This document shows, piece after piece, positions 1 to 64,000 of a stretch of DNA of 64,000 nt. The DNA is from Pleurocapsa sp. FMAR1 (lineage in GTDB: Bacteria > Cyanobacteriota > Cyanobacteriia > Cyanobacteriales > Xenococcaceae). The first letter of the stretch is position 1. Every line of letters begins with the position of its first letter. The translations under genes were made by a program, and so were the position numbers. The notes beneath the pieces are model-generated. The model worked only from the letters and a program-made list of their open reading frames with translations, was not told the DNA's origin and did no database searches. The stretch spans positions 372,001 to 436,000 of the forward strand of contig NZ_OY762512.1 of assembly GCF_963665995.1 (NCBI RefSeq), in the 5' to 3' direction.

Positions 1-321
1 CTCTGGGTTAAGTTTCGCTAATTTTTCTAAAGGAGCGATCGCCCCAGGAATATCTTTTTGCTGTAATTTAATTTTTAACAAGCCACTTAAAGCAGTGTTG
101 TTATCAGGTTCTCTTTCCAAGACTTTTTGATAGCCAGAAGCTTCGGCTTCTAGCTTGGCTAATTCTTGCTGAGAAAGTACAACCACCTCACTGTTAGGGT
201 TTTTAGCAAACTGTGTACCTTCGACAACGCTTCCTACCAAAGGAAGAGCCGAAACAGTGATCAGGGAAAACAACATTACCCCCAAAACTAAATAAATCCA
301 GCTACTACGCTTTTTTTTCAT
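1..321 (-). CDS. TPR-repeat membrane-anchored protein (N-terminal part)
   Basis: The gene starts with ATG at 321 and runs off the left edge, so only the first 107 residues are visible. Residues 1-7 are basic (MKKKRSS), followed by one hydrophobic segment at about 8-28 that should act as a membrane anchor or uncleaved signal. From about residue 55 the sequence has the helix pattern of tetratricopeptide repeats (GYQKVLEREPDNNTALSGL, then a second repeat with LEKLAKLNPE). TPR proteins are protein-protein interaction scaffolds; no specific partner is evident. Short cyanobacterial TPR proteins with one N-terminal helix are common. The family call is firm, the role is unknown. Confidence 0.7.
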   Translation of the reverse strand, partial: MKKKRSSWIYLVLGVMLFSLITVSALPLVGSVVEGTQFAKNPNSEVVVLSQQELAKLEAEASGYQKVLEREPDNNTALSGLLKIKLQQKDIPGAIAPLEKLAKLNPE

Positions 322-531
322 GCTCTTATCATTAAATTAAGATCGGCAGATTACACTTGACTTTTTACTATAGTCACCGTGTCGCTTCTAGTATGGTTTA
401 TCCTCAACCAGAAAGCCAATAGTATAGGCTGTATTTAGCTGATAAAAACTGCGAGTTATTCTAGCTTCCATGAGAGTATAAAATATGATCTCTCTTACTA
501 TTGAATAATATTTCTGCTATTTATTCTCTTG

Positions 532-1341
532 ATGAATTTGGCTAAAAATAATTCTCTTAAAATATCAGATCCACTTTTTACTGCTGCCAATCAATCTGCC
601 GAGTCAATCATGTTTAATCAATCTCAAGATTCTGCCTCACCTACTCCCTCCGCTCAATCTAGTCCCGAAAGACATCAACCAATTCCACCTCCTTCCCATC
701 CTCGACAGTATCGGGCTATTGGCTTGATTCAAGCTAAGTATCAGCAAAGTGCAGAACAAATGACTCAAGGTACTTTGATCACCACAGACGGAGCCCAAAT
801 CGAGGCTGTTCTATTAGGTCGGCTAATTAGCCTGATTAAAAATCATCTTGATTTAGAAAAAGAGCATTTGTGGGTGGTTTATCCACGGACAAAGACAAAT
901 GAAGATCGCCTCCACGTGCAAATTGTCGGCGTTTGGGAACCAGAAACCCTTAGCCAAGATGGACAGGCAGTAATAGCTGGTGAAGAAGCCGAACATGGTT
1001 ATTTTTCGATTAGGGGCGAGGTAATTTTTTACTCAACTGAAGAAAACCACGTAATTGTGAAGATTAAGCAGTTTCCTCGCAAGGAAGGAGAAAAGCCTAA
1101 GTTCTTTAAACTCAAATTACAGGGTATTCCAGGAGACAGACCCTTAAAGCGTTTTTGGGATTTAAAAGTTCGTTTGGAACAAGAAAATTTAATTATTGAA
1201 TCAGGAACAGATTTAGGCTTTGCTCAAAAACGCAAACCACAATTCAAAAAAGACCCCAAAAAGATTCAACTCAAGTCCTCTAGAGTAAGTAAGCCTAATC
1301 CTACCGCCCGTCCTAAACCAAAGAAAAGAGATGAAGGGTAA
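532..1341 (+). CDS. conserved hypothetical protein with basic C-terminal tail
   Basis: This 269-residue soluble protein is not assigned to a named family. The first 60 residues are Ser/Pro/Gln rich and low in complexity. The middle (about 60-215) looks like a folded beta-rich domain, containing YRAIGLIQAKYQ, a LWVVYPRTK strand and a GEVIFYSTEENHVIVKI strand. The last 45 residues are strongly basic (KRKPQFKKDPKK, then RPKPKKRDEG), which suggests nucleic-acid or ribosome contact (inference). ATG at 532 is chosen, but ATG at 610 (MFNQSQDS) would remove only low-complexity sequence and is equally possible; neither has a good Shine-Dalgarno sequence. No operon partner: the next gene is convergent. 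Confidence 0.6.
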   Translation: MNLAKNNSLKISDPLFTAANQSAESIMFNQSQDSASPTPSAQSSPERHQPIPPPSHPRQYRAIGLIQAKYQQSAEQMTQGTLITTDGAQIEAVLLGRLISLIKNHLDLEKEHLWVVYPRTKTNEDRLHVQIVGVWEPETLSQDGQAVIAGEEAEHGYFSIRGEVIFYSTEENHVIVKIKQFPRKEGEKPKFFKLKLQGIPGDRPLKRFWDLKVRLEQENLIIESGTDLGFAQKRKPQFKKDPKKIQLKSSRVSKPNPTARPKPKKRDEG

Positions 1342-1420
1342 TCAATAAACAATTTGACAAACTGGCGCGTTCGTTTCCTTGCGCCTGGCATTGACGCGAA
1401 ATCGCTCGTCAATTAATAGA

Positions 1421-2626
1421 TTACTCCAAGGAGATAATCGATCTATTGGTGTCTTGAGGTACAAAAGTGCGATCGCTTGGCAAAGCAGCAACAGGCTCGG
1501 TTAAGGTGAACTTGCCTGTTTCGATCCACTGCTTTAATTCTAAGGCTACTTGGCGCGATCGATATTTGCTAGCTAGCGGGGCAGTTCTAACTAATTTGCC
1601 CTCAATAGTCAGATGCCCTTTTTGTAGTTGCTCATAGCTAACTAACCCAAAGGTGGGTCGAACTCGGCGGGGAATAGAGAAATCAATTACTGGGGCAACA
1701 ACGTCTTGCTCACCCACGGCGCAGTTTTGAATCACTTCTTCTTTGATTACTGGTAATGCTACTCCTACTCCTAACATCAAAGAGGGACCATAGTTTTTAA
1801 AATAGCAGCCCCTTACCCAGTTAGCATTCATTTGTTTGGCATCGCCAATTAACGCTACAGTCGCAGCAGGACCGATAGGAGTACGGTTGGCAAGACGTTT
1901 TTGTAAAGGGAAATGTTGCGTACCCTCCCAGGCTATATAGCCAATACCACCCCCCAGAAAGATTTTGCTACCGATACCGACTAAATTTAGATCTGGATCG
2001 TTTAGTAAGGGAGAAATTGCTCCAGGGTTGGAATATACCGCATTACCTAATCTGGGTTGCAATTGTCCTAAATAAGTATATAAAGTGCGATCGCCACCGT
2101 TTACGCCCACAATAAAGTTTTGATAGAGATTGCGGGGATTAAATAGATAAAATTGATTAATGCTGTCTTTGGTAATCGTATTTTCCCAAACTGCCCTGGG
2201 ATAACAGTCAGTCTTTTGCCCGATCGCCTTTAGCTGAATTGATTTACCTGCAATCAGATCCTCAATTACATGACCTCCGCCTCTTTCCCAGCCTACTCCT
2301 TCTCGAAGATTAGGGTCAGTCTCACTGAGATTATAATCAGCCATGGCAGTAGCCCCTAAATAGAGATCTACCGCCCCAAAGCCAGCATAAGCAGCTATAT
2401 TATCTAGCCAACACTGACGGATTTTGATTGGCGGATCGGTATGCCCCAGATTAATAATTGCCCCAGAAGACTCCATCGGCTCAAATGTCCCTGTGGTGAC
2501 AACATCAACTTGTTGAAAAACTTTAGTGACCCCAAGCTTGGCTACTTTCGCTTTAACTTCTTCTACTGTCCAAGCAACAACTTGACCACGGCTAATTTTG
2601 TCGTTAATTTCAGCGATCGTCCGCAT
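1421..2626 (-). CDS. homocysteine biosynthesis (DUF39/HcyBio) family protein
   Basis: The 401-residue product matches the HcyBio family, formerly DUF39, along its full length: an N-terminal TIAEINDKI start, a VTTGTFEPMESSGAIIN stretch, the glycine-rich GVGWERGGGHVIEDLI segment, and GIGSKIFLGGGIGYIAWEGTQH further on. In methanogens this family is implicated in making homocysteine from aspartate semialdehyde and a sulfur donor; in cyanobacteria the role is not settled. No CBS or ferredoxin domain is fused, unlike many archaeal members. ATG at 2626 starts the conserved region immediately. It is a stand-alone gene, separated from the permease downstream by a repeat hairpin. Confidence 0.8.
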   Translation of the reverse strand: MRTIAEINDKISRGQVVAWTVEEVKAKVAKLGVTKVFQQVDVVTTGTFEPMESSGAIINLGHTDPPIKIRQCWLDNIAAYAGFGAVDLYLGATAMADYNLSETDPNLREGVGWERGGGHVIEDLIAGKSIQLKAIGQKTDCYPRAVWENTITKDSINQFYLFNPRNLYQNFIVGVNGGDRTLYTYLGQLQPRLGNAVYSNPGAISPLLNDPDLNLVGIGSKIFLGGGIGYIAWEGTQHFPLQKRLANRTPIGPAATVALIGDAKQMNANWVRGCYFKNYGPSLMLGVGVALPVIKEEVIQNCAVGEQDVVAPVIDFSIPRRVRPTFGLVSYEQLQKGHLTIEGKLVRTAPLASKYRSRQVALELKQWIETGKFTLTEPVAALPSDRTFVPQDTNRSIISLE

Positions 2627-2654
2627 TGTTATTCAATTATCAATTACTAATGTA

Positions 2655-2731
2655 CGGGCGAACGGTGAGGTAGCACGGTCTTGTTGATTTCCAACAAAGA
2701 GCGACTACCGAACCCTAAGGGCCGTTCGCCC
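2655..2731. repeat. inverted repeat (GGGCGAACGG ... CCGTTCGCCC)
   Basis: Perfect 10-bp arms at 2655-2664 and 2722-2731 enclose about 57 bp. The arms resemble the ends of small non-autonomous elements that are widespread in cyanobacteria (GGGGCGAACGGCCGTTCGCCCC type). It fills the gap between two minus-strand genes and could also act as an RNA hairpin between them. Confidence 0.55.
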
Positions 2732-2739
2732 CTAACTAA

Positions 2740-3831
2740 TTATTCTTCCTCATTTACTTTAACTACTTCGATTTTTGGTTGCTCTTTTATTCTTCTATGT
2801 CCTGGAAATGGATAATTCCAATTATCTAATACATCTTTGATGATTATTTCTTTAAACCAGATTTGACCAACAACCGTTAGAGGTAATGAGAGAAATAAGC
2901 CTAAAAAGCCGAAGAAGGTGGCAAAAAATACTTGAGATACTAAAGTAACAGCAGGTAAAAGAGATACCTGTTGTGCCATGACAATCGGGGTCAAAACATT
3001 GCTTTCAAGCTGTTGGATAATTATATAAAGAATTAAAACTGCTAAAGATTTCCAGGGTGCTTCAATTAAGGCGATCGCCATCGGTGACATTACGCTCAAA
3101 GTAGGACCAATATTAGGTATAAAGGTCATCACCCCAGCCAACATTGCTTGGGATAAAGCCAAGGGAATGCCTAGCACTAACAAGCCGATAAAACTCAGGA
3201 CAGCAATGACCACCATATTAAAGAGAATTCCCACCAGCCAACCTTCTAAACCTTTGGTACAAAGATCCAAAATCTCCCCAACCCGCCGACGATAAAAAGA
3301 CGGAAAAAGCCTAATAAATCCTTGACGATAGGAATTTGGATCTGCCAGCAGCATTAGAGTAATTGCTAGCAACAGTAAAATACCTAGCAAAACTCCCAAG
3401 GAACTATAAAAAACCGTCAATCCACCACCCAAAAATTGCCGAATCAGAGGCTGTATTTGTTTATTTAATTCGTCTGTATTTGGTAAAAAATCAATTATTC
3501 TGGGGTCAAGTCGCTCTGATAGTAGATTGATCCAGGTATCTAATTTTCCTATTCCCTTGGGTATTAAGTTTCCTAAAGCCTGAAACTGATCGATAAAAGG
3601 AGGAACAACAATCCAGATACAGCCAGCAGCCACAAAAATCAAAGCCAGCACAGAAATCAAAACTGCATTACTTCTCTTGATGCCTCGCTTTTGAATGCTT
3701 TTGACCAGAATATTAAGCGAGGTAGCCAAAACAATCGCGGTAAATAGCAATAGTAATAGCTGCTTAATCTGCCATAAAACATACAAAGAAATGAAAAAAA
3801 CAATTAGACCGATCCAAGTGCCAAAATTCAC
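2740..3831 (-). CDS. AI-2E family (PerM) transporter
   Basis: This is a polytopic membrane protein of the AI-2E/PerM family, with the usual pattern: two N-terminal helices (LIVFFISLYVLWQIKQLLLLL), a long soluble insert (about 100-170 of the chosen product), then a cluster of helices ending in GFLGLFLSLPLTVVGQIW. Members export small molecules; the substrate cannot be predicted. The open frame extends upstream to a TTG at 3960, but the extra 43 residues are hydrophilic and unlike the family. GTG at 3831 is chosen because a GGAG at 3841-3844 lies nine bases upstream and the product (363 residues) then begins VNFGTWIGLIV, as relatives do. The small membrane gene upstream is in the same direction. 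Confidence 0.8.
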   Translation of the reverse strand: MNFGTWIGLIVFFISLYVLWQIKQLLLLLFTAIVLATSLNILVKSIQKRGIKRSNAVLISVLALIFVAAGCIWIVVPPFIDQFQALGNLIPKGIGKLDTWINLLSERLDPRIIDFLPNTDELNKQIQPLIRQFLGGGLTVFYSSLGVLLGILLLLAITLMLLADPNSYRQGFIRLFPSFYRRRVGEILDLCTKGLEGWLVGILFNMVVIAVLSFIGLLVLGIPLALSQAMLAGVMTFIPNIGPTLSVMSPMAIALIEAPWKSLAVLILYIIIQQLESNVLTPIVMAQQVSLLPAVTLVSQVFFATFFGFLGLFLSLPLTVVGQIWFKEIIIKDVLDNWNYPFPGHRRIKEQPKIEVVKVNEEE

Positions 3832-3966
3832 CTTGAAAATCTCCTTAGAGAAAGATGCTGGATATAAATTTGGTCTATAGGCTAACCTGCTTTCCGAATT
3901 TTGCGATTTTATTTTATTGAATATTAATTTACCAAAGTAATTTTTTCTTTTGGTATACAAGCAAAG

Positions 3967-4167
3967 CTAATCTGCATTAGACATGAATTTTCGGTAATAT
4001 TGCCGACCTAAAATTAAGCCGATGACCACTGAAGGTAGCAAAACAATAATGATAGCAGTGAGGTTTGTCCCCTGGATAGGTAGCTGCTGACCTCCATACT
4101 TAATCAAGAAAGATAGTCCAGCCGAGAGCAATAATATTTTAAAAATAAAGCCTATTTGAGTATTCAT
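3967..4167 (-). CDS. small two-helix membrane protein
   Basis: A 66-residue protein with two predicted membrane segments, about 7-25 (GFIFKILLLSAGLSFLIKY) and 36-54 (LTAIIIVLLPSVVIGLILG), and a short charged tail (RQYYRKFMSNAD). The sequence pattern is of small conserved cyanobacterial membrane proteins without assigned function. It lies directly upstream of the PerM-family gene on the same strand, so the two may be co-transcribed. The start at 4167 is the only ATG that keeps the first helix. Confidence 0.6.
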   Translation of the reverse strand: MNTQIGFIFKILLLSAGLSFLIKYGGQQLPIQGTNLTAIIIVLLPSVVIGLILGRQYYRKFMSNAD

Positions 4168-4229
4168 GTAGCTTTAAGAGTATGAGAATGAAAGCTGCTG
4201 CCACGGAATAATCATATATCTTTAGGGCT

Positions 4230-4560
4230 TGTTACGGATCAGTCCGTTTAGAAGTCTGCGTCGCCTGAGCGAGAGGAATGCGCGAGTTGGCATTCCTTTA
4301 CGGGAAGCTCGCGCGTTCCCTTGCTAAGTCAGCGTTCCCGTAAAGGAGAGCTGTCCTGAGACAGTACATGCGGACAAGTCCTTTGTGCAAGACTGAGATG
4401 CGGACGAAGCGTCCTTTCTTGCTGTTCCACGCCCGTCGGTCAGAGGTCAGAAGAGTTATAGCTATTTCCAGAAAAAAGCACTTTGACGGTGAGGGACGCG
4501 GACAAAGGGCTTGCCCGCATGTTTTCCGACCCTTGCCCAATCACCGTGTTATTAATCAAA
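4230..4560. repeat. mosaic palindromic repeat region R1
   Basis: This GC-richer stretch contains no credible gene. It is a patchwork of modules that recur elsewhere in the window. The 38-base block at 4349-4386 recurs with one mismatch at 21229-21266. TCCGTTTAGAAGTC at 4243-4256 recurs inverted at 56434-56447. A CTGTTCCAC(G/A)CCCG block recurs near 21302. Local palindromes include GGAATGC...GCATTCC and an outer CGGTGA...TCACCG pair at about 4488-4547. Open frames across it are compositional artefacts. Confidence 0.7.
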
Positions 4561-4606
4561 TTTAGTATCAAATAGCTTAGACTAAAAAAGCTATCAGCTA
4601 AAAAAA

Positions 4607-4808
4607 ATAGATATAATTCTGTGTCATCAGACTGTAGATTTTGACGCTTTAGGTTCGGCAATTGGCTTGTCTCGGCTCAAATTAGGAGCAATAATTGTCC
4701 TGACTGGAGGCGCACATTCTACGGTAAAAAACTTTCTGGCACTATGCACTACATCGAGATGAATTTGACTTTGCCGAAATGCGAAGTATAAATAGTAAGG
4801 CGATCGCC
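4607..4808 (+). pseudogene. N-terminal fragment of DHH-type A-adding tRNA nucleotidyltransferase
   Basis: Translation from 4607 gives [19 protein letters not shown] and then [17 protein letters not shown], which matches the DHH phosphoesterase N-terminus of the large cyanobacterial tRNA nucleotidyltransferase/poly(A) polymerase-type proteins (DFDALG motif). Three lesions are visible. The start codon position holds ATA. A 7-bp near-duplication (GGCACTA/TGCACTA at about 4739-4751) shifts the frame, after which [18 protein letters not shown] continues from 4752. All homology then stops just before the transposase fragment at 4825. It is a dead fragment, probably left by insertion and deletion; a functional copy is expected elsewhere in the genome. 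Confidence 0.75.
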
Positions 4809-4824
4809 AATAAAGAAGAAGACA

Positions 4825-5163
4825 ATGCCTGCTCCATACAGTTACGATTTGAGAGAAAAAGCGATAAATGCAGTTAAAAGAGGTGAAAAGAAAATAGTTG
4901 TTTGTCGATTAATGAAAATTAGCCGCAATACTTTAGACCTCTGGTTGCGAAGAGAACGAGAAACAGGAGACTTCCAAGCGATTATTCAGCTTTTGAGTAG
5001 AGACAATCGGAAAATTCAAGATTTAAATAGATTTAGACAATTTGTGAAGCAACATCAAGATAAAACCCAACAGAAAATAGCAGAACTATGGGGAGAGAAA
5101 CTGACACAGCAAAATGTAAGTGATGGAATAAAAAAATTGAGTATAACCAGAAAAAAGTGGTCA
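4825..5163 (+). pseudogene. IS630-type transposase, N-terminal fragment
   Basis: The 113 residues from ATG 4825 are the helix-turn-helix DNA-binding half of an IS630/Tc1-mariner transposase: MPAPYSYDLREKAINAVKRG, a recognition-helix region CRLMKISRNTLDLWLRRE, then a second winged-helix-like part. Homology ends at ITRKKW, where relatives continue with the DDE catalytic domain. From 5165 the DNA is instead mosaic repeat R2, so the catalytic half is missing and the protein cannot transpose. The open frame that continues to 5349 reads through repeat DNA and is not protein sequence. It sits directly behind the tRNA nucleotidyltransferase fragment. Confidence 0.8.
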
Positions 5164-5164
5164 T

Positions 5165-5500
5165 ACCCCCTTCGGGTTCGTGCCTTTGCTCAAGTCGGGG
5201 AAGCCTTTCGGCACTTTGACGGGCGGTATAAACGTCGCAGCAAAGCTACGACGACACGCCCTCCTCAACGGGTCACAGACCCGCAACGCAAGTGCCTCAC
5301 CAACGCAACTGCTTCACCGCGTCGCCGCTACTGCGCAAGGGAACGCTGACCAAGACAAACTAGATGCGGACAAGCGCGAAAAGAGGAAAGACCCCCGCTC
5401 CAGGGAATGTTCACCAAGACAAGCTGCTTCGCAAGCAGCATTTCCGTGCAGCAAAGACCACACTTCATCGCTTTTTTCCTGGCAGCATAGGCGCGACGTT
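5165..5500. repeat. mosaic palindromic repeat region R2
   Basis: This replaces the catalytic half of the transposase. A 25-base module at 5263-5287 (CTCAACGGG...CCCGCAACG) matches the modules at 56338-56362 and, inverted, at 38856-38880. The following stretch at 5301-5350 (GCAACTGCTTCACCGCGTCG, then GCGCAAGGGAACGC) is nearly the same as 56357-56404. Tiny palindromes are present, such as CGTCG..CGACG near 5232-5252 and GCTGCTTCGCAAGCAGC at about 5421-5437. No protein-coding capacity is supported. Confidence 0.7.
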
Positions 5501-5505
5501 TAGCA

Positions 5506-5652
5506 TTAACTTTGCTCTTGTTTCTCAGACGACCGCGTTTTAATCCGACAGTTATGACCAACATAGCATTCAGGGTGCTTTTCCTTTGCCTCATCCTCAG
5601 TGCGATAATTTTTGGCACAGTAAACACATTTAAGATTAGCTTTTCTTCTCAT
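5506..5652 (-). CDS. 48-residue cysteine-rich small protein coupled to YhaV toxin gene
   Basis: ATG at 5652 overlaps the TGA of the YhaV reading frame (TGATG), the classic arrangement for translational coupling. The 48 residues are basic and hold CVYC, then HPECYVGHNC, i.e. four Cys and two His with zinc-ribbon-like spacing, ending KTRSSEKQEQS. The frame is intact although both genes upstream in the operon are broken. Function is unknown. It may be a third component of the toxin-antitoxin operon, a zinc-binding regulator, or an unrelated passenger. The repeat region R2 begins just after its stop codon. I do not recognise the family with certainty. Confidence 0.5.
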   Translation of the reverse strand: MRRKANLKCVYCAKNYRTEDEAKEKHPECYVGHNCRIKTRSSEKQEQS

Positions 5653-5711
5653 CAATCAGACTCAATAATGTCTTTTAAGTCAAGGGGAAATTGACCCTTA
5701 TTAACCATTTT

Positions 5712-5759
5712 GGCAGTGGGTGTCGCGGAATTTATTTCCGCTTGACCAACCACTGCGTT
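5712..5759. repeat. 48-bp palindromic insertion inside the YhaV gene
   Basis: Outer arms GCAGTGG (5713-5719) and CCACTGC (5750-5756) enclose inner arms GCGGAA (5725-5730) and TTCCGC (5736-5741), so the block can form a nested cruciform. It adds 16 codons in frame between RVFA and KMVNKG of the toxin. Confidence 0.65.
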
Positions 5760-5800
5760 GGCGAATACACGATAACAATCTTTCTTATCCCCCTTTTCCT

Positions 5801-5857
5801 CGCGCAAGGAAATGCTTTTTGATGTTGAACCATGCGCGGGGATCGCTCTTCTTTCCT
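5801..5857. repeat. 57-bp insertion inside the YhaV gene
   Basis: The block is flanked by TTTCCT at 5795-5800 and 5852-5857 (AGGAAA in the gene direction), as a short target duplication would look. It separates FPRKE from GDKKDCYRVF. It contains CGCGCAAGGAAA and CATGCGCGGGG, resembling pieces of the other repeat regions. Confidence 0.55.
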
Positions 5858-6170
5858 GGGAAATCCTAGCCAAAGAATAATTATTACCTGTTGCTGGGGA
5901 AATACTTTAAAGAAGAGTCGGTAACGACTAGGCAGTCCCATTTTTTTAAGACGACTATACTTATCTAAGGGTTTTTTCAAAGCAAAGTATGAAGCCAGAG
6001 GGTCAGTCGGTATTTTTTCTTTAATCCCAACAGTAAAAGCTTTAAACAATTTAACCTGGGGATGCCGAACAAAATCTGATTGAGACAGACGTGAGCGTAG
6101 AGACTTTACCGAATTGAGTAATTGCTGCCACTGCCGATTGAATACAGGATGAAACAAGATAGTCCACCCA

Positions 6171-6504
6171 TTAATCTTCATCGATAATCTCCCCAACTAA
6201 TAATTCATTTGCCGACTGGCTCATTTTGGAAGTATAGGCAATAAGAGACTCAGGTTCTTCAACGGCAGACTTCATTAAAAAGTCTAGAAACAAACTCATT
6301 ATCACATCATCACTTTCTTTCTCTGTTTTCTCAACAGGATTCAGACGAACCAATTAAGGTATTCTCATCTAAAACTTCAACATGACCGCTAGCACCAACT
6401 AATTCAGGATGATCTCTGGAGAAAGCGCGAGGTAAGCGATATCCATCTTGATTGCCAATCTTGGCAGGAGAGACTGGGTAATTGTTGTTTTAATCCTTAG
6501 ACAT
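6171..6504 (-). pseudogene. prlF: PrlF-type antitoxin of the YhaV module, broken
   Basis: ATG at 6504 begins MSKD, followed at once by an in-frame TAA (6490-6492). The same frame then reads NNNYPVSPAKIGNQDGYRLP and continues with an AbrB-like swapped-hairpin pattern (FSRDHPELVGASGHVEVLDE). At about 6352-6356 an extra base moves the frame to VRLNPVEKTEKESDDVIMSL and then SLFLDFLMKSAVEEPESLI, the C-terminal toxin-binding part, ending at 6171. Gene order (antitoxin then toxin with an 11-base overlap) is that of PrlF-YhaV. Two lesions make the antitoxin non-functional, consistent with the toxin also being broken. Confidence 0.7.
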
Positions 6505-6753
6505 TGAATAAAAGTGGCTTTGACGATGTTATTATGATGTTGTTAGTTGACTCATAAATTGAAAATTTACGAACTGATCGATCCACAAGTTGAAAAAATT
6601 TAACGATTCAATTAATTATGCTTGAACCCTGTATTTTAATTGATTCTGGCTACGAACTCTTTATCTTGTGCGGTGCAATATAAAGAATCTGTCAGTTATT
6701 TTTGCGATACACTTCAAGCTACTGGATTATTTATTTAGCAAAGAGAAAACTGC
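6505..6753 (+). other. AT-rich leader of the cold-shock gene
   Basis: No gene is seen here. The 249 bases upstream of the cold-shock ORF are AT rich. A long 5' leader would fit the post-transcriptional control known for cold-shock genes in other bacteria, but no specific fold is claimed. Confidence 0.3.
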
Positions 6754-6957
6754 ATGAGTACAGGTACTGTAAAGTTCTTTAATGACGAGAAAGGCTTTGG
6801 TTTTATACTTCAAGATGACGGAGGCAAAGATCTTTTTGTTCATGCCACCGAAATTCAAGGCGATCGCAATACTACTCTCAATGAGGGACAGAAAGTGGAA
6901 TATGAAGTTGGACAAGGCAAGAAAGGACCTTGTGCGGTAAACGTTATTCCAAATTGA
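6754..6957 (+). CDS. cold-shock domain protein (CspA family)
   Basis: This 67-residue single-domain protein carries both RNA-binding motifs of the cold-shock fold: RNP1 as KGFGFI (residues 13-18) and RNP2 as DLFVHAT (26-32). It begins [18 protein letters not shown] and ends [10 protein letters not shown]. Proteins of this family bind single-stranded RNA and DNA and melt secondary structure in the cytoplasm. Length is normal. AAAGAGAAAACTGC precedes the ATG as a weak ribosome site. A stem-loop follows the stop, so it is probably monocistronic. Confidence 0.93.
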
Positions 6958-6983
6958 TCTTATTTGCCAAGAGTGATATTTCG

Positions 6984-7017
6984 AGTCTGTTTGATAGAAA
7001 CTAACATCAAACAGGCT
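6984..7017 (+). terminator. stem-loop after the cold-shock gene
   Basis: Arms AGTCTGTTTGAT (6984-6995) and ATCAAACAGGCT (7006-7017) pair over 12 bp with one G-T wobble and a 10-base loop. The T-run that follows is weak (TTGACTATTT), so termination may be partial. Confidence 0.5.
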
Positions 7018-7028
7018 TGACTATTTAG

Positions 7029-7071
7029 AGCGACTGCTTAGAAAAGCGATCGCTCTCCTAATGCAGTCGCT
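7029..7071. terminator. hairpin between the cold-shock and phosphoesterase genes
   Basis: AGCGACTGC (7029-7037) pairs with GCAGTCGCT (7063-7071), followed by TTTCT on the plus strand. The gene at 7099 ends just to the right on the other strand, so this could be a shared bidirectional terminator. A HIP1 site sits in the loop. Confidence 0.45.
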
Positions 7072-7098
7072 TTTCTGAGCAAAATGTCTTAATTTGAT

Positions 7099-10000
7099 TT
7101 AAGCAAAAGCAAAATTATCTTCATTAGCCAGAAAGTCAGCAGGGGTATTACTAACTATTGCCAAATCATTACCTTTAGCAGAAATTAACGCTCCAGCATC
7201 AGTTTGGGTAATACTCAGGTCGTCGTAGCCAATACCTAAGCCAGAAATACCGATGACATCCTCGCCACTAGTAAAGTCAGTAATAGTGTTAGGAGATTCA
7301 GGATATTGACTATTGGCAATCCAGAATTGATCTGAGCCTAAGTTACCAGTAATAGTATTGTCGCCACCAGAGAGAACAAATAACTGGTCATCATCTCCAT
7401 CAGCAAAAATGCGATCGCTTTCACCTAAGATAAAGACATCTTGACCATTGCCACCATAGGCGCGGTTATTTCCCTCACCAGGAGAAAGATCGATTAGATC
7501 ATCACCTTCACCAGTAAAGATCAGGTTGTTGCTAGTATCAAAATCAAGACCCGCTTCTAAGATATCGTCTTTTAAAGTACCAAATACAGATGTGGGAGTG
7601 TCTTCACCCATATCCGAAATATCTTCAGGCGCATCAGTAGTCAAGAAACTTAATTGACCACCCTCAACTAAATCAGCTTTGGCAATTATGCCATCTTCAA
7701 CACTATGAGCCTGAACATCGAAGATAAAGCGCGTTCCAGGTTCTTCATCAAATAGCTCAGAAACATCGAGAATCCCTGAAGACTCCCAGTTGCCAATATC
7801 ATCTGGTTCGGGGTCAGTTTGACCCTCTGGTAAAGCAGAACGATCCATTTGAGCTACGCGAGTTAGTTCACCAGAATTAGGATTTAGCTTCCAAATTGAA
7901 GCTTCTTCGCCAGAAGTTCCGCCAAAATCCTCATCTTCAACCGTAGCTCGATCTTCTTGAATATAGATATAACCATCATCCGACCAATCTGTATTATCAG
8001 GACTACGGACACCGAAATCAGAACCCTTAAATTGACCATTTCCTGCATCATCCCCATCATAGAGAATGTCAATTTGTCCAGTCAAAGGAGCGCCAGATTC
8101 GCCAAACTCCGTACTTATTTTGTAAGTTGTACCATAGTTATCCTCTGCAAAACGTCCACCACGACCAGTAGAATTTAGCACCGCTTGAGTGCCATCTTCT
8201 GGGTTGGTCGCTACATCTTCAGGACGAGAGAATTGGAAACCACCCGCATCAATAGACATTTGATCTTGCTGTGCTTGAGTTGCAAACCCTTGTTCATCAT
8301 AACCAAGCTCATCTTGGATCTCGCCATCATCATTAGTATCTACTGCCGAACCTGACTTGTCAGGGCGATAGTAATCAAGCTCTAGCCAGCTACCAGCTTG
8401 ACTGTTTCCAGTACCATTAAAACCAGCAGGATCGGGTGCATTATCATCGTCTACTTCTTCCCCATCTTCATCTGTGAAAGTAGGAGTGTCAGCAAGATCG
8501 CCCTCAGGAACCCAAGTATAAAGTTTTCCGCCTGCTAAACCATTGCGTTCGAGTAACCCTGCGCCTTCAGTAGTATCTTTTTCCCCAACATACATGGTTA
8601 AGGGCGCGCCTTCGCGATCATCTCCTACCAAGAAAGCAACCTGATCGGTAGTGCCAGTATCCAATTCAGTAACATTTTCCCAAGCAGCACGACCCATCCA
8701 AGGCACAGCCTGAAGAGTATTAGTAGCGGGATCGAGAACAAATTCTGTACCACCAGCAGTTTCTTCGCCAGTGAAGAACAAACTGTCTGTTAAACCGCGA
8801 CCTTCACCAAATTGATTTGCTTCGATATAGTGTGCCGAACAAAGACGATTAAGACCTTCGTATTCTAAGTCTGTAATTTCGTTTACCTTTTCACCATTGC
8901 GGTTAATAATCTTGTCATAAGCCAAGCCTGAATCTTCAAGTTCCAGGGTTTCTTTATTGAGATCGAAAAAGCTAACCCGTCCGCCAGTTAATTCTGTACC
9001 ATTCGCTAAAGTATAAGCATAGCCTTCATCTGTAAGTTCGTGGTTTGCCAATATTCTTACGGTATCGTCATCTAGGGCAAATGCACCCAAGCCATCAATA
9101 TCTCCTGGAGGTGCATAATCATTAAATTCTTCACCAACGGTAAAAATGGGATCTACTTCGTAACCATTTAACCCTTTCATTTGTGCGGGTTGTTCTGTAT
9201 CGCCAGTGTTGTTAATAAATGTGGGGTTCATAATATTTCCTCCAAGTTTTGGGTCTAAATTTAATGGGGTTTCTAAATTGATGGCGATTACTTCGTTGTT
9301 GTCGATATCTCCTTCTCTTCCCTGGGAAAAAGGATAGTTATTATCGTTAGCAACTAAAATGGTGTCTTTGTCAGCGACTACTATGTTTTCAATAGTTTCA
9401 AAGGGAAAATCGAAGGTAGTCTTGCGATCGCCGTTTAAATCATTCGGGTCGTCAATATTTAATAAGTCAACGACTTCTTCTTTGGCGACAAAACCGTTCT
9501 CATCTACCTGAGAAACATCAATTTTGAAGATCTTTTTAAATTTGGCTTCTTCTCCCTGGTTGCTATCTCGTTCGATAACGAGAAACTCATGATCGTTAAT
9601 GGGCGTAAAGTCACCAATAGGATTGCCGTCAGTGGTTGGGTAGTAACCAACTAAGCCGTTATAGTCAGCAGACTCCACATCAAATTCATAGATGCGTAGG
9701 GCATTTTCAGGATCGCCATCTACTGTTCCTTCTAAAAAAGGATAAAGAGTTTTGCGATCTGGACTAAATGCCATGCCTTCAAAACCTTTGGAACTAGCTA
9801 GGTTAGGTAAGTCAGACCCTAACTCTGGATTTTGAGGAGACTGGACAAATTCACCCGTCACTGAATCTACTACCGCTACTCCAGTAGCAGGAAAGTCAGT
9901 AAAGAAGCCATCCACGCCTACATCTATTAATTGTTTAAACTCTTCTTCAGGAGTTTGAGGATTACCCTCAGCATCCAGAGTTAGAAATCGTTCTTCATTC

Positions 10001-11583
10001 CGCAGGGTGTAAGGATGTACCTGTAAACCTGCATCGTGGGCATAATCAACCAGAGGAAAAACTTCTCCCGTTAGCTGGGTGGTAATTTCGGCGTTGCCAT
10101 CGCCATCACCATCTACGGGTTTGTCTAAATCCTCTCGCAACAAGATATTGTTTTTCCAAGGACCTAAACCACTAGCGTAGCTACTGATGATTTCAATCAC
10201 TTCTGGATTAGCAAAATCGCCATAGGTAATTGATTGAGCGACTTCAGGTTTATAGCTACCGTCTTCGCCAATGATGCCTAAAGCGGTGAGTAATTCCTCG
10301 CCATAAGCAGCCACAGCATCTTCTTGAGTAAATTCCTCTTGACTAAAGTTAGCGACAAAATCATAGGGGACAGAAAAACCTCCACCGCCTTCGTTAATGT
10401 CGTCGTCTTCGGTGTTACCAAATAGCTGTACCAAGGGAATATCCCCTAGACCAAGCTCTTCTAAAGTTGCGTTAAGCTCAATTAAATTACTAACTTCAAA
10501 AGACTGAATAAAAATACGGTCTGGATCGGTAAAGCCAGTATCCTGTAAAGTCTTAACTAAAGGTTCTTCTAGAGATAAACCCTGCTCATCAAAAAAGGAA
10601 GGATGTTTGGTTTCAGGATAAATTCCCACCTTTACCCCTGTTTCTGCCTCCGTCTCTTGAACTAGTTGAATGACTTCTTCAAAAGTGGGGATTTCAAAAG
10701 CATCATTAAAACTTTGATCGCGAAAATCTTGGGGTTGAACGGCTCGTATCTGCTTAATTTCTTCTAAGGTAAAGTCTTCAGCAAAGTATGCCGTCACCTC
10801 TTCACCATCCAGGATTTTAGTAGACATCCTATCTTTACCAAACACTTCGGCGACGTTGGTAGTGTCGTCTAATATTGGTTCATGACGATCTATTAAAACA
10901 CCATCTTTAGTAGATACTAGGTCTGGTTCAATAAAGTCTGCTCCTTGAGCGATCGCCACACGGTAAGCTTCCAAGGTATGCTCTGGTAATACCCCGCTTG
11001 CACCACGATGTCCAATAACTAATGGATCTTGACCGTTTAAGGTATTTAAATTAGTTTCGTTTGGGGTGGAAACAGGTGCTTCGAGTAACTTGCCATCCGA
11101 GTTAAAGTGCAGCAGATAAGGACCAAATTCATCTCCTACCCATATATCCCCGTTATCATCGATGACAAAGGACTCAATATCGAAGTCTCCGCCTGTAAGT
11201 AAACGCTCTTTACTATCTTGATTAACAATATCAAAATCAATAAGCTTGTCTGGATCTGATAGTTGAATAAAGTCTTCTATTTCAATACTTCCGTCACCAT
11301 TTTCTAATCCTATAAAATTTGGATCTGCCTGATAGATGCGTAATAGATAATCTTTGCTGTTTTCTTGTTTGCCAAAGCCATTGTCAGATAAAAACCAAAA
11401 TGCCCCCGTATTTCCTGGAGCAAACTGTACGCCACTAAAACCTTGTATAGGTTGTCCTTCAAAAGCGCCAGTACGTCCATTGGCATCTATAGGATTACCT
11501 TCGCCATCATTGCCCCCCGCGGGACTGCCCTCAGCGAAAGTATCTGCTGGCAAAGTGGCAAAACCAGCTAGTTTATTAGCCAT
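7099..11583 (-). CDS. exported multidomain phosphoesterase: phytase-like + GDPD + PhoX-like + RTX-type end
   Basis: The 1494-residue protein has no classical signal peptide. Its end resembles RTX/hemolysin-type secreted proteins (GDDLIDLSPGEGNNRAYGG, then a DFTSGEDVIGI motif at about 1360-1494), so type I export is likely. Residues 1-190 are an esterase-like phytase domain (GFSGVQFAPG, WFLSDNGFG). It is interrupted by a glycerophosphodiester phosphodiesterase domain at about 187-575 with GHRGASGVLPEHTLEAY, EPDL and a later RHEP, the expected metal and catalytic residues. The phytase-like part resumes at about 590-790. A DUF839/PhoX-like phosphatase domain follows at about 795-1290. All three enzymes release phosphate from organic phosphorus, so the job is probably extracellular phosphate scavenging. 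The protein is very acidic, as RTX exports are. Confidence 0.85.
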   Translation of the reverse strand: MANKLAGFATLPADTFAEGSPAGGNDGEGNPIDANGRTGAFEGQPIQGFSGVQFAPGNTGAFWFLSDNGFGKQENSKDYLLRIYQADPNFIGLENGDGSIEIEDFIQLSDPDKLIDFDIVNQDSKERLLTGGDFDIESFVIDDNGDIWVGDEFGPYLLHFNSDGKLLEAPVSTPNETNLNTLNGQDPLVIGHRGASGVLPEHTLEAYRVAIAQGADFIEPDLVSTKDGVLIDRHEPILDDTTNVAEVFGKDRMSTKILDGEEVTAYFAEDFTLEEIKQIRAVQPQDFRDQSFNDAFEIPTFEEVIQLVQETEAETGVKVGIYPETKHPSFFDEQGLSLEEPLVKTLQDTGFTDPDRIFIQSFEVSNLIELNATLEELGLGDIPLVQLFGNTEDDDINEGGGGFSVPYDFVANFSQEEFTQEDAVAAYGEELLTALGIIGEDGSYKPEVAQSITYGDFANPEVIEIISSYASGLGPWKNNILLREDLDKPVDGDGDGNAEITTQLTGEVFPLVDYAHDAGLQVHPYTLRNEERFLTLDAEGNPQTPEEEFKQLIDVGVDGFFTDFPATGVAVVDSVTGEFVQSPQNPELGSDLPNLASSKGFEGMAFSPDRKTLYPFLEGTVDGDPENALRIYEFDVESADYNGLVGYYPTTDGNPIGDFTPINDHEFLVIERDSNQGEEAKFKKIFKIDVSQVDENGFVAKEEVVDLLNIDDPNDLNGDRKTTFDFPFETIENIVVADKDTILVANDNNYPFSQGREGDIDNNEVIAINLETPLNLDPKLGGNIMNPTFINNTGDTEQPAQMKGLNGYEVDPIFTVGEEFNDYAPPGDIDGLGAFALDDDTVRILANHELTDEGYAYTLANGTELTGGRVSFFDLNKETLELEDSGLAYDKIINRNGEKVNEITDLEYEGLNRLCSAHYIEANQFGEGRGLTDSLFFTGEETAGGTEFVLDPATNTLQAVPWMGRAAWENVTELDTGTTDQVAFLVGDDREGAPLTMYVGEKDTTEGAGLLERNGLAGGKLYTWVPEGDLADTPTFTDEDGEEVDDDNAPDPAGFNGTGNSQAGSWLELDYYRPDKSGSAVDTNDDGEIQDELGYDEQGFATQAQQDQMSIDAGGFQFSRPEDVATNPEDGTQAVLNSTGRGGRFAEDNYGTTYKISTEFGESGAPLTGQIDILYDGDDAGNGQFKGSDFGVRSPDNTDWSDDGYIYIQEDRATVEDEDFGGTSGEEASIWKLNPNSGELTRVAQMDRSALPEGQTDPEPDDIGNWESSGILDVSELFDEEPGTRFIFDVQAHSVEDGIIAKADLVEGGQLSFLTTDAPEDISDMGEDTPTSVFGTLKDDILEAGLDFDTSNNLIFTGEGDDLIDLSPGEGNNRAYGGNGQDVFILGESDRIFADGDDDQLFVLSGGDNTITGNLGSDQFWIANSQYPESPNTITDFTSGEDVIGISGLGIGYDDLSITQTDAGALISAKGNDLAIVSNTPADFLANEDNFAFA

Positions 11584-11630
11584 GTTGTATTTTCTAGTTA
11601 AGTGAAATGTAAATTCCTAAAATTTGCAAA

Positions 11631-11672
11631 CAAAAACATGGAAATAACACGATCATTATTTCCATGTTTTTG
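11631..11672. promoter_or_regulatory. 17-bp perfect hairpin in the leader of the phosphoesterase gene
   Basis: CAAAAACATGGAAATAA (11631-11647) is the exact inverse of TTATTTCCATGTTTTTG (11656-11672), with an 8-base loop. It lies 48 bases upstream of the ATG. In the gene's direction it is followed by TTTGCAAATTTT, so it could terminate early or hold the leader in a fold. Whether it attenuates transcription is inference. Confidence 0.55.
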
Positions 11673-11745
11673 CTCTTTCACCTATTAGAATTGCACAGTT
11701 AAATTAAGAACAAGCAATTGGTTATTTAACAATTAATCAAGCTTA

Positions 11746-11775
11746 TTTAACAACTGTTTAACTTAAGTTTAAGTG
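11746..11775 (+). promoter_or_regulatory. candidate Pho box (three 8-bp repeats spaced by 3 bp)
   Basis: TTTAACAA (11746), TTTAACTT (11757) and TTTAAGTG (11768) recur at exactly 11-bp steps, the 8+3 layout described for cyanobacterial PhoB/SphR boxes. It lies about 165 bp upstream of the phosphoesterase start, which fits a phosphate-starvation gene. The repeats read on the strand opposite to the gene, which lowers confidence. Confidence 0.4.
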
Positions 11776-11920
11776 TAAACATTTATCAAAATACTATCTA
11801 TTGTAGTGTTTTTTGTGATGGACAGTATATCTTAGTACCAATTTTAACTAAGGCTTTAAAACTTACAAATTATTAACCTTAATATCATTTTAACCCTTAA
11901 TTTAACTAATGTTTACCTAA

Positions 11921-12106
11921 TTATTGATTCGTAATTTTACCCAAATAAATTCGCTTTGAATTATCGTTTTTTATAATCCAACCTAAAGATTTCAGGCGAT
12001 AAAGAAGATTAGATATTGTTACTCCAAATTTATTGGCGATCGCATTTTGGGTAAAAAAGTTGTATACTGTTGATCGCCAATTTTTACAGAAGGGTAATAA
12101 TTTAAC
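11921..12106 (-). pseudogene. helix-turn-helix protein fragment
   Basis: A 60-codon stretch without any start codon reads LPFCKNWRSTVYNFFTQNAI, then ANKFGVTISNLLYRLKSLGW, and ends at the TAA at 11921-11923. The second part has the spacing of a helix-turn-helix (AIANKFGVTISNLLYRLKSL). It lies directly downstream of the restriction-modification gene on the same strand. It is probably the C-terminal remnant of a regulator or HTH-containing protein. No fuller copy is present. Confidence 0.4.
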
Positions 12107-12140
12107 TGAATGCCTGCTTAAACAGCCTTAGTTTTTTCAG

Positions 12141-15100
12141 CTACTTCATTTGCTGGATAATTTTCATTGTCTCTACGCTGACTGTACAAACACGCTGAAG
12201 CAGATCGATTACTTGTTCTTTGTAATCAGCAAAACGATAGGTATTAAACTTCTCGGCAATAGTTTTATCTTTGGGTTTCTTTTCTTTATATTGATCTAAA
12301 ATCCATTCAAGCGCGCTACGGTTGCCGAGTTTGTATTCCCAAGCTTCAGAAGGAATACTATGTAAACTTGTATCCGCATCAAGAGTAATAATTCCCTTGT
12401 CTCGATCTGCCTTCAGCTTTACTTTGGGCGATTTTTTACTTACTGAAGGAATATCAATACGCTTTAGTGGATAAGGTTCAATAGTTTCGTAGTTGATATG
12501 TAAATCCATTAGCTGTCTTCCCCAACCTACCCATTGACGAAAGTTATCGTAAAAAGGAATACGAGGAAATTCTCGTTTTAGATTAAGTTCGTATTTTTCT
12601 CTATACGCAGGGTTGTGTAAAATAGCGTATGTGTAATGGAATATTTCTAGTTTGGTTATTGCTTCATCTTTGTAATAGTTTTGAAATTGTTTTAATCCCC
12701 AGTCAGTAATGTTATCAATGCGATTTCCTGATTTATCGTAGCTATAGAGAGAAATACACTGACAACCTGCTGGAAGACAGTTTAAATCAATTACATATTT
12801 TGAAGCTATATTGAAAAAGTCTTTTGGGGAACTTAGCCCAGGTATAATTATATACTTATTTTCTGGATCATTGCGATCGCAAATATTAAACCACTGATAA
12901 GTCATTCCATTAAAATGCTTATCAAAATACAAATACTTCTTAGCAAATGGACGATAGGAACTTTTAATTATTTTATTGCCGTCAAACTTCTTTTCTATCT
13001 GCTTTGATAAATACTTAGTTAATTCTCTATCCCATTTTATTTTGTTCTTATTTTTATAATCTAGCTTTGCTAAAGTATGCTGATAAACATCTATAGCAAA
13101 CTGCATCTTATCTTGTAGATTATCTTTAGAAAAATCATAAACCCATTCATCCCTTTGAGTTTTAATGCCAGATGAAAATAACTGAAATACTGCTTGTTCC
13201 GATTTACCAGCTTTAACATTTTTATCAATCAACGGTAATAGTGTATCGAAATCATTATCAGTTTGATTGAGCCAATTATTTTGTTTGTCAGGGAGTATAT
13301 TATTAAAAGTAAATCCTCTAAATTTATTATTAACTAAGTAACTAATTTTAGTTTCTCGCAAATCATGCACATGAAACGGATTGAAATAAGATATTTGAGC
13401 TTTATTATATATTTTTTCTTTGACTAAAAATAAAATAGTAATACCAGTCATTGCACTTTTACCGAAAATAGTATGCTTCTCAGATATAAAAATACCATTC
13501 TTCCCAGATATAGCTCTAACATTTCCACCTAAATCAATTAAATAGGCATACGTAAATTCATCTTGTATACATTTTCTAACTCCATCAAATGCTTTTCCAT
13601 CTATAAAAGATGAGTTGATAACAAAACAAATAATACCTTCAGTTATCCTATCGGAAGCCCAACGAATAAAACGAGTGTAGCTATCATAGACTGCATTCTG
13701 ATTTTGTGCTGTTCCATGTTTGATATATGTATCTTTTATTCTCTTGTCTATACCGTCTTTGTAGCTGCGGTTAGCATTATTATCATTAAAGTTTTCTTGT
13801 TTAGCATTATATGGCGGATTGCCAAGTATTACGGATATAGAGTTGCTATTTTGACGACTAATTCTTTCGGTATTCTCAACGCTTAAATGAAATAAATTAC
13901 CCTGTTTACCTTCAAAATAAGTATGCTCAAGAGTATCAACTAAACAGATATTGTTAAACTCCTCATACTCACCCATTTTTTGTTTATAGGTGTATTCAAT
14001 ATTGAGATTGGCAATATAGTAAGGAAGAATTGAAATTTCATTACAGTGAATCTCATTTTGATATTTATGCTTAAGTTTATGTTTGGGAATATGCTCAATT
14101 AATTCTGTAATGAAAGTACCTGTGCCGACTGCTGGCTCAATTATGTGAACATCTTTGTCTTCAAGTAGTTTTCCAAAGTGTTTATGAGTTAAATAATCGA
14201 CACTTTGTACCATGAAACGAACAATTTCATTGGGAGTATAAACGATACCTAATCTATCCGCAGCTTTTGGATTATAAGCCTGATAAAAATTTTCGTATAT
14301 AGCTTTTAAGAACTTTTGTTTTTCGTGATGATTGGCAATATTAGCAGCGGTACGTTTAATTACTTCGTAGTAGCTATTAATTTTAGAGAAAGTATTTCTT
14401 TTAATATTGCCAGTGAAAAAGGTATTGACTACTAAATGTAGTTCTCTTGCTATATTATTTTCTCTATGAAATTGCGTTTCATTAAAAATACTAATAAAAA
14501 TATCTTCAGTCAGAATGTGCTGAATAATCATTTCTCGCACATCAAGAAAACTAACTTCAGGATTAATCGACTGTCGGCAAATAGCTAAGAATTTATCTTT
14601 AGAATCGCTAAACTGTTTGTTTGTTTCTGTTTGCTTTTCAATTAAATCTCGTAATTCAATTAAAATCTTAGGTATATCTTCTCTAAAAGACTTAATCGCT
14701 TGGCGAAAATTAGTTACTTCTGGAGGAACATAATTAACAAATTCACTGATCAAACCATCCAAACCAGTCGTATCTTTCATGTCAATACGTCCAGTTTCAT
14801 CGCCATGCTGAATTAAAACAGCAGTTAGTGAATCTTCAAAAAGAATATTTCGATCTGGATATCCTTTGGCAAACTTTTTTTCTATCTCTTCATCAAGATT
14901 GTCATATTTATCTTTTGCTTCCCAATAACCATAATCAAGCCTAATTGCATCTTTTACAGTGCCATCGGGACGAACCGTTTTACCTGCTTTAGTTTTATAA
15001 TCTAATTCGGGAATCAATAAATAGTCTTTAGGCTTACAATATTCATTGAGTAAATTTTGAAAAGCCGACCTAATTGCAGTTTCTTTGATTGTTCCACCAT

Positions 15101-15155
15101 ACTGAATTAGTTTTTCTACTTCTTGATGATATTGGGCTACTAAAAACTTAGACAT
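12141..15155 (-). CDS. single-chain type IIG-like restriction-modification enzyme
   Basis: The 1004-residue protein joins a nuclease and an adenine-N6 methyltransferase. Residues 62-66 (RPDGT) and 78-83 (WEAKDK) look like a PD-(D/E)xK nuclease site. The methylase carries motif I EPAVGTGTF at 340-348 and motif IV NPPY at 446-449, with a preceding helical region typical of these enzymes (YTPNEIVRFMV). The C-terminal 400 residues should hold the target-recognition part. No helicase/ATPase motifs are seen and the length is far below type ISP enzymes (about 1600), so type IIG is preferred. The gene is visibly richer in A and T than its neighbours and stands alone, both typical of horizontal transfer. 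It should cut foreign DNA and protect its own. Confidence 0.85.
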   Translation of the reverse strand: MSKFLVAQYHQEVEKLIQYGGTIKETAIRSAFQNLLNEYCKPKDYLLIPELDYKTKAGKTVRPDGTVKDAIRLDYGYWEAKDKYDNLDEEIEKKFAKGYPDRNILFEDSLTAVLIQHGDETGRIDMKDTTGLDGLISEFVNYVPPEVTNFRQAIKSFREDIPKILIELRDLIEKQTETNKQFSDSKDKFLAICRQSINPEVSFLDVREMIIQHILTEDIFISIFNETQFHRENNIARELHLVVNTFFTGNIKRNTFSKINSYYEVIKRTAANIANHHEKQKFLKAIYENFYQAYNPKAADRLGIVYTPNEIVRFMVQSVDYLTHKHFGKLLEDKDVHIIEPAVGTGTFITELIEHIPKHKLKHKYQNEIHCNEISILPYYIANLNIEYTYKQKMGEYEEFNNICLVDTLEHTYFEGKQGNLFHLSVENTERISRQNSNSISVILGNPPYNAKQENFNDNNANRSYKDGIDKRIKDTYIKHGTAQNQNAVYDSYTRFIRWASDRITEGIICFVINSSFIDGKAFDGVRKCIQDEFTYAYLIDLGGNVRAISGKNGIFISEKHTIFGKSAMTGITILFLVKEKIYNKAQISYFNPFHVHDLRETKISYLVNNKFRGFTFNNILPDKQNNWLNQTDNDFDTLLPLIDKNVKAGKSEQAVFQLFSSGIKTQRDEWVYDFSKDNLQDKMQFAIDVYQHTLAKLDYKNKNKIKWDRELTKYLSKQIEKKFDGNKIIKSSYRPFAKKYLYFDKHFNGMTYQWFNICDRNDPENKYIIIPGLSSPKDFFNIASKYVIDLNCLPAGCQCISLYSYDKSGNRIDNITDWGLKQFQNYYKDEAITKLEIFHYTYAILHNPAYREKYELNLKREFPRIPFYDNFRQWVGWGRQLMDLHINYETIEPYPLKRIDIPSVSKKSPKVKLKADRDKGIITLDADTSLHSIPSEAWEYKLGNRSALEWILDQYKEKKPKDKTIAEKFNTYRFADYKEQVIDLLQRVCTVSVETMKIIQQMK

Positions 15156-15480
15156 AATAAATAAAGAAAGAATATAAAACAGTTTTAATAAACTTATTCT
15201 TCCCTTTATATTCTTGATAAGTTTCTAGTTGTTGTCCGCAATTTTATGAAGAATTGATGAAGAAAAATTATAAGTAGTATAAAAGTCTATAATCGCCATC
15301 GATCTACACTATATGTAGAGTAGATTGTTAAAATTGGTTGTTTGATATTGACTCAAATTTATATTCGTCTTTAATAATTAGATATATATAAGCGCGTAAA
15401 AATAACTAGATCGGCTAATTCAACCGAGAAATTAACGACGTAGATTTATTTAAATCTTTTACTAACTAAGTAAAATTATC
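15156..15480. other. AT-rich spacer, nothing recognised
   Basis: No reading frame, hairpin or repeat that I can support was found between the restriction-modification start and the antitoxin relic. It presumably contains the promoter of the restriction gene. Confidence 0.4.
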
Positions 15481-15641
15481 GCTTTTCTCAAATATCTCGA
15501 TCGCTAAATATCTATTCATAATGATGACCCATGTTGCACTTTTCTTTGCTCGTAATCGTAATTGCGGTTGATGGTTTTTGGCTATTTCTTAATTAAACGA
15601 TAAAGGTTATCTCTCGCTTCTTTAGCAGTAAATGGTTTCAT
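15481..15641 (-). pseudogene. YefM/Phd-type antitoxin relic
   Basis: ATG at 15641, preceded by an AAGGA ribosome site, opens MKPFTAKEARDNLYRLIKK and then hits TAG. A one-base shift restores the family pattern: AKNHQPQLRLRAKKSATWV, then MNRYLAIEIFEKS. This parallels YefM antitoxins (dimerising N-terminus, then HQPI..GKR..AVLVS...W.AIEET). No toxin gene of the Txe/RelE type follows, so the whole module has decayed. Confidence 0.6.
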
Positions 15642-15848
15642 TCCTTACACCGTACCATTACAAACTAGATCGAAAAGCGATCGCGATAAATATTTAAACT
15701 GTCGGTTTTACTCTCTTATTTGACTAGTCAAGATATCACATGGTTTCTATATGGTAAGCAAGGAGAATTTATTCGGTATTAGATAGCTAGTGATTCAGCA
15801 ACCGAAGAAGAAGTTAGCTAAAATTGATTCGCAACTATATAACTTAGA
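15642..15848. other. spacer upstream of the argJ promoter
   Basis: No gene was identified. A few short direct repeats are present but without a recognisable pattern. Confidence 0.3.
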
Positions 15849-15879
15849 TTGAATTAAGGGGTCTTAGTCTTGCTATAAT
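15849..15879 (+). promoter_or_regulatory. candidate sigma-70 promoter of argJ
   Basis: TTGAAT (15849-15854) and TATAAT (15874-15879) are separated by 19 bp, and the ATG of argJ follows 35 bases later. The -10 box is perfect; the spacing is slightly long. Confidence 0.4.
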
Positions 15880-15913
15880 CAGCTTTAAACTGACCTTTAA
15901 CTAATGAGAAATA

Positions 15914-17155
15914 ATGGTGGACTGGCAGGTAGTCAACGGTGGAATCACTGCACCCAAAGGATTTAGGGCAGCAGGAGTTGTTGCGGGATTGAAATCTAGT
16001 GGAGCAAAAGACCTAGCTTTGATTTTATCGGAGACAGATGCGATCGCCGCCGGAGTATTTACCACTTCGCAAGTACGGGCTGCCTGTGTTGATTATTGTC
16101 GCCAGAGACTTCAAGCCAAGGCAAGTGCTAGAGCTATTCTATGTAATGCAGGACAAGCTAACGCTGCTACAGGAGAGCCTGGTTGGAATGACGCAATTGA
16201 GACTGCCAAGTTGCTAGGCGAAGCACTAAATATTTCTGGCGATGCTGTACTGCTTGCCTCTACAGGAGTAATCGGACAAAGAATAAAAATGGATGCGCTG
16301 CGCCGAGGAATTCCCCAGGTAGTTAGTGCAGCTACCGTTGAAGGTGGTGCTGATGCTGCCAAGGCGATCGTTACCACTGATTTAGTTATCAAAGAAATTG
16401 CCCTAGAAGCCACTATTGAGGGTCGTCCTGTACGCATTGGCGGAATTGCTAAAGGTTCAGGCATGATTGCACCCAATATGGCAACTATGCTGGGGTTTAT
16501 TACCTGCGATGCTGCTGTGTCTACTGGTTTGTGGCACGAAATGCTAAAACGAGCCGTAGATAAAAGCTTTAATCAGATTACCGTAGATGGCGACACTAGT
16601 ACTAATGATTGCGTGCTTGCTTTAGCTAATGGGCAGTCTCGCACTACCGCCATTACTAGCGATAGTGCTAACGCCCAAAAGTTAGAGGCAATGCTCACTG
16701 AAGTCTGTCAATATTTAGCAAAGGCAGTGGCTCGTGATGGCGAAGGAGCAACCTGCCTGATTGAAGTACAGGTATCAGGAGCGGCAGACGATCGCGCTGC
16801 TTCCCAAGTAGCCAAAACTATTGCTGGCTCATCTTTAGTCAAGTCAGCAGTTTTTGGGCGCGATCCTAACTGGGGCAGAATTGCAGCAGCAGCAGGTAGA
16901 GCAGGGGTCAAGTTTCATCAAGACGAGTTGAATATTAAGCTAGGAGACATCGTGTTGATGAAAAATGGTCAACCCCAAGACTTTGACCGCAGTGGGGCAA
17001 GTGACTATCTCAAGCAAGCAGCAGCAGGAGAATATTTAAAAACAGATACGGTATTGATTTCAGTAAATATCGGCGTAGGTACAGGCAAAAGCACCGCTTG
17101 GGGCTGCGACTTAACCTATAAATATGTCGAAATTAACGCTGAGTACACTACTTAA
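15914..17155 (+). CDS. argJ: bifunctional ornithine acetyltransferase / N-acetylglutamate synthase
   Basis: The 413-residue product is ArgJ. It moves the acetyl group from N-acetylornithine to glutamate (cyclic arginine pathway) and may also use acetyl-CoA to start the pathway. The self-cleavage site is visible: GMIAPNMATMLGFITCDA, with Thr191 as the new N-terminal nucleophile of the beta chain. The oxyanion-hole region ASTGVIGQR (about 115-123) and the C-terminal end (GKSTAWGCDLTYKYVEINAE) are normal. The chain becomes alpha and beta subunits of an alpha2-beta2 enzyme in the cytoplasm. No other arg gene is adjacent, as is usual in cyanobacteria. Confidence 0.96.
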   Translation: MVDWQVVNGGITAPKGFRAAGVVAGLKSSGAKDLALILSETDAIAAGVFTTSQVRAACVDYCRQRLQAKASARAILCNAGQANAATGEPGWNDAIETAKLLGEALNISGDAVLLASTGVIGQRIKMDALRRGIPQVVSAATVEGGADAAKAIVTTDLVIKEIALEATIEGRPVRIGGIAKGSGMIAPNMATMLGFITCDAAVSTGLWHEMLKRAVDKSFNQITVDGDTSTNDCVLALANGQSRTTAITSDSANAQKLEAMLTEVCQYLAKAVARDGEGATCLIEVQVSGAADDRAASQVAKTIAGSSLVKSAVFGRDPNWGRIAAAAGRAGVKFHQDELNIKLGDIVLMKNGQPQDFDRSGASDYLKQAAAGEYLKTDTVLISVNIGVGTGKSTAWGCDLTYKYVEINAEYTT

Positions 17156-17177
17156 ATCTTGCTTTAATTTTCAATCA

Positions 17178-17540
17178 TCAATTTTTTCGCTCACCAAACC
17201 ACTCATAGCGATGGTCGCGTATTTGCTCATAACTGCGATCGCCCAGCCATTTCATGCCTGGAATAGCCCGATAGGCAGCAATAAATAACTCGCCTAAGGG
17301 TAGCAAGCGGGTAATCTCTTCTGCTGCCTCACTACCCTGCCATCTTTTAGCTGGTTGATTACCGTCAATTAAAATCATACCTGCTTCGCAATCTGTAGGC
17401 ACAATGCCGAATTTTGCCAAAGCCGATTCATCCTGCATGGGAATATAGTCAAAAAGCTGACCGCGATCGTATTGCTGCAAAAGCTCGGTAAAAGTGCTAC
17501 AGAGGTTGCATTTGCCATCGTAAATAACCTGATATTTCAT
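17178..17540 (-). CDS. DCC family thiol-disulfide oxidoreductase-like protein (DUF393)
   Basis: This 120-residue protein starts MKYQVIYDGKCNLCSTFTEL, the D-x-x-C-x-x-C signature that names the DCC family (Cys11 and Cys14). The rest has the family's thioredoxin-like pattern, including MILIDGNQPAKRWQGSEAAE. Members are predicted redox proteins; no substrate is known. It converges on argJ with a 22-base gap. Confidence 0.85.
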   Translation of the reverse strand: MKYQVIYDGKCNLCSTFTELLQQYDRGQLFDYIPMQDESALAKFGIVPTDCEAGMILIDGNQPAKRWQGSEAAEEITRLLPLGELFIAAYRAIPGMKWLGDRSYEQIRDHRYEWFGERKN

Positions 17541-17599
17541 GGAGAAAGAAGAAAAAATAGTTCTTTAATCTGAATCCTTTGACTTGAGGCAAAGGCATT

Positions 17600-17635
17600 A
17601 CTTGTTACTTACTACTTATTACTTATTACTTCTAA
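17600..17635. repeat. short tandem TTACTTA-type repeat
   Basis: Imperfect heptamer copies (TTACTTG, TTACTTA, CTACTTA, TTACTTA, TTACTTC) lie between the DCC gene and htpG. Such low-copy heptamers are common intergenic repeats in cyanobacteria. Confidence 0.55.
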
Positions 17636-17703
17636 AAAGAGGTAGGGTAATCCGCATAGTTACAGGTAGGGTATCCTGGAACATTTTAGCTAAGGCGATC
17701 GGA

Positions 17704-17717
17704 CAATATTAATATTG
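17704..17717. promoter_or_regulatory. 14-bp palindrome upstream of htpG
   Basis: CAATATTAATATTG is a perfect palindrome 35 bases before the htpG ATG. It could be an operator; it does not match CIRCE. Function is inference. Confidence 0.3.
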
Positions 17718-17751
17718 AAGGAAATCTACGCTTGAGACTGTAATTACAAAT

Positions 17752-19728
17752 ATGGCTGTACTTGAAAAAGGCAACATTACGATTCATACCGAGAACATCT
17801 TCCCGATTATTAAGAAGTCTCTCTATACCGATCACGAAATCTTCTTAAGGGAACTGATCTCCAACTCCGTTGATGCGATCTCAAAACTAAAGATGGCATC
17901 TTTGGCGGGGGAAATGCAGGGAGAAATTGCTGAACCGCAGATCAAACTGGCAGTTGATAAAACTAAGAAAACTCTTTCCATCGCCGATAACGGTATTGGT
18001 ATGACTGCCGATGAAATCAAAAAATATATTAATCAAGTCGCTTTTTCTAGTGCTGAAGACTTTATCAAAAAATATGAGAAAAATTCTAATGAGCTAATTG
18101 GTCATTTTGGTTTAGGTTTCTACTCTGCTTTTATGGTGGCGGCGAAAGTAGAAATCGATACTTTATCTTATCAAGAAGGCGCAACTGCGGTACATTGGTC
18201 TTGTGATGGTTCACCAGAGTTTGAACTGACTCAAAGCGATCGCACCACTGTCGGTACAACTATTACTCTTACTTTGCAAGACGAAGAGCTAGAATATGCC
18301 GAACCTCAAAGAGTCAAACAGTTAGTCAAAACCTACTGTGACTTTATGCCTGTCAAGATTGTTCTAGATAATGAACAAGTTAATAAGCAGCAAGCACTAT
18401 GGAAAAAATCCCCCCAAGAATTAACTGACGTAGATTATTTAGAGTTTTATCGTTATCTTTATCCTTTCCAAGAAGATCCCCTGTTATGGGTGCATCTAAA
18501 TACAGACTATCCTTTTCTACTCAACGGAATTCTCTATTTTCCTAAACTAAAGCCCGATGTAGACTTTTCTAAAGGACAAATTCAGCTTTTCTGTAACCAG
18601 GTATTTGTTAGTAAACACTGTGAGGAGATTATCCCCGAATTTTTAATGCCGTTGCAGGGTTTAATTGATAGTCCTGACATTCCCCTCAACGTTTCTCGTA
18701 GTGCTTTAACCAACGATCGCACCGTCCGCCGTATTGCTGACTTTATTAGCAAAAAAATTGGTAATCGTCTGAAATCTCTTTATAACGAAGATCGTAACAA
18801 ATACGTTAGTTCTTGGTCAGATGTGGGAACTTTCGTAAAATACGGCGCAATTAGAGACGAGAAATTTAAAAAACAGGTAGAGGATCTAATTATTTACCGC
18901 ACTACCTATCAAGCAGATACATCAAATCCTGCACCAGAAGAAGCACCAAAAGTTGAGATACAATCTGCTGGTGATGATGCTTGGTCAAGTGTTGATAACG
19001 ACAAGAACACCGCACCAACAGAACCCTACACTACTTTACAAGAATATCTAGAGCGCAATAAAGAAAAGCAAGAAAACCGCGTTATCTACTGTAGCGATCC
19101 TGGTACCCAAAACACCTACGTCGAACTATACAAGAATCAAGGCTTAGAAGTTCTCTTCCTCGATTCATTTATCGATACCAACTACTTTATTCCTTTCCTT
19201 GAGCGAGAATATTCTGAGGTTAAGTTTGCCCGTGTTGATTCAGAACTAGACGACACTTTAGTAGAAGACGACAAAGCACAAGAAATTGTCGATCCTACTA
19301 CTAATAAGACTCGTAGCGAGTTGATTAAAGAGTTGTTTGAAAAAGCAATCAATAAGCCAAGAGTCAACATCAAAACTCAAGCTATCAAATCTGACGATCC
19401 TCAAGGTACACCTCCGGCAATGGTTTTGCTGCCTGAAGCGATGCGACGGATGCAGGAAATGGCGGCATTGATGCAGGAAAAAATGATGGCATTCCCTGAA
19501 GACCACATTTTAATGATCAATACTGCTCATCCTTTAATTCAAAACCTCTTGGATCTAAATAAAGGCACAATTATTCAAGGTGGAGAAGATTCCAATCCTA
19601 TGATTAAGCTAATGTGCAATCATATTTATGATTTGGCTTTAATGTCCCAAAAAGCCTTTGATGCTGAGAAAATGAAAGCCTTTGTCGAACGTTCAAATGA
19701 AGTACTTACCAACTTGACGAAGAAGTAA
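17752..19728 (+). CDS. htpG: molecular chaperone HtpG (Hsp90)
   Basis: The 658-residue protein is a full-length bacterial Hsp90. The GHKL ATP-binding domain (about 1-215) holds FLRELISNSVDAISKLK with the catalytic Glu, DNGIGM, and GHFGLGFYSAFMVA. The middle domain (about 230-500) and the C-terminal dimerisation domain follow; there is no MEEVD tail, as expected in bacteria. It folds client proteins in the cytoplasm and supports heat and light-stress tolerance in cyanobacteria. It lies between two convergent or divergent stand-alone genes. A palindrome lies upstream. Confidence 0.97.
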   Translation: MAVLEKGNITIHTENIFPIIKKSLYTDHEIFLRELISNSVDAISKLKMASLAGEMQGEIAEPQIKLAVDKTKKTLSIADNGIGMTADEIKKYINQVAFSSAEDFIKKYEKNSNELIGHFGLGFYSAFMVAAKVEIDTLSYQEGATAVHWSCDGSPEFELTQSDRTTVGTTITLTLQDEELEYAEPQRVKQLVKTYCDFMPVKIVLDNEQVNKQQALWKKSPQELTDVDYLEFYRYLYPFQEDPLLWVHLNTDYPFLLNGILYFPKLKPDVDFSKGQIQLFCNQVFVSKHCEEIIPEFLMPLQGLIDSPDIPLNVSRSALTNDRTVRRIADFISKKIGNRLKSLYNEDRNKYVSSWSDVGTFVKYGAIRDEKFKKQVEDLIIYRTTYQADTSNPAPEEAPKVEIQSAGDDAWSSVDNDKNTAPTEPYTTLQEYLERNKEKQENRVIYCSDPGTQNTYVELYKNQGLEVLFLDSFIDTNYFIPFLEREYSEVKFARVDSELDDTLVEDDKAQEIVDPTTNKTRSELIKELFEKAINKPRVNIKTQAIKSDDPQGTPPAMVLLPEAMRRMQEMAALMQEKMMAFPEDHILMINTAHPLIQNLLDLNKGTIIQGGEDSNPMIKLMCNHIYDLALMSQKAFDAEKMKAFVERSNEVLTNLTKK

Positions 19729-19746
19729 GATGAGAACGAGCAACAA

Positions 19747-21162
19747 TTAGGCAAATTCTTGAGGACGCAGTTGACTCCAAGGTTGAGCTTGTTCTAGCTG
19801 AGATGCCAAAGCAATAATTGTTGCTTCTGAAGTAGGTTTGCCAATTAGCTGCACACCTAAAGGCACGCCATTGCTATCAAAACCCGCAGGTATATTAACT
19901 ACAGGTTGACCCGTAACGTTAAAAGGTGGGCTGGGAAAAATCCAGTTGATAATCTTTTCTAAGGTATCTTCAGGGCTTAGATCTGCCCACTCTCCGACTC
20001 TAATTGTCGGGTGCATATAAGTAGGAGCGACTAAAACATCAATTTGAGCAAACAGACTGACTAACTGTCTGGCAAATAGCTGCATTTGCGTCACCGCCTG
20101 TAAATATTCTCCTGCCGTACCAGACTGAGTAAGCACCCATTGGTTCATCGGGCTTAATGCCTCTGGAGGGATTCCTGAAGCAGCAACAGCCGAAGCCCAA
20201 ACAGTTTTAAATGGTTCAATTAAAGCCGAGCAGTCGATCGCCTGGGGGATAGCTGTATGTCCCATTGTAGTTAACTGCCCAACTACTGTAGCTACGCTTT
20301 GCTGACATTCTGGGGCTGGTTCACCAAGTGGTAAAAAAGAGGTAGCAAAACCAATCTTTAACGGTGATAATGTTTGTTTAGTCGTCGCTAGAAAGGGAAT
20401 CTTTGGCTTGGCTAGCCAATAGGGATCTCCTACCATATATCCAGAAGCAATGTCTAAAAAGGCAGCAGCATCGGCAACGGTGCGGGTTAAGATCCCGTGA
20501 GTTCCTAGTCCACTCAGGCGATCGCCCACGGGCGCAAAAGAGATTCTACCACGACTGGGCTTAATACCTACTAACCCACAAGAGGCAGCAGGACCTCTGA
20601 TAGAGCCTCCTGCATCTCCTCCCAGGGCAATAGAACATAACCCCGCAGCCACCGCAGCAGCAGAGCCACCACTAGAGCCACCAGGGGTATAGTCGAGATT
20701 CCAAGGGTTACGAGTTGGTTCAAAGCCTTCTGGCTCGGTATAGGGAAAAGAGCCTAATTGAGACGTGGCGGTTTTACCCAAAATAATAAATCCTGCTTCT
20801 TTAATTTTAGTTACTACACCTTCGTCATATTTTGCTATTTGATCTGCTAAAGCAGCAATACCGTAGGTAATAGGCATATTGGCTACAAATTTAAGATCTT
20901 TAATGCCAATGGGAACACCAAAAAAAGGAGGAAGATAATTAGTATCTAAAGTTTGAGCTATTTGTTCAGTTTTCTGTTGGGCATCGGCGATCGCACTTTC
21001 TGTTGCCACATAATAAAAACAGCCCAGAGCGGGATTATACTTGGCTATTCTGGCTAAATATAGCTCCGTTAACTCTAAAGGCGTAACCTGACGCTCTTTG
21101 ATTAAGCGAGCCTGTTCTAGAGTAGAAGTAAAAGCTAAATCCGTGAGGTTATTTAAAGACAT
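19747..21162 (-). CDS. amidase (amidase-signature family)
   Basis: The 471-residue protein is an amidase-signature enzyme. The Ser-cisSer-Lys triad regions are visible: the lysine in GVPIGIKDLKF, and the serine-rich core GGSSGGSAAAVAAGLCSIAL followed by GGDAGGSIRGPAASCGLVG. It should hydrolyse a small amide; the substrate is unknown. It could be confused with GatA, but it lacks gatB/gatC neighbours and has the overall pattern of AtzF/AmiE-type amidases. It converges on htpG with an 18-base gap. Confidence 0.85.
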   Translation of the reverse strand: MSLNNLTDLAFTSTLEQARLIKERQVTPLELTELYLARIAKYNPALGCFYYVATESAIADAQQKTEQIAQTLDTNYLPPFFGVPIGIKDLKFVANMPITYGIAALADQIAKYDEGVVTKIKEAGFIILGKTATSQLGSFPYTEPEGFEPTRNPWNLDYTPGGSSGGSAAAVAAGLCSIALGGDAGGSIRGPAASCGLVGIKPSRGRISFAPVGDRLSGLGTHGILTRTVADAAAFLDIASGYMVGDPYWLAKPKIPFLATTKQTLSPLKIGFATSFLPLGEPAPECQQSVATVVGQLTTMGHTAIPQAIDCSALIEPFKTVWASAVAASGIPPEALSPMNQWVLTQSGTAGEYLQAVTQMQLFARQLVSLFAQIDVLVAPTYMHPTIRVGEWADLSPEDTLEKIINWIFPSPPFNVTGQPVVNIPAGFDSNGVPLGVQLIGKPTSEATIIALASQLEQAQPWSQLRPQEFA

Positions 21163-21183
21163 ATTTATTTAGTAACAGTTAGA

Positions 21184-21360
21184 GTGGGTGGAAACGCTAC
21201 ATGCGGCAAAGCGCCTTTGTGTTTAAGAAGCTGTCTTGAGACAGTACATGCGGACAAGTCCTTTGTCTGCGGAGGGAAACCCTTCTGCAAGACTGTCTCG
21301 CTGTTCCACACCCGCTTCGGCAGTGAAGGGACTTGGATTGCAGACTCCGTATATCTTAAC
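21184..21360. repeat. mosaic palindromic repeat region R3
   Basis: The 38-base block 21229-21266 is the same as 4349-4386 in R1 except for one base. It contains the small palindrome CTGTCTTGAGACAG. A GCTGTTCCACACCCGCTTCG block at about 21300 follows, also shared with R1. The region separates the amidase and ABC-ATPase genes, both on the minus strand. Reading frames over it are not supported. Confidence 0.7.
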
Positions 21361-21402
21361 TGTTGATTTAGAGTTAACAATCGGTTATGTGTTATTGGTT
21401 TT

Positions 21403-22491
21403 TTACTCAATAGTTTTACCGTTATCTGGCTCAAAGATAAATAATTGTTCCAGGTCAAATTTTACCCAGATGGGATCGCCTTTTTTTCCTTGCCACGCAG
21501 CACCAGCTAACAAATTAAGTCTGTTACTATCTGGAGCGATCGCTTTGATTAAAGTTTCTCTCCCTAAAGGTTCAATTAAATCAACCTGTAATATAAGGCA
21601 ATTATCGTTATTGTCTAGTTCTGAATTGGCAAGAGTAATATGTTCAGGACGAATACCAATGTCGAATTTTTGTCTATTAGATGGTAATCGCTGTCTAAGA
21701 GAAGCATCTATTGCTATTGATTGATTATTAAAAACAATCAGGCGATCGTTTTCATATACTGCGGGCAAAATATTCATCGGTGGATTACCTAAAAACCCCG
21801 CCACCATACTATTAACTGGATGGGCATAAACTTCTTGCGGACTGCCTATCTGCTGAACTTTGCCATCTTTTAAAACTACTATTTGATCTGCTAGGGTCAT
21901 TGCCTCGACCTGATCGTGAGTGACATAAATAGTGGTGATGCCGACTCTTTGATGTAGCTGTTTTAATTCTGCTCTTGTATCATCCCGCAATTGAGTATCT
22001 AAATTGGATAAAGGTTCATCTAAAAGAAATACCTGGGGCTGACGAGCGATCGCTCTACCTAATGCTACTCGCTGCTGTTGTCCTCCCGATAGCTGTTTGG
22101 GCTTACGCTTGAGTAAATGTTCGATATCCAAAGAGCGGGCTACTTCCTGAACTCTTCTGGCGATCGCCTTGGGTTTTTCTTGGCGCATTTTTAAACCAAA
22201 GGCTAAATTTTCAGCCACGCTCATATGAGGATAAAGGGCATAATTTTGAAATACCATTGCCACGTCTCTTTGTCTGGCGGGAATATCGTTAACCAACCTG
22301 TCGCCAATATAAAGCTTGCCCCTAGTGATAGATTCTAATCCAGCGATCGTCCTTAAAATAGTCGATTTTCCACAGCCAGAGGGACCAACTAACACCCAAA
22401 AAGCGCGATCGGCAATTTCAAAAGTAATATTTTCAATTGCCGTAACATTGCCAAATTGACGAGTGATTTCTTGCAGACTAACTTGAGCCAT
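21403..22491 (-). CDS. ABC transporter ATP-binding protein (MalK/UgpC type)
   Basis: The 362-residue ATPase has Walker A GPSGCGKST (about 35-43), the Q-loop MVFQNYALYPHMSV, signature LSGGQQQRVALGRAI, Walker B VFLLDEPLSNLD and the H-loop VTHD. The C-terminal third is a TOBE/MalK regulatory domain (HPVNSMVAGFLGNPPMNI, then a GIRPEHI motif). It energises an import ABC transporter for sugars, glycerol phosphate or a similar solute. No permease or binding protein is nearby, so it is an orphan ATPase that probably serves one or several systems encoded elsewhere. Confidence 0.92.
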   Translation of the reverse strand: MAQVSLQEITRQFGNVTAIENITFEIADRAFWVLVGPSGCGKSTILRTIAGLESITRGKLYIGDRLVNDIPARQRDVAMVFQNYALYPHMSVAENLAFGLKMRQEKPKAIARRVQEVARSLDIEHLLKRKPKQLSGGQQQRVALGRAIARQPQVFLLDEPLSNLDTQLRDDTRAELKQLHQRVGITTIYVTHDQVEAMTLADQIVVLKDGKVQQIGSPQEVYAHPVNSMVAGFLGNPPMNILPAVYENDRLIVFNNQSIAIDASLRQRLPSNRQKFDIGIRPEHITLANSELDNNDNCLILQVDLIEPLGRETLIKAIAPDSNRLNLLAGAAWQGKKGDPIWVKFDLEQLFIFEPDNGKTIE

Positions 22492-22520
22492 TTGAATTAA
22501 TTCTTTGCTATCTATGAAAT

Positions 22521-22682
22521 CTTAACTAGCTCTCAGCTTTTAGCTCTAAGCTCTAAGCTTTAATTAATAAAGCTCATATTTTTAAGATTTAGCATTTATC
22601 ATTTAGTTTTTTTCAGTACCTGGAGTATAAATCTTCATTTGAAAGAGTCATTGTTCAATGTTTAATGCTCAATGTTTATCTT
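22521..22682. repeat. short degenerate spacer repeats (AGCTCTA and TTCAATG types)
   Basis: Tandem-like copies of AGCTCTA/AGCTTTT occur at about 22530-22565 and of CATTGTTCAATGTTTAATG at about 22645-22680. The second motif also occurs before the genes at 35230 and 46676. They are low-complexity intergenic repeats. Confidence 0.4.
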
Positions 22683-22744
22683 GTTGATTTTTTAAAACCG
22701 TTGCTACAATAGCCTTGTTTTCTGGGAAAATAAAAAAGCTACTA

Positions 22745-24142
22745 ATGTCTAGAACTTCTGCTACTTTGCGGGATGGAGTTATCCTTAACAATCGTTACCG
22801 AATTGTTAAGCAGATAGGTCGAGGTGGTTTTGGTAGAGCCTACTTAGCCGAAGATACCCACCGTTACCGAGAATTATGCGTCCTCAAAGAGTTTGCTCCC
22901 CAAGTAAAAAGCGATCGCGAATTGAATAAAGCTGAAGAACTATTTGAACGGGAAGCAGGAATACTCTATAAACTGAAGCATAAACAAATTCCTAAGTTTG
23001 AAGCACTGTTGCAGACTCGCGTTGATGGCAAGCGATCGCTATTTTTAGTGCAAGAATATATCGAAGGGGAAGATTATTGGGAACTGTTGACCAGAAAGGG
23101 ACGATTGAGCGAAGCTGAAGTCACTAATATGATGTGGGACTTGCTGCCAGTTTTAGACTATATTCATGCTTCTAAGCTAGTTCATCGTGATATCTCTCCT
23201 GATAACTTGATTCGTCGAGAGAGTGATGGCAAAACTGTCTTGATTGACTTTGGCTGCGTCAAAATTGCTGCGAATGCAATTTCTCGCTCAACAGGACAGT
23301 CGGTTACCTTAATCGGTAAAAAAGGCTATTCTCCTAACGAACAAACCCTCCTTGGTCATGCTTTTCCCTGTAGCGATCTTTATTCTTTAGCAGCTACGGC
23401 GGTGGTTCTTTTAACTGGAAAACAGCCTAGTCAGCTATACAATAGCTATCAAGGAAAATGGCAGTGGGAATCTAAGGCGAAAGTTAGTCCTAACTTGAAA
23501 AAAGTACTCAATAAAATGCTGGCAGATAAACCTGGCGATCGCTACGGGTCAGCAGATCGAGTCTTACAAGTTTTAACTAAAGAGAATGATTCGCCAGTTA
23601 GCAGCTTTATTTCTAGGGTTCGTACCTTGATAGTTGCTCCAGGAAATTCTGATGATTTTAATTCTAATTCATCTGGCAGCTTTAGATCTAGAACCTACAG
23701 CAATATTTCTCGGCTTAATACCAAAGCTATAGCTATTTCTCGTCACTTTTCTCGTATTCCCTTCACGGTTGATTTGAAACGGATTAAACCATGGCATTGG
23801 GGAATGATTAGTGCAGGAGTATTTTTGATTCCAGGTTTACTTAGCTTTGCGACAATTAAAGCTAAAATGTCTCAAACAATTGCCTTTAGCTCTAATAATG
23901 TAGAACATTCTGTTCTTAGCCAAAATGAACGGGATTTGCAACAGGAGATTTATCAACGGATTGAGTCTTTGAATCTTGATGCCAGTGCTTTTTATAAAGA
24001 GGTGGATAGTGTTTTTCACGCTCAACATCCTGAACTAAAAAGGCTACAGCTTACTGAAGGCTCAAAAGATCGGGCTTATCGTCAAATGTGGTACGAAATT
24101 GCTAGTAATTTATTAAACAAAAAAGAAAGAAGTAGACAGTAA
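22745..24142 (+). CDS. serine/threonine protein kinase with C-terminal membrane helix
   Basis: The 465-residue kinase has all catalytic motifs: the glycine loop IGRGGFGRAYLAED, the beta3 lysine in LCVLKEFAP, HRDISPDNL, and DFGCVK. An activation/substrate region and a GDRYGSADRVL end complete the domain by about residue 275. A linker rich in Ser and Asn follows, then one membrane helix (GMISAGVFLIPGLLSF, about 355-370), and a C-terminal 90-residue segment with ERDLQQEIYQRIESL. It should signal from the membrane by phosphorylating Ser/Thr; the stimulus is unknown. The frame opens earlier at TTG 22715, but ATG 22745 is preferred since relatives start close to the kinase domain. Confidence 0.88.
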   Translation: MSRTSATLRDGVILNNRYRIVKQIGRGGFGRAYLAEDTHRYRELCVLKEFAPQVKSDRELNKAEELFEREAGILYKLKHKQIPKFEALLQTRVDGKRSLFLVQEYIEGEDYWELLTRKGRLSEAEVTNMMWDLLPVLDYIHASKLVHRDISPDNLIRRESDGKTVLIDFGCVKIAANAISRSTGQSVTLIGKKGYSPNEQTLLGHAFPCSDLYSLAATAVVLLTGKQPSQLYNSYQGKWQWESKAKVSPNLKKVLNKMLADKPGDRYGSADRVLQVLTKENDSPVSSFISRVRTLIVAPGNSDDFNSNSSGSFRSRTYSNISRLNTKAIAISRHFSRIPFTVDLKRIKPWHWGMISAGVFLIPGLLSFATIKAKMSQTIAFSSNNVEHSVLSQNERDLQQEIYQRIESLNLDASAFYKEVDSVFHAQHPELKRLQLTEGSKDRAYRQMWYEIASNLLNKKERSRQ

Positions 24143-24155
24143 ACTTTGCAGACAA

Positions 24156-24476
24156 TTAAGGATTTACTAGCTTAAAAAGAATAGTAATTATTATGCTCAA
24201 CAAAATTAAAATTGCACTGAGTAGTCCACCAAACAGCCATTTAATCCAATTGACATCAACTTTAATTCCTGCTATTTCTTGACCTAGCCTGGATTCTACT
24301 TTGGTCATCTCTTGACCTAGTTTAGATTCAACTCTATTTATCTCTTGACCCAACCTAGATTCAAGTTTATTTATCTCTATTTTAATTTCATTGATTTGAT
24401 TCTCTAGTTTTCTATCTATTTGGTCAAAGCGATCGACTATCAATCTTTCAATTTCTGTCTCTTTTTCAGTAGCCAT
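24156..24476 (-). CDS. coiled-coil protein with C-terminal membrane anchor
   Basis: The 106-residue protein is a coiled coil (about 1-75) followed by one membrane helix (WIKWLFGGLLSAILILLSII) and a short tail. The coil contains three near-identical 11-residue units, VESKLGQEMTK-like (ESRLGQEINRV, ESKLGQEMTKV, ESRLGQEIAGI), also visible as DNA repeats at 24284-24350. The pattern matches small DUF1640-like or hemolysin-XhlA-like proteins of unknown function. Repeat number may vary between strains. Confidence 0.6.
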   Translation of the reverse strand: MATEKETEIERLIVDRFDQIDRKLENQINEIKIEINKLESRLGQEINRVESKLGQEMTKVESRLGQEIAGIKVDVNWIKWLFGGLLSAILILLSIIITILFKLVNP

Positions 24477-24616
24477 AAAATTATTGTAGCGGTTTTGGCT
24501 TTAAATTTTGGCGATCGCGCAATCAGAAAATTATTGTTTTTCACCTTTCTAATGACTTATTTGGGATCTTTTATAGCTATCTAAATAATTTAGCAAAATT
24601 GCCTTTACCCAAAAAC

Positions 24617-24648
24617 AATAAAAAAACGCCCAAGTTAGCCTAGACGTT
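24617..24648 (-). terminator. intrinsic terminator of the atp operon
   Basis: In the operon direction AACGTCTAGG pairs with CTTGGGCGTT around a CTAA loop (10 bp with G-T wobbles), followed by TTTTTTATTG. It lies 50 bases after the gamma-subunit stop. Confidence 0.75.
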
Positions 24649-24698
24649 AAATAAACAACAAAAGATGAGTTAATTAAGCTTAGAGCTTTAAAAAATTA

Positions 24699-25640
24699 CT
24701 AAGCATTTGCACCTGCAACTACCTCAGAAAGTTCTTGGGTAATTGCTGCCTGTCTGGCTTTGTTGTAGGACAAGGTTAAATTATCCATTAATTCGCTAGC
24801 GTTTTCACTAGCGTTGTTCATAGCAGTCATTCTGGCTGCAAGTTCGCTAGCTGCTGCTTCTTGTAAAGAACGCAAAATTTGATTGTTGAGATACAAAGGA
24901 AGCAAAGCATCCAATATCTGCACAGGATCTTGTTCAAAAATTGTGTCTTGAGGATATTCTTGAACTTCTGAAGTTACGCTTTCTCTTTCTACGCCAAACT
25001 GTCCGCCTTTTGTGGTTAGACGGAAAATCTCATCATCCTTTACTGCTAACCCCTTAGTTGTCAAAGGGAGTAAAGTTTGAATAACGGGCTTGGAAGCAAT
25101 TAGAGAAACAAACTTGGTATAAATAAGCTCCACTTTATCTACTTCTTCAGCTAAGAAAAGAGACAATAGCTCGTCACCAATTTCTGCTGCTTCAGGAGCG
25201 GTAGGAATCTGCTCTAAACCAATAAAGGTTTTTTCAGTAGGAACATTGCGATTACCGAAATATTGCTTGGCTTTACGTCCAATTAAAACATAGGTATATT
25301 CAACGCCCTGCGCCTGTAGTTCTTTAGCTCTAATCTCGGCACGACGTATGATGTTAGTGTTATAGCCACCGCACAAACCGCGATCGCCACTAACTACCAA
25401 AAGAGCTACTTTTTTGATTTCTCTTTGCTCCAACAGAGGTAGATCGACATCTTCAAACTGAAGTTTACTCTGAATGTTGTAAAGAACCTGTGCCAAGCTA
25501 TCGGCAAAAGGACGGGTAGAGTTTACCTGTTCTTGGGCGCGACGAACTTTAGCAGCAGCCACTAGGCGCATTGCCTCTGTGATTTTTTTAGTATTTGTTA
25601 CCGACGCGATGCGATCGCGAATCGCTTTTAAATTAGCCAT
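24699..25640 (-). CDS. atpG: ATP synthase F1 gamma subunit
   Basis: The 313-residue gamma subunit is the rotor shaft of F1. It begins [20 protein letters not shown] and ends with the long C-terminal helix ([20 protein letters not shown]) that turns inside alpha3beta3. It carries the extra segment of about 30-40 residues found in photosynthetic organisms (around 195-235, [20 protein letters not shown]), without the plant regulatory cysteine pair. It is the last gene of the operon, 113 bases after atpA, and a terminator follows. Beta and epsilon are absent and sit elsewhere, as is usual for cyanobacteria. Confidence 0.96.
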
Positions 25641-25753
25641 GATTTTAAAGGATAAATTATAAGGGATGAAGGATCAGGATGAGAATTATAGGAAAAAGGG
25701 CAAGTAATTAATCAAATCCTTTACCCTTTAACCTTTACCCATTTCCCTAAAAG

Positions 25754-27292
<1,539 letters not shown>

Positions 27293-27356
27293 TTAGTTTT
27301 AGTTTATCTCAGTCTAAAGACGCAATCACTCTAAGATCCTGCGCCTAGTTTGTAGT

Positions 27357-27908
27357 TTATTGATTTAAGCTGATGCTAATACGACGGAGTTGACCACTAA
27401 TGCTGGCATCAATTACTTTTGAGCCAACTTTGATGATGACTCCGCCAATTAAATCTGGGTCAACGCTAGTTTTTAGCTCTACATCGTGAGCTTCAGTAAG
27501 CGACTTTACTTTCTCAACTACGTTCTGCTTTTGTTCTTCATTTAGCTCTGTGGCAGAAGTAACTTCGGCTAAAACGGTCTGATTTAACTTACGTAATAAG
27601 CTAAGGTATTGCTCCACAATCGGTTCTAGAAAGACAATTCGTCTTTTATCAACCAGCAGCATCATAAAATTTACTAAGTAAGGGTTTGCGTCGTTACCCA
27701 ATACCTGCTTTAGCACTGCTTTTTTGTCTTCTCCTTTTACCACTGGATTAAGAACAAAGTCTTTGAATTCTTTCGACTCTGATAGGAGAGAACTTAGAGA
27801 ACGAAAGGTATCGCCAAACTGGTTAGTTAAGTCGTTTTGCTGTGCTAAAGACATTAATGCCTGAGCATAGGGTTCGCCAACTTCGCTATTAATTAAAGTT
27901 CCACTCAT
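27357..27908 (-). CDS. atpH: ATP synthase F1 delta subunit (OSCP)
   Basis: The 183-residue delta subunit connects the peripheral stalk to the top of F1. It has the N-terminal helical domain ([16 protein letters not shown]) and the C-terminal signature [19 protein letters not shown]. It follows atpF with only a 2-base gap, so translation is probably coupled. Confidence 0.95.
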
Positions 27909-27910
27909 TA

Positions 27911-28450
27911 TTAACCTCCTAATTTAGCGATGCTGCTATCGATTAGCTTGCTTTGTGCTTCGGATTCGTTTCTGAGTGCATCCCCCGCACGGGATTTGGC
28001 ACTTTCTAGAGCTAAAGCTACAACACGCTCTCTTAATTGTGCGATCGCTCTTTCCTGTTCGGAGCTTAGATCTTTACCTGCTGCTTCTTTGAGGCGTTCG
28101 ACCTCTTTTTCTCCTTGAGCCAGAATGGTTTCTCTGGCTTTTTGAGCATTAGTTTTGGCTTCGGAGCGAATCTTGGCTGCTGTTTCCTTGGCTGACTCTA
28201 GCTTCTTCTGTTCTTGAGCTAGGGTTACTTCGGCTTGCTTTTGTTTTTGCTCTACTGCCTTGATTTGCTCGGCAATTTTTGAACGTCTCTCGCTCAGAAT
28301 CTTGGTTAGTAGGGGTTTACCAAAATAAATTAGTATTCCTACTAAAAGTATAAGGTTGATTAGGTTTGTTTCAAAAATGTTTAAATTTAAACCAAAACCG
28401 CCTTCAACCTCTGAGTGCGCTTCTGCTAGAAATAATAAAGTCTCTATCAT
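27911..28450 (-). CDS. atpF: ATP synthase Fo b subunit
   Basis: The 179-residue b subunit has one membrane helix (about 27-45, [19 protein letters not shown]) after a short N-terminal segment and then a long charged coiled coil ([20 protein letters not shown]). It pairs with b' to form the peripheral stalk of the thylakoid and plasma-membrane enzyme. Confidence 0.95.
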
Positions 28451-28504
28451 ACCCAGATCTTGAGTTTTGTTATTTTTTTCATTTATGCCAGCTATTAATC
28501 AGCT

Positions 28505-28936
28505 TTACTTAATTAATTCTGGGTCGAGTATTTTTTCTAAGATTTGACGAGACAAAGAATCTACTTGCTGCTCTAGAGTTTCAAAAGCTGTCGCTTTTTG
28601 CTGCTCTATTTCTTGAGTTGCTGTTTCTCTTTGGGCTTGAACTTCTTGCTGTGCCGCTGCTATTTTACTTGCAGTAATCTCTTTAGCTTCAGCTTGGGCT
28701 TTTTGTACCAGATTTTGAGATTCTCGGCGCGCATCGGCTATCTGTTTCTCATATTCTTGGACTATGCTTTCTGCTTTAGCTAACTTTTCTTTAGAACCAG
28801 TATCGCCACCACGAAGATATTCTTCTCGTTCATCCAGCACCTTCATTAATGGCTTGTAAAATACTACGTTTAACAGTGCTGTTAAAAGCAAAAACTGCAC
28901 TGCCATTAAAGGTAAAGTCGCATCAAAATCAAACAT
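28505..28936 (-). CDS. atpF2: ATP synthase Fo b' subunit
   Basis: The 143-residue b' subunit is the second stalk subunit found in photosynthetic bacteria and chloroplasts (also called atpG in cyanobacterial naming). It has an N-terminal helix ([20 protein letters not shown]) followed by [17 protein letters not shown] and a coiled coil. It lies between c and b, as expected. Confidence 0.94.
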
Positions 28937-29010
28937 TTTTTATAGGGCAAATTGGATTGAACAATCAAAGTCTGTGGAAACGCTAGCATTTCCACAGACC
29001 TTAGAAAAGC

Positions 29011-29259
<249 letters not shown>

Positions 29260-29368
29260 CTACTTTAAATTTACTGAAAGAACTTAAAAATGAAGTGAAG
29301 CGATAAAAATAATCTGCTTTAACACTTCAATAAAATCTAGAAGCTAAATTACTTCTAAAATAAACCTC

Positions 29369-30109
29369 TTAATCGTGATCTACTAAAGCCTCATGTATAT
29401 ATGCTCCTGCAAGGGTAGCAAATACTAAAGCCTGAATCGCACTAGTAAATAAACCTAGTGCCATCACTGGTAATGGGATAAATAACGGAACTAAAAGCAC
29501 TAATACAGCAACTACTAGTTCGTCAGCTAAAATATTACCAAAAAGACGAAAACTTAGAGAAAGAGGTTTGGTGAAATCTTCTAGAATTGCGATCGGCAGA
29601 AGAATAGGAGTTGGTTCAATATAATGCTTGAAGTACCCTAGTCCTTTCTTTTTCAACCCAGCGTAGAAATACGCCAAGGAAGTGAGCAATGCTAGAGCCA
29701 CCGTTGTATTAATGTCATTTGTGGGAGCAGCTAATTCACCAGACGGTAACTCAATGAGTTTCCATGGCACTAGCGCACCTGACCAATTTGACACAAAAAT
29801 GAACAAAAACAAAGTGCCGACAAAAGGCACCCAGTCACGATATTCTTTTTCCCCGATCTGATTTCTCACCAAATCTCGAATAAATTCTAGGACATATTCC
29901 ATGAAATTTTGGATGCCGCTAGGGATTTTTTGCAAGTTTCTAGTAGCAGCTAAAGAAGCTATTACCAAAAGACCTATTACAATCCAAGAGTTGAGAAAAA
30001 CCTGTCCGTGAACTGTAAAATTGCCGATTTTCCAAAGAAAATGCTCGCCAACTTCCAATTCTGCCAGGGTATAAATATTTAGAAAAGTCAAAGCACCTAG
30101 AATTTCCAT
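29369..30109 (-). CDS. atpB: ATP synthase Fo a subunit
   Basis: The 246-residue a subunit is a polytopic protein that forms the proton half-channels. The essential arginine is in [15 protein letters not shown]. The last helix has [13 protein letters not shown]. Its N-terminus ([20 protein letters not shown]) precedes the first helix. It lies downstream of atp1. Confidence 0.96.
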
Positions 30110-30175
30110 ATGCCTAGATTGAACAAAACATTAAATTAAAACTGTTCTTGTAGTTTCTTTAAAAATCTCTTAATT

Positions 30176-30649
30176 TTAAGCGTCACTTTCTAATTTTTCT
30201 GTGGAGAAAAAGATTGACTTCACAGTGTAGATAACGATCGCTGGCTTATAAGTTAGAAATCCAAGAAAGACAGGAAGAATGTGCAACTGTTGCCATTTGC
30301 TGGCGACCAGTATCAGGATGACAAAAAGTCCTAATCCCTTAGCACCGAGGCGTTGTTGACCTAGGCGTTCAACGTCTTTAGCTAACATTCTCAAATATAC
30401 AAGTCCGACAACTGCACCAACCAAATAGTTGAAAGCAGTGTTAAGAGAGAAAAAATACCACACAGGAACAAAGATTATTCCTGTCAATGTCAGAGTATTC
30501 AACAATAGCGATCGCTGTAGTTGATAGAAATCTGCCATTGAATCATGAGCTTCTAAAAACTTAGAATCTTCAAGGGTAATTTGCTCTTGAACTTGGGATG
30601 GTTCGGGAGATTGATTAGACAAAGTTACCTTACTCGAATGCTGACCCAT
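30176..30649 (-). CDS. atp1: ATP synthase subunit I (Atp1)
   Basis: The 157-residue protein is first in the operon, the usual place for AtpI/Atp1, which assists c-ring assembly. It has four predicted helices, including [20 protein letters not shown] and [17 protein letters not shown], after a hydrophilic N-terminus. Sequence conservation in this family is low, so the call rests largely on position and topology. Confidence 0.88.
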
Positions 30650-31338
30650 TCTTTATTTTGATTACTGCAACTAAATTTGGCTACATAAATAAAATGTAGC
30701 TTAATTTAAGCAACCGCTGATCCAGATGGATTATGCAGTTTACCTTAGCCAAACAATTGTTTACTAGGGTGTTACCTGACATTACTACGAACCTAGTAGC
30801 AATGCTTCTACGTCGCAGTCCCCAGCGATCATATCATGGTATTGTAACCAATTATTAAAAATTTCTAAATGCTCGATTAAAAGAGATTTAGTTGAACTTA
30901 ATAGGTTACATGGTAAAAACTTACGTCTTGGTACTCAATTACGATAATCGTCTTTAGTAGAGCGATCGCTCTACTAAACTAACAAAGTATATGTAGGGCA
31001 TATTCTTTTAAAAAAAAGAGTATTTTTACTTAAAAAATTTACAATAATCAATGATTCGGACAAAATTTAATCGGTAACGAAATAATAGGTATTTGAACCT
31101 TATTTTTAACTCAAATAACTAACGATAAATCAGGCTTTCCGAGCTTTGTTCAAAAACTGTCCGAACTATTGAAAATCAACTCACCATTCTATTAAGCTCA
31201 TTAAACAACTAGTTTAATTTAGCGATCATAATACAAAAATTATTTTTCCTAACATTTATTTTACTTAATTATGTTTACTTAAGGTTTTTATGTGGGAACA
31301 ATAAATATGCAACTTATAAAATATGAGTATTAGTAATT
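30650..31338. other. long spacer upstream of the atp operon
   Basis: The 689 bases contain the presumed atp promoter and a perfect 26-bp palindrome at 30953. A 41-codon frame at about 30731-30856 lacks support. Nothing else was recognised. Confidence 0.4.
30953..30978. repeat. 26-bp perfect palindrome centred on a HIP1 site
   Basis: TTTAGTAG-AGCGATCGCT-CTACTAAA is fully self-complementary. It could form a cruciform or bind a dimeric protein, or end a transcript. It lies about 300 bp upstream of atp1. Confidence 0.6.
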
Positions 31339-31497
31339 ATGGGTGTTCTTTTTTCTATTGTTATCTTCTTGATAGGAGCGATATTTCTTCCCATGGGTAT
31401 AGTAGGCGGTGAAGAGATTAACATACTTGGTCAGATTATTTCTGCGCTAGTTGGTATCTTTCTAATTTTAATCCCGTTAGGTACGTTAGCAGATTAG
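31339..31497 (+). CDS. small two-helix membrane protein
   Basis: A 52-residue frame starts at ATG 31339 and ends TAG at 31495-31497. It has two hydrophobic segments, VLFSIVIFLIGAIFLPMGIV and IISALVGIFLILIPLGTLA, joined by a short polar turn (GGEEINILGQ). This is the shape of many small conserved membrane proteins of cyanobacteria. Family and function are not recognised; it is more protein-like than random AT-rich DNA. Confidence 0.5.
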   Translation: MGVLFSIVIFLIGAIFLPMGIVGGEEINILGQIISALVGIFLILIPLGTLAD

Positions 31498-31837
31498 TAG
31501 CAATCAGTAAATGAAAGTGACATTATATAAAACATAAGACACTTAAACTTCGATCAGATTAAATAAAACTAAGTATGTAATTTTTCGCACTTAGCATATA
31601 CTACCAAGTCTTATTTCATTGCTATCTATTATTCAAGATGATCGCTAGATTTAATTACTGCTTAAAATAATTAACTGTCTGTCAAAAAGCGATCGCACTG
31701 CGGTCAAATCTAATTCGCAGCAGGAAGAATGTTCAATGGAGGCAATTTAACTCTGGATCTCCATTCAGTTGACAGCCACCAGATGACTTTAGAATATAAT
31801 TACAGTAAAGATTGGTAGTCATCTGGCTGAATTTGTT
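31498..31837. other. spacer before the DUF433/DUF5615 pair
   Basis: No gene was seen. The last 70 bases hold a promoter and operator described separately; a HIP1 octamer lies at about 31688. Confidence 0.4.
31769..31826 (+). promoter_or_regulatory. promoter with 10-bp inverted-repeat operator of the toxin-antitoxin pair
   Basis: TTGACA (31769-31774) and TATAAT (31795-31800) are spaced 20 bp apart. CCAGATGACT (31779-31788) and AGTCATCTGG (31817-31826) form a perfect inverted repeat that brackets the -10 box and the expected start site. Such a symmetric site over the promoter is how toxin-antitoxin operons repress themselves; the binding protein is inferred. Confidence 0.55.
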
Positions 31838-32062
31838 ATGGCATTAACATCCCGCGTTGTTCACAGTGATCCCGATATTCTAGGGGGAACCCCTGTCTTT
31901 GCTGGGACTCGTGTGCCAATTATAACTCTGCTTGATTATCTTGAGGCTGGCGATTCGTTAGAGATATTTCTAGATCATTTTCCTAGCGTCACTCGGCAAC
32001 AGGCGATCGCAGCCCTTGAATTAGCAAAGAAAATGCTGACAGCCTATGCGAATTCTGCTTGA
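31838..32062 (+). CDS. DUF433 protein, probable antitoxin
   Basis: The 74-residue protein is DUF433: ILGGTPVFAGTRVPIITLLD, then YLEAGDSLEIFLDHFPSVT and a helical end. The fold is a winged helix-turn-helix, consistent with DNA binding and operon autoregulation. It overlaps the next gene by 17 bases, so the two are translated together. DUF433-DUF5615 pairs are predicted toxin-antitoxin modules. Confidence 0.88.
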   Translation: MALTSRVVHSDPDILGGTPVFAGTRVPIITLLDYLEAGDSLEIFLDHFPSVTRQQAIAALELAKKMLTAYANSA

Positions 32063-32372
32063 TGAATGTGTCCCACGACCTTTAAAACGTGAACTTTCTG
32101 ATTACGAGATCCGTACAGTTGTCGAGATGGGATGGTCAGGAAAAAAGAACGGTGAATTATTACGACTTATGAGTCAAGAGAGCTTCACGATTTTGCTAAC
32201 CACAGATCAAAATCTGCGTTATCAGCAAAATTTGCAGCAAGCTGGAGTGGCAGTCGTTGTTCTTGTAGCACCCAGCAATAGACTTCCTGACTTACTTCCA
32301 CTGATGCCAGATGTTCGTAACGTTTTGAATACCGTTGCTCTGGGGAAAGTGATTGAAGTTGGAGATTGCTGA
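32046..32372 (+). CDS. DUF5615 PIN-like protein, probable toxin
   Basis: The 108-residue protein begins MRILLDECVPRPLKREL and carries ILLTTDQNLRYQQN and a DVRNVLN end. Conserved acids (Asp6, Glu7 and Asp of TTDQN) are those of the PIN-like nuclease fold. It should be an RNase-type toxin held by the DUF433 partner. The frame is intact. Confidence 0.88.
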   Translation: MRILLDECVPRPLKRELSDYEIRTVVEMGWSGKKNGELLRLMSQESFTILLTTDQNLRYQQNLQQAGVAVVVLVAPSNRLPDLLPLMPDVRNVLNTVALGKVIEVGDC

Positions 32373-32460
32373 AAGCTATATTGCCTATCAAAAAGCGATC
32401 GCCTATGCTAGCCTGAAGCGCATTGCTCTAACTTTATAGGTTTTATTTATGCTTTTGCAA

Positions 32461-32550
32461 TCAATCGTAAACCTCTCGGCGATGTCCAACGCGGTCAATA
32501 AAAATTACTTTTTCTTCACGGTTAAATTCATAATATAAGGAGTTAACTCC
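32461..32550 (-). pseudogene. RelE/ParE toxin C-terminal relic
   Basis: Only the last 29 codons are readable: GVNSLYYEFNREEKVIFIDR, then VGHRREVYD and a TGA. The pattern YYEFN..EKVIFIDRVGHRREVY is the C-terminal end of RelE/ParE-type toxins. Upstream sequence has in-frame stops and no family match, so this is a remnant. Confidence 0.6.
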
Positions 32551-32647
32551 AGTTTATCCCAAAATTAGGAGTGAAATGATAGCGGATGGCGATCGCCTTA
32601 AACCAAAAATCACATCAATAATTTGATATTCAAAACAGTTAACAGGT

Positions 32648-33856
32648 TTAATTGCGCTTTAAAATAATTAACTGTCGATTAAAAAGCGATCGCACTCCTG
32701 CTAAATCTAACTCACAATTAGCTAGAATCTCGCCGACACTAATTTGCTGTTCGCTGTTTTTATCACAGGCAAGCATAAACTGATACTCATCATCACAAAG
32801 GTGAACCATCTGGTATTCAAAATCAAGAAAGCTTTGACTGGGAAACCCCTGCATACAGGGACTACATTCGGGAATTGCTGCCTTTAACTTCTGATCCCTT
32901 GACCAATCTTCTTTTTCTAGAGGTGGTTTAGCTAAGAAAAACTCATAGTGAGTCAAATTAGGATCTAATAACTCTATTAAACGATATAAGGCGCGATCGC
33001 TTAAGTTTTTCGCTCTAGACATCAATTCTGCTGATTCGCCTAAAAAACGATCTAACTGCCAATATTTAGGATTAGAAAAGCCGACAAAATCCAAGCCAGA
33101 AGCATCAATTAGATCGAATAACGTCTCGACGTTATAGTCAATTTCCTGGGGATGGACATACATATCGGCAAAGGCTTCATCGCGATGATTTTCTAATGCC
33201 CATCTTTCTTTTTCCTGCTTCAAAATGCGATTGTTCTGAGGTAGGTTAGCAAAAATATCTCGACCAACTTTTACCCCATCACGGTAGTCACCGCGCTTGT
33301 CTCCTTGAAGAAGAGCGATCGCTTTTTGCATCAAGCTAATTTCCCAGCGTCCTAATTCTGCATAAACAAATATATGTAAAATTCCCCCTGGCTTTAGCTT
33401 CTTCGCCAATGCCTGAATACCCTTTTCTGGTTCGGGTAAATGATGCAAAACGCCGACACAGTTAATAAAGTCAAATTCTCCTTCTAGGTTTGTTGCTTCT
33501 TCTAACTTGAGATTGAAAAACTTCACTGGTTTAGCGTGTTTAGCAATTACTCCTGAACGATTACAACGTTCTTCTGCCATTTCTAACGCTTTTTCACTCA
33601 GGTCAATTGCTGTAACTTCTGCTTCTGGGTTGAGGTGAATCAGATAATCTGTACCCGAACCTGTACCACAACCTGCATCCAAAATACGAATGTCTTGAGT
33701 AGCAGGCTTCATTCCCGTACAAAAACTATATGCCGATGTCCAATTCCACCGCCAGTTATAGCCAGGAGGTTCGAGATCTGAAAGGGGATCGGGAGGAAAA
33801 GGATAGGTATTATAAAGATTAGCGACGGCTTGGTTAATAGCTTGTGAATCGGTCAT
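32648..33856 (-). CDS. class I SAM-dependent methyltransferase
   Basis: The 402-residue protein has a Rossmann methyltransferase core at about 45-205: motif I ILDAGCGTGSGTDYLI, an acidic residue in VTAIDLSEKAL, then FDFINCVGVLHHLPEPEKGI and PGGILHIFVYAELGR. The C-terminal half (YVHPQEIDYNVETLFDLID onwards) is conserved in cyanobacterial relatives but has no known function. The substrate cannot be predicted. ATG at 33856 is preferred over a TTG four codons upstream. Confidence 0.85.
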   Translation of the reverse strand: MTDSQAINQAVANLYNTYPFPPDPLSDLEPPGYNWRWNWTSAYSFCTGMKPATQDIRILDAGCGTGSGTDYLIHLNPEAEVTAIDLSEKALEMAEERCNRSGVIAKHAKPVKFFNLKLEEATNLEGEFDFINCVGVLHHLPEPEKGIQALAKKLKPGGILHIFVYAELGRWEISLMQKAIALLQGDKRGDYRDGVKVGRDIFANLPQNNRILKQEKERWALENHRDEAFADMYVHPQEIDYNVETLFDLIDASGLDFVGFSNPKYWQLDRFLGESAELMSRAKNLSDRALYRLIELLDPNLTHYEFFLAKPPLEKEDWSRDQKLKAAIPECSPCMQGFPSQSFLDFEYQMVHLCDDEYQFMLACDKNSEQQISVGEILANCELDLAGVRSLFNRQLIILKRN

Positions 33857-34323
33857 ATTTTTGAGCAATTGAGAAACTGAGAAATGAAGGAACAGGGATT
33901 GATACGCAAATAAGGGAAATGCTTTATCTAAATTACATCAAATCTTTACTGCTAATTTATTTTTAAAATGATTTTTTTATCTTAGCTTGACAATAAATAC
34001 GATCTGCTTAACAGATAATTAGTTTGCTATAAATAGTCTTTTTAGCGTCAAATTGTTTTGGCTAAAGCAAGTGTTATGTCAAAAAAATATTATTTAAAGA
34101 TGTAGAAAACTTAGAGGCATTCTATTTTGGCAATAGCGATCGCGTTTATAGCTTTAATGACTTTGCTTAATAAGTAGATTATTTTAAAAGCTTTAAGCTT
34201 AGTAGTCTGTCAAAATTGTTTTGAGGAGCAATTGATCTTAATTCTGGTTCAATTGCTTGCTCAATTAGTTTTTAGTTAAACTTGATAAATAAGAAGCTAT
34301 TAGCTCTAAAAAAAGGTATTGCA
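33857..34323. other. divergent spacer, no gene seen
   Basis: The 467 bases between two divergent genes are AT rich and contain no frame or repeat I can support. Both promoters should lie here. Confidence 0.4.
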
Positions 34324-35199
34324 ATGTATTTAGTCACAGGCGCAACAGGATCTTTAGGACGCAGAATCGTCAGACAATTGAGAGAAAATAATGAGCCTGT
34401 CAAAGCTTTTGTTCGTCTTGCTTCCCATTATGGTGAATTAGAAGATCGAGGAGCAGAAATTTTTATTGGCGACTTAAAACAAGAGAGAGATATCGTCAAA
34501 GCTTGTCGGGATATTAAATACATTATTAGTAGTCATGGCTCTGGTAGTGATGCTCAAGCTCTAGACTACCGAGCTAATGTTGATTTAATCGATCAGGCTG
34601 TGGCTAATGAGGTAGAACACTTTGTCTTTATTTCTGTTTTAGGAGTTGACCGAGGTTATCAAGATTCGGCTACCTTTAAAGCCAAACGCGAAGTAGAAAA
34701 ATATCTTGCTGCTAGTGGCTTAAACTATACAATTCTACGTCCTTCAGGTTTTGCTAATAATTTAATTCCCTTGGCAGAGAGATTTCGAGATACGGGGATT
34801 TATTTCTCGATTGGCGATCAGCAAAATCGCTCCTCTATAGTTAGTACCGATGATTTGGCTAAGATTGCGATCGCTTCGACTCAGATTGAGGCAGCAAAGA
34901 ATCAAATTTTTGCGGTAGGAGGTTCCGATATTCTTAAAAGAGAAGATATTCCGCGGATTTTTGCGCGTTTGTTTAATCGTGAGCCAATTGTCATTAATCC
35001 ACCTCTACAGTTATTTGATGGTCTGCGTGCAGGGGTAGGTTTCATTAATCCACAGTTAAATAAATCATTAGGTACATTACGGACTCTTTTGGCACATGAA
35101 TTTTTCTGTACTAATGATGAGATTGCGCGCCTAGAATCTGTCTTTGCTATAAAAATGGAATCATTAGAAAGCTTTCTGAATCGCTATGTCGGGCAATAA
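34324..35199 (+). CDS. NmrA-like NAD(P)-binding protein
   Basis: The 291-residue protein is an atypical short-chain dehydrogenase: the nucleotide-binding loop is at the very start (MYLVTGATGSLGRRIVRQLR), with ADFxxxK-like later parts and NYTILRPSGFANNLIPL, the NmrA/YtfG pattern. It could reduce a quinone or act as a redox sensor. ATG 34324 has an AAAAGG upstream and starts the Rossmann strand directly; the earlier TTG at 34282 is rejected. The glycosyltransferase gene follows after 30 bases and may be co-transcribed. Confidence 0.82.
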   Translation: MYLVTGATGSLGRRIVRQLRENNEPVKAFVRLASHYGELEDRGAEIFIGDLKQERDIVKACRDIKYIISSHGSGSDAQALDYRANVDLIDQAVANEVEHFVFISVLGVDRGYQDSATFKAKREVEKYLAASGLNYTILRPSGFANNLIPLAERFRDTGIYFSIGDQQNRSSIVSTDDLAKIAIASTQIEAAKNQIFAVGGSDILKREDIPRIFARLFNREPIVINPPLQLFDGLRAGVGFINPQLNKSLGTLRTLLAHEFFCTNDEIARLESVFAIKMESLESFLNRYVGQ

Positions 35200-35229
35200 T
35201 AAAACCTAAAACTAATTGTTCATTGTTTA

Positions 35230-36303
35230 ATGTCTCAGCCAGCTATTTATCTTGCGGTAACCAGCCACGGTTTTGGTCATGCTGTGCGGACAGCAACGGT
35301 AGCCGAGAAATTGCAGCAGTTACGTCCTGACATTCCTCTAATATTTGTCACGGTTGCTCCTGAATGGTTACTTAGATCTTATGTGCCAGGGGAATTTGTT
35401 TACCGCCAGCGCGTTTTTGATGTGGGGGTAATTCAAAGTGATAGTCTGACTATGGATAAGCAAGCAACCTTGAATAAAATGCAGGGAATTATTGCTCGGC
35501 AGGATAGCATTATTGCCGAAGAAGCAAATTTTATTCGTGACAATAGTGTGGGGCTAATGTTAGCCGATATACCCGCCTTAGCTGCTCCTATAGCTCATGC
35601 TGCGGGTATTCCCTGCTGGATGATGAGCAATTTTGGCTGGGACTTTATTTATCGTGACTGGGGAAAAGATTTTAAGGAAGTGGTGCAGTGGATAGCCAAG
35701 TATTATGGTCAAAGCGATCGCCTTTTTCGTCTGCCTTTAGCTGAACCCATGAGTGCTTTTCCTCAAATTACCGATGTTGGCTTAACAGGCAGTACTCCGC
35801 GTTATGGCAAGGGAATAAAACAAAAATTTCAGTTAACAGCACCTGCTGAGAAAACTGTTTTGCTGACTTTTGGCGGTTTAGGATTACAGTCAATTCCTTA
35901 CCATAATTTGAAGCAATTTCCTGACTGGCAGTTTATTACCTTCGATCGTACTGCACCAGATTTACCAAATTTACTCAAGGTTGCAGATAATACCCTGCGC
36001 CCTTTAGATTTTATGCCTATTTGTGGACGAATAGTTTCTAAACCAGGCTATAGTACATTTTCCGAAGCCTTATGTTGTGACTTGCCTATTGTCTCTCTAA
36101 CCCGCCAAGACTTTGCTGAAGCGTCAGTGTTGCTCGAAGCCATACAAGACTATTCTCATCATCAAATTATTTCTACAGAAGAGTTTTTCAAGGAAAACTG
36201 GAACTTTTTAAATCAAGCTATGCTGCCTCCTAGAAAAACCGAGCGTTTAGCCAAAGATGGTGCAACTCAAATTGCCCAAGAAATCTCCAACTATTTTTCC
36301 TAA
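35230..36303 (+). CDS. GT-B glycosyltransferase-like protein
   Basis: The 357-residue protein starts MSQPAIYLAVTSHGFGHAVR, the N-terminal loop of MurG/GT28-type enzymes, and carries the C-terminal donor-side patterns VLLTFGGLGLQSI and VSKPGYSTFSEALCCDLP. The family resembles the N-terminal part of L-arabinokinase-like proteins. It probably transfers a sugar or binds a nucleotide sugar; the substrate is unknown. The upstream NmrA-like gene may be in the same transcript. The short TTCATTGTTTAATG motif precedes the ATG. Confidence 0.72.
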   Translation: MSQPAIYLAVTSHGFGHAVRTATVAEKLQQLRPDIPLIFVTVAPEWLLRSYVPGEFVYRQRVFDVGVIQSDSLTMDKQATLNKMQGIIARQDSIIAEEANFIRDNSVGLMLADIPALAAPIAHAAGIPCWMMSNFGWDFIYRDWGKDFKEVVQWIAKYYGQSDRLFRLPLAEPMSAFPQITDVGLTGSTPRYGKGIKQKFQLTAPAEKTVLLTFGGLGLQSIPYHNLKQFPDWQFITFDRTAPDLPNLLKVADNTLRPLDFMPICGRIVSKPGYSTFSEALCCDLPIVSLTRQDFAEASVLLEAIQDYSHHQIISTEEFFKENWNFLNQAMLPPRKTERLAKDGATQIAQEISNYFS

Positions 36304-36435
36304 AGTTGACTTTGCAACAGTTAGGATTAGAAAGCTTAAAAGCATTCAGCTTGGCAGTTACATTCAGCCATTAGTATTCCCAATCAGTTAGAACCGCTGA
36401 ACACTTTTACTTTAGAGATTTGATAAATGTTCAAT

Positions 36436-36537
36436 AGACCTCTTGCAAAAATAAATTAGGAATTAAAATTAATTCCTTTTCCCTTTTGCCTTTTCCCTAA
36501 ACCCAACCGAAATTTATGGGACTTATGCAAGAGGTCT
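36436..36537. repeat. MITE-like element with 12-bp terminal inverted repeats
   Basis: AGACCTCTTGCA (36436-36447) and TGCAAGAGGTCT (36526-36537) are exact inverses enclosing 78 bp. This terminal motif is common in cyanobacterial non-autonomous elements. It is flanked by TA on the left and TA on the right, consistent with a TA target. Confidence 0.65.
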
Positions 36538-36549
36538 AATGTTTAATGA

Positions 36550-38078
36550 TTAATTTATTTCCCAAGAATCAATGATTTTTTCTGCTGTTTCTAAAAATTT
36601 AGAATACTTAGCTTTTTCGGCAGTATAAATAGCAATATAGACTTGGTTGTTCTTAATTATAAATACCTCCATTTGCCTTAACTGCAATCCTCTTTCTTTA
36701 CGAGAATAAACGATCATGCGGGCAGGAAACTCATCGATTTTAGTTTTGCGGTTTTCATCTATTTCGATGTTGTTTGCCCTATTTTGTTTTATCCGCTTAA
36801 AAACAGTCTGACCATACTGTTTTAAGGTAGTTGATTCAGAAGGTAAATATTCAACAGCAATAGATACCCTCTCCAAGAATAAATCAGCTTTAGTTTCTAG
36901 GGAGAAGCAAAAACTACTACTTCACCTGTAATTGGATCGTCTAAATCTCTTTTTGACCATGCTTGAGGATATTTAAGCTTAAATTGATAATCTTTGTTTG
37001 TATAATCAATAAAGCCTTGATAAGCATTTCTGTTCATGCCAATAAATATGATTATTAAGGCAGTAACAAAAGGAAGTGCTAATAGTAACCAAATGATCCC
37101 TTTGGGAAATTCAAAAGGGAAACTTCTTTTCTGCCTAGTTTTTCTACTTTTAGGCGATACAGCAAAAGGCATTTCTTCGCCAGAAAATTGAGGCGATTGA
37201 GGATCGAATGCAAAAGGTGGTGGGAAGACAACTACATTTTGTTGCTCAAAATCTAGTTCGGATAGAACGATCGCAGCAGACTGATAACGTAAAGATGGTT
37301 GATTACCCACCATTTTGTTAAGGATATTAGCAAGTTTGGGACTAATATCGGCACTAGAGTAACTATCAATTGTTGAAGGCTGCTGAACGTCTTCATCAGG
37401 GAGTGTTTTTGGCTGAATAAATTCAGAGACTTGTCCAGTTAGAGCATAAATAATTGTTTTTCCTAAAGCGTAAATATCAGTAGTAAAGTCGGCTTTTCCT
37501 TCTATCTGTTCGGGGGCTGCAAAATCTTGATTAACTATAGTTTGTAAAGGTTTGTTTTTGAATAAAATAGAGTTTTTGATTCCTGCAAAATTAGTCAAAA
37601 ACTTTCTACCATCTTGATGCTGAATTAAACTTGAAGGCTGAATATTTAAATGGGCTACGTTAGCTTTATGAGTAAATTCGAGAATCCCCAAAATTTCTTG
37701 TAACCATTCAATAGCTTCTGCTTCATTAATAAGTGAATCTTCCAACCTTTGCTCTAAAGTTTCGTCCTCAAACAGTTCCTGAACCAAATAAAACTGGCGA
37801 TCGCATTCAAAAAAAGCCAATAGTTGAGGGATCTGTGGATGCTGGCTAATCTTCTTGAGGATCTTACCTTGTTCGACAAACGCCTGAAGAACCTTTTGCC
37901 AAGACTGAGTACCTAAAACTTCACTTTCATACAGTGGCTGCAACCTTTCAATTTGACATTGAGGAGAGTTTACATCTGTCAGATCTTCGGCTGCATAAAG
38001 GGTACTAAAATCATCCTGACTTAGTTCTCGAATAATGCGATAGCGATCGCTTAATATTTTACCAACTATTGACTCCAT
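36550..38078 (-). pseudogene. pseudokinase with C-terminal PsbP-like domain, split by a frameshift
   Basis: ATG 38078 starts a 393-residue kinase-like protein that ends TAG at about 36897. The next 108 residues continue the same protein in another frame: ...VVVFASP stops, while ETKADLFLERVSIAVEYLPS follows if one base is restored at about 36898. The kinase part lacks the key residues: beta3 Lys is Glu (QIERLQP), HRD is HLN (143-145), DFG is NFA (163-165). A helix at about 332-350 (IIWLLLALPFVTALIIIF) precedes a PsbP/DUF1795-like outer domain (YQFKLKYPQAWSKRDLDD). It should therefore be a receptor-like pseudokinase, not an enzyme. The frameshift may be a real mutation or a sequencing error. 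Confidence 0.72.
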
Positions 38079-38146
38079 GCAAGTCCAGCTATATTTATAA
38101 TTGCAAATAAATAAAAAGTTACTACTACCGATTATAACTGGGACTT

Positions 38147-38707
38147 TTAGCTAGATAATTCCTGTTCTAACTCGTCTAAACGAGCAAGTACTTCTTGACT
38201 ATGAATACTAGGTCTAACTCCCAAAAAAGTCTCCCGTAAAATACCTTGAGGATCGATTAGATAAGTATGTCTCAAGGACATCGCTCCCAACCAAGAGCCA
38301 TAAGCTTTACTTACGCTGCCATTGGTATCTGCTAGCAAAGGAAATTTAAGCCCCTGGGCATCGCAAAATTCAGCATGAGAATCAACATCATCAACGCTCA
38401 CTCCCAAAATCTGTGCGTCTCTTGCCTCATATTCTGCTAGATCTTGTTGAAAACGTCGAGCTTCAAGGGTACAGCCAGAAGTAAAATCTTGAGGGTAAAA
38501 ATATAGTACTACCCATTTACCCTGGTAATCTTTAAGAGAAATATCACCATCTCCCGTGTTAGTAGGTAACACAAATTCGGGTGCAGGTTCATTTAGAGGC
38601 GGTTGTTTGCCTCCCATTGCCCAGGCATTAGGCAGTATCGTTGTGCAAGAAAGTGAGAAAGACAAGGCAACAGCTAGCCAAAATCGAATCGAAATCAAAC
38701 GTTTCAT
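38147..38707 (-). CDS. secreted peroxiredoxin (BCP/PrxQ type)
   Basis: The 186-residue protein is a BCP/PrxQ peroxiredoxin with an N-terminal signal peptide (MKRLISIRFWLAVALSFSLS, cleavage probably after NAWA), so it acts in the lumen or periplasm. The peroxidatic Cys79 is in DFTSGCTLEARRF. The second cysteine usually five residues later is Arg here, so the alternative could be the Cys in HAEFCDAQG or a 1-Cys mechanism. Other motifs (GVSVDDVDSHAEF and the end LRHTYLIDPQGILR) are normal. It detoxifies peroxides. Confidence 0.88.
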   Translation of the reverse strand: MKRLISIRFWLAVALSFSLSCTTILPNAWAMGGKQPPLNEPAPEFVLPTNTGDGDISLKDYQGKWVVLYFYPQDFTSGCTLEARRFQQDLAEYEARDAQILGVSVDDVDSHAEFCDAQGLKFPLLADTNGSVSKAYGSWLGAMSLRHTYLIDPQGILRETFLGVRPSIHSQEVLARLDELEQELSS

Positions 38708-38821
38708 AATCTACAAAAATATGATTTACTTAACATAAAGATTACAAGTAATGCTAAGACCATAACAAAAAATTAATATATTCAATTAATTTAAAATGGT
38801 TTTCAGGGAGAAAATATTATT

Positions 38822-38936
38822 CTCACTGACCAACGGTCACAGCAGCGCGAAAAGCCGTTGCGGGGGTTTCCCCCGTTGAGGCTATTGAGCAAGAAGGCTC
38901 CGTCCGTTTAGGGCGGAGTAATCTGTGACTTGTTAG
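38822..38936. repeat. mosaic palindromic repeat region R4
   Basis: Module 38856-38880 (CGTTGCGGGGG...CCGTTGAG) is the inverse of 56338-56362 with one mismatch. GGCGGAGTAATCTGTGAC at about 38912-38929 is shared (inverted) with 56272-56290 and, with one difference, with the hairpin at 53639. TCCGTCCGTTTAG at about 38899 is shared with R1. It sits between the peroxiredoxin and sat. Confidence 0.7.
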
Positions 38937-38987
38937 CTTCGTCATTCTGAACCAAGCATAAGTAATAAAAATTAAGATGCAGATATT

Positions 38988-40151
38988 ATGAGTAAAGACT
39001 TAATTGCACCTCACGGTGGTGAATTAATAGATCGTTTGGCTACCCCAGCCGAAAAAGAAGACTTTCTAGCCAAAGCCGACTCTTTACCCAGAGTTCAGTT
39101 AGACGAAAGAGCTACCTCCGATCTAGTTATGATCGCCATTGGTGGATTTAGCCCCCTCAGTGGCTTTATGGGTCAAGAAGACTATGTTAGCGTAGTGAAA
39201 AAAATGCGTTTAGCTAATGGTTTACCCTGGTCTGTACCTGTGACCCTCTCGGTAACTAAAGAGGTTGCCGATCCTTTAGCAGTAGATAGTCTAATTCGCT
39301 TAGATAATCCTGACGGCAAATTTATTGGGGTTTTGCAGCTAAGGAAAAAGTATAGCTACGACAAGAAGCATGAGGCAACAAACGTTTACGGCACGGAAGA
39401 AGACAAACATCCTGGAGTCAAAGTAATTTATGACCAGGGAGAAATCAATTTAGCTGGCAAAATATGGTTGCTAGAGAGAGAAGATCACCCCCAGTTTTCT
39501 AAGTATCAAATCGATCCTGCTGCTTCTAGAGCCATGTTTCAAGAAAGAAACTGGGAAACGGTAGTTGGTTTTCAAACCCGTAACCCTATTCACCGCGCTC
39601 ATGAATACATTATTAAATGTGCTTTGGAAATTGTTGATGGTTTGTTTCTTCATCCTTTAGTCGGAGCAACAAAGAGTGATGACATTCCCGCTGATGTAAG
39701 AATGCGCTGCTACGAAATTATGATGGAAAACTATTTTCCTCAAGAACGAGTAATTCTAGCCATTAATCCTTCTGCCATGCGCTATGCAGGACCAAGAGAA
39801 GCCATTTTCCACGCTTTAATTCGTAAAAACTATGGCTGTACTCATTTTATTGTGGGTCGCGATCATGCTGGAGTAGGTGACTATTATGGAACTTACGATG
39901 CTCAAGAAATTTTTGGAGAATTTGCACCAGAAGAACTAGGTATTACACCTCTCAAGTTTGAACACGCTTTTTACTGTACGCGGACAGAACAGATGGCAAC
40001 AGCTAAAACTAGCCCTGCAACTAAGGATGAGCGAATTCATTTGTCAGGGACAAAAGTAAGAGCTATGCTGAGAGAAGGCAAAACACCTCCTCCCCAATTC
40101 TCTCGTCCAAAAGTTGCCGAAGAACTAGCAAGAGCAATGAAAGCTTCATAG
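38988..40151 (+). CDS. sat: sulfate adenylyltransferase (ATP sulfurylase)
   Basis: The 387-residue enzyme makes adenosine 5'-phosphosulfate from ATP and sulfate, the first step of sulfate assimilation. It has [16 protein letters not shown] (the HxxH nucleotide-binding motif) and [13 protein letters not shown], followed by the FY/F(Y)CTRTEQMA region. It is the monofunctional, kinase-free form. The mosaic repeat R4 lies upstream. Confidence 0.96.
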
Positions 40152-40322
40152 CCTCCTCAAGCAAGATTCAGATAATTATGAATTACCGAGGCAAAACACT
40201 ATAATTGGTTACAGGTTGAGAATACTTAAGGTAGTCTTAATCTGTAACCTTTTTGATTTTAAATAACATTTAACAGCTATTACTGATAGGCTGATAGCTG
40301 ATATTAAAAGCTAGTAGCTGAT

Positions 40323-42602
40323 ATGGGACTCGATCGCCGAACTTTTCTACAGCAGGCTGGATTGGCTTTGTTTACTTGGGGAGCAACCGAAGCAGGAATC
40401 TCATCTTTAGACAAAGATAGTCAATTAGCAGCCTTAGTTAAAAATTATCATCAAACTTTAGCAGAATCTACTAGTCGCAAGCTGGCTTTGCTTGTGGGCA
40501 TTAATCGCTATCCCGACCATGAACATCTTGATGGTTGTTTGACGGATGTTGAACTACAACGTGAACTATTAATTCATCGTTTCGGATTTAATCCCCAAGA
40601 TATTGTTACTTTATGCGATCGCCAAGCCACCAGAGAAAATATTGAAACTGCTTTTATCGAACACTTAGCTCAACAGGCTCAAGCTGATGATGTAGTAGTG
40701 TTTCATTTTAGTGGCTACGGTGGTCAAATTAAGATGCCTTTGTCTACAGTGGCAACAGCAAACGATACAAATAATCCCGATCCCTTTAAACTAGTTAATA
40801 GTTTTGTACCTGTCGATGGAGTGCTACCTTCTCAAAAAACTTCTATTGCCAATAGCATTCTGCAAGATACTCTACTGGTATTGGCACAGTCTTTATCTAC
40901 CTCCAAATGCACTTTTGTTTTAGATACTAGCTTTAACACTACTCCTGGGAGCAAACATGGTAGCCTCAAGGTGCGATCAGTGTCAGAAGTTGCCGAGAGT
41001 TCTAGTCCCCAAGAGCTGATCTTTTTAGAACAGTTACGCAGTGATTTTGCGGCTAAAGGACTTAAGCCTACTAAAAGATTATTATCTTTGCCTGGAGTTG
41101 TTCTTTCTGCAAGCAGCAATAATCAAGTGGCAGCAGAAAGACATTGGAATGGCTTTAGTGCAGGACTATTTACCCATGCTTTAACTCAACATCTTTGGCA
41201 TTTAACTCCCAGTAATAAGGTGCAAATAGCTCTGGCTAGAACAGCAGCCACCGTCGAGCAGACAATGGGTAGGCAACAACAACCCTCGCTCAATAGTCCT
41301 GAGAAATCGGCGATCGCTTATTATTTAGCCACTAGCGATGCTCCTAATGCCACGGGAGTTGTTAGCAAGGTCAGCAATAACATCATTGAAGTTAAACTTT
41401 TGGGTTTACCGGCAACAATTCTTGACTGTTATGGAGTCTATTCCTGCCTGCGTTTGCTATCTGCCGATGGTCTAGACGCGACCCAACTCCAAATTCAATC
41501 AAAAGCAGGTTTGGTTAGCAAAACCAAGCTTATTCAGCCAGGAGCAGTTGATTCACCGCTTCCGGGGCAGTTAGTCCGCGAAAGTATTCGGATGCTAGAG
41601 CGTAACTTAGGGATAAACTTAGCCCTAGATGCCGATATGCCGAGAATTGAACGAGTAGATGCCACTAGTGCTATTGCTAATATTTCGGGGGTCAACTCGG
41701 CGACCGCTTCGGGAGAGCAAAACGCTGATTGTCTTTTGGGTAAGATCGAGCGAATTTCAGCCAAAGAAACTGGCAATTCAAACACTGAAAATCAAACTTC
41801 TAGCTACGGTTTATATACTGCTGGAGGAGAATTAATTAGCAAAACTACAGGTGTAGATGAAGAAGCAGTTAAAATTGCTATCGATCGCCTCAAGCCACAG
41901 TTTAATAATTTGCTAGCAGCTAAATGGCTCAAGCTGACTGACAATGAATTTTCTTCAGGCTTAAAAGCAGGTGCTAGCTTATCAACAGTCACAACCGAGC
42001 AGCCTATCAATCTACACAGAACGACTTTGATCGCTGAGGATGAACAATTACCAGCCGAGAAGAAGCAAATTTTTCCTGGCGATCGCTATAGTACCGTGCC
42101 GATTTTAATTAAAGGTTCAGATGTTCAACTTTCTTTGAGCAATACTAGCGATCGACCGCTCTATCTGCTTATTTTGGGAATTAATTCTGACAGTAGTATT
42201 TTTGCCCTATATACTCCTACTAAATCGACACCAGCCGAAGCCCAGACGCAATTAAAAAATCTAGAGATTGCATCTGGGGATGAACTGACAGTACCATCAG
42301 TAGAGGATTCTTGGAAATGGAAAGTTTCGGATTCAGTTGGTATAAATACTCTATATGCTGTTTTTTCTGTCCAACCATTTGCCAAGACCTTGACGGCTTT
42401 GGCAAACCAGCCAACCTTTAAACTAGACCAAGAACAGATATTAAACGTGACTAACCCAGTAGCTGTAGTCAATTCTTTAATGGAAGATTTGCACGCTGCC
42501 AGTTCAGTGTCACCAGAGCTTTTACCAAATGGTGATGTCTATGCCTTGGATGTTAATCACTGGGCAACCCTTAGCTTTATCTATGAAGTTGCTAACTCAT
42601 AA
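40323..42602 (+). CDS. orthocaspase-like protein with both catalytic residues replaced
   Basis: The 759-residue protein begins with a twin-arginine-like leader (DRRTFLQQAGLALFTWG), followed by a caspase p20 domain at about 50-330 (LALLVGINRYPD). The catalytic His position is Tyr132 (HFSGYGGQ, where active members have GHG). The Cys position is Ser203 (LDTSFNTT, where active members have D-x-C-x-S). This Tyr-Ser form is a known pseudo-variant among cyanobacterial orthocaspases. A long C-terminal part (330-759) has beta-rich segments (DVQLSLSNTSDRPLYLLILG) and ends YALDVNHWATLSFIYEVANS. It is probably exported and acts by binding. The next gene begins at once downstream. Confidence 0.82.
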   Translation: MGLDRRTFLQQAGLALFTWGATEAGISSLDKDSQLAALVKNYHQTLAESTSRKLALLVGINRYPDHEHLDGCLTDVELQRELLIHRFGFNPQDIVTLCDRQATRENIETAFIEHLAQQAQADDVVVFHFSGYGGQIKMPLSTVATANDTNNPDPFKLVNSFVPVDGVLPSQKTSIANSILQDTLLVLAQSLSTSKCTFVLDTSFNTTPGSKHGSLKVRSVSEVAESSSPQELIFLEQLRSDFAAKGLKPTKRLLSLPGVVLSASSNNQVAAERHWNGFSAGLFTHALTQHLWHLTPSNKVQIALARTAATVEQTMGRQQQPSLNSPEKSAIAYYLATSDAPNATGVVSKVSNNIIEVKLLGLPATILDCYGVYSCLRLLSADGLDATQLQIQSKAGLVSKTKLIQPGAVDSPLPGQLVRESIRMLERNLGINLALDADMPRIERVDATSAIANISGVNSATASGEQNADCLLGKIERISAKETGNSNTENQTSSYGLYTAGGELISKTTGVDEEAVKIAIDRLKPQFNNLLAAKWLKLTDNEFSSGLKAGASLSTVTTEQPINLHRTTLIAEDEQLPAEKKQIFPGDRYSTVPILIKGSDVQLSLSNTSDRPLYLLILGINSDSSIFALYTPTKSTPAEAQTQLKNLEIASGDELTVPSVEDSWKWKVSDSVGINTLYAVFSVQPFAKTLTALANQPTFKLDQEQILNVTNPVAVVNSLMEDLHAASSVSPELLPNGDVYALDVNHWATLSFIYEVANS

Positions 42603-42632
42603 GGGATGAAGGATGAAGGATGGAAATTTTAT

Positions 42633-43898
42633 ATGCAATCAACTGATATTGTCATTTTGTCTAATGGCCCAGGAGAAGTCGTAACTTGGGTACGTCCTGT
42701 GGTTAAATGTCTGCGTCAGGCTTTTGGAAGTGAACAGAATCAGTTAAGAATTTCGGTTTTGTTGTCTCCTTGTCCCCACAGTACGGGCAAAGAGGCAGCG
42801 ATCGCCTTAAGCTATCGGCAAGTAGATCGAGTACTGCCAGCTTCAGAGTTTTTTGCTTTTTTGCTTTGGGGTAAAACTCCAGATAATTGGCAATGGCACA
42901 AGCAAGGAATGGTAGTTTTCTTAGGCGGCGATCAGTTTTATACCGTTGCTATTAGCAAACGATTAAGGTACTCCAGCTTAATTTATGCCGAATGGGATGC
43001 TCGTTGGTATCGCTTCGTTAATTATTTTGCAGCCATGAACCAAAAGGTAATCGAGGCAGTACCCAAGTCTTATCAACACAAGTTTACTTTGGTAGGCGAC
43101 TTGATGGCGGATACCGCCTTGGAAGTAAAAAATCAGTCTGGTAAATTAGACCCAGGCATTGCCAAAATTGGTTTGCTTGTAGGTTCAAAACCCGCCAAAC
43201 TCGCTCAAGGAGTTCCTTTATGTTTGGCGATCGCTCAAAAGATTCAGCAACAAAAGCCCCAAGCTGAATTTATCATCCCTGTTGCACCCACTCTAGATTT
43301 AAGTGATTTGGGCAACTATGCTAATTTACAACATAACCCTTTGATCTCATCTTTGGGCAACGTAGAAGGCAAATTAATTACATCGGCAGATGAAGATATT
43401 ACCTATTTAGTTACTTCAGGAGGAACAAAGATTGAACTAATTACCCAGTTTCCTGCCTATGAAACATTAGTCTCTTGTCAGCTTTGCCTGACAACTGTGG
43501 GCGCAAATACAGCCGAATTGGCTTCTCTGGGAATCCCGATGATTGTTTTATTACCAACTCAGCAGCTAGATGCTATGCGCTCTTGGGATGGAATACCAGG
43601 AATTATGGCTAATCTACCAGGAGTAGGAACATTTTTCGCCAAACTAATTAATTGGCTAGTACTTAAGCAAGGACGTTTGTTTGCTTGGCCCAATATTTGG
43701 GCTGGGCGAGAAATAGTTCCTGAACTAATCGGCAGGCTAAAACCTGAAACTGTTGCTGAGTTAGTGTTAGATTATCTCGCCCATCCTAATAAACTTGAGA
43801 ATATGCAGGTCAATTTAGTAGCGGTCAGAGGAAAGAGTGGTGCAGCGCAACAGATCGCAGATATAATAAAGCAAGAAATAACTACTAAAATTAACTAA
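42633..43898 (+). CDS. LpxB-like lipid-A disaccharide synthase-related protein
   Basis: The 421-residue protein starts MQSTDIVILSNGPGEVVTWV, the conserved opening of cyanobacterial LpxB-related proteins, and carries FTLVGDLMADTAL and LTTVGANTAELASLGIPMIV. True LpxB joins two sugar phosphates in lipid A; here the activity is unproven. ATG 42633 is chosen over 42606 because the extra residues (MKDEGWKFY) come from a spacer repeat (ATGAAGGATGAAGGATGG) that also occurs upstream of the ATP synthase genes. It follows the pseudo-orthocaspase with 30 bases between, so one transcript is likely. Confidence 0.75.
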   Translation: MQSTDIVILSNGPGEVVTWVRPVVKCLRQAFGSEQNQLRISVLLSPCPHSTGKEAAIALSYRQVDRVLPASEFFAFLLWGKTPDNWQWHKQGMVVFLGGDQFYTVAISKRLRYSSLIYAEWDARWYRFVNYFAAMNQKVIEAVPKSYQHKFTLVGDLMADTALEVKNQSGKLDPGIAKIGLLVGSKPAKLAQGVPLCLAIAQKIQQQKPQAEFIIPVAPTLDLSDLGNYANLQHNPLISSLGNVEGKLITSADEDITYLVTSGGTKIELITQFPAYETLVSCQLCLTTVGANTAELASLGIPMIVLLPTQQLDAMRSWDGIPGIMANLPGVGTFFAKLINWLVLKQGRLFAWPNIWAGREIVPELIGRLKPETVAELVLDYLAHPNKLENMQVNLVAVRGKSGAAQQIADIIKQEITTKIN

Positions 43899-44570
43899 TT
43901 AGCCTAAGCTCCCTATTCGGCAATGTTACCGAGTAGAACAGCTAATTTCCTTGCCAAAGATTACCCTTCAAGGTTATATTCAGGTTAAAATTTGGTAGAG
44001 TAACGTCTCAGCAACTTCGTAGTCGCTTAGTAATTCTAGTCTAAAGAATGTAAGGTGAAATCATTGGCGCTCAACAGTTAGGGAAAATCTCAAGCTTGCG
44101 CTTATGCAACTAGCAGTATCTTTTAGCGATGGCAGAGCCTAACGCTAATTTAAGGTTAATAGAACTTCCCTAGTTGCCAATAAATTACATCAATTGACTA
44201 TTGCTTTACTAATCTTAATAAAGTTTTAGTCATAACTATTTATTACTACTTTCGACCAGCGGATCTCCCTATAGTCTTCTTCTAAAAATAGAAGTAAATA
44301 AAGTAGAAAGTTAATTCTACGAGAGACAAAAAATTAACCCCCAAGCACCAGCTAAATAATTAAGACTGCTCAAACAGATATTATTTTTTAATATCTAAAC
44401 GCTATAGATACATATGTGAAATTCACTGATTTATTTTTATTGCCTACTTTCTTAAATTGGAAAACACTGAACATTAATAAGATAATATCAATCATTTTTT
44501 ACTCAGTGAATTACATAATTTTACGACAGGCTAATTGATAATCAGCCATTAAAATTTTTGAGGAAAATTA
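43899..44570 (+). other. long leader/spacer upstream of rne
   Basis: The 672 bases have no supported gene. Cyanobacterial rne genes have long, structured leaders that take part in autoregulation by RNase E, so part of this is likely 5' UTR. I did not find a discrete conserved element. Confidence 0.4.
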
Positions 44571-46658
44571 ATGTCAAAACAGATAATTATTGCAGAACAA
44601 CATCACATAGCTGCTGTTTTCTGGGAAGAACAAATACAAGAGTTAATTGTTGCCACAGGTTATCAGCAAGTAAGTGATATTTACCTAGGTACGGTAGAAA
44701 ATATTATTCCTGGTATCGATGCTGCGTTTGTTAACATTGGTAATAGCGAACGTAACGGTTTTATTCACGTCACAGATTTAGGACCATTACGCCTTAAAAG
44801 AAGCGCAGCAGCCATTACTGAACTGCTAGCTCCTCAGCAAAAAGCTTTAGTTCAGGTTATGAAAGAACCTACAGGCAATAAAGGACCAAGGCTAACTGGA
44901 AATATCACCTTACCAGGACGTTACTTGGTCTTGATGCCCTATGGTAAGGGAGTTAAACTATCTCGTCGTATCGCCGATGAAAATGAGCGTAGTCGTCTTC
45001 GCGCCTTGGCAATTTTGATTAAACCACCAGGAATGGGCATCTTAATCAGAACTGAGGCAGATGGTAAAGCCGAAGAGGCCATCATGGAAGATTTAGAATT
45101 TTTGCAAAAGCAGTGGGAATCGATTCAGTATCAGGCAAACTACGCCAAGCCTCCAGTTTTACTTAATCGGGATGATGACTTTATTCAGCGTGTTTTACGG
45201 GATACATACTCGGCTGAAGTTAATACTATTGTGGTTGACTCTTCTGCTGGAGTAAAAAGAGTCAAGCAACAGTTAATGAATTGGAGTAGTGGACGCTCAC
45301 CCCAGGGTGTCTTTATTGATTATCACCGCGAACAGCAGCCGATTTTAGACTATTATCGCGTTAATGCTGCAATCAAAGAAGCTCTTAGACCGAGAGTCGA
45401 ACTGCCTTCTGGAGGTTATGTCATTATTGAACCAACAGAAGCCTTGACGGTGATTGATGTGAATTCAGGGTCGTTTACTCGCTCGGCAACTGCCAGAGAA
45501 ACAGTGCTATGGACAAATACTGAAGCTGCTACCGAAATTGCTCGTCAGTTGCGTTTACGGAATATTGGCGGGGTGATTGTAGTTGACTTTATTGATATGG
45601 ATTCCCATCGAGATAAGATCAAGCTGTTAGAACAGTTTAATAAAAGCCTCAAAGGAGATAAAGCACGCCCGCAAATTGCTCAACTTTCTGAACTAGGTTT
45701 AGTAGAGCTTACTCGTAAACGCCAAGGCAAAAATATATACGAATTGTTTGGTCAAACTTGTCATACTTGCGGTGGTTTAGGGCAGATAGCCCATCTTCCA
45801 GGAAAATCAGAGGCAGAACCTTTAGAGACTTCGCCGATAATTCCTCCTGCTGCGATTCGTGAACCAGTTAATAGTATTCGTCCTGTAATTCCTTCTCCCG
45901 TAGAACGACCAGAAAAACCAGAGTTGGTTAACAACTCGACCCCAGATCTAGGATACGATCGCAACAGTCGTCAACCAGACTTAATTAGTCATCCTAACTA
46001 TCAAGAACAGGCAGGAAGTAGCAACGGTAATCGTCGTCGTCGTCGTAGTCGTCGTAACGATCTGCTGATCAAAGAAGAGTTAATTGAACAAGAAAATTTA
46101 GAGCAAAACAACAGAGTTATTGATTTAGATAGTGAGAATAATACTGAAGAGCGTAAATCTCGTTCTCAATCCCGTTCCCCTCGTAGAGATGAAGCTAATT
46201 TAGAAAAAGTGACTATAGAAATGGATGACATGGAACAGGAGATCTATGCCTTGATGGGTATATCTCCCCTAGTTTATGCTGACCAAGAAGCTCAAGATCC
46301 TAAATCTGTTTTAGTTTACGTCAAAAAACCTGGAGAAGAGTTAGCTGAAGAAGAAACAAAAACGCTTGTTCCTGAACAGTCAGAAGTTGAAAGAAAGCCC
46401 AAAACTAGAGTTCAGAAGACCCAAAGCCAGGACAAAACTGAATTTGTCCCTGAACCAGAAGCTGAAGTTGAATTAGAGCCTGAAACTGAACCAGAAGCTG
46501 AAGTTGAATTAGAGCCTGAAGTTGAATTAGAGCCTGAAGCTGAACCAGAAGCTGAAGTTGAACCAGAACTAGAATCTGTAGCCGATGAAGAAGCTTCGAC
46601 TACTGGTCGTCGTCGTCGCCGTCGTCGTTCTTCAGCCGTTAAAGAAGTTGAGGTTTAA
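44571..46658 (+). CDS. rne: ribonuclease E/G
   Basis: The 695-residue enzyme is the main endoribonuclease of mRNA turnover. It begins MSKQIIIAEQHHIAAVFWEE. The S1 domain is at about 35-120 (VENIIPGIDAAFVNIG). The catalytic core has the metal-binding VIDVNSGSFT and VVDFIDMDSHRDK. The zinc-link CHTCGGLGQ ends the core at about 405. The rest is disordered: an Arg patch (RRRRRSRRND), an acidic repeat (EPEAEVELEPE units) and the final GRRRRRRRSSAVKEVEV, the tail that binds PNPase in cyanobacteria. There is no membrane anchor. The rnhB gene follows. Confidence 0.94.
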   Translation: MSKQIIIAEQHHIAAVFWEEQIQELIVATGYQQVSDIYLGTVENIIPGIDAAFVNIGNSERNGFIHVTDLGPLRLKRSAAAITELLAPQQKALVQVMKEPTGNKGPRLTGNITLPGRYLVLMPYGKGVKLSRRIADENERSRLRALAILIKPPGMGILIRTEADGKAEEAIMEDLEFLQKQWESIQYQANYAKPPVLLNRDDDFIQRVLRDTYSAEVNTIVVDSSAGVKRVKQQLMNWSSGRSPQGVFIDYHREQQPILDYYRVNAAIKEALRPRVELPSGGYVIIEPTEALTVIDVNSGSFTRSATARETVLWTNTEAATEIARQLRLRNIGGVIVVDFIDMDSHRDKIKLLEQFNKSLKGDKARPQIAQLSELGLVELTRKRQGKNIYELFGQTCHTCGGLGQIAHLPGKSEAEPLETSPIIPPAAIREPVNSIRPVIPSPVERPEKPELVNNSTPDLGYDRNSRQPDLISHPNYQEQAGSSNGNRRRRRSRRNDLLIKEELIEQENLEQNNRVIDLDSENNTEERKSRSQSRSPRRDEANLEKVTIEMDDMEQEIYALMGISPLVYADQEAQDPKSVLVYVKKPGEELAEEETKTLVPEQSEVERKPKTRVQKTQSQDKTEFVPEPEAEVELEPETEPEAEVELEPEVELEPEAEPEAEVEPELESVADEEASTTGRRRRRRRSSAVKEVEV
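46442..46575 (+). repeat. in-frame tandem repeat in the rne tail
   Basis: Units related to GAACCAGAAGCTGAAGTTGA recur, giving alternating EPEAEVELEPE and EPETEPEAEVE peptides. Only DNA of this stretch is repeated; it codes for an acidic linker before the arginine tail. Copy number may vary. Confidence 0.7.
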
Positions 46659-46675
46659 TTGATTATCAATGAACA

Positions 46676-47323
46676 GTGAGCAATGAGCAGTTGACGGACA
46701 ATTTCGACGATTCTTTGTTGGCAGAATTTATCTCCTCAGATACTTTAGTTGGGGGGGTTGATGAAGTTGGCAGAGGAGCTTTGTTTGGTTCAGTAGTGGC
46801 AGCATCTGTAGTTTTACCCCTCTCAGCTATTCCCAAACTAGTTGCTGCTGGAGTTCAAGATAGTAAAAAGCTTTCTGCTAAAAAACGTCAGGAACTAGTT
46901 TGGCCAATTAAGCAAATTGTCGCTGGTTGGCATATTAGTTATGCCAGCGTTAGCGAAATAGACAATCTTAATATATTGCAGGCTTCTTTGCTGGCTATGA
47001 ACAGAAGTATATCTGGATTGCCAGTCATGCCAGATATATGTTTGGTGGATGGCAAGTTTCGGGTGCCTAATTTGTCAATTCCCCAAAAGACAGTAATTAA
47101 AGGAGACTTGCGATCGCCTGTAATTGCAGCAGCTAGCATTTTGGCTAAGGTGTGGCGCGATCGATTAGTGATCGGCTTGGCAGAAAAGTATCCAGAGTAT
47201 AATCTAGCTGCTAATAAAGGCTATCCTACTGCTGCTCATCGTTTAGCTATCCAGCAATACGGCATTTGTGCCGAACACCGTCGCTCATTTAAATTATGTC
47301 AATGTTCTGATTGCGGAGGATGA
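46676..47323 (+). CDS. rnhB: ribonuclease HII
   Basis: The enzyme nicks RNA-DNA hybrids and removes single ribonucleotides. Active-site acids are visible: Asp and Glu in GGVDEVGRGALFG, and Asp in DICLVDGKF, with a further Asp in AKVWRDRL. The 215-residue length assumes GTG at 46676; the first 22 residues are weak and partly from the repeat ATGAACAGTGAGCAATGAGC, so a later start (TTG at 46691 or later) is possible. It is 18 bases downstream of rne, a common gene order in cyanobacteria. Confidence 0.9.
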   Translation: MSNEQLTDNFDDSLLAEFISSDTLVGGVDEVGRGALFGSVVAASVVLPLSAIPKLVAAGVQDSKKLSAKKRQELVWPIKQIVAGWHISYASVSEIDNLNILQASLLAMNRSISGLPVMPDICLVDGKFRVPNLSIPQKTVIKGDLRSPVIAAASILAKVWRDRLVIGLAEKYPEYNLAANKGYPTAAHRLAIQQYGICAEHRRSFKLCQCSDCGG

Positions 47324-47353
47324 CTGTAAAACTAAATATTAACTCAGATCAAT

Positions 47354-47938
47354 TCAAAATCCGTGATCTGGAGATAACTCAGATGCAGGTGTCGCACTTG
47401 AGATGGTTTCTTGAGATGCCCAGGTGCGATAATCCTGAATTAATTGAGTTGTCAGCTTTTGTTTAATTCTAACTAAAACGCTTTTGAGCAGTTTATTCCC
47501 TGCTTTTTCTAAAAATGGTTTGGGGGTAAACATTAAACCAGTCGGTAACTCAACTCTTACTTCTAAATCAGCTTGACCCTCTAAGATGGTGTTGCCTGCT
47601 GACTCTTGAGCAGATAAAATACCCTTGAGCTTGAGAGAAAAACGCCGATTTATGTAGTCAATTCCCTTAATTTGACAATTCTCAGATTTTAAATATACGC
47701 TGCCGTCAGAACCAGACCAAACTTTAAGCACTACAATTGGCTGGAAATGATAAATTTCCATAAAGTTAATCGGTCGCATCTTCAACTCATATAAATCATC
47801 AGATATCTGCTTCATTAACTGCGGATCGGCGATCGCCTTTACCAGCCTTTTAGGTTGACGCAAATAATGCTGTATCGGAGTTTCCTGATTAGCTACTGAA
47901 ATCTGAACTAATTCTGAGGCGCTGAAACTAACATCCAT
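47354..47938 (-). CDS. DUF1997 family protein
   Basis: The 194-residue protein matches DUF1997, a family of cyanobacteria and plastids. It has MDVSFSASELVQISVANQE at the start, YELKMRPINFMEIYHFQPIV, and an end VRIKQKLTTQLIQDYRTWA. The function is unknown; some plastid members are linked to lipid or photosystem processes. No signal is seen. It is convergent with rnhB and divergent from pheA. Confidence 0.75.
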   Translation of the reverse strand: MDVSFSASELVQISVANQETPIQHYLRQPKRLVKAIADPQLMKQISDDLYELKMRPINFMEIYHFQPIVVLKVWSGSDGSVYLKSENCQIKGIDYINRRFSLKLKGILSAQESAGNTILEGQADLEVRVELPTGLMFTPKPFLEKAGNKLLKSVLVRIKQKLTTQLIQDYRTWASQETISSATPASELSPDHGF

Positions 47939-48065
47939 AAGTGAAACTACTGAAATCTTTATCTTTTATTAATTTTAGGTTACATTTCTTCAAAAATTAT
48001 TTATATGTCGAAAAATTAATACTATGGTTAGATCTTTGTATCTATGTTAATAAGATGCGATCGCT

Positions 48066-48908
48066 ATGAATTTATCTCTTGCCTATTTAGGACCTACTGG
48101 AACTAACTCCGAAACTGCTGCCTTGGCATATGCAAAATGGCTAACTGCCCATCAGAATCAAACGGCAACTCTTTGTCCTTATCCTAGTATTGCTCTTGCC
48201 TTACAATCTGTAGTTAAAGGTAAAGTTGATTATGCAGTCGTACCAATTGAAAATTCCGTTGAGGGAAGCGTTACGGTTGTTTTAGATACTCTATGGCAAT
48301 CAGAAAATCTCCAGGTACATCAAGAACTAACCATCCCTATTCTGCACGGATTGTTATCTTACGCTCAATCATTAGAGCAAATTAAAACAGTTTACTCTCA
48401 TCCTCAAGCTTTGGCTCAATGTCAGAAGTGGCTCGAAAAATTTTTACCCCAAGCGCAGCTAGTGCCTACCAACTCTACTACTGAGGGCATACAAAAACTC
48501 AAAGATGATTTGACCACAGCAGCAGTTTCTGCTCCTAGAGCAGCAGAATTATACCAAGTTCCCTTATTAAGACAGGATATTAAAGATCGCCCCGACAACT
48601 GTACTCGTTTTTGGATTGTAAGTTCTCATGACATTAAAAACGGTAGCCATCTTTCCCTAGCTTTTAGCCTGCCTCAAAATGCTCCAGGAGCTTTAGTCAA
48701 AGCCTTAGAAATCTTTGCCCGTAGAGAAATTAACTTGAGTAAGATTGAATCCCGCCCTACTAAACGCTATTTGGGAGAATATATCTTTTTTATAGATTTA
48801 GAAGGTAATTCTCATAATATAGAAATTAGAGATGCTTTAAGCGATTTATCTGCCTGTACAGAGGTTCTTAAAATCTTTGGAAACTATAATCTACTCGATG
48901 CAGACTAG
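48066..48908 (+). CDS. pheA: prephenate dehydratase
   Basis: The 280-residue protein starts LAYLGPTGTNSETAALAYAK and has VPIENSVEGSVTVVLDTLW, a DRPDNCTRFWIV motif (Thr-Arg-Phe), and a C-terminal ACT domain (GALVKALEIFARREINLSKI, then ESRPTKRYLGEYIFFID) that senses phenylalanine. It makes phenylpyruvate from prephenate. It is a stand-alone, monofunctional enzyme without a chorismate mutase domain. A HIP1-type site lies just before the start. Confidence 0.95.
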   Translation: MNLSLAYLGPTGTNSETAALAYAKWLTAHQNQTATLCPYPSIALALQSVVKGKVDYAVVPIENSVEGSVTVVLDTLWQSENLQVHQELTIPILHGLLSYAQSLEQIKTVYSHPQALAQCQKWLEKFLPQAQLVPTNSTTEGIQKLKDDLTTAAVSAPRAAELYQVPLLRQDIKDRPDNCTRFWIVSSHDIKNGSHLSLAFSLPQNAPGALVKALEIFARREINLSKIESRPTKRYLGEYIFFIDLEGNSHNIEIRDALSDLSACTEVLKIFGNYNLLDAD

Positions 48909-48954
48909 TTTTATCTGTACAGACTTTTAGACGCTTGTTAGGTTTTTTTAAAAA

Positions 48955-49596
48955 TCAATCATCTAAAGCATCTTTAAGTGCAGTGCGGGCTGCTAAATGA
49001 TTACGAGTAGAAGCAAGAATTTCTTGTTCTCTTTGTAAACGCTCCAAAGTATCCTGCATTTCTAACAATGCCTGCTGTTCTGATGCTACACCATACAAGT
49101 TGCTGGCTACCCAGTAAGATAGCTCGGTAGGCGAATTAGGTAAATCATCAGGAAGCTCTATTTTTTGACTAGTAAGCTTGGCTGATAAATGAACTACGTT
49201 TTTTAGTAATTCTTCAACTTCAGTTGCTATCGGTCTTAAGTCTTGAGTAGGTGGCTTATCCTCAATCCACTCTACTAAACCGACGCGATAGGGTTTTTCA
49301 CGAACATATTCTAAAACTTTAAACCTTTGTTGCCCAAAAGTTAACATTTTCATCCGATCATCAGGTAGTCTCTGGAAATGTAAAATTTCGGCACAGCAAC
49401 CATATTCGGCAATCTCTCCTGTAGCGGGATCGATAGACAACACTCCGAAACGACGATCATTTTCCAGAATTGTGTTCATCATAATTCTGTAACGATACTC
49501 AAATATATGCAGCGGTAACGGACGGCTGGGAAACAAAACGACTTCAGGAAGGGGAAATAAGGGTAGTTCTCTGACTGCGATTGAAGAAGGTGCCAT
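48955..49596 (-). CDS. Lon N-terminal-domain protein
   Basis: The 213-residue protein is made of a Lon substrate-binding (LON) domain without ATPase or protease: LPLFPLPEVVLFPSRPLPLH, HIFEYRYRIMMNTIL, then LTFGQQRFKVLEYVREKPY. A C-terminal helical part (LLEMQDTLERLQREQEILAS) follows. Such proteins are predicted to bind polypeptides. Function in cyanobacteria is unknown. It has convergent neighbour pheA. Confidence 0.85.
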   Translation of the reverse strand: MAPSSIAVRELPLFPLPEVVLFPSRPLPLHIFEYRYRIMMNTILENDRRFGVLSIDPATGEIAEYGCCAEILHFQRLPDDRMKMLTFGQQRFKVLEYVREKPYRVGLVEWIEDKPPTQDLRPIATEVEELLKNVVHLSAKLTSQKIELPDDLPNSPTELSYWVASNLYGVASEQQALLEMQDTLERLQREQEILASTRNHLAARTALKDALDD

Positions 49597-49675
49597 CTAA
49601 ACTTGTTTATATTTATAGCTGGTATTGTTACTTATTCTTTACTTTAACGGATTTTTAATCAGAACGTACATACTT

Positions 49676-49703
49676 AAAAACCCTTCAGAGAAAATCTAAA
49701 GGG
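49676..49703 (-). terminator. terminator of the str operon
   Basis: In the operon direction CCCTTTAGA pairs with TCTGAAGGG around TTTTC, then TTTTTAAGTA. It lies about 35 bases after the rpsJ stop. Confidence 0.7.
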
Positions 49704-49738
49704 CAGAATGATTTATTTATAGCCTAAAAATCTAAATA

Positions 49739-50056
49739 TTAAAGTTTGACTTCAATATCAACCCCAGCAGGCAAATCCAATTTCATTAAGGCATCAATAG
49801 TCTTAGAAGAAGGCTTGTAGATGTCAATAATGCGGCGATGGGTACGAGTTTCAAAGTGTTCGCGAGAATCTTTGTCTACGTGAGGCGATCGCAATACACA
49901 GTAAATTCTTCTTTTAGTTGGTAAAGGAATTGGACCAACAGCAGAAGCGTTAGTTCTGTTGGCTGTGTCTACAATTTTTTCACACGAGGTATCAAGTAGA
50001 CGTTGATCGAATGCTTTGAGGCGAATGCGGATTTTTTGTTGTTGAATCGTTGCCAT
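49739..50056 (-). CDS. rpsJ: 30S ribosomal protein S10
   Basis: The 105-residue protein is S10, with [40 protein letters not shown] and [20 protein letters not shown]. It is a component of the 30S head and in other bacteria also binds NusB. It ends the operon rpsL-rpsG-fusA-tuf-rpsJ, the cyanobacterial arrangement. Confidence 0.98.
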
Positions 50057-50257
50057 GTTGCTTAATTGTCGAGGTACGGATGGTTAAAAAGGATTATAGC
50101 TTAAGAGTGGGTGTATGAAATTCACCACTAATGCTAAATATACATATTATTCTCTCACCAAAGCTAGGGGAGCAGACGATGCCAGTCAAGCTATTTGACT
50201 AACAAAGTCTACTCCCGAAGGGTTAGGTTGTTCGTTCTATTTAGGTTGTCCTACGGA

Positions 50258-51487
50258 CTACTTGATAATCTTAGAGACTACACCAGCACCGATAGTACGA
50301 CCACCTTCACGAATCGCAAAGCGCATTCCTTGCTCAATAGCGATCGCGTTAATTAGCTCTACGTTCATTTTAATGCGATCGCCAGGCATTACCATTTCTA
50401 CTGCGCTGCCATCATCAGCAGTGTAGTCAGTGATAGTACCAGTTACGTCAGTTGTACGAACGTAGAACTGAGGACGGTAGTTTTTAAAGAAAGGAGTATG
50501 ACGACCACCTTCTTCTTTGGTTAGTACATAAACTTCTCCTTCAAATTCGGTGTGAGGAGTGATTGAACCAGGTTTAGCCAAAACCATACCCCGTTCAATA
50601 TCTTCTTTCTGTACACCACGAAGAAGCACTCCTACATTGTCTCCAGCCATACCCTGATCCAAAGTTTTTTGGAACATTTCTACGCCAGTGACAGTAGTGC
50701 TGCGAGTATTTCTAATACCGATAATTTCGATGGTTTCGCCTACTTTTACCACACCACGCTCAATACGACCAGTAGCCACAGTACCACGACCTGTAATGGA
50801 GAAGACATCTTCTACCGCCATCAAGAAAGGCTTATCAATTTCACGCTCAGGAGTAGGAATATAAGTATCTACCTGCTCCATTAGATCGTAAATTTTATCA
50901 ACCCACGGGTCTTCACCTTGTTTAGTATCAGGTTTAGCAGTCAATGCTTCTACTGCCTTGAGAGCAGAACCAGCAACGATGGGAATATCATCACCAGGAA
51001 AATCGTATTCGCTCAACAGCTCACGAATTTCCAATTCGACCAATTCAATTAGCTCTTCGTCGTCTACTTGGTCTTCTTTATTCATAAACACTACCAAGCT
51101 AGGAACACCTACTTGTTTAGCCAAAAGAATGTGTTCGCGAGTTTGAGGCATAGGACCATCTGCTGCTGATACCACTAGAATACCGCCATCCATTTGAGCA
51201 GCACCAGTAATCATGTTTTTTACATAGTCAGCGTGTCCAGGACAGTCCACGTGAGCGTAGTGACGTTTTTCTGTTTCGTATTCTACGTGAGCAGTGTTGA
51301 TCGTGATGCCACGCGCTTTTTCTTCAGGAGCAGCATCAATATCTTCGTATCTTCTCGCTTTAGCATTACCTATAGCAGCCAAAGCTAGAGTAATAGCTGC
51401 TGTTAAAGTAGTTTTACCGTGGTCTACATGACCTACTGTACCGATATTAGCGTGTTCTTTATTACGTTCAAACTTTGCGCGTGCCAT
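50258..51487 (-). CDS. tuf: elongation factor Tu
   Basis: The 409-residue GTPase delivers aminoacyl-tRNA to the ribosome. It has the P-loop [36 protein letters not shown] (NKxD) and the SALKAVEAL element, and a normal C-terminal barrel pair. The insertion of about ten residues in the third loop ([20 protein letters not shown]) is found in cyanobacteria and plastids. The gap to fusA is only 19 bases. Confidence 0.98.
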
Positions 51488-51506
51488 TAATGTACTTATT
51501 CCTTAT

Positions 51507-53588
51507 TTAAATTAGTGTGTTTCCTTTGTTTTTAGCGATGATTGCCTCTGCTTCATTGCGAGGAACATCGCTGTACTCACTGAACTCCATCGAAAATATA
51601 CCGCGTCCTTGGGTTTTTGAGCGGATATCGGTAGCATAGCCAAACATTTTAGCCAAAGGAACTTGAGCATCTATTTTTGCTATGCCAGCTTCGGAGTTCA
51701 TACCTTCAATGTTGCCTCGGCGAGAGTTCAAGTCTCCAATCACATCTCCTAAGAAATCTTCAGGAACTTCAACCTCAACTTTCATCATAGGCTCTAAGAC
51801 CACAGGAGAAGCTTTCTTTACTGCTTCTCTGACTGCCATTGAACCGGCTACCTTAAAAGCCATTTCATTTGAGTCTACATCGTGGTACGAACCATCAACT
51901 AAAGTAACCTTGACATCTATCAGAGGATATCCTGACAAGATACCAGATTCACAAGTTTGTTTCACCCCTTGTTCAATGGCAGGGATATATTCTTTGGGAA
52001 TAGTGCCACCGACAATTTTGGAAACAAACTCGAAACCACTTTTCGCTTCAGCAGGTTCAATTTCTAATACGGCATGACCATATTGACCTTTCCCGCCACT
52101 CTGCTTGATGTATTTACCTTCGGCTCGACTGCTTTGGCGAATCGTCTCGCGATAAGCCACTTGAGGTTTACCTACCGTAGCCTCAACATTAAACTCCCTT
52201 AACATTCTATCTACGAGAATTTCTAGATGAAGTTCTCCCATTCCCGCAATTACAGTCTGGTTAGTTTCAGGATTAGTACTGACGCGAAAAGTAGGATCTT
52301 CATCAGCAAGAGTCTGTAAAGCTTTTGATAGCTTTTCTATATCGCTCTTAGTCTGAGGTTCTACTGCTACAGAGATTACTGGTTCAGGAACAAATAAAGA
52401 TTCTAAGATAATCGGCTGTTTATCATCACACAGAGTATCTCCAGTAGCAGCTAACTTTAAGCCAACAATTGCTCCTAAATCACCAGCCCTGAGTTCATCT
52501 ACTTCAATACGATCGTTAGATTTTAAAACCACTAAGCGCGAAATGCGCTCTTTTTTTTGCTTGGTGGCGTTGTAAACATAGCTACCTTTCTCCAAAACCC
52601 CCGAATAGACTCTCACAAAAGTCAAACGACCAAATTTATCACTGGCAATTTTAAAAGCCAAAGCTGCAAATGGTTCTTCATCACTAGAATGCCTTACGGC
52701 TTCTTCGCCATTAAGTAGTTCGCCCGTAATAGGAGGTACTTCGGTAGGAGCAGGTAAGTAATCTACTACCGCGTCTAAAAGAACTTGAACTCCCTTGTTT
52801 TTAAAGGCAGAGCCACACAGCATAGGCATAATAGAACCATCAATCGTACCCTTACGAATTGCTGCTTTGATTTCTGCTGTACTAAACTCTTCCTCCATCA
52901 AGAATTTTTCAAGGAGTGCTTCGTCAGTTTCGGCGATAGATTCGATTAACTTCGCTCTATATTCTTTAGCCTTATCCAATAGCTGTTCGGGAATTTCAAT
53001 ATTTTCTATTTCTTTTCCTAAATCATCTTTGTAGATGATGGCTTTCATCTCAACTAAATCTACAATCCCTTCAAACTCTCCCTCGCTACCCATAGGAATC
53101 TGAATTGGTACTGCATTGGCCTGAAGGCGATCTTTTATTTGCTCATGAACTTTAAAGAAATTTGCTCCTGTACGATCCATTTTATTGACAAAAGCAATTC
53201 TTGGCACATTGTACCTATTTGCCTGCCGCCAAACAGTCTCAGACTGGGGCTGTACACCGCCTACAGAACAAAATACAGCAATTACGCCATCAAGCACGCG
53301 CATCGAACGCTCAACTTCAATTGTGAAGTCTACGTGACCTGGGGTATCAATAATATTGACTTTATGATCTTTCCAGCTTGTAGTGATGGCAGCAGCGGTA
53401 ATAGTAATTCCTCTTTCCTGCTCTTGCTGCATCCAGTCCATAGTGGCTGCGCCATCATGAACTTCCCCCATTTTGTAGGCGATGCCCGTGTAGAAAAGAA
53501 TACGCTCTGTTGTTGTCGTTTTGCCCGCATCTATGTGAGCAGCAATGCCTATGTTTCGCACTCGTTCCAGCGGTATAGTACGTGCCAC
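51507..53588 (-). CDS. fusA: elongation factor G
   Basis: The 693-residue translocase starts GTG-Ala-Arg-Thr ([20 protein letters not shown]). It has [22 protein letters not shown] and [10 protein letters not shown], and the normal domains II-V with an ALEP-type ending [16 protein letters not shown]. It moves tRNAs on the ribosome. It is the third gene of the str operon, preceded by an AAGGAGGT ribosome site. Confidence 0.97.
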
Positions 53589-53592
53589 AAGT

Positions 53593-53600
53593 ACCTCCTT
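53593..53600 (-). promoter_or_regulatory. strong ribosome-binding site of fusA
   Basis: AAGGAGGT in the gene direction, centred eight bases before the GTG at 53588. It fixes the GTG as the start and is one of few perfect Shine-Dalgarno sites in the window. Confidence 0.8.
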
Positions 53601-53638
53601 GCATCTTGCAGGATGAAATTGCTAAATGTTTACCAACT

Positions 53639-53688
53639 GTCACAGATTACTTCGCCCTACATGGGCGAAGTAATCTGTGACTTTTTTT
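53639..53688 (+). terminator. 19-bp perfect hairpin plus T7, in the fusA-rpsG gap
   Basis: GTCACAGATTACTTCGCCC (53639-53657) and its exact inverse (53663-53681) enclose TACAT. The plus strand continues with seven T, so it is a textbook terminator for transcription opposite to the str operon. The arm also belongs to the mosaic-repeat family (see 38822 and 56270). Confidence 0.65.
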
Positions 53689-53932
53689 AACGCCGCTTAT
53701 GATTCTATACTTTTATTAAATTTTATTTAAAATTAAACTGCTTTACTATGGGGATTACCGTAAGCAGTAGGCATAGAAATATAAAAGTATTGAGTTGTTT
53801 TGACTTAAATTAAAAATGAAATAAAGCGAATCTAGCTATACACCGTAGTATTTTCTTTTATTCTGAATAAATTGCTAGGCTGCCTTATTTAATTTATCTA
53901 ATCAAAGCTAAAACAACACAATTTCTGTTTAT

Positions 53933-54403
53933 TTAATAGCGATAATGAGCAAAAGCCTTATTTGCCTCTGCCATACGATGGGTTTCATCCCTCTTCTTCA
54001 TCGCTCCTCCAGTTTCATTAGCAGCATCCATAATTTCGCTGGCTAACTTACTTGCCATTGTACGACCGCCTCTAGAACGAGAAAACTGAATTAACCAGCG
54101 CAAAGCCAAGGTTGTACCTCTACCCTGCCTTACCTCCATAGGTACTTGATATGTAGCTCCACCAACACGGCGAGCTTTAACTTCTACTAAAGGAGTCAAG
54201 TTTTTGATAGCCTGTTCAAATACTTCTATTGGTTCGTTGCCAGTTCTTTCGCCAATAATGGACATAGCATCATAAATTATACGAGACGCTAAAGATTGCT
54301 TTCCACTACGCATAATTCTTCTAATAGTCATACTCAAAAGGCGACTATTGTAAACTGGATCTGGGGGAACGGGGCGTTTTTTCTTAGTTGAACGACGAGA
54401 CAT
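53933..54403 (-). CDS. rpsG: 30S ribosomal protein S7
   Basis: The 156-residue protein is S7, which nucleates 30S head assembly. Signatures are present: [20 protein letters not shown], a [17 protein letters not shown]-like segment ([19 protein letters not shown]), and the end [11 protein letters not shown]. Position after rpsL is standard. Confidence 0.98.
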
Positions 54404-54733
54404 TTGCTTATTACTTAAGTTAAGGATTATAAAATTGTGTTTTAGTCGTAATCAATAAATGCTACTGATTACGACTAAAAAATGACAAACTTGTCTAAAC
54501 TCAAGAAACTGATACCATTTAGGCTAATTTATTTTAAGTTTATTAAACCGAGTTTGAGATTAAGAGCAATAATAATGTTTGAACTAAATACCACTGCTTT
54601 GCTGTCCATAGAAACAAAGAAGTTCGTGATTCAGCTTCTCACTAAAAATAGCATCCTTGTCTGCAATAGCAACTCTTCAGATGAGGATGCGCTTAGTTTA
54701 CTCTATTTGGCGATAAAAACATTGACACAAGCC
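54404..54733. other. rpsL-rpsG spacer with a 15-bp hairpin
   Basis: TTTTAGTCGTAATCA (54440-54454) pairs exactly with TGATTACGACTAAAA (54466-54480). No strong T-run follows in the operon direction, so it could be a processing or stabilising stem. A 107-codon plus-strand frame spans this gap and rpsL but has no protein-like support. The gap is unusually long for these genes. Confidence 0.5.
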
Positions 54734-55108
54734 CTAGGACTTGGGTTTTTTAGTTCCATACTTAGAACGGCTTTGAGATCTGTCTTTTACACCAGTCGTG
54801 TCTAAAGTACCACGAACTATATGATATCTTACTCCTGGCAAGTCTTTAACCCGACCTCCACGAATTAGCACAACCGAGTGTTCCTGTAAATTGTGTCCAA
54901 TTCCTGGAATGTAAGCGGTTACTTCAAACCCTGAAGTCAGACGTACCCTAGCTACCTTTCTCAGTGCTGAATTGGGTTTCTTAGGGGTAGTCGTATATAC
55001 TCTAGTGCAAACTCCACGACGCTGAGGACATTCCTTGAGAGCGGGAGATTTAGTTTTCTTTTGCGACTTAGATCTTTCGCTACGAATTAGTTGCTGAATA
55101 GTGGGCAT
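54734..55108 (-). CDS. rpsL: 30S ribosomal protein S12
   Basis: The 124-residue protein is S12, which sits at the decoding centre. It has [35 protein letters not shown] (with the lysine altered in streptomycin-resistant strains), [19 protein letters not shown] and [12 protein letters not shown]. It is the first gene of the str operon. Confidence 0.98.
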
Positions 55109-55291
55109 GAGTTATTAGCTTGTGTGGTTTCAAATCCTCTTAAATTTATTAATGTCAAAATAAGCTAACAGAGTAGCAGACAAATTATAATACTAGTTTA
55201 AAATGCATTCTTCTGTCAATCTTAAATATAACATTATCGTTAGCTCGTGATTATGAACATAATAGAAACAATATTGGGCTTGGCTGATATT

Positions 55292-55636
55292 TTATTTTTC
55301 TTTAGTGATATCAAAGGATATGCCACAACCACAAATATTCTTGGCTTTGGGATTATGAAACCTAAATCCGCCTCCCATAAGATCCTCAGAATAGTCTAAC
55401 TTTAGATCTCCAAGATATTTCCAAGAATTGGCATCGACTAATACTGTGATCTTTCCAACTTCTAAAACCTGTTCTTGAGATGAAGTGGGAGCATGAGTAT
55501 GCTCTAATTTTAGCTGGTAATACCAACCAGAACAGCCCCCTGGACTAACAGCTAGTCGCAAAAAACTGTTCTTTGCTTCTCTATTCAGTTGGATTCGCTG
55601 TATTTCTTTGACTGCGGATGGACTAATATTAACCAT
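55292..55636 (-). CDS. A-type iron-sulfur cluster carrier (HesB/IscA family)
   Basis: The 114-residue protein has the three cysteines of A-type carriers: one in SPGGCSGWYY and two in NICGCGISFD. These accept or pass on [2Fe-2S]/[4Fe-4S] clusters in biogenesis. It differs from SufA in parts of the middle and may be the cyanobacterial HesB-like or ErpA-like version. It lies upstream of rpsL on the same strand and could share transcripts with the ribosomal genes. Confidence 0.9.
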   Translation of the reverse strand: MVNISPSAVKEIQRIQLNREAKNSFLRLAVSPGGCSGWYYQLKLEHTHAPTSSQEQVLEVGKITVLVDANSWKYLGDLKLDYSEDLMGGGFRFHNPKAKNICGCGISFDITKEK

Positions 55637-55776
55637 GAAAATGCTTTGCTTATAACTCCTTAATCTTTAGATTATGCTACAGCAAAACACTTTCACAGCT
55701 TTAATTTACGTAGCCTTGGTTAAAAAAAATCTTTAATTTTAGTTAAAATTATCTGTGAGGCAAAACTAAAGATCTA

Positions 55777-56199
55777 CTATTGACGAGCATAATCATCACT
55801 AAAACGAATAATGTCATCTTCGCCTAGATATTGACCATTCTGAACTTCGATTAAAACTAGCTTGATTACGCCAGGATTTTCTAATCGATGAGTAGTGCAT
55901 TGAGGCACATATGTAGATTGATTGCTACTTAGAATCATTTCTTGGTCGCCACAGCTAACTTTTGCCGTACCAGAAACGACAATCCAATGTTCACTTCTAT
56001 GATGGTGCATTTGTGAGCTTAAGCGATGACCAGGATTAACTTCTATTCTTTTAATTTTATATCCCGATCCTTCCTCTAAAGTAGTAAAAGAACCCCAAGG
56101 ACGAATTTCTGTGGCAGTGATTCCCGATGAACTTTGAGGACTTGCGATCGCTTTAGCTTGCTTATTTAGGTAGGACTTAATTTCAGTTGATTGAGGCAT
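55777..56199 (-). CDS. cupin protein, mannose-6-phosphate isomerase type II-like
   Basis: The 140-residue protein is a single cupin domain like the C-terminus of ManC/mannose-1-phosphate guanylyltransferase: RPWGSFTTLEEGSGYKIKRI, then PGHRLSSQMHHHRSEHWIVV (metal-binding His cluster), and THRLENPG. The nucleotidyltransferase part is absent, so it would be a phosphomannose isomerase or a binding protein in sugar-nucleotide supply. ATG 56199 is chosen; a TTG at 56220 adds seven unlikely residues. Confidence 0.82.
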   Translation of the reverse strand: MPQSTEIKSYLNKQAKAIASPQSSSGITATEIRPWGSFTTLEEGSGYKIKRIEVNPGHRLSSQMHHHRSEHWIVVSGTAKVSCGDQEMILSSNQSTYVPQCTTHRLENPGVIKLVLIEVQNGQYLGEDDIIRFSDDYARQ

Positions 56200-56681
56200 A
56201 ATAAATAAATTTGGTGACAACAGTAATATAGATATAGACTTAAATTTAAACGAGAAATCAAACTAACCAACAGTCAGAGATTACTCCGCCACGTCCCGCA
56301 TAAAGACGAGCGACCCCCTAAAGGGTTCAACAGTTTGCTCAACGGGGGGAACCCCCGCAACGCAACTGTCTTACCGCGTCGCCGACAGGCGCAAGGGAAC
56401 GCGCGAGTTTGTTCCTAAACGGAACAGCACGGGGACTTCTAAACGGACGAAGCCTGCTATAACTTGCCTGCTTTTTTTCTAAGCTTGCTTGGTTAAGCTG
56501 ATAACAAAGATAACAAACATTAATTAAAATCTTAGTAAATTATTGAAGCTACTAAAGCATCTACATCGAATCTTTATAAAGCCCAATGAAAAAATGGAAA
56601 AATTATTAGTGAACTTTAATTGAAATTTATATTTAACCTCAATTATTTCAGTTTGAAGCGATCGCCTTGGCGCGAAATTTA
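56200..56681. other. spacer largely filled by repeat R5
   Basis: Positions 56270-56460 are mosaic repeat. The remainder (56461-56681) is AT rich, without a frame or structure that I can support. Confidence 0.4.
56270..56460. repeat. mosaic palindromic repeat region R5
   Basis: This is the fullest copy: GTCAGAGATTACTCCGCC at the left (as 38822 and 53639), CTCAACGGGGG...CCCGCAACG at 56338-56362, GCAACTGTCTTACCGCGTCG at about 56362 with GCGCAAGGGAACGC (as R2), CGCGAGTTTGTTCC, and GACTTCTAAACGGA (inverted in R1). No coding potential. Confidence 0.7.
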
Positions 56682-58283
56682 TTACTTTTGGCGCCGATAA
56701 CAATTTAGATATGTTGCGGGAATTAAATACAGTGCTAGTAAAGTCGCTCCTATAACTCCATTGGCGATCGCAACTACTAGAGGTGGCCAAAATTCCCCAC
56801 CGCCTAATAATAAAGGTACAAAACCAATAGCAGTAGTTAAGGTAGTGGCAATTACATGGCGAGTAGAATGCAACACCACTTCTCTAATAGCTGGCTTGTT
56901 CCCAGTTTTAGCTAGAGGATGCTGTTGAATAGCAGCTAGCACCACAATCGAATCATTAATTGCTACGCCAATTAAGCCTACCTTACCGATAATTGGGTTG
57001 AAACCAAAAGGATAGCCAAACAACCAAATGGAAAACAAGCCTAACCCAAAAGAGGCGATCGCCACCACGCCGATAAACGCAGCCAAACGAAAAGAACCTA
57101 AAGATAAAACTAAAGTCGCTATCATCAGGACAATTAAGACTCCCACCGTCGAAACTAAACCACCGAGGGCATCATTTTTTTCTTCTGCCTCTCCGCCAAA
57201 CTCATAGCTATAGCCGTTGGGAAGTTGCCAGTTAGCTTCAGTTAGTTGCTGTTTAAAATCGGTCAATGCTTTATCGGGGGAAACTCCTGGGGTCAAAAAG
57301 CCTTGAATTGTATTAACTCTTTGTCCGTTGTAGCGAGTGATTTTAGCAAGTTCTGGTTCGAGAGTTATCTTGCCTAAAGATGATAGGGGAACATTTTGAA
57401 CCTCATCACTCGAACCATTTTGGTTTGATAATAAATTTAAAGAGGGCTTTAATGCTGAAACTATCGCGTCAAAAGGTGAGTTGAGAATGCTTTTATCGAT
57501 AGTGATATCTAAGTCTTTAATCTCAGCAGATAGTTGTCTTACTGCTGCTTGCTGTGCTCTTATTTGTTCGACCCTCGAACCATTTTGTAACTCGTCTAAA
57601 TTGCTTTTGGCGTTGGCTAAACGTTCTTTCAAGGCTTTACGATTAAAAGCGATTTCATCTAACTCCTCACGGGCGATCGCACCTTCTGCGTACAAATATT
57701 CTCGACGGGAACTTTTAAGCTTTTCTAGTTCTAGCTGCTGTTGAAGATCCCTTACGTTTGCTTGTGCTGCTGCTATTTCTTCTATTCTCGCACCATTTTT
57801 TAGTTCTGCCAGAACTGCATCTTGTTGTTCTTTGTGGGCAATTAATCCTTAGCGTTGTGCCTCTAAGTTTGTTGTATCTAACTTGGCTAGAGGAGTGCCG
57901 AGAGAAATGCGATCGCCTTCTTCCACTAATACCTCAATCAATTTATCCCCACGTTCAAAATCTACCTCGCTTGTCCGTAATGCCGTTACTTCTCCAGTAT
58001 AAGTTTGGGATGTAGAGTAAGACCCGACTGGTTCGAGTACTGTAGTTTTAACAGGCAGAATATTTGTTTGACTAGCTACAGATTTAGCAGTTGTTGGCTG
58101 CTTCGGCTGAAATTTTTGCCCCAACACGAAACCTAATCCTAATAACATGACTATTGCGATCGCTAGCTGCCAGTTTTGAACTTGTTTCTTTGCTTTCATC
58201 TGATGTGAAAGTCCCAATTTATCCTCAGCATTCTCATTCGATGTCGTTATAACCTCGATCTGGTGTGGTTGCTTTAAGCTCAT
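56682..58283 (-). pseudogene. chimeric HlyD-adaptor / RND-permease pseudogene
   Basis: ATG 58283 begins a membrane-fusion adaptor: cytoplasmic tail, helix (WQLAIAIVMLLGLGFVLG), then TGEVTALRTSEVDFERGDKL and EGDRISLGTPLAKLDTTNLE, ending at an in-frame TAA (57849-57851). The adaptor continues past it (LIAHKEQQDAVLAELKNGAR, a coiled coil, then SPFDAIVSA). At about 57440 it changes without a break in frame to the C-terminal third of an RND pump: VPLSSLGKITLEPELAKITR, GGEAEEKNDALGGL, GVAINDSIVVLAAI, ending LYLIPATYLNCYRRQK. A deletion has joined adaptor and permease, losing the adaptor end and most of the pump. It cannot transport. Confidence 0.8.
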
Positions 58284-58965
58284 CTCGCTCACCAATAGAT
58301 AATTGAATAGTTATTTGATCTATAATTTGGTTAGTATTGGTGCGACCTGCAAAGGCGCATCCTAGAGTGAGTCCCTAAGAAAGACTCCAGCTTAATAGTC
58401 AAAGCTGTACCCGCCCGAAGGAGCATTTCTGGTAACGGAAATGTTTCAAAGCTAGAGGGTTAATTGTCCCGACTAATTCCAAAACATCTGGATAGGAAAG
58501 GGCTAGGGTAAGACACATAAGATTAACAAAGCGTGAATCTGTGATGAGGCTTCTAAACTATAAGACTACACCAAATAAACGATGTTTAGGTGTAGAGAGA
58601 TTAAGGCTATCCCTCTCTCTTAGGGATGGCTTGTTATTAGTTACCGATATAACAAATAACTAGACTATCAACAATCTCGAAACAACAGGAGTATAGCAGG
58701 AATCTAAGTGTGTCGCATCTCAAAGATGTGCAACAGGGAAACCCCTAATAAGTCTCATTTCAATGAGTAAGTTAACCGCAAGGAAAACCTAATTCTTATT
58801 AGGGACAGGAAAGTTTAAAAAGCGAATGTCGTCATATCGAAAGATAACAGAAATAAATAACTGGACGAATAGGGCAATACCCAATCTGAAAAGATGCTGA
58901 CGTAGACAGGTGATATCTGCTGAATATCATGCAATCAATATTTTGAACTCGAAAGGAAAAGTTAG

Positions 58966-60112
58966 ATGCAAAATAATGCAAACGTAACTTCGAGAATATC
59001 AAATTGGCACTATATCAATTGGTATAAAGTCAATTTAAATATTAGAAATCTTAGAAGACGTATATTCAAAGCAACTCAAGAAAATAACTGGAGGAAAGTC
59101 AGAAATCTCCAAAAGTTAATGTTCCGAAGTTGGTCAAACATTGTCCATTCCATCAGGAAGACAACACAAATCAATCAAGGAAAAAAGATGGCTGGAGTTG
59201 ACAAGATTGTGGTAAATACTCCGCAACAAAGGTTAGCCATGTCTTACGACTTGGTATTCGACCGCCGTTGCAGACCCAAGCCAGTTAAAAGAGTAAACAT
59301 TCCTAAAAAGAATGGCAAATTAAGACCATTAGGCATACCAACAATTAGGGATAGAGCAATACAAGCAATTGTTAAAAATGCTCTAGAACCATGTTGGGAA
59401 GCTCAATTTGAAGGAATTAGCTACGGTTTTCGACCTGGCAGAAGCACCCACGACGCTATAGGAAAATATATCTTATAGCACGTCCTAACAAGACAAAAAA
59501 GTGGATTGTAGATGCCGATATAAAAGGATGTTTCGACAAGATAAGCCACATTAAACTATTAGAAATCATTGGGAATTTTCCCTATCGAAATCATGTAGAA
59601 AAATGGCTTAAAGCTGGGTATGTAGAAAAGAACACTTTTCATCCCCAGATTGCTGGAACTCCCCAAGGCGGAATAATAAGCCCTCTCTTAGCCAATATTG
59701 CCTTACACGGCATGGAAAAAGCATTAGGTGTCAAATAATATGACAGCCGAGGAACTTTAACCAGAAGCAAAAGAGCAATGGTAAATATATCACAAAATTT
59801 GCCTGGGTAAAAATCAAAAGACATTCAATAGTTCCAAAAAAATCATCTCCCGATGATCCTTCTTTAAAAGAATATTGGAAAAAGAGAAGTCAAAAGATTA
59901 ATAAATCCGAGGCAGAAAAGCTAAACAAAAGACAAGAGTACATAGCACATAAACAAAAATATAAATGTTCTGTATGTGGTCAATCATTATTTAATGATGA
60001 AGCACTACATCTTCACCATATTATTCCAAGAAGTAAAGGTGGTAAAGACAACATTAATAATTTAGTTTTATTGCATTTATTCTGTGATCACAAAACTCAC
60101 CATCAAAAATGA
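58966..60112 (+). pseudogene. intron-encoded reverse transcriptase/maturase with HNH end, broken
   Basis: Starts [22 protein letters not shown] domains 0-2 are readable ([43 protein letters not shown]) to 59478. A frameshift near 59467 is followed by KKWIVDADIKGCFDKISHIK, GTPQGGIISPLLANIAL and an in-frame TAA after ALGVK. The stretch with the catalytic YADD motif is missing; sequence jumps to a domain X-like FAWVKIKRHS and a zinc/HNH endonuclease end (CSVCGQ, then HLHHIIPRSKGGKDNINNLV). It is dead as RT; the intron could only splice or move with help in trans. Confidence 0.8.
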
Positions 60113-60124
60113 GTGATATTGCTT

Positions 60125-60159
60125 GAGCCGAATGCTTGGAAATCTTGCACGTTCGGTTC
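60125..60159 (+). ncRNA. group II intron domain V
   Basis: GAGCCGAATGCTTGGAAATC pairs with TTGCACGTTCGGTTC to give the 34-35-nt domain V hairpin, with the GAAA tetraloop-like tip and CG bulge region of catalytic group II introns. Domain VI with its branch-point adenosine follows. Confidence 0.8.
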
Positions 60160-60331
60160 TTAGGGGGGAAAGGGGCAGCAATGCCCCTGACCTACCCGAC
60201 AATAAATTGAGTATAAAATAAATATATATACAACTTATTGAATATGTAAACTAGCGATCGATAATTCGTTTATTATCAAGATCGATTACCCTGTACGAGC
60301 CAACAAAAGTTGGTTCTCGTAAATTACTAAA

Positions 60332-60885
60332 ATGGCATTAACACATACAATTTTGGCGACTTTAGGGAATGAAGCCTATAGTGGTTACGATCTCTAGAAA
60401 AATTTTCTGAATGCACCAATCACTATTGGAAAGCTAGCCAACAACAGGTTTACCGAGAACTGAGTAAAATAGAGACTCAAGGCGCGATCGTCCCAGAAAT
60501 AGTTCCTCAAGAAGGTCGTCCCGACAAAAAGCTGTATAGAATAACGACAATAGGGAAAGAAATTTTAACCGCCTGGATTGCCGAACCTTCATAACCAATG
60601 GCGATAAGAGAAGAACTGCTAGTTAAAGTTTTAGCAGGACATTTAGTGTCTCCCCAAGTAATCATTCAAGAATTAAAACGTCGCCATCAAATATACTTAG
60701 AAAATTTAGCAGCTTGTAAAAATAAAGAGCAAGATATGTTTGTTGAGTCGTCAGAACTATCTTTGGCTGAAAAATGTATGTATTTAACCCTAAGACGGGG
60801 TATTAGTTATGAAACCCAATGAGTAGAGTGGTGTGAAGAAGCGATTGCAGCTTTTCAGTCAACAGTTAATAGGGATGATCATTAA
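60332..60885 (+). pseudogene. PadR-family regulator, broken
   Basis: ATG 60332 starts MALTHTILATLGNEAYSGYD, the PadR winged-helix opening, then TAG. A frame shift follows and the family continues NHYWKASQQQVYRELSKIET, QEGRPDKKLYRITTIGKEIL, IAEPS, then an in-frame TAA, then MAIREELLVKVLAGHLVSPQ and so on to a further TGA before VEWCEEAIAAFQSTV. At least three stops and one shift. It faces away from the efflux genes across the intron, the usual layout of a PadR-regulated efflux locus. Confidence 0.8.
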
Positions 60886-61340
60886 TTAATTTCGACAGCG
60901 ATCGTATCGATGGTTTCAGCTTCGGTGTCAGCAGGAATTTTAAAGGAAAGCGATCGCCTTAAATCTTTTTCTTGATAGTTAATCGTAAACAACCCTGCAT
61001 AAATATCTGTTCCTTCGGGCAATTATCTACTTTACAGCGATCGCTTTTAAAACTTACTTTCATCACTCGATGATTTTCTCAATCATATTTATTAGCTTCG
61101 ACAAACGGTAAAGGAAAGGGAAGGAAGCCTAAAGCACCATTTAAAGCACCTGAAACCCGACCATCTTTCACCTTGGTTGTATGTAAGAGTTCAATTTTAT
61201 TATCTTGTCTTTCAATGCGAATCCATTGATCATCTTCTCCAGAACGGTCTAAGTTTAGTTTAATAACCTGGAGTGGCGGTTGTTGACATTGAGAATTAAG
61301 CGGAAACTTGTTACACAAAGCATTGCGATCAATTCTTGAG
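60882..61340 (-). pseudogene. unknown secreted-type protein, broken and truncated
   Basis: The sequence reads ADASRIDRNALCNKFPLNSQ, QPPLQVIKLNLDRSGEDDQW, GALNGALGFLPFPLPFVEAN, then a TGA and, after a one-base shift near 61020, EGTDIYAGLFTINYQEKDLR and an end IPADTEAETIDTIAVEIN. The N-terminus is lost where the second intron fragment begins (about 61345). It shares its stop with the padR remnant (convergent overlap). The family is not recognised. Confidence 0.5.
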
Positions 61341-61354
61341 GCATCGGCGTAATC

Positions 61355-62042
61355 CGCCTATAATGAATTCAGGGGCAATTGCCTTATCTAAGATTGCATT
61401 ATGGCTTATGCGGTCGAAGCCTTTTTTTTTCGATATCTATTTCTAGAACTCTTTTATTTATTCCGTTGCTTTGGCTTCTGAGATTTAGGAACAGTTTCTT
61501 TTGGGCATCATATGTGCCTCTTCCTGGTCTAAATCCGTAGCTTTGTGCGTGGAACACTGCTTCGTGTGCTGGTAAAGTGAGCATATTTGACAAGACATTG
61601 CACAGCGCATACGCGCAGACCGCCCTAGCGGGCTGGAGAGCTTTGCTCTCCGTCTCTATCGGCGATTGTTGGGACTTTGAGGATTCGTTTTGTTCCATCC
61701 TTTTTTGGGATAGGAATTTCTCGTAACCCTTGATGTTTCCAAGTCTTTGTATTTTGTTTTAAAGTCTCCTCTAATTGGAATCGTTCCTTGAACGTTAAAG
61801 ACTTTTTGCCATCAATCCCTGCCGTTTTCTTGCCAGTATTCAACTGGGTTACTTGCCTGATTGCTAACAAACATTCTCGCTGAATGAGAAGAAAGAACAA
61901 GTTTCTGAAGCCTTTTAGCTCTTGCCTTGTCTCCAACTTTAACTGCTTTAAATATTCTTCTTTGTAGGCGGAATAGAACTTTCTGAAATCCCTTCCAGTC
62001 GGCAAATTCCCAATTATCGCTATAACTATTGCTATGCGTCAT
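61355..62042 (-). pseudogene. reverse transcriptase of the second intron, broken
   Basis: Starts MTHSNSYSDNWEFADWKGFQ and follows a different RT lineage from the first intron. A one-base insertion near 61880 shifts LSSHSA to RECLLAIRQVTQLNTGKKTA. After IPKKDGTKRILKVPTIADRD a palindromic block (61603-61652) is inserted, then [20 protein letters not shown] resumes. A run of nine A near 61431 shifts the frame again in DIEKK/FDRISHNAILDKAIAP, where sequence ends. RT domains 0-2 only. Confidence 0.75.
61603..61652. repeat. palindromic insertion inside the RT gene
   Basis: GGAGAGCTTTGCTCTCC (61635-61651 area) is a small palindrome, with CCGCCCTAGCGGG beside it. It interrupts conserved RT sequence between TIADR and the PAHEA motif. 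Confidence 0.6.
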
Positions 62043-62089
62043 AATTTCTGTCCTCCGTGGTTGAACATTCTTCTGATATCCTTTTGGCG

Positions 62090-62297
62090 CGGAAAGCAAA
62101 GCTTTCCCAGTCGTCTTCGACGACGATCTGAGTGCGAAGCACTCAGATCGCCTCATCCTACCCGTAGCCAGAATTTCCGATGCTCGTCCATCCTATCTAG
62201 GTTTCTTACCCCTAGAATCTGGTGCTACGTTTTTATTCCTTCGCAGTCTGGAGACTGCCGACAATGCCGAAGGCATTGGCGAACAAACGTAGTTTGT
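62090..62297. repeat. cluster of seven tiny palindromes
   Basis: Perfect or near-perfect palindromes follow one another: GGAAAGCAAAGCTTTCC (62091), GTCGTCTTCGACGAC (62110), a 25-mer GATCTGAGTGC..CACTCAGATC (62125-62149), CAGTCTGGAGACTG (62244), AATGCCGAAGGCATT (62263) and CAAACGTAGTTTG (62284). Each has a 3-5-base centre. The run is broken by about 90 bp of ordinary intron sequence. Confidence 0.7.
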
Positions 62298-62930
62298 TGT
62301 TAGATTGTCTAATGTTTTAGGGCGGTTCAATTTGCCTATTACTTTCTCAGAGAAACAGCTAAGACGCAAAACTTGCTGTGAGAGTTATAGTAATAAAAAT
62401 CCACATTGTTCGTTCAGATTGTGGTTTGGGCATGAGACACTTTTGTAGAACCTGTTTACCCGTGACATTTCCCTATTAGCGGTAGTGTGGCTATCTGTTT
62501 TGCCTCTAATTCCGCCCTGATGCACGCTTTAGTCTGTAGGATTTTGAGCCTACTCGCTAGTGCCAGGTAAGGAGTCATCAATCTCTTTGCTGATGGGACT
62601 TTAACCCACATCTATCTATCAGTTCAGAGTACTTGCGGTTTTCTCCCCGCCATCTTCTGGAAGCCTCTACTTCCCTATTTTCTAGAGCTTCGCAGCTTCA
62701 ACGAATCACACTTGCGTATGCCCTACGCTACCTGAGTTGCCTCAACAGCGCGAGATATGCTGCTTATTCATTCACCGACTTTAATCGATTACTGCGCTGT
62801 TTTGAGAGTTTTCGCTACCTCTTGCCTTTTTATTTTTTCCTCAAAAGTGTCGGTTTATTTCGCCCGAAATTTCCGCATCGGTGCGACGGTATTTCAACCT
62901 GGAGACAATCTTATTGTATAACGATTTAGA

Positions 62931-63513
62931 CCATTAATATTATGAAGATCTTGTGTCTAAAATGCAAAGTTATCGCGCCTTATATCCTACGCCTTTCAAG
63001 CGTAGGATATAAGGCGATTTCTGTAAAAAATTATATTACCCAAATCTTGAGTAAATTAGAGATGCGCGTAGCGTAGCCATGCTGAAGGCTTATCGCATTG
63101 CGGCTGTTTGGGCAAAAGAAAATTTAAGCTAAGATTTCGCTCAGGCATTAAAATTGCTAGATGTTTAATCGATTTAAGTATATCCCCCCTACAGTTTTTA
63201 ACAATTTGCGTGCTTTGTGTAACCAAATATTATTAAAATTTAAGTATTAATCGGTAGCGTTAGATTATCTGGAATATTCTGATAATTAATTTAGCTACTT
63301 ATATTTAATGGCTCAATTATCTATCAAAAGCTAGTTTGTAAAATTTTATACCGATAAAGTACGGTATCCATTTGTATTCTGTAAATAATTAGGGGTGCAT
63401 TATTTTTGTCAGTATTTAATCGATGTTTATATATTTAGCTTTAAAAACAAAATAAAAACAGCAATCAACTGTTTAAAAGTTATCTAAAATAATCTATTAC
63501 ATTTGTAATTTGT
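62931..63513. other. spacer upstream of glutamate synthase
   Basis: It contains the hairpin at 62976 and a GCGCGTAGCGTAGCC-type dispersed repeat at about 63064-63100. No gene seen. The glutamate synthase promoter should lie in the AT-rich last 300 bases; no convincing NtcA site (GTA-N8-TAC) was identified. Confidence 0.4.
62976..63016. repeat. 17-bp perfect hairpin
   Basis: CGCCTTATATCCTACGC (62976-62992) pairs exactly with GCGTAGGATATAAGGCG (63000-63016) around CTTTCAA. It lies in the intron-to-glsF gap and has no T-run. Confidence 0.6.
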
Positions 63514-64000
63514 ATGAGCAAGCAAGAAATGGAATCAAAAGAAGCAATGGGCAATAATGTGCATCAGTCTCAACTATCTGATAAGCCAGCAAACAAACCT
63601 TTTCAGGGTCAACGTTGGTTAGTAGAAGAAAGAGATGCTTGCGGTGTGGGGTTTATTGCTTACCAAGATGGTCGACAAAGTAATAAGCTAGTACAACAAG
63701 CTCTTAAAGCTTTAGGATGTATGGAGCATCGCGGCGGATGCAGTGCCGATCGCGATTCTGGAGACGGTGCAGGTGTTATGACTTCATTGCCTCTCAAGAT
63801 TTTTGCTGCTTGGTTTGCAAATAATAATATTTCTCAGCCACCAGAAGAAGCTTGGGGCGTGGGGATGGTATTTTTACCTCAAGATAAAAGTCAGGCTGAA
63901 GAATTAAAAAGGTTTATCGAAGAAACAGTAAAGCTGGAAAATCTAACGGTATTAGGTTGGCGAAAAGTTCCAGTTCGTCCCGAAGTATTAGGGGAACAGG
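63514..64000 (+). CDS. glsF: ferredoxin-dependent glutamate synthase, N-terminal part
   Basis: The first 162 residues of a large glutamate synthase are visible before the window ends. After a 40-residue propeptide the glutaminase domain starts at the nucleophile cysteine in ERDACGVGFIAY. Class II amidotransferase residues follow (MEHRGGCSADRDSGDGAGVM). The enzyme makes glutamate from glutamine and 2-oxoglutarate. The ferredoxin form is inferred from cyanobacterial context; the NADH form cannot be excluded from this part alone. Confidence 0.9.
   Translation, partial: MSKQEMESKEAMGNNVHQSQLSDKPANKPFQGQRWLVEERDACGVGFIAYQDGRQSNKLVQQALKALGCMEHRGGCSADRDSGDGAGVMTSLPLKIFAAWFANNNISQPPEEAWGVGMVFLPQDKSQAEELKRFIEETVKLENLTVLGWRKVPVRPEVLGEQ

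Follow-up and report, generated by a model that had tools for sequence, protein, structure and literature searches.

The window analysed here, a stretch of 64,000 nt from Pleurocapsa sp. FMAR1, carries the same short palindromic modules at several places in different order and orientation (Table 1), which raises the question of what these modules are and how they became combined. The first-pass annotation had suggested mutual insertion of the modules or recombination between them. Our analysis confirmed hairpins, mostly of about 50 bases, that were inserted in intergenic positions, in one another and, in frame, within genes, and for which no enzyme of their own was found.

Table 1. Hairpin modules and mosaic blocks in the window, with matches to the covariance model of the hairpin and z-scores of the DNA fold.
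Feature	Position	Strand	Content and context	Covariance-model match	DNA fold
Mosaic block	4230..4470	.	modules TCCGTTTAGAAGTC, GGAATGCGCGAG.., 38-nt block with GAGACAGTACATGCGGACAAGTCCTTTGT, GCGGACGAAGCGTCC; ends by eye		z -4.4 (4230-4379)
Mosaic block	5146..5470	+	directly after truncated IS630-type transposase reading (ORF 4825-5349, Pfam domain HTH_Tnp_IS630, PF01710); core 5264-5288; ends by eye	5256-5299, E 2.8e-5	
Mosaic block	21165..21340	.	spacer between amidase gene and ABC-transporter gene; 38-nt block copy 21229-21266; ends by eye		z -1.65
105-nt composite GTCACAG...CTGTGAC with hairpin core	38827..38931	-	spacer, AhpC/TSA gene to gene at 38988 (presumably sat)	38841-38897, minus, E 1.1e-17	z -2.1; lowest-energy fold without bulged stem
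48-nt insertion	53634..53681	+	CAACT + perfect 19-bp palindrome, 5-nt loop; between a gene we take to be fusA and rpsG (S7, Pfam)		z -13.2
Mosaic block	56272..56450	+	spacer between cupin gene and RND-transporter gene; core 56338-56362; GTCAGAGATTACTCCGCC at one end, GACTTCTAAACGGA at the other; ends by eye	56321-56377, plus, E 3.8e-15	z -2.8 (56265-56414), bulged stem visible

Comparison within the window recovered the modules largely as they had first been annotated. The 38-nt block at 4349-4386 recurs at 21229-21266 with one mismatch (97% identity), as claimed, and TCCGTTTAGAAGTC was confirmed by direct reading of the sequence at 4243 and, inverted, at 56434. All three copies of the 25-nt block were found (5264-5288, 56338-56362 and, inverted, 38856-38880), the first of them having been placed one base early, at 5263. 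Similarly, GTCASAGATTACTCCGCC was located at 56273 instead of 56272, and its inverted copy at 38911-38929. The palindrome arms at 53639-53657 and 53663-53681 were in the expected position, but the arm reads ..ACTTCGCC, not ..ACTCCGCC. The idea of the same modules in a different order was borne out by the block 4230-4470, which was unique as a whole while its pieces matched 42 other places in the own genome. A single 241-nt element was rejected for this block, as its parts recur alone; matches to the block were obtained in 9 of the 20 genomes searched, the own genome included, all of one genus. Some composites do recur as a unit, e.g. the 105-nt composite at 38.8 kb, whose other own copies were 93% and 97% identical and whose copies in relatives were 80-90% identical.

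When the 5.43-Mb genome was searched for CTCAACGGGN7CCCGCAACG with up to 2 mismatches, 99 copies were detected (55 forward, 44 reverse), while the reversed pattern of the 25-base module gave 0 copies in the same search; the module is therefore not a product of chance. Copies were thus too many for single-copy coincidence, and one long IS or intron carrying the module set, the other deflating explanation named earlier, was not found. The first reading, that the arms are kept and the centre varies, was correct for the 25-base module; the variation in the centre consists largely of compensating pairs. A hairpin of conserved shape is built around the module as its core: a stem, an unpaired T, a stem, an internal loop TCAA/CAAC and a further stem.

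The pairing was evaluated on all 83 distinct own matches, without selection, against 500 shuffles in which the arms were re-dealt among the copies. At least 6 of the 8 arm positions were paired in 40 copies (shuffled mean 10.1, maximum 19), and all 8 in 22 copies (shuffled mean 1.7, maximum 6). The remaining 43, including all 19 of the CGCAACG type, had no pairing arms and were mostly half-copies. Half-copies and 34-nt tandem units, with the CAACG motifs that flank the core joined differently, make up approximately half of the copies. For an alignment (A1) 43 copies were picked by hand out of 106 matches and 9 of the TTCAAC/TACAAC type, one base shorter, were removed; in the resulting 34 copies 91.8% of the cells were paired compared to 67.8% after shuffling, percentages that are biased upward because the 43 were picked partly for pairing arms, the 83 copies serving as the unselected check. 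In the same 34 copies, double-change cells numbered 115 against 43.9 in the shuffled sets, and the covariation was 0.555 against 0.155 +/- 0.017 (0/500 shuffles reaching it; slid versions at most 0.125). The unpaired base was T in 64 of the 65 distinct copies with perfect outer stems, which comprised 39 different left stems; this count required perfect stems and one unpaired 5' base and left the identity of the base free. We concluded that the stems of the core covary while its unpaired T and its internal loop are conserved, and that many of the "modules" represent variant forms of a single structural hairpin whose stems have been exchanged. Folded alone, the copy in an IS66 gene was ordinary (z -0.95).

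A structure maintained by compensating changes would also be expected from RNA-mediated spread, in which an RNA copy of the hairpin returns to the genome through a reverse transcriptase, for instance one encoded by a group II intron. The window contains a group II intron domain at 60123-60200, its one group II intron match in Rfam at gathering score, situated after a broken reverse-transcriptase-like reading (by eye). However, the stem cells of 72 sequences held 24 G.T and 20 A.C, no clear excess of the former, and in a gene-context survey of 44 copies, many of them intergenic, the orientation relative to the flanking genes was even (13/12/10/9). From these two observations we infer DNA rather than RNA as the structured form, and we regard spread through RNA as unlikely.

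Empty sites in relatives showed that the modules are mobile. The 48-nt fusA-rpsG palindrome was absent in 8/8 same-genus loci aligned, with the flanks meeting cleanly in three of them (TTTAC directly followed by TTT..; L229, L230, L236); this GTCACAG../..CTGTGAC type has inverted ends and showed no target duplication at fusA. A MITE of a DDE transposon would combine the terminal inverted repeats of a known IS with such a duplication; no parent IS was encountered. None of 5 module patterns was present in the orthologous spacer of the 38.8-kb element in 10/10 relatives. By flank matching alone, both flanks of the 21165..21340 locus lay on one contig in 3/8 same-genus genomes, and one of these, G005, had 7 nt in place of the window's 232.

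Insertions were also found inside genes. The IS66 gene contains a 51-nt in-frame insert that was absent in 8/8 homologues, and two DNA-methyltransferase genes with in-frame inserts had empty homologues in 7/7 (L179) and 5/5 (L184) cases. In these three own genes the reading frame stays open through the insert, whereas an insert in an XdhC gene, absent in 4/4 homologues, ends the own frame within it. The inserts in genes measured 51, 114 and 48 nt, and a relative carried a different 48-nt module; 16, 17 or 38 codons are added in the cases here, and the predicted inserted peptides include RKxVAGVxxVExIE. An insert of another type was 28 nt long, not a multiple of 3. Since the relatives are only about 65-87% identical, the boundaries are good to a few bases: the L184 gap measured 48 nt in the alignments with two relatives and 51 nt in those with another two, and the fifth (L285) aligned poorly. 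Both CTTG..CGCGCT inserts (IS66 gene and L179) sit 3' of GCTT. The right end at L179 reads GCTG, therefore no duplication is needed there, while the GCTT at the IS66 insert can be read as a 4-nt duplication; at the L179 site GCTT was present in 3/7 relatives. Copies were thus inserted into spacers, into the IS66 transposase gene and into DNA-methyltransferase genes, where open frames were kept. In other genomes, the open frames that harbour module copies include those for a histidine kinase, an NRPS and a methionine synthase.

Within the genome 349 filled/empty pairs were mined, of which 245 were kept, and 49 of these (raw count) lie inside a core. Earlier copies harbour further copies as well as other hairpin modules, and this nesting built the mosaics of the window; the pairs thereby upheld the earlier suggestion of modules inserting into or recombining with each other. 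In principle, short repeats could also give rise to mosaics without any dedicated mobility, by replication slippage, template switching and gene conversion. The junction homology of at least 8 nt in 84/245 pairs is what slippage would give, and the 34-nt tandem units fit as well, but homology was below 8 nt in 161/245 pairs, and inserts occur in genes and spacers where relatives have no such module. This explanation is contradicted for the founding insertions and as a general account we consider it quite unlikely; the tandem part may still be explained in this way.

The hairpin was detected with the covariance model in 12/12 same-genus relatives and in 22/147 genomes of the order, and another family of the order has the same shape with CTTG..CGC ends and other stems. 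No paper on these Pleurocapsa-group repeats was among the matches listed in our literature search. In agreement with the first-pass annotation, no encoding enzyme was found beside the modules, as judged from a survey of neighbouring ORFs and from searches for RAYT and Y1 transposases. No gene was constantly present in a set of 296 ORFs lying up to 700 nt from a core, and no transposase family recurred at more than two loci (IS630 at L120 and L203). Neighbour clusters of at least 3 loci, inspected by eye, consisted of one place repeated, mosaic-derived frames, response regulators and short-chain dehydrogenases.

A RAYT had been proposed as support for mobility, and the hairpins might be REPs moved by such a REP-associated tyrosine transposase. 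They are high-copy imperfect palindromes, the own genome has a RAYT (L156, NF047646 over cut-off; 2 RAYT matches in all), and RAYTs are widespread in the order, with matches over the cut-off in 86/147 genomes. Three of the 22 carriers, however, had no RAYT match at E 1e-3, namely G035 (18 copies), G079 (9) and G054 (1), which led us to reject RAYT as the sole mover. Furthermore, TAGGGTGGGCA repeats lie on either side of L156, whose locus contained none of the 7 module patterns. No GTAG or CGTC tag occurred among the 15 commonest flanks on either side of 65 copies (CTAC in 2/65 at the 5' side); the leading 5' flanks were CCTC (18), TCTT (9) and CTTA (6), and the leading 3' flanks TCGC (17), TCCT (7) and CGCT (6). 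The suggested support did not materialise, and a REP/RAYT system is improbable here.

Y1_Tnp was over the cut-off in 26/26 carriers, with the best match weak or partial in G011, G095, G050 and G087. Of the 25 Y1 loci scanned, 24 contained none of the 7 module patterns. The exception, L153 of the own genome, has a broken tnpA that lies in a mosaic and lacks the R1 core. Outside this set, module F5 was present in the right-end region of two IS200 copies of G010, and the right-end region of L335 (G006) reads ACTGTCTCGCAAAACGCGCC, a string common in own mosaics (by eye); both are read as insertions. A Y1 TnpA was thus not linked to the modules as an encoded partner. An attC-like integron site, an idea arising from comparing the CTCAAC motif with the attC consensus, was rejected, as the two motifs are direct and not inverted.

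That the host maintains the hairpins as a family of regulatory RNAs or terminators, to which conserved structure, the many intergenic copies and the one between fusA and rpsG would point, can be virtually dismissed, as orientation is even relative to genes, the same spacers are empty in relatives (unless function came after insertion), copies lie inside genes, and no Rfam family matched the window modules at gathering score.

Our preferred explanation, with a probability of roughly 0.55, is that the hairpins are tiny (~45-115 nt) non-coding mobile palindromic elements, defined by shape over sequence and moved in trans as single-stranded DNA hairpins. The mode of movement is inferred. The mover would be a structure-reading nuclease or transposase recognising the bulged T and the internal loop. 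It would place the hairpin on the 3' side of a short target sequence, which for the CTTG..CGCGCT type would be (G)CTT, and would leave the target unduplicated, in a manner like that of Y1/HUH enzymes of the IS200/IS605 kind. Hairpin DNA would be a preferred target, making the process self-nesting. The elements are best seen as selfish DNA. Only tentatively do we propose that they could form a new class of mobile elements in several cyanobacterial families, without a transposase, read by shape, moved as single-stranded DNA, targeting hairpins, recursively nested and inserting whole codons into genes, rather than degenerate IS ends.

Bacterial genomes commonly contain tiny palindromic repeats, and no mover is known for them outside the RAYT case. 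With a minimal unit, its structural signature, nearly exact insertion points and genomes that carry the modules either alongside a RAYT or in its absence, the question of the mover becomes testable. The in-frame insertions show a route by which selfish hairpins can lengthen proteins, e.g. DNA methyltransferases. Some open frames cover mosaics, and in annotation such frames need not be genes.

Among known systems, the SDRs of Nostoc punctiforme, which Elhai et al. (2008) reportedly described, are said to form several mutually nested families with one secondary structure and compensating changes. By that description, the hairpins here share the common structure with compensating changes and the nesting in own or related copies. 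SDRs are also said to lie often in heptamer repeats or HIP1 sites and to be thought mobile by an unknown enzyme, RNA-mediated spread having reportedly been suggested; here small inserts occur in a HIP1-like site in relatives, and modules adjoin heptamer-like tracts (by eye). In contrast to SDRs, reportedly 21-27 nt long and restricted to a subgroup centred on the heterocyst formers, the inserted units here measure 48-114 nt (the core alone 25 nt), occur in the Pleurocapsa/Waterburya group and other families, and show empty sites and in-frame gene insertions. The ends of IS608 are hairpins with an unpaired T, and IS200/IS605 ends and PATEs resemble our elements in this hairpin. They may also resemble them in being inserted on the 3' side of a short target without duplication; here GCTT preceded the insert in two independent cases, in one of which no duplication is needed. 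The unit here, however, is a single hairpin, and the R1 hairpin was absent from every IS copy examined. REPs are imperfect palindromes of 20-60 nt in high copy and mosaic clusters, some intragenic; CGTC REPs also occur without a dedicated transposase, and members of the other super-family, GTAG, are found in Anabaena, Nostoc and Cyanothece (PMC3733652, PMC3116915). The hairpins share the short imperfect palindromes, high copy, mosaic clusters and intragenic copies with REPs/REPINs, but are not tied to RAYT. SMR-A of Haloquadratum makes no target duplication, is too short for a transposase, is mobilised in an unknown way and inserts into palindromes of other elements (PMC3119063). The lack of room for a transposase, the targeting of others' palindromes and probably the absence of duplications are shared here, whereas SMR-A is archaeal, ~110 bp long, commonly >95% identical within a type and has terminal inverted repeats (PMC3119063). 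Rickettsia palindromic elements, compared by description, differ in size (~150 bp) and host; they are inserted in frame into unrelated genes (PMC10969869), as the hairpins here are in three own genes.

Comparison with homologous loci showed that the hairpin elements are mobile. In the fusA-rpsG spacer, 48 nt of the Pleurocapsa sp. FMAR1 sequence were missing in all eight aligned loci of the same genus (five loci of other families were left out). The flanks TTTAC and TTT.. were directly joined in L229, L230 and L236, and the other five spacers were more divergent. An IS66 transposase gene (Pfam) carried a 51-nt in-frame insert with GCTT on both sides, missing in 8/8 homologues that spanned both sides, partial homologues being left out. 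A 114-nt in-frame insert in the methyltransferase gene of locus L179 was missing in 7/7 relatives; GCTT ended its left flank and also the empty site in three of the seven. In a second methyltransferase locus, L184, the insert was missing in 5/5, the gap measuring 48 nt against L279 and L295 and 51 nt against L278 and L280, and being unclear against L285. At another point of the methyltransferase gene, L295 contained a distinct 48-nt module, which resembles one of the FMAR1 genome. The XdhC gene carried, close to its 3' end, an insert that was missing in 4/4 and within which the FMAR1 frame terminates. For the 38.8-kb spacer, none of five module patterns was found in 10/10 relatives. Homologous IS66 genes in two other genomes (L259 in G022, L274 in G005) carried other small inserts of 24 and 28 nt within a HIP1-like GCGAT|CGC site. 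These can be likened to Nostoc SDR5, which reportedly inserts in a HIP1-like site.

The repeats listed in the first-pass annotation, described there as a modular palindromic family, were indeed present, two coordinates being wrong by one base. The genome is a single contig of 5,429,540 bases, the window covering bases 372001-436000, and contained 99 copies of the 25-nt core pattern with free centre at ≤2 mismatches; the reversed pattern gave 0. At ≤4 mismatches there were 106 matches, 83 of them distinct when the arms were included. With one 5' base left unpaired, the arms paired at six or more of eight positions in 40/83 distinct copies and at all eight in 22/83, compared with means of 10.1 and 1.7 (maxima 19 and 6) when the 3' arms were re-dealt 500 times. 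Among the other 43/83, whose arms were unpaired, are all 19 copies with a core starting CGCAACG; these 19 represent joints of tandem or hybrid type. In an alignment of 34 chosen gap-free copies the internal-loop bases were the most conserved, 12/15 pairs had both-sided changes, and 91.8% of cells were paired (67.8% shuffled). Covariation was 0.555 compared with 0.155 +/- 0.017 shuffled (0/500 shuffles) and 0.025-0.125 with the partner slid. Across all fetched loci the unpaired base was T in 64/65 distinct copies with a perfect outer stem (39 left stems), which are interrelated and thus not 64 independent events. Where T stands next to T its position is ambiguous; stems such as GACAA-T-AAC/GTT-TTGTC and GATGTAG-T-CG/CG-CTACATC settle it.

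When an 84,980-species collection was scanned for the exact pattern, 40 stretches matched. Of these, 22 belong to records whose titles name Pleurocapsa, Waterburya, Myxosarcina, Xenococcaceae, Hyellaceae or Pleurocapsales; the remaining 18 are single matches in unrelated bacteria. Chance, roughly estimated at ~7 exact matches in 257 Gb, may account for part of these 18. With a covariance model at E 0.1 we found at least 134 places in the FMAR1 genome (150 of 1572 first-look candidates scored), 8-57 per genome in 12 genomes of the same genus, and 3-62 in 5/6 further genera within the family; among 11 genomes from other families, a single one had matches, at 3 places. At E 1e-5, 22/147 genomes drawn from the order, FMAR1 included, had a match. 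Another family of the order (f18) had 9-26 copies in each of seven genomes, the copies having the sequence TCTTG-GAAACT-T-TCC-TCAACG-..-GCACG-GGA-AGTTTC-CGC or GCCAG-T-TTG-type arms; compared with the FMAR1 copies the unpaired T was identical, the loop similar and the stems different. The f18 core was recognised at 22/25 fetched loci, eight of the 22 within a frame open on both sides. A Pfam scan of five of these eight identified a histidine kinase at two similar loci and, at the other three, an NRPS protein of condensation/AMP-binding type, a helicase resembling Mfd, and the activation domain of methionine synthase.

Within the FMAR1 genome, L120 (C1:5220001-5240000) was a hot region, holding in one 20-kb stretch 8/16 hairpin cores located by one pattern in a 446-kb sample (window plus stretches). 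IS630 sequence similar to that in the window lay near modules in L120 and L203. Small arrays of a repeat containing CGACTTCGATGCTTCGCATCGTG, often with ~376-nt spacing, occurred in four sampled places (L101, L106, L107, L109).

Further features of the window, with their positions.
Feature	Window position	Strand	Accession	Remark
Truncated IS630-type transposase reading	4825-5160			its end is the start of a mosaic block
YhaV-type toxin gene, toxin-antitoxin pair	5732-6196	-	PF11663	
18-nt tandem repeat	46421-46594			within long ORF
Broken reverse-transcriptase/HNH-like reading	within 59400-60200			by eye; upstream of group II intron domain
Group II intron catalytic domain	60123-60200		RF00029 (Rfam)	

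Nesting was followed by mining 609 kb of FMAR1 sequence for X-Y arrangements that recur elsewhere as X-insert-Y. This gave 349 filled/empty pairs, 245 after removal of low-order tandem families; these are not independent events. Junction homology was below 8 nt in 161/245 pairs and higher in 84/245; 49/245 were located within a core, 28 of them clean and 21 tandem-like. Five clean no-homology cases shared the junction GGGTCATAGAC|CCG, with inserts of 164 nt (one, in three copies), 92 and 67 nt. In genome G010 one module lay in the right-end region of two IS200-type copies. At L078 (~6190-6310) a core was nested in a GTAGGGGCGGTTCG..CGAACCGCCCCTACA palindrome, itself in a 619-codon open frame.

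Orientation to the neighbouring genes was even (13, 12, 10 and 9 of 44 copies that lay outside ORFs and had a mechanical ORF neighbour ≤600 nt away on each side), and among the stem cells of 72 sequences G.T (24) was without clear excess over A.C (20). Both are consistent with selection at the DNA level. The CTTG..CGCGCT type lay 3' of GCTT in two cases, in one of which the right end differed from the target. Together with the extrahelical T, a feature also of IS608, this position resembles Y1/HUH transposition. This reading is weakened, since 24/25 scanned loci of Y1 (IS200/IS605-kind TnpA) genes contained no module and the Y1 matches were weak or partial in four carriers. A RAYT was dispensable in 3/22 carriers, where none was matched at E 1e-3. 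By eye, TAGGGTGGGCA repeats flanked the RAYT gene of L156 and repeated CACCATGAAATTAATTTCATGG-like palindromes the IS200-like tnpA of L154, possibly other repeat/enzyme pairs.

By behaviour the nearest systems are Nostoc SDRs, Rickettsia palindromic elements (RPEs), the SMR-A repeats of Haloquadratum and REPs. The SDRs are placed here by their reported behaviour. For the others the comparison follows PMC10969869 (RPEs), PMC3119063 (SMR-A), and PMC3733652 and PMC3116915 (REPs). Because the Pleurocapsa hairpins failed the tag and RAYT tests for REPs and did not match the SDR unit size, we filed them within the small mobile palindrome kind, outside SDR, RPE, SMR-A and REP.
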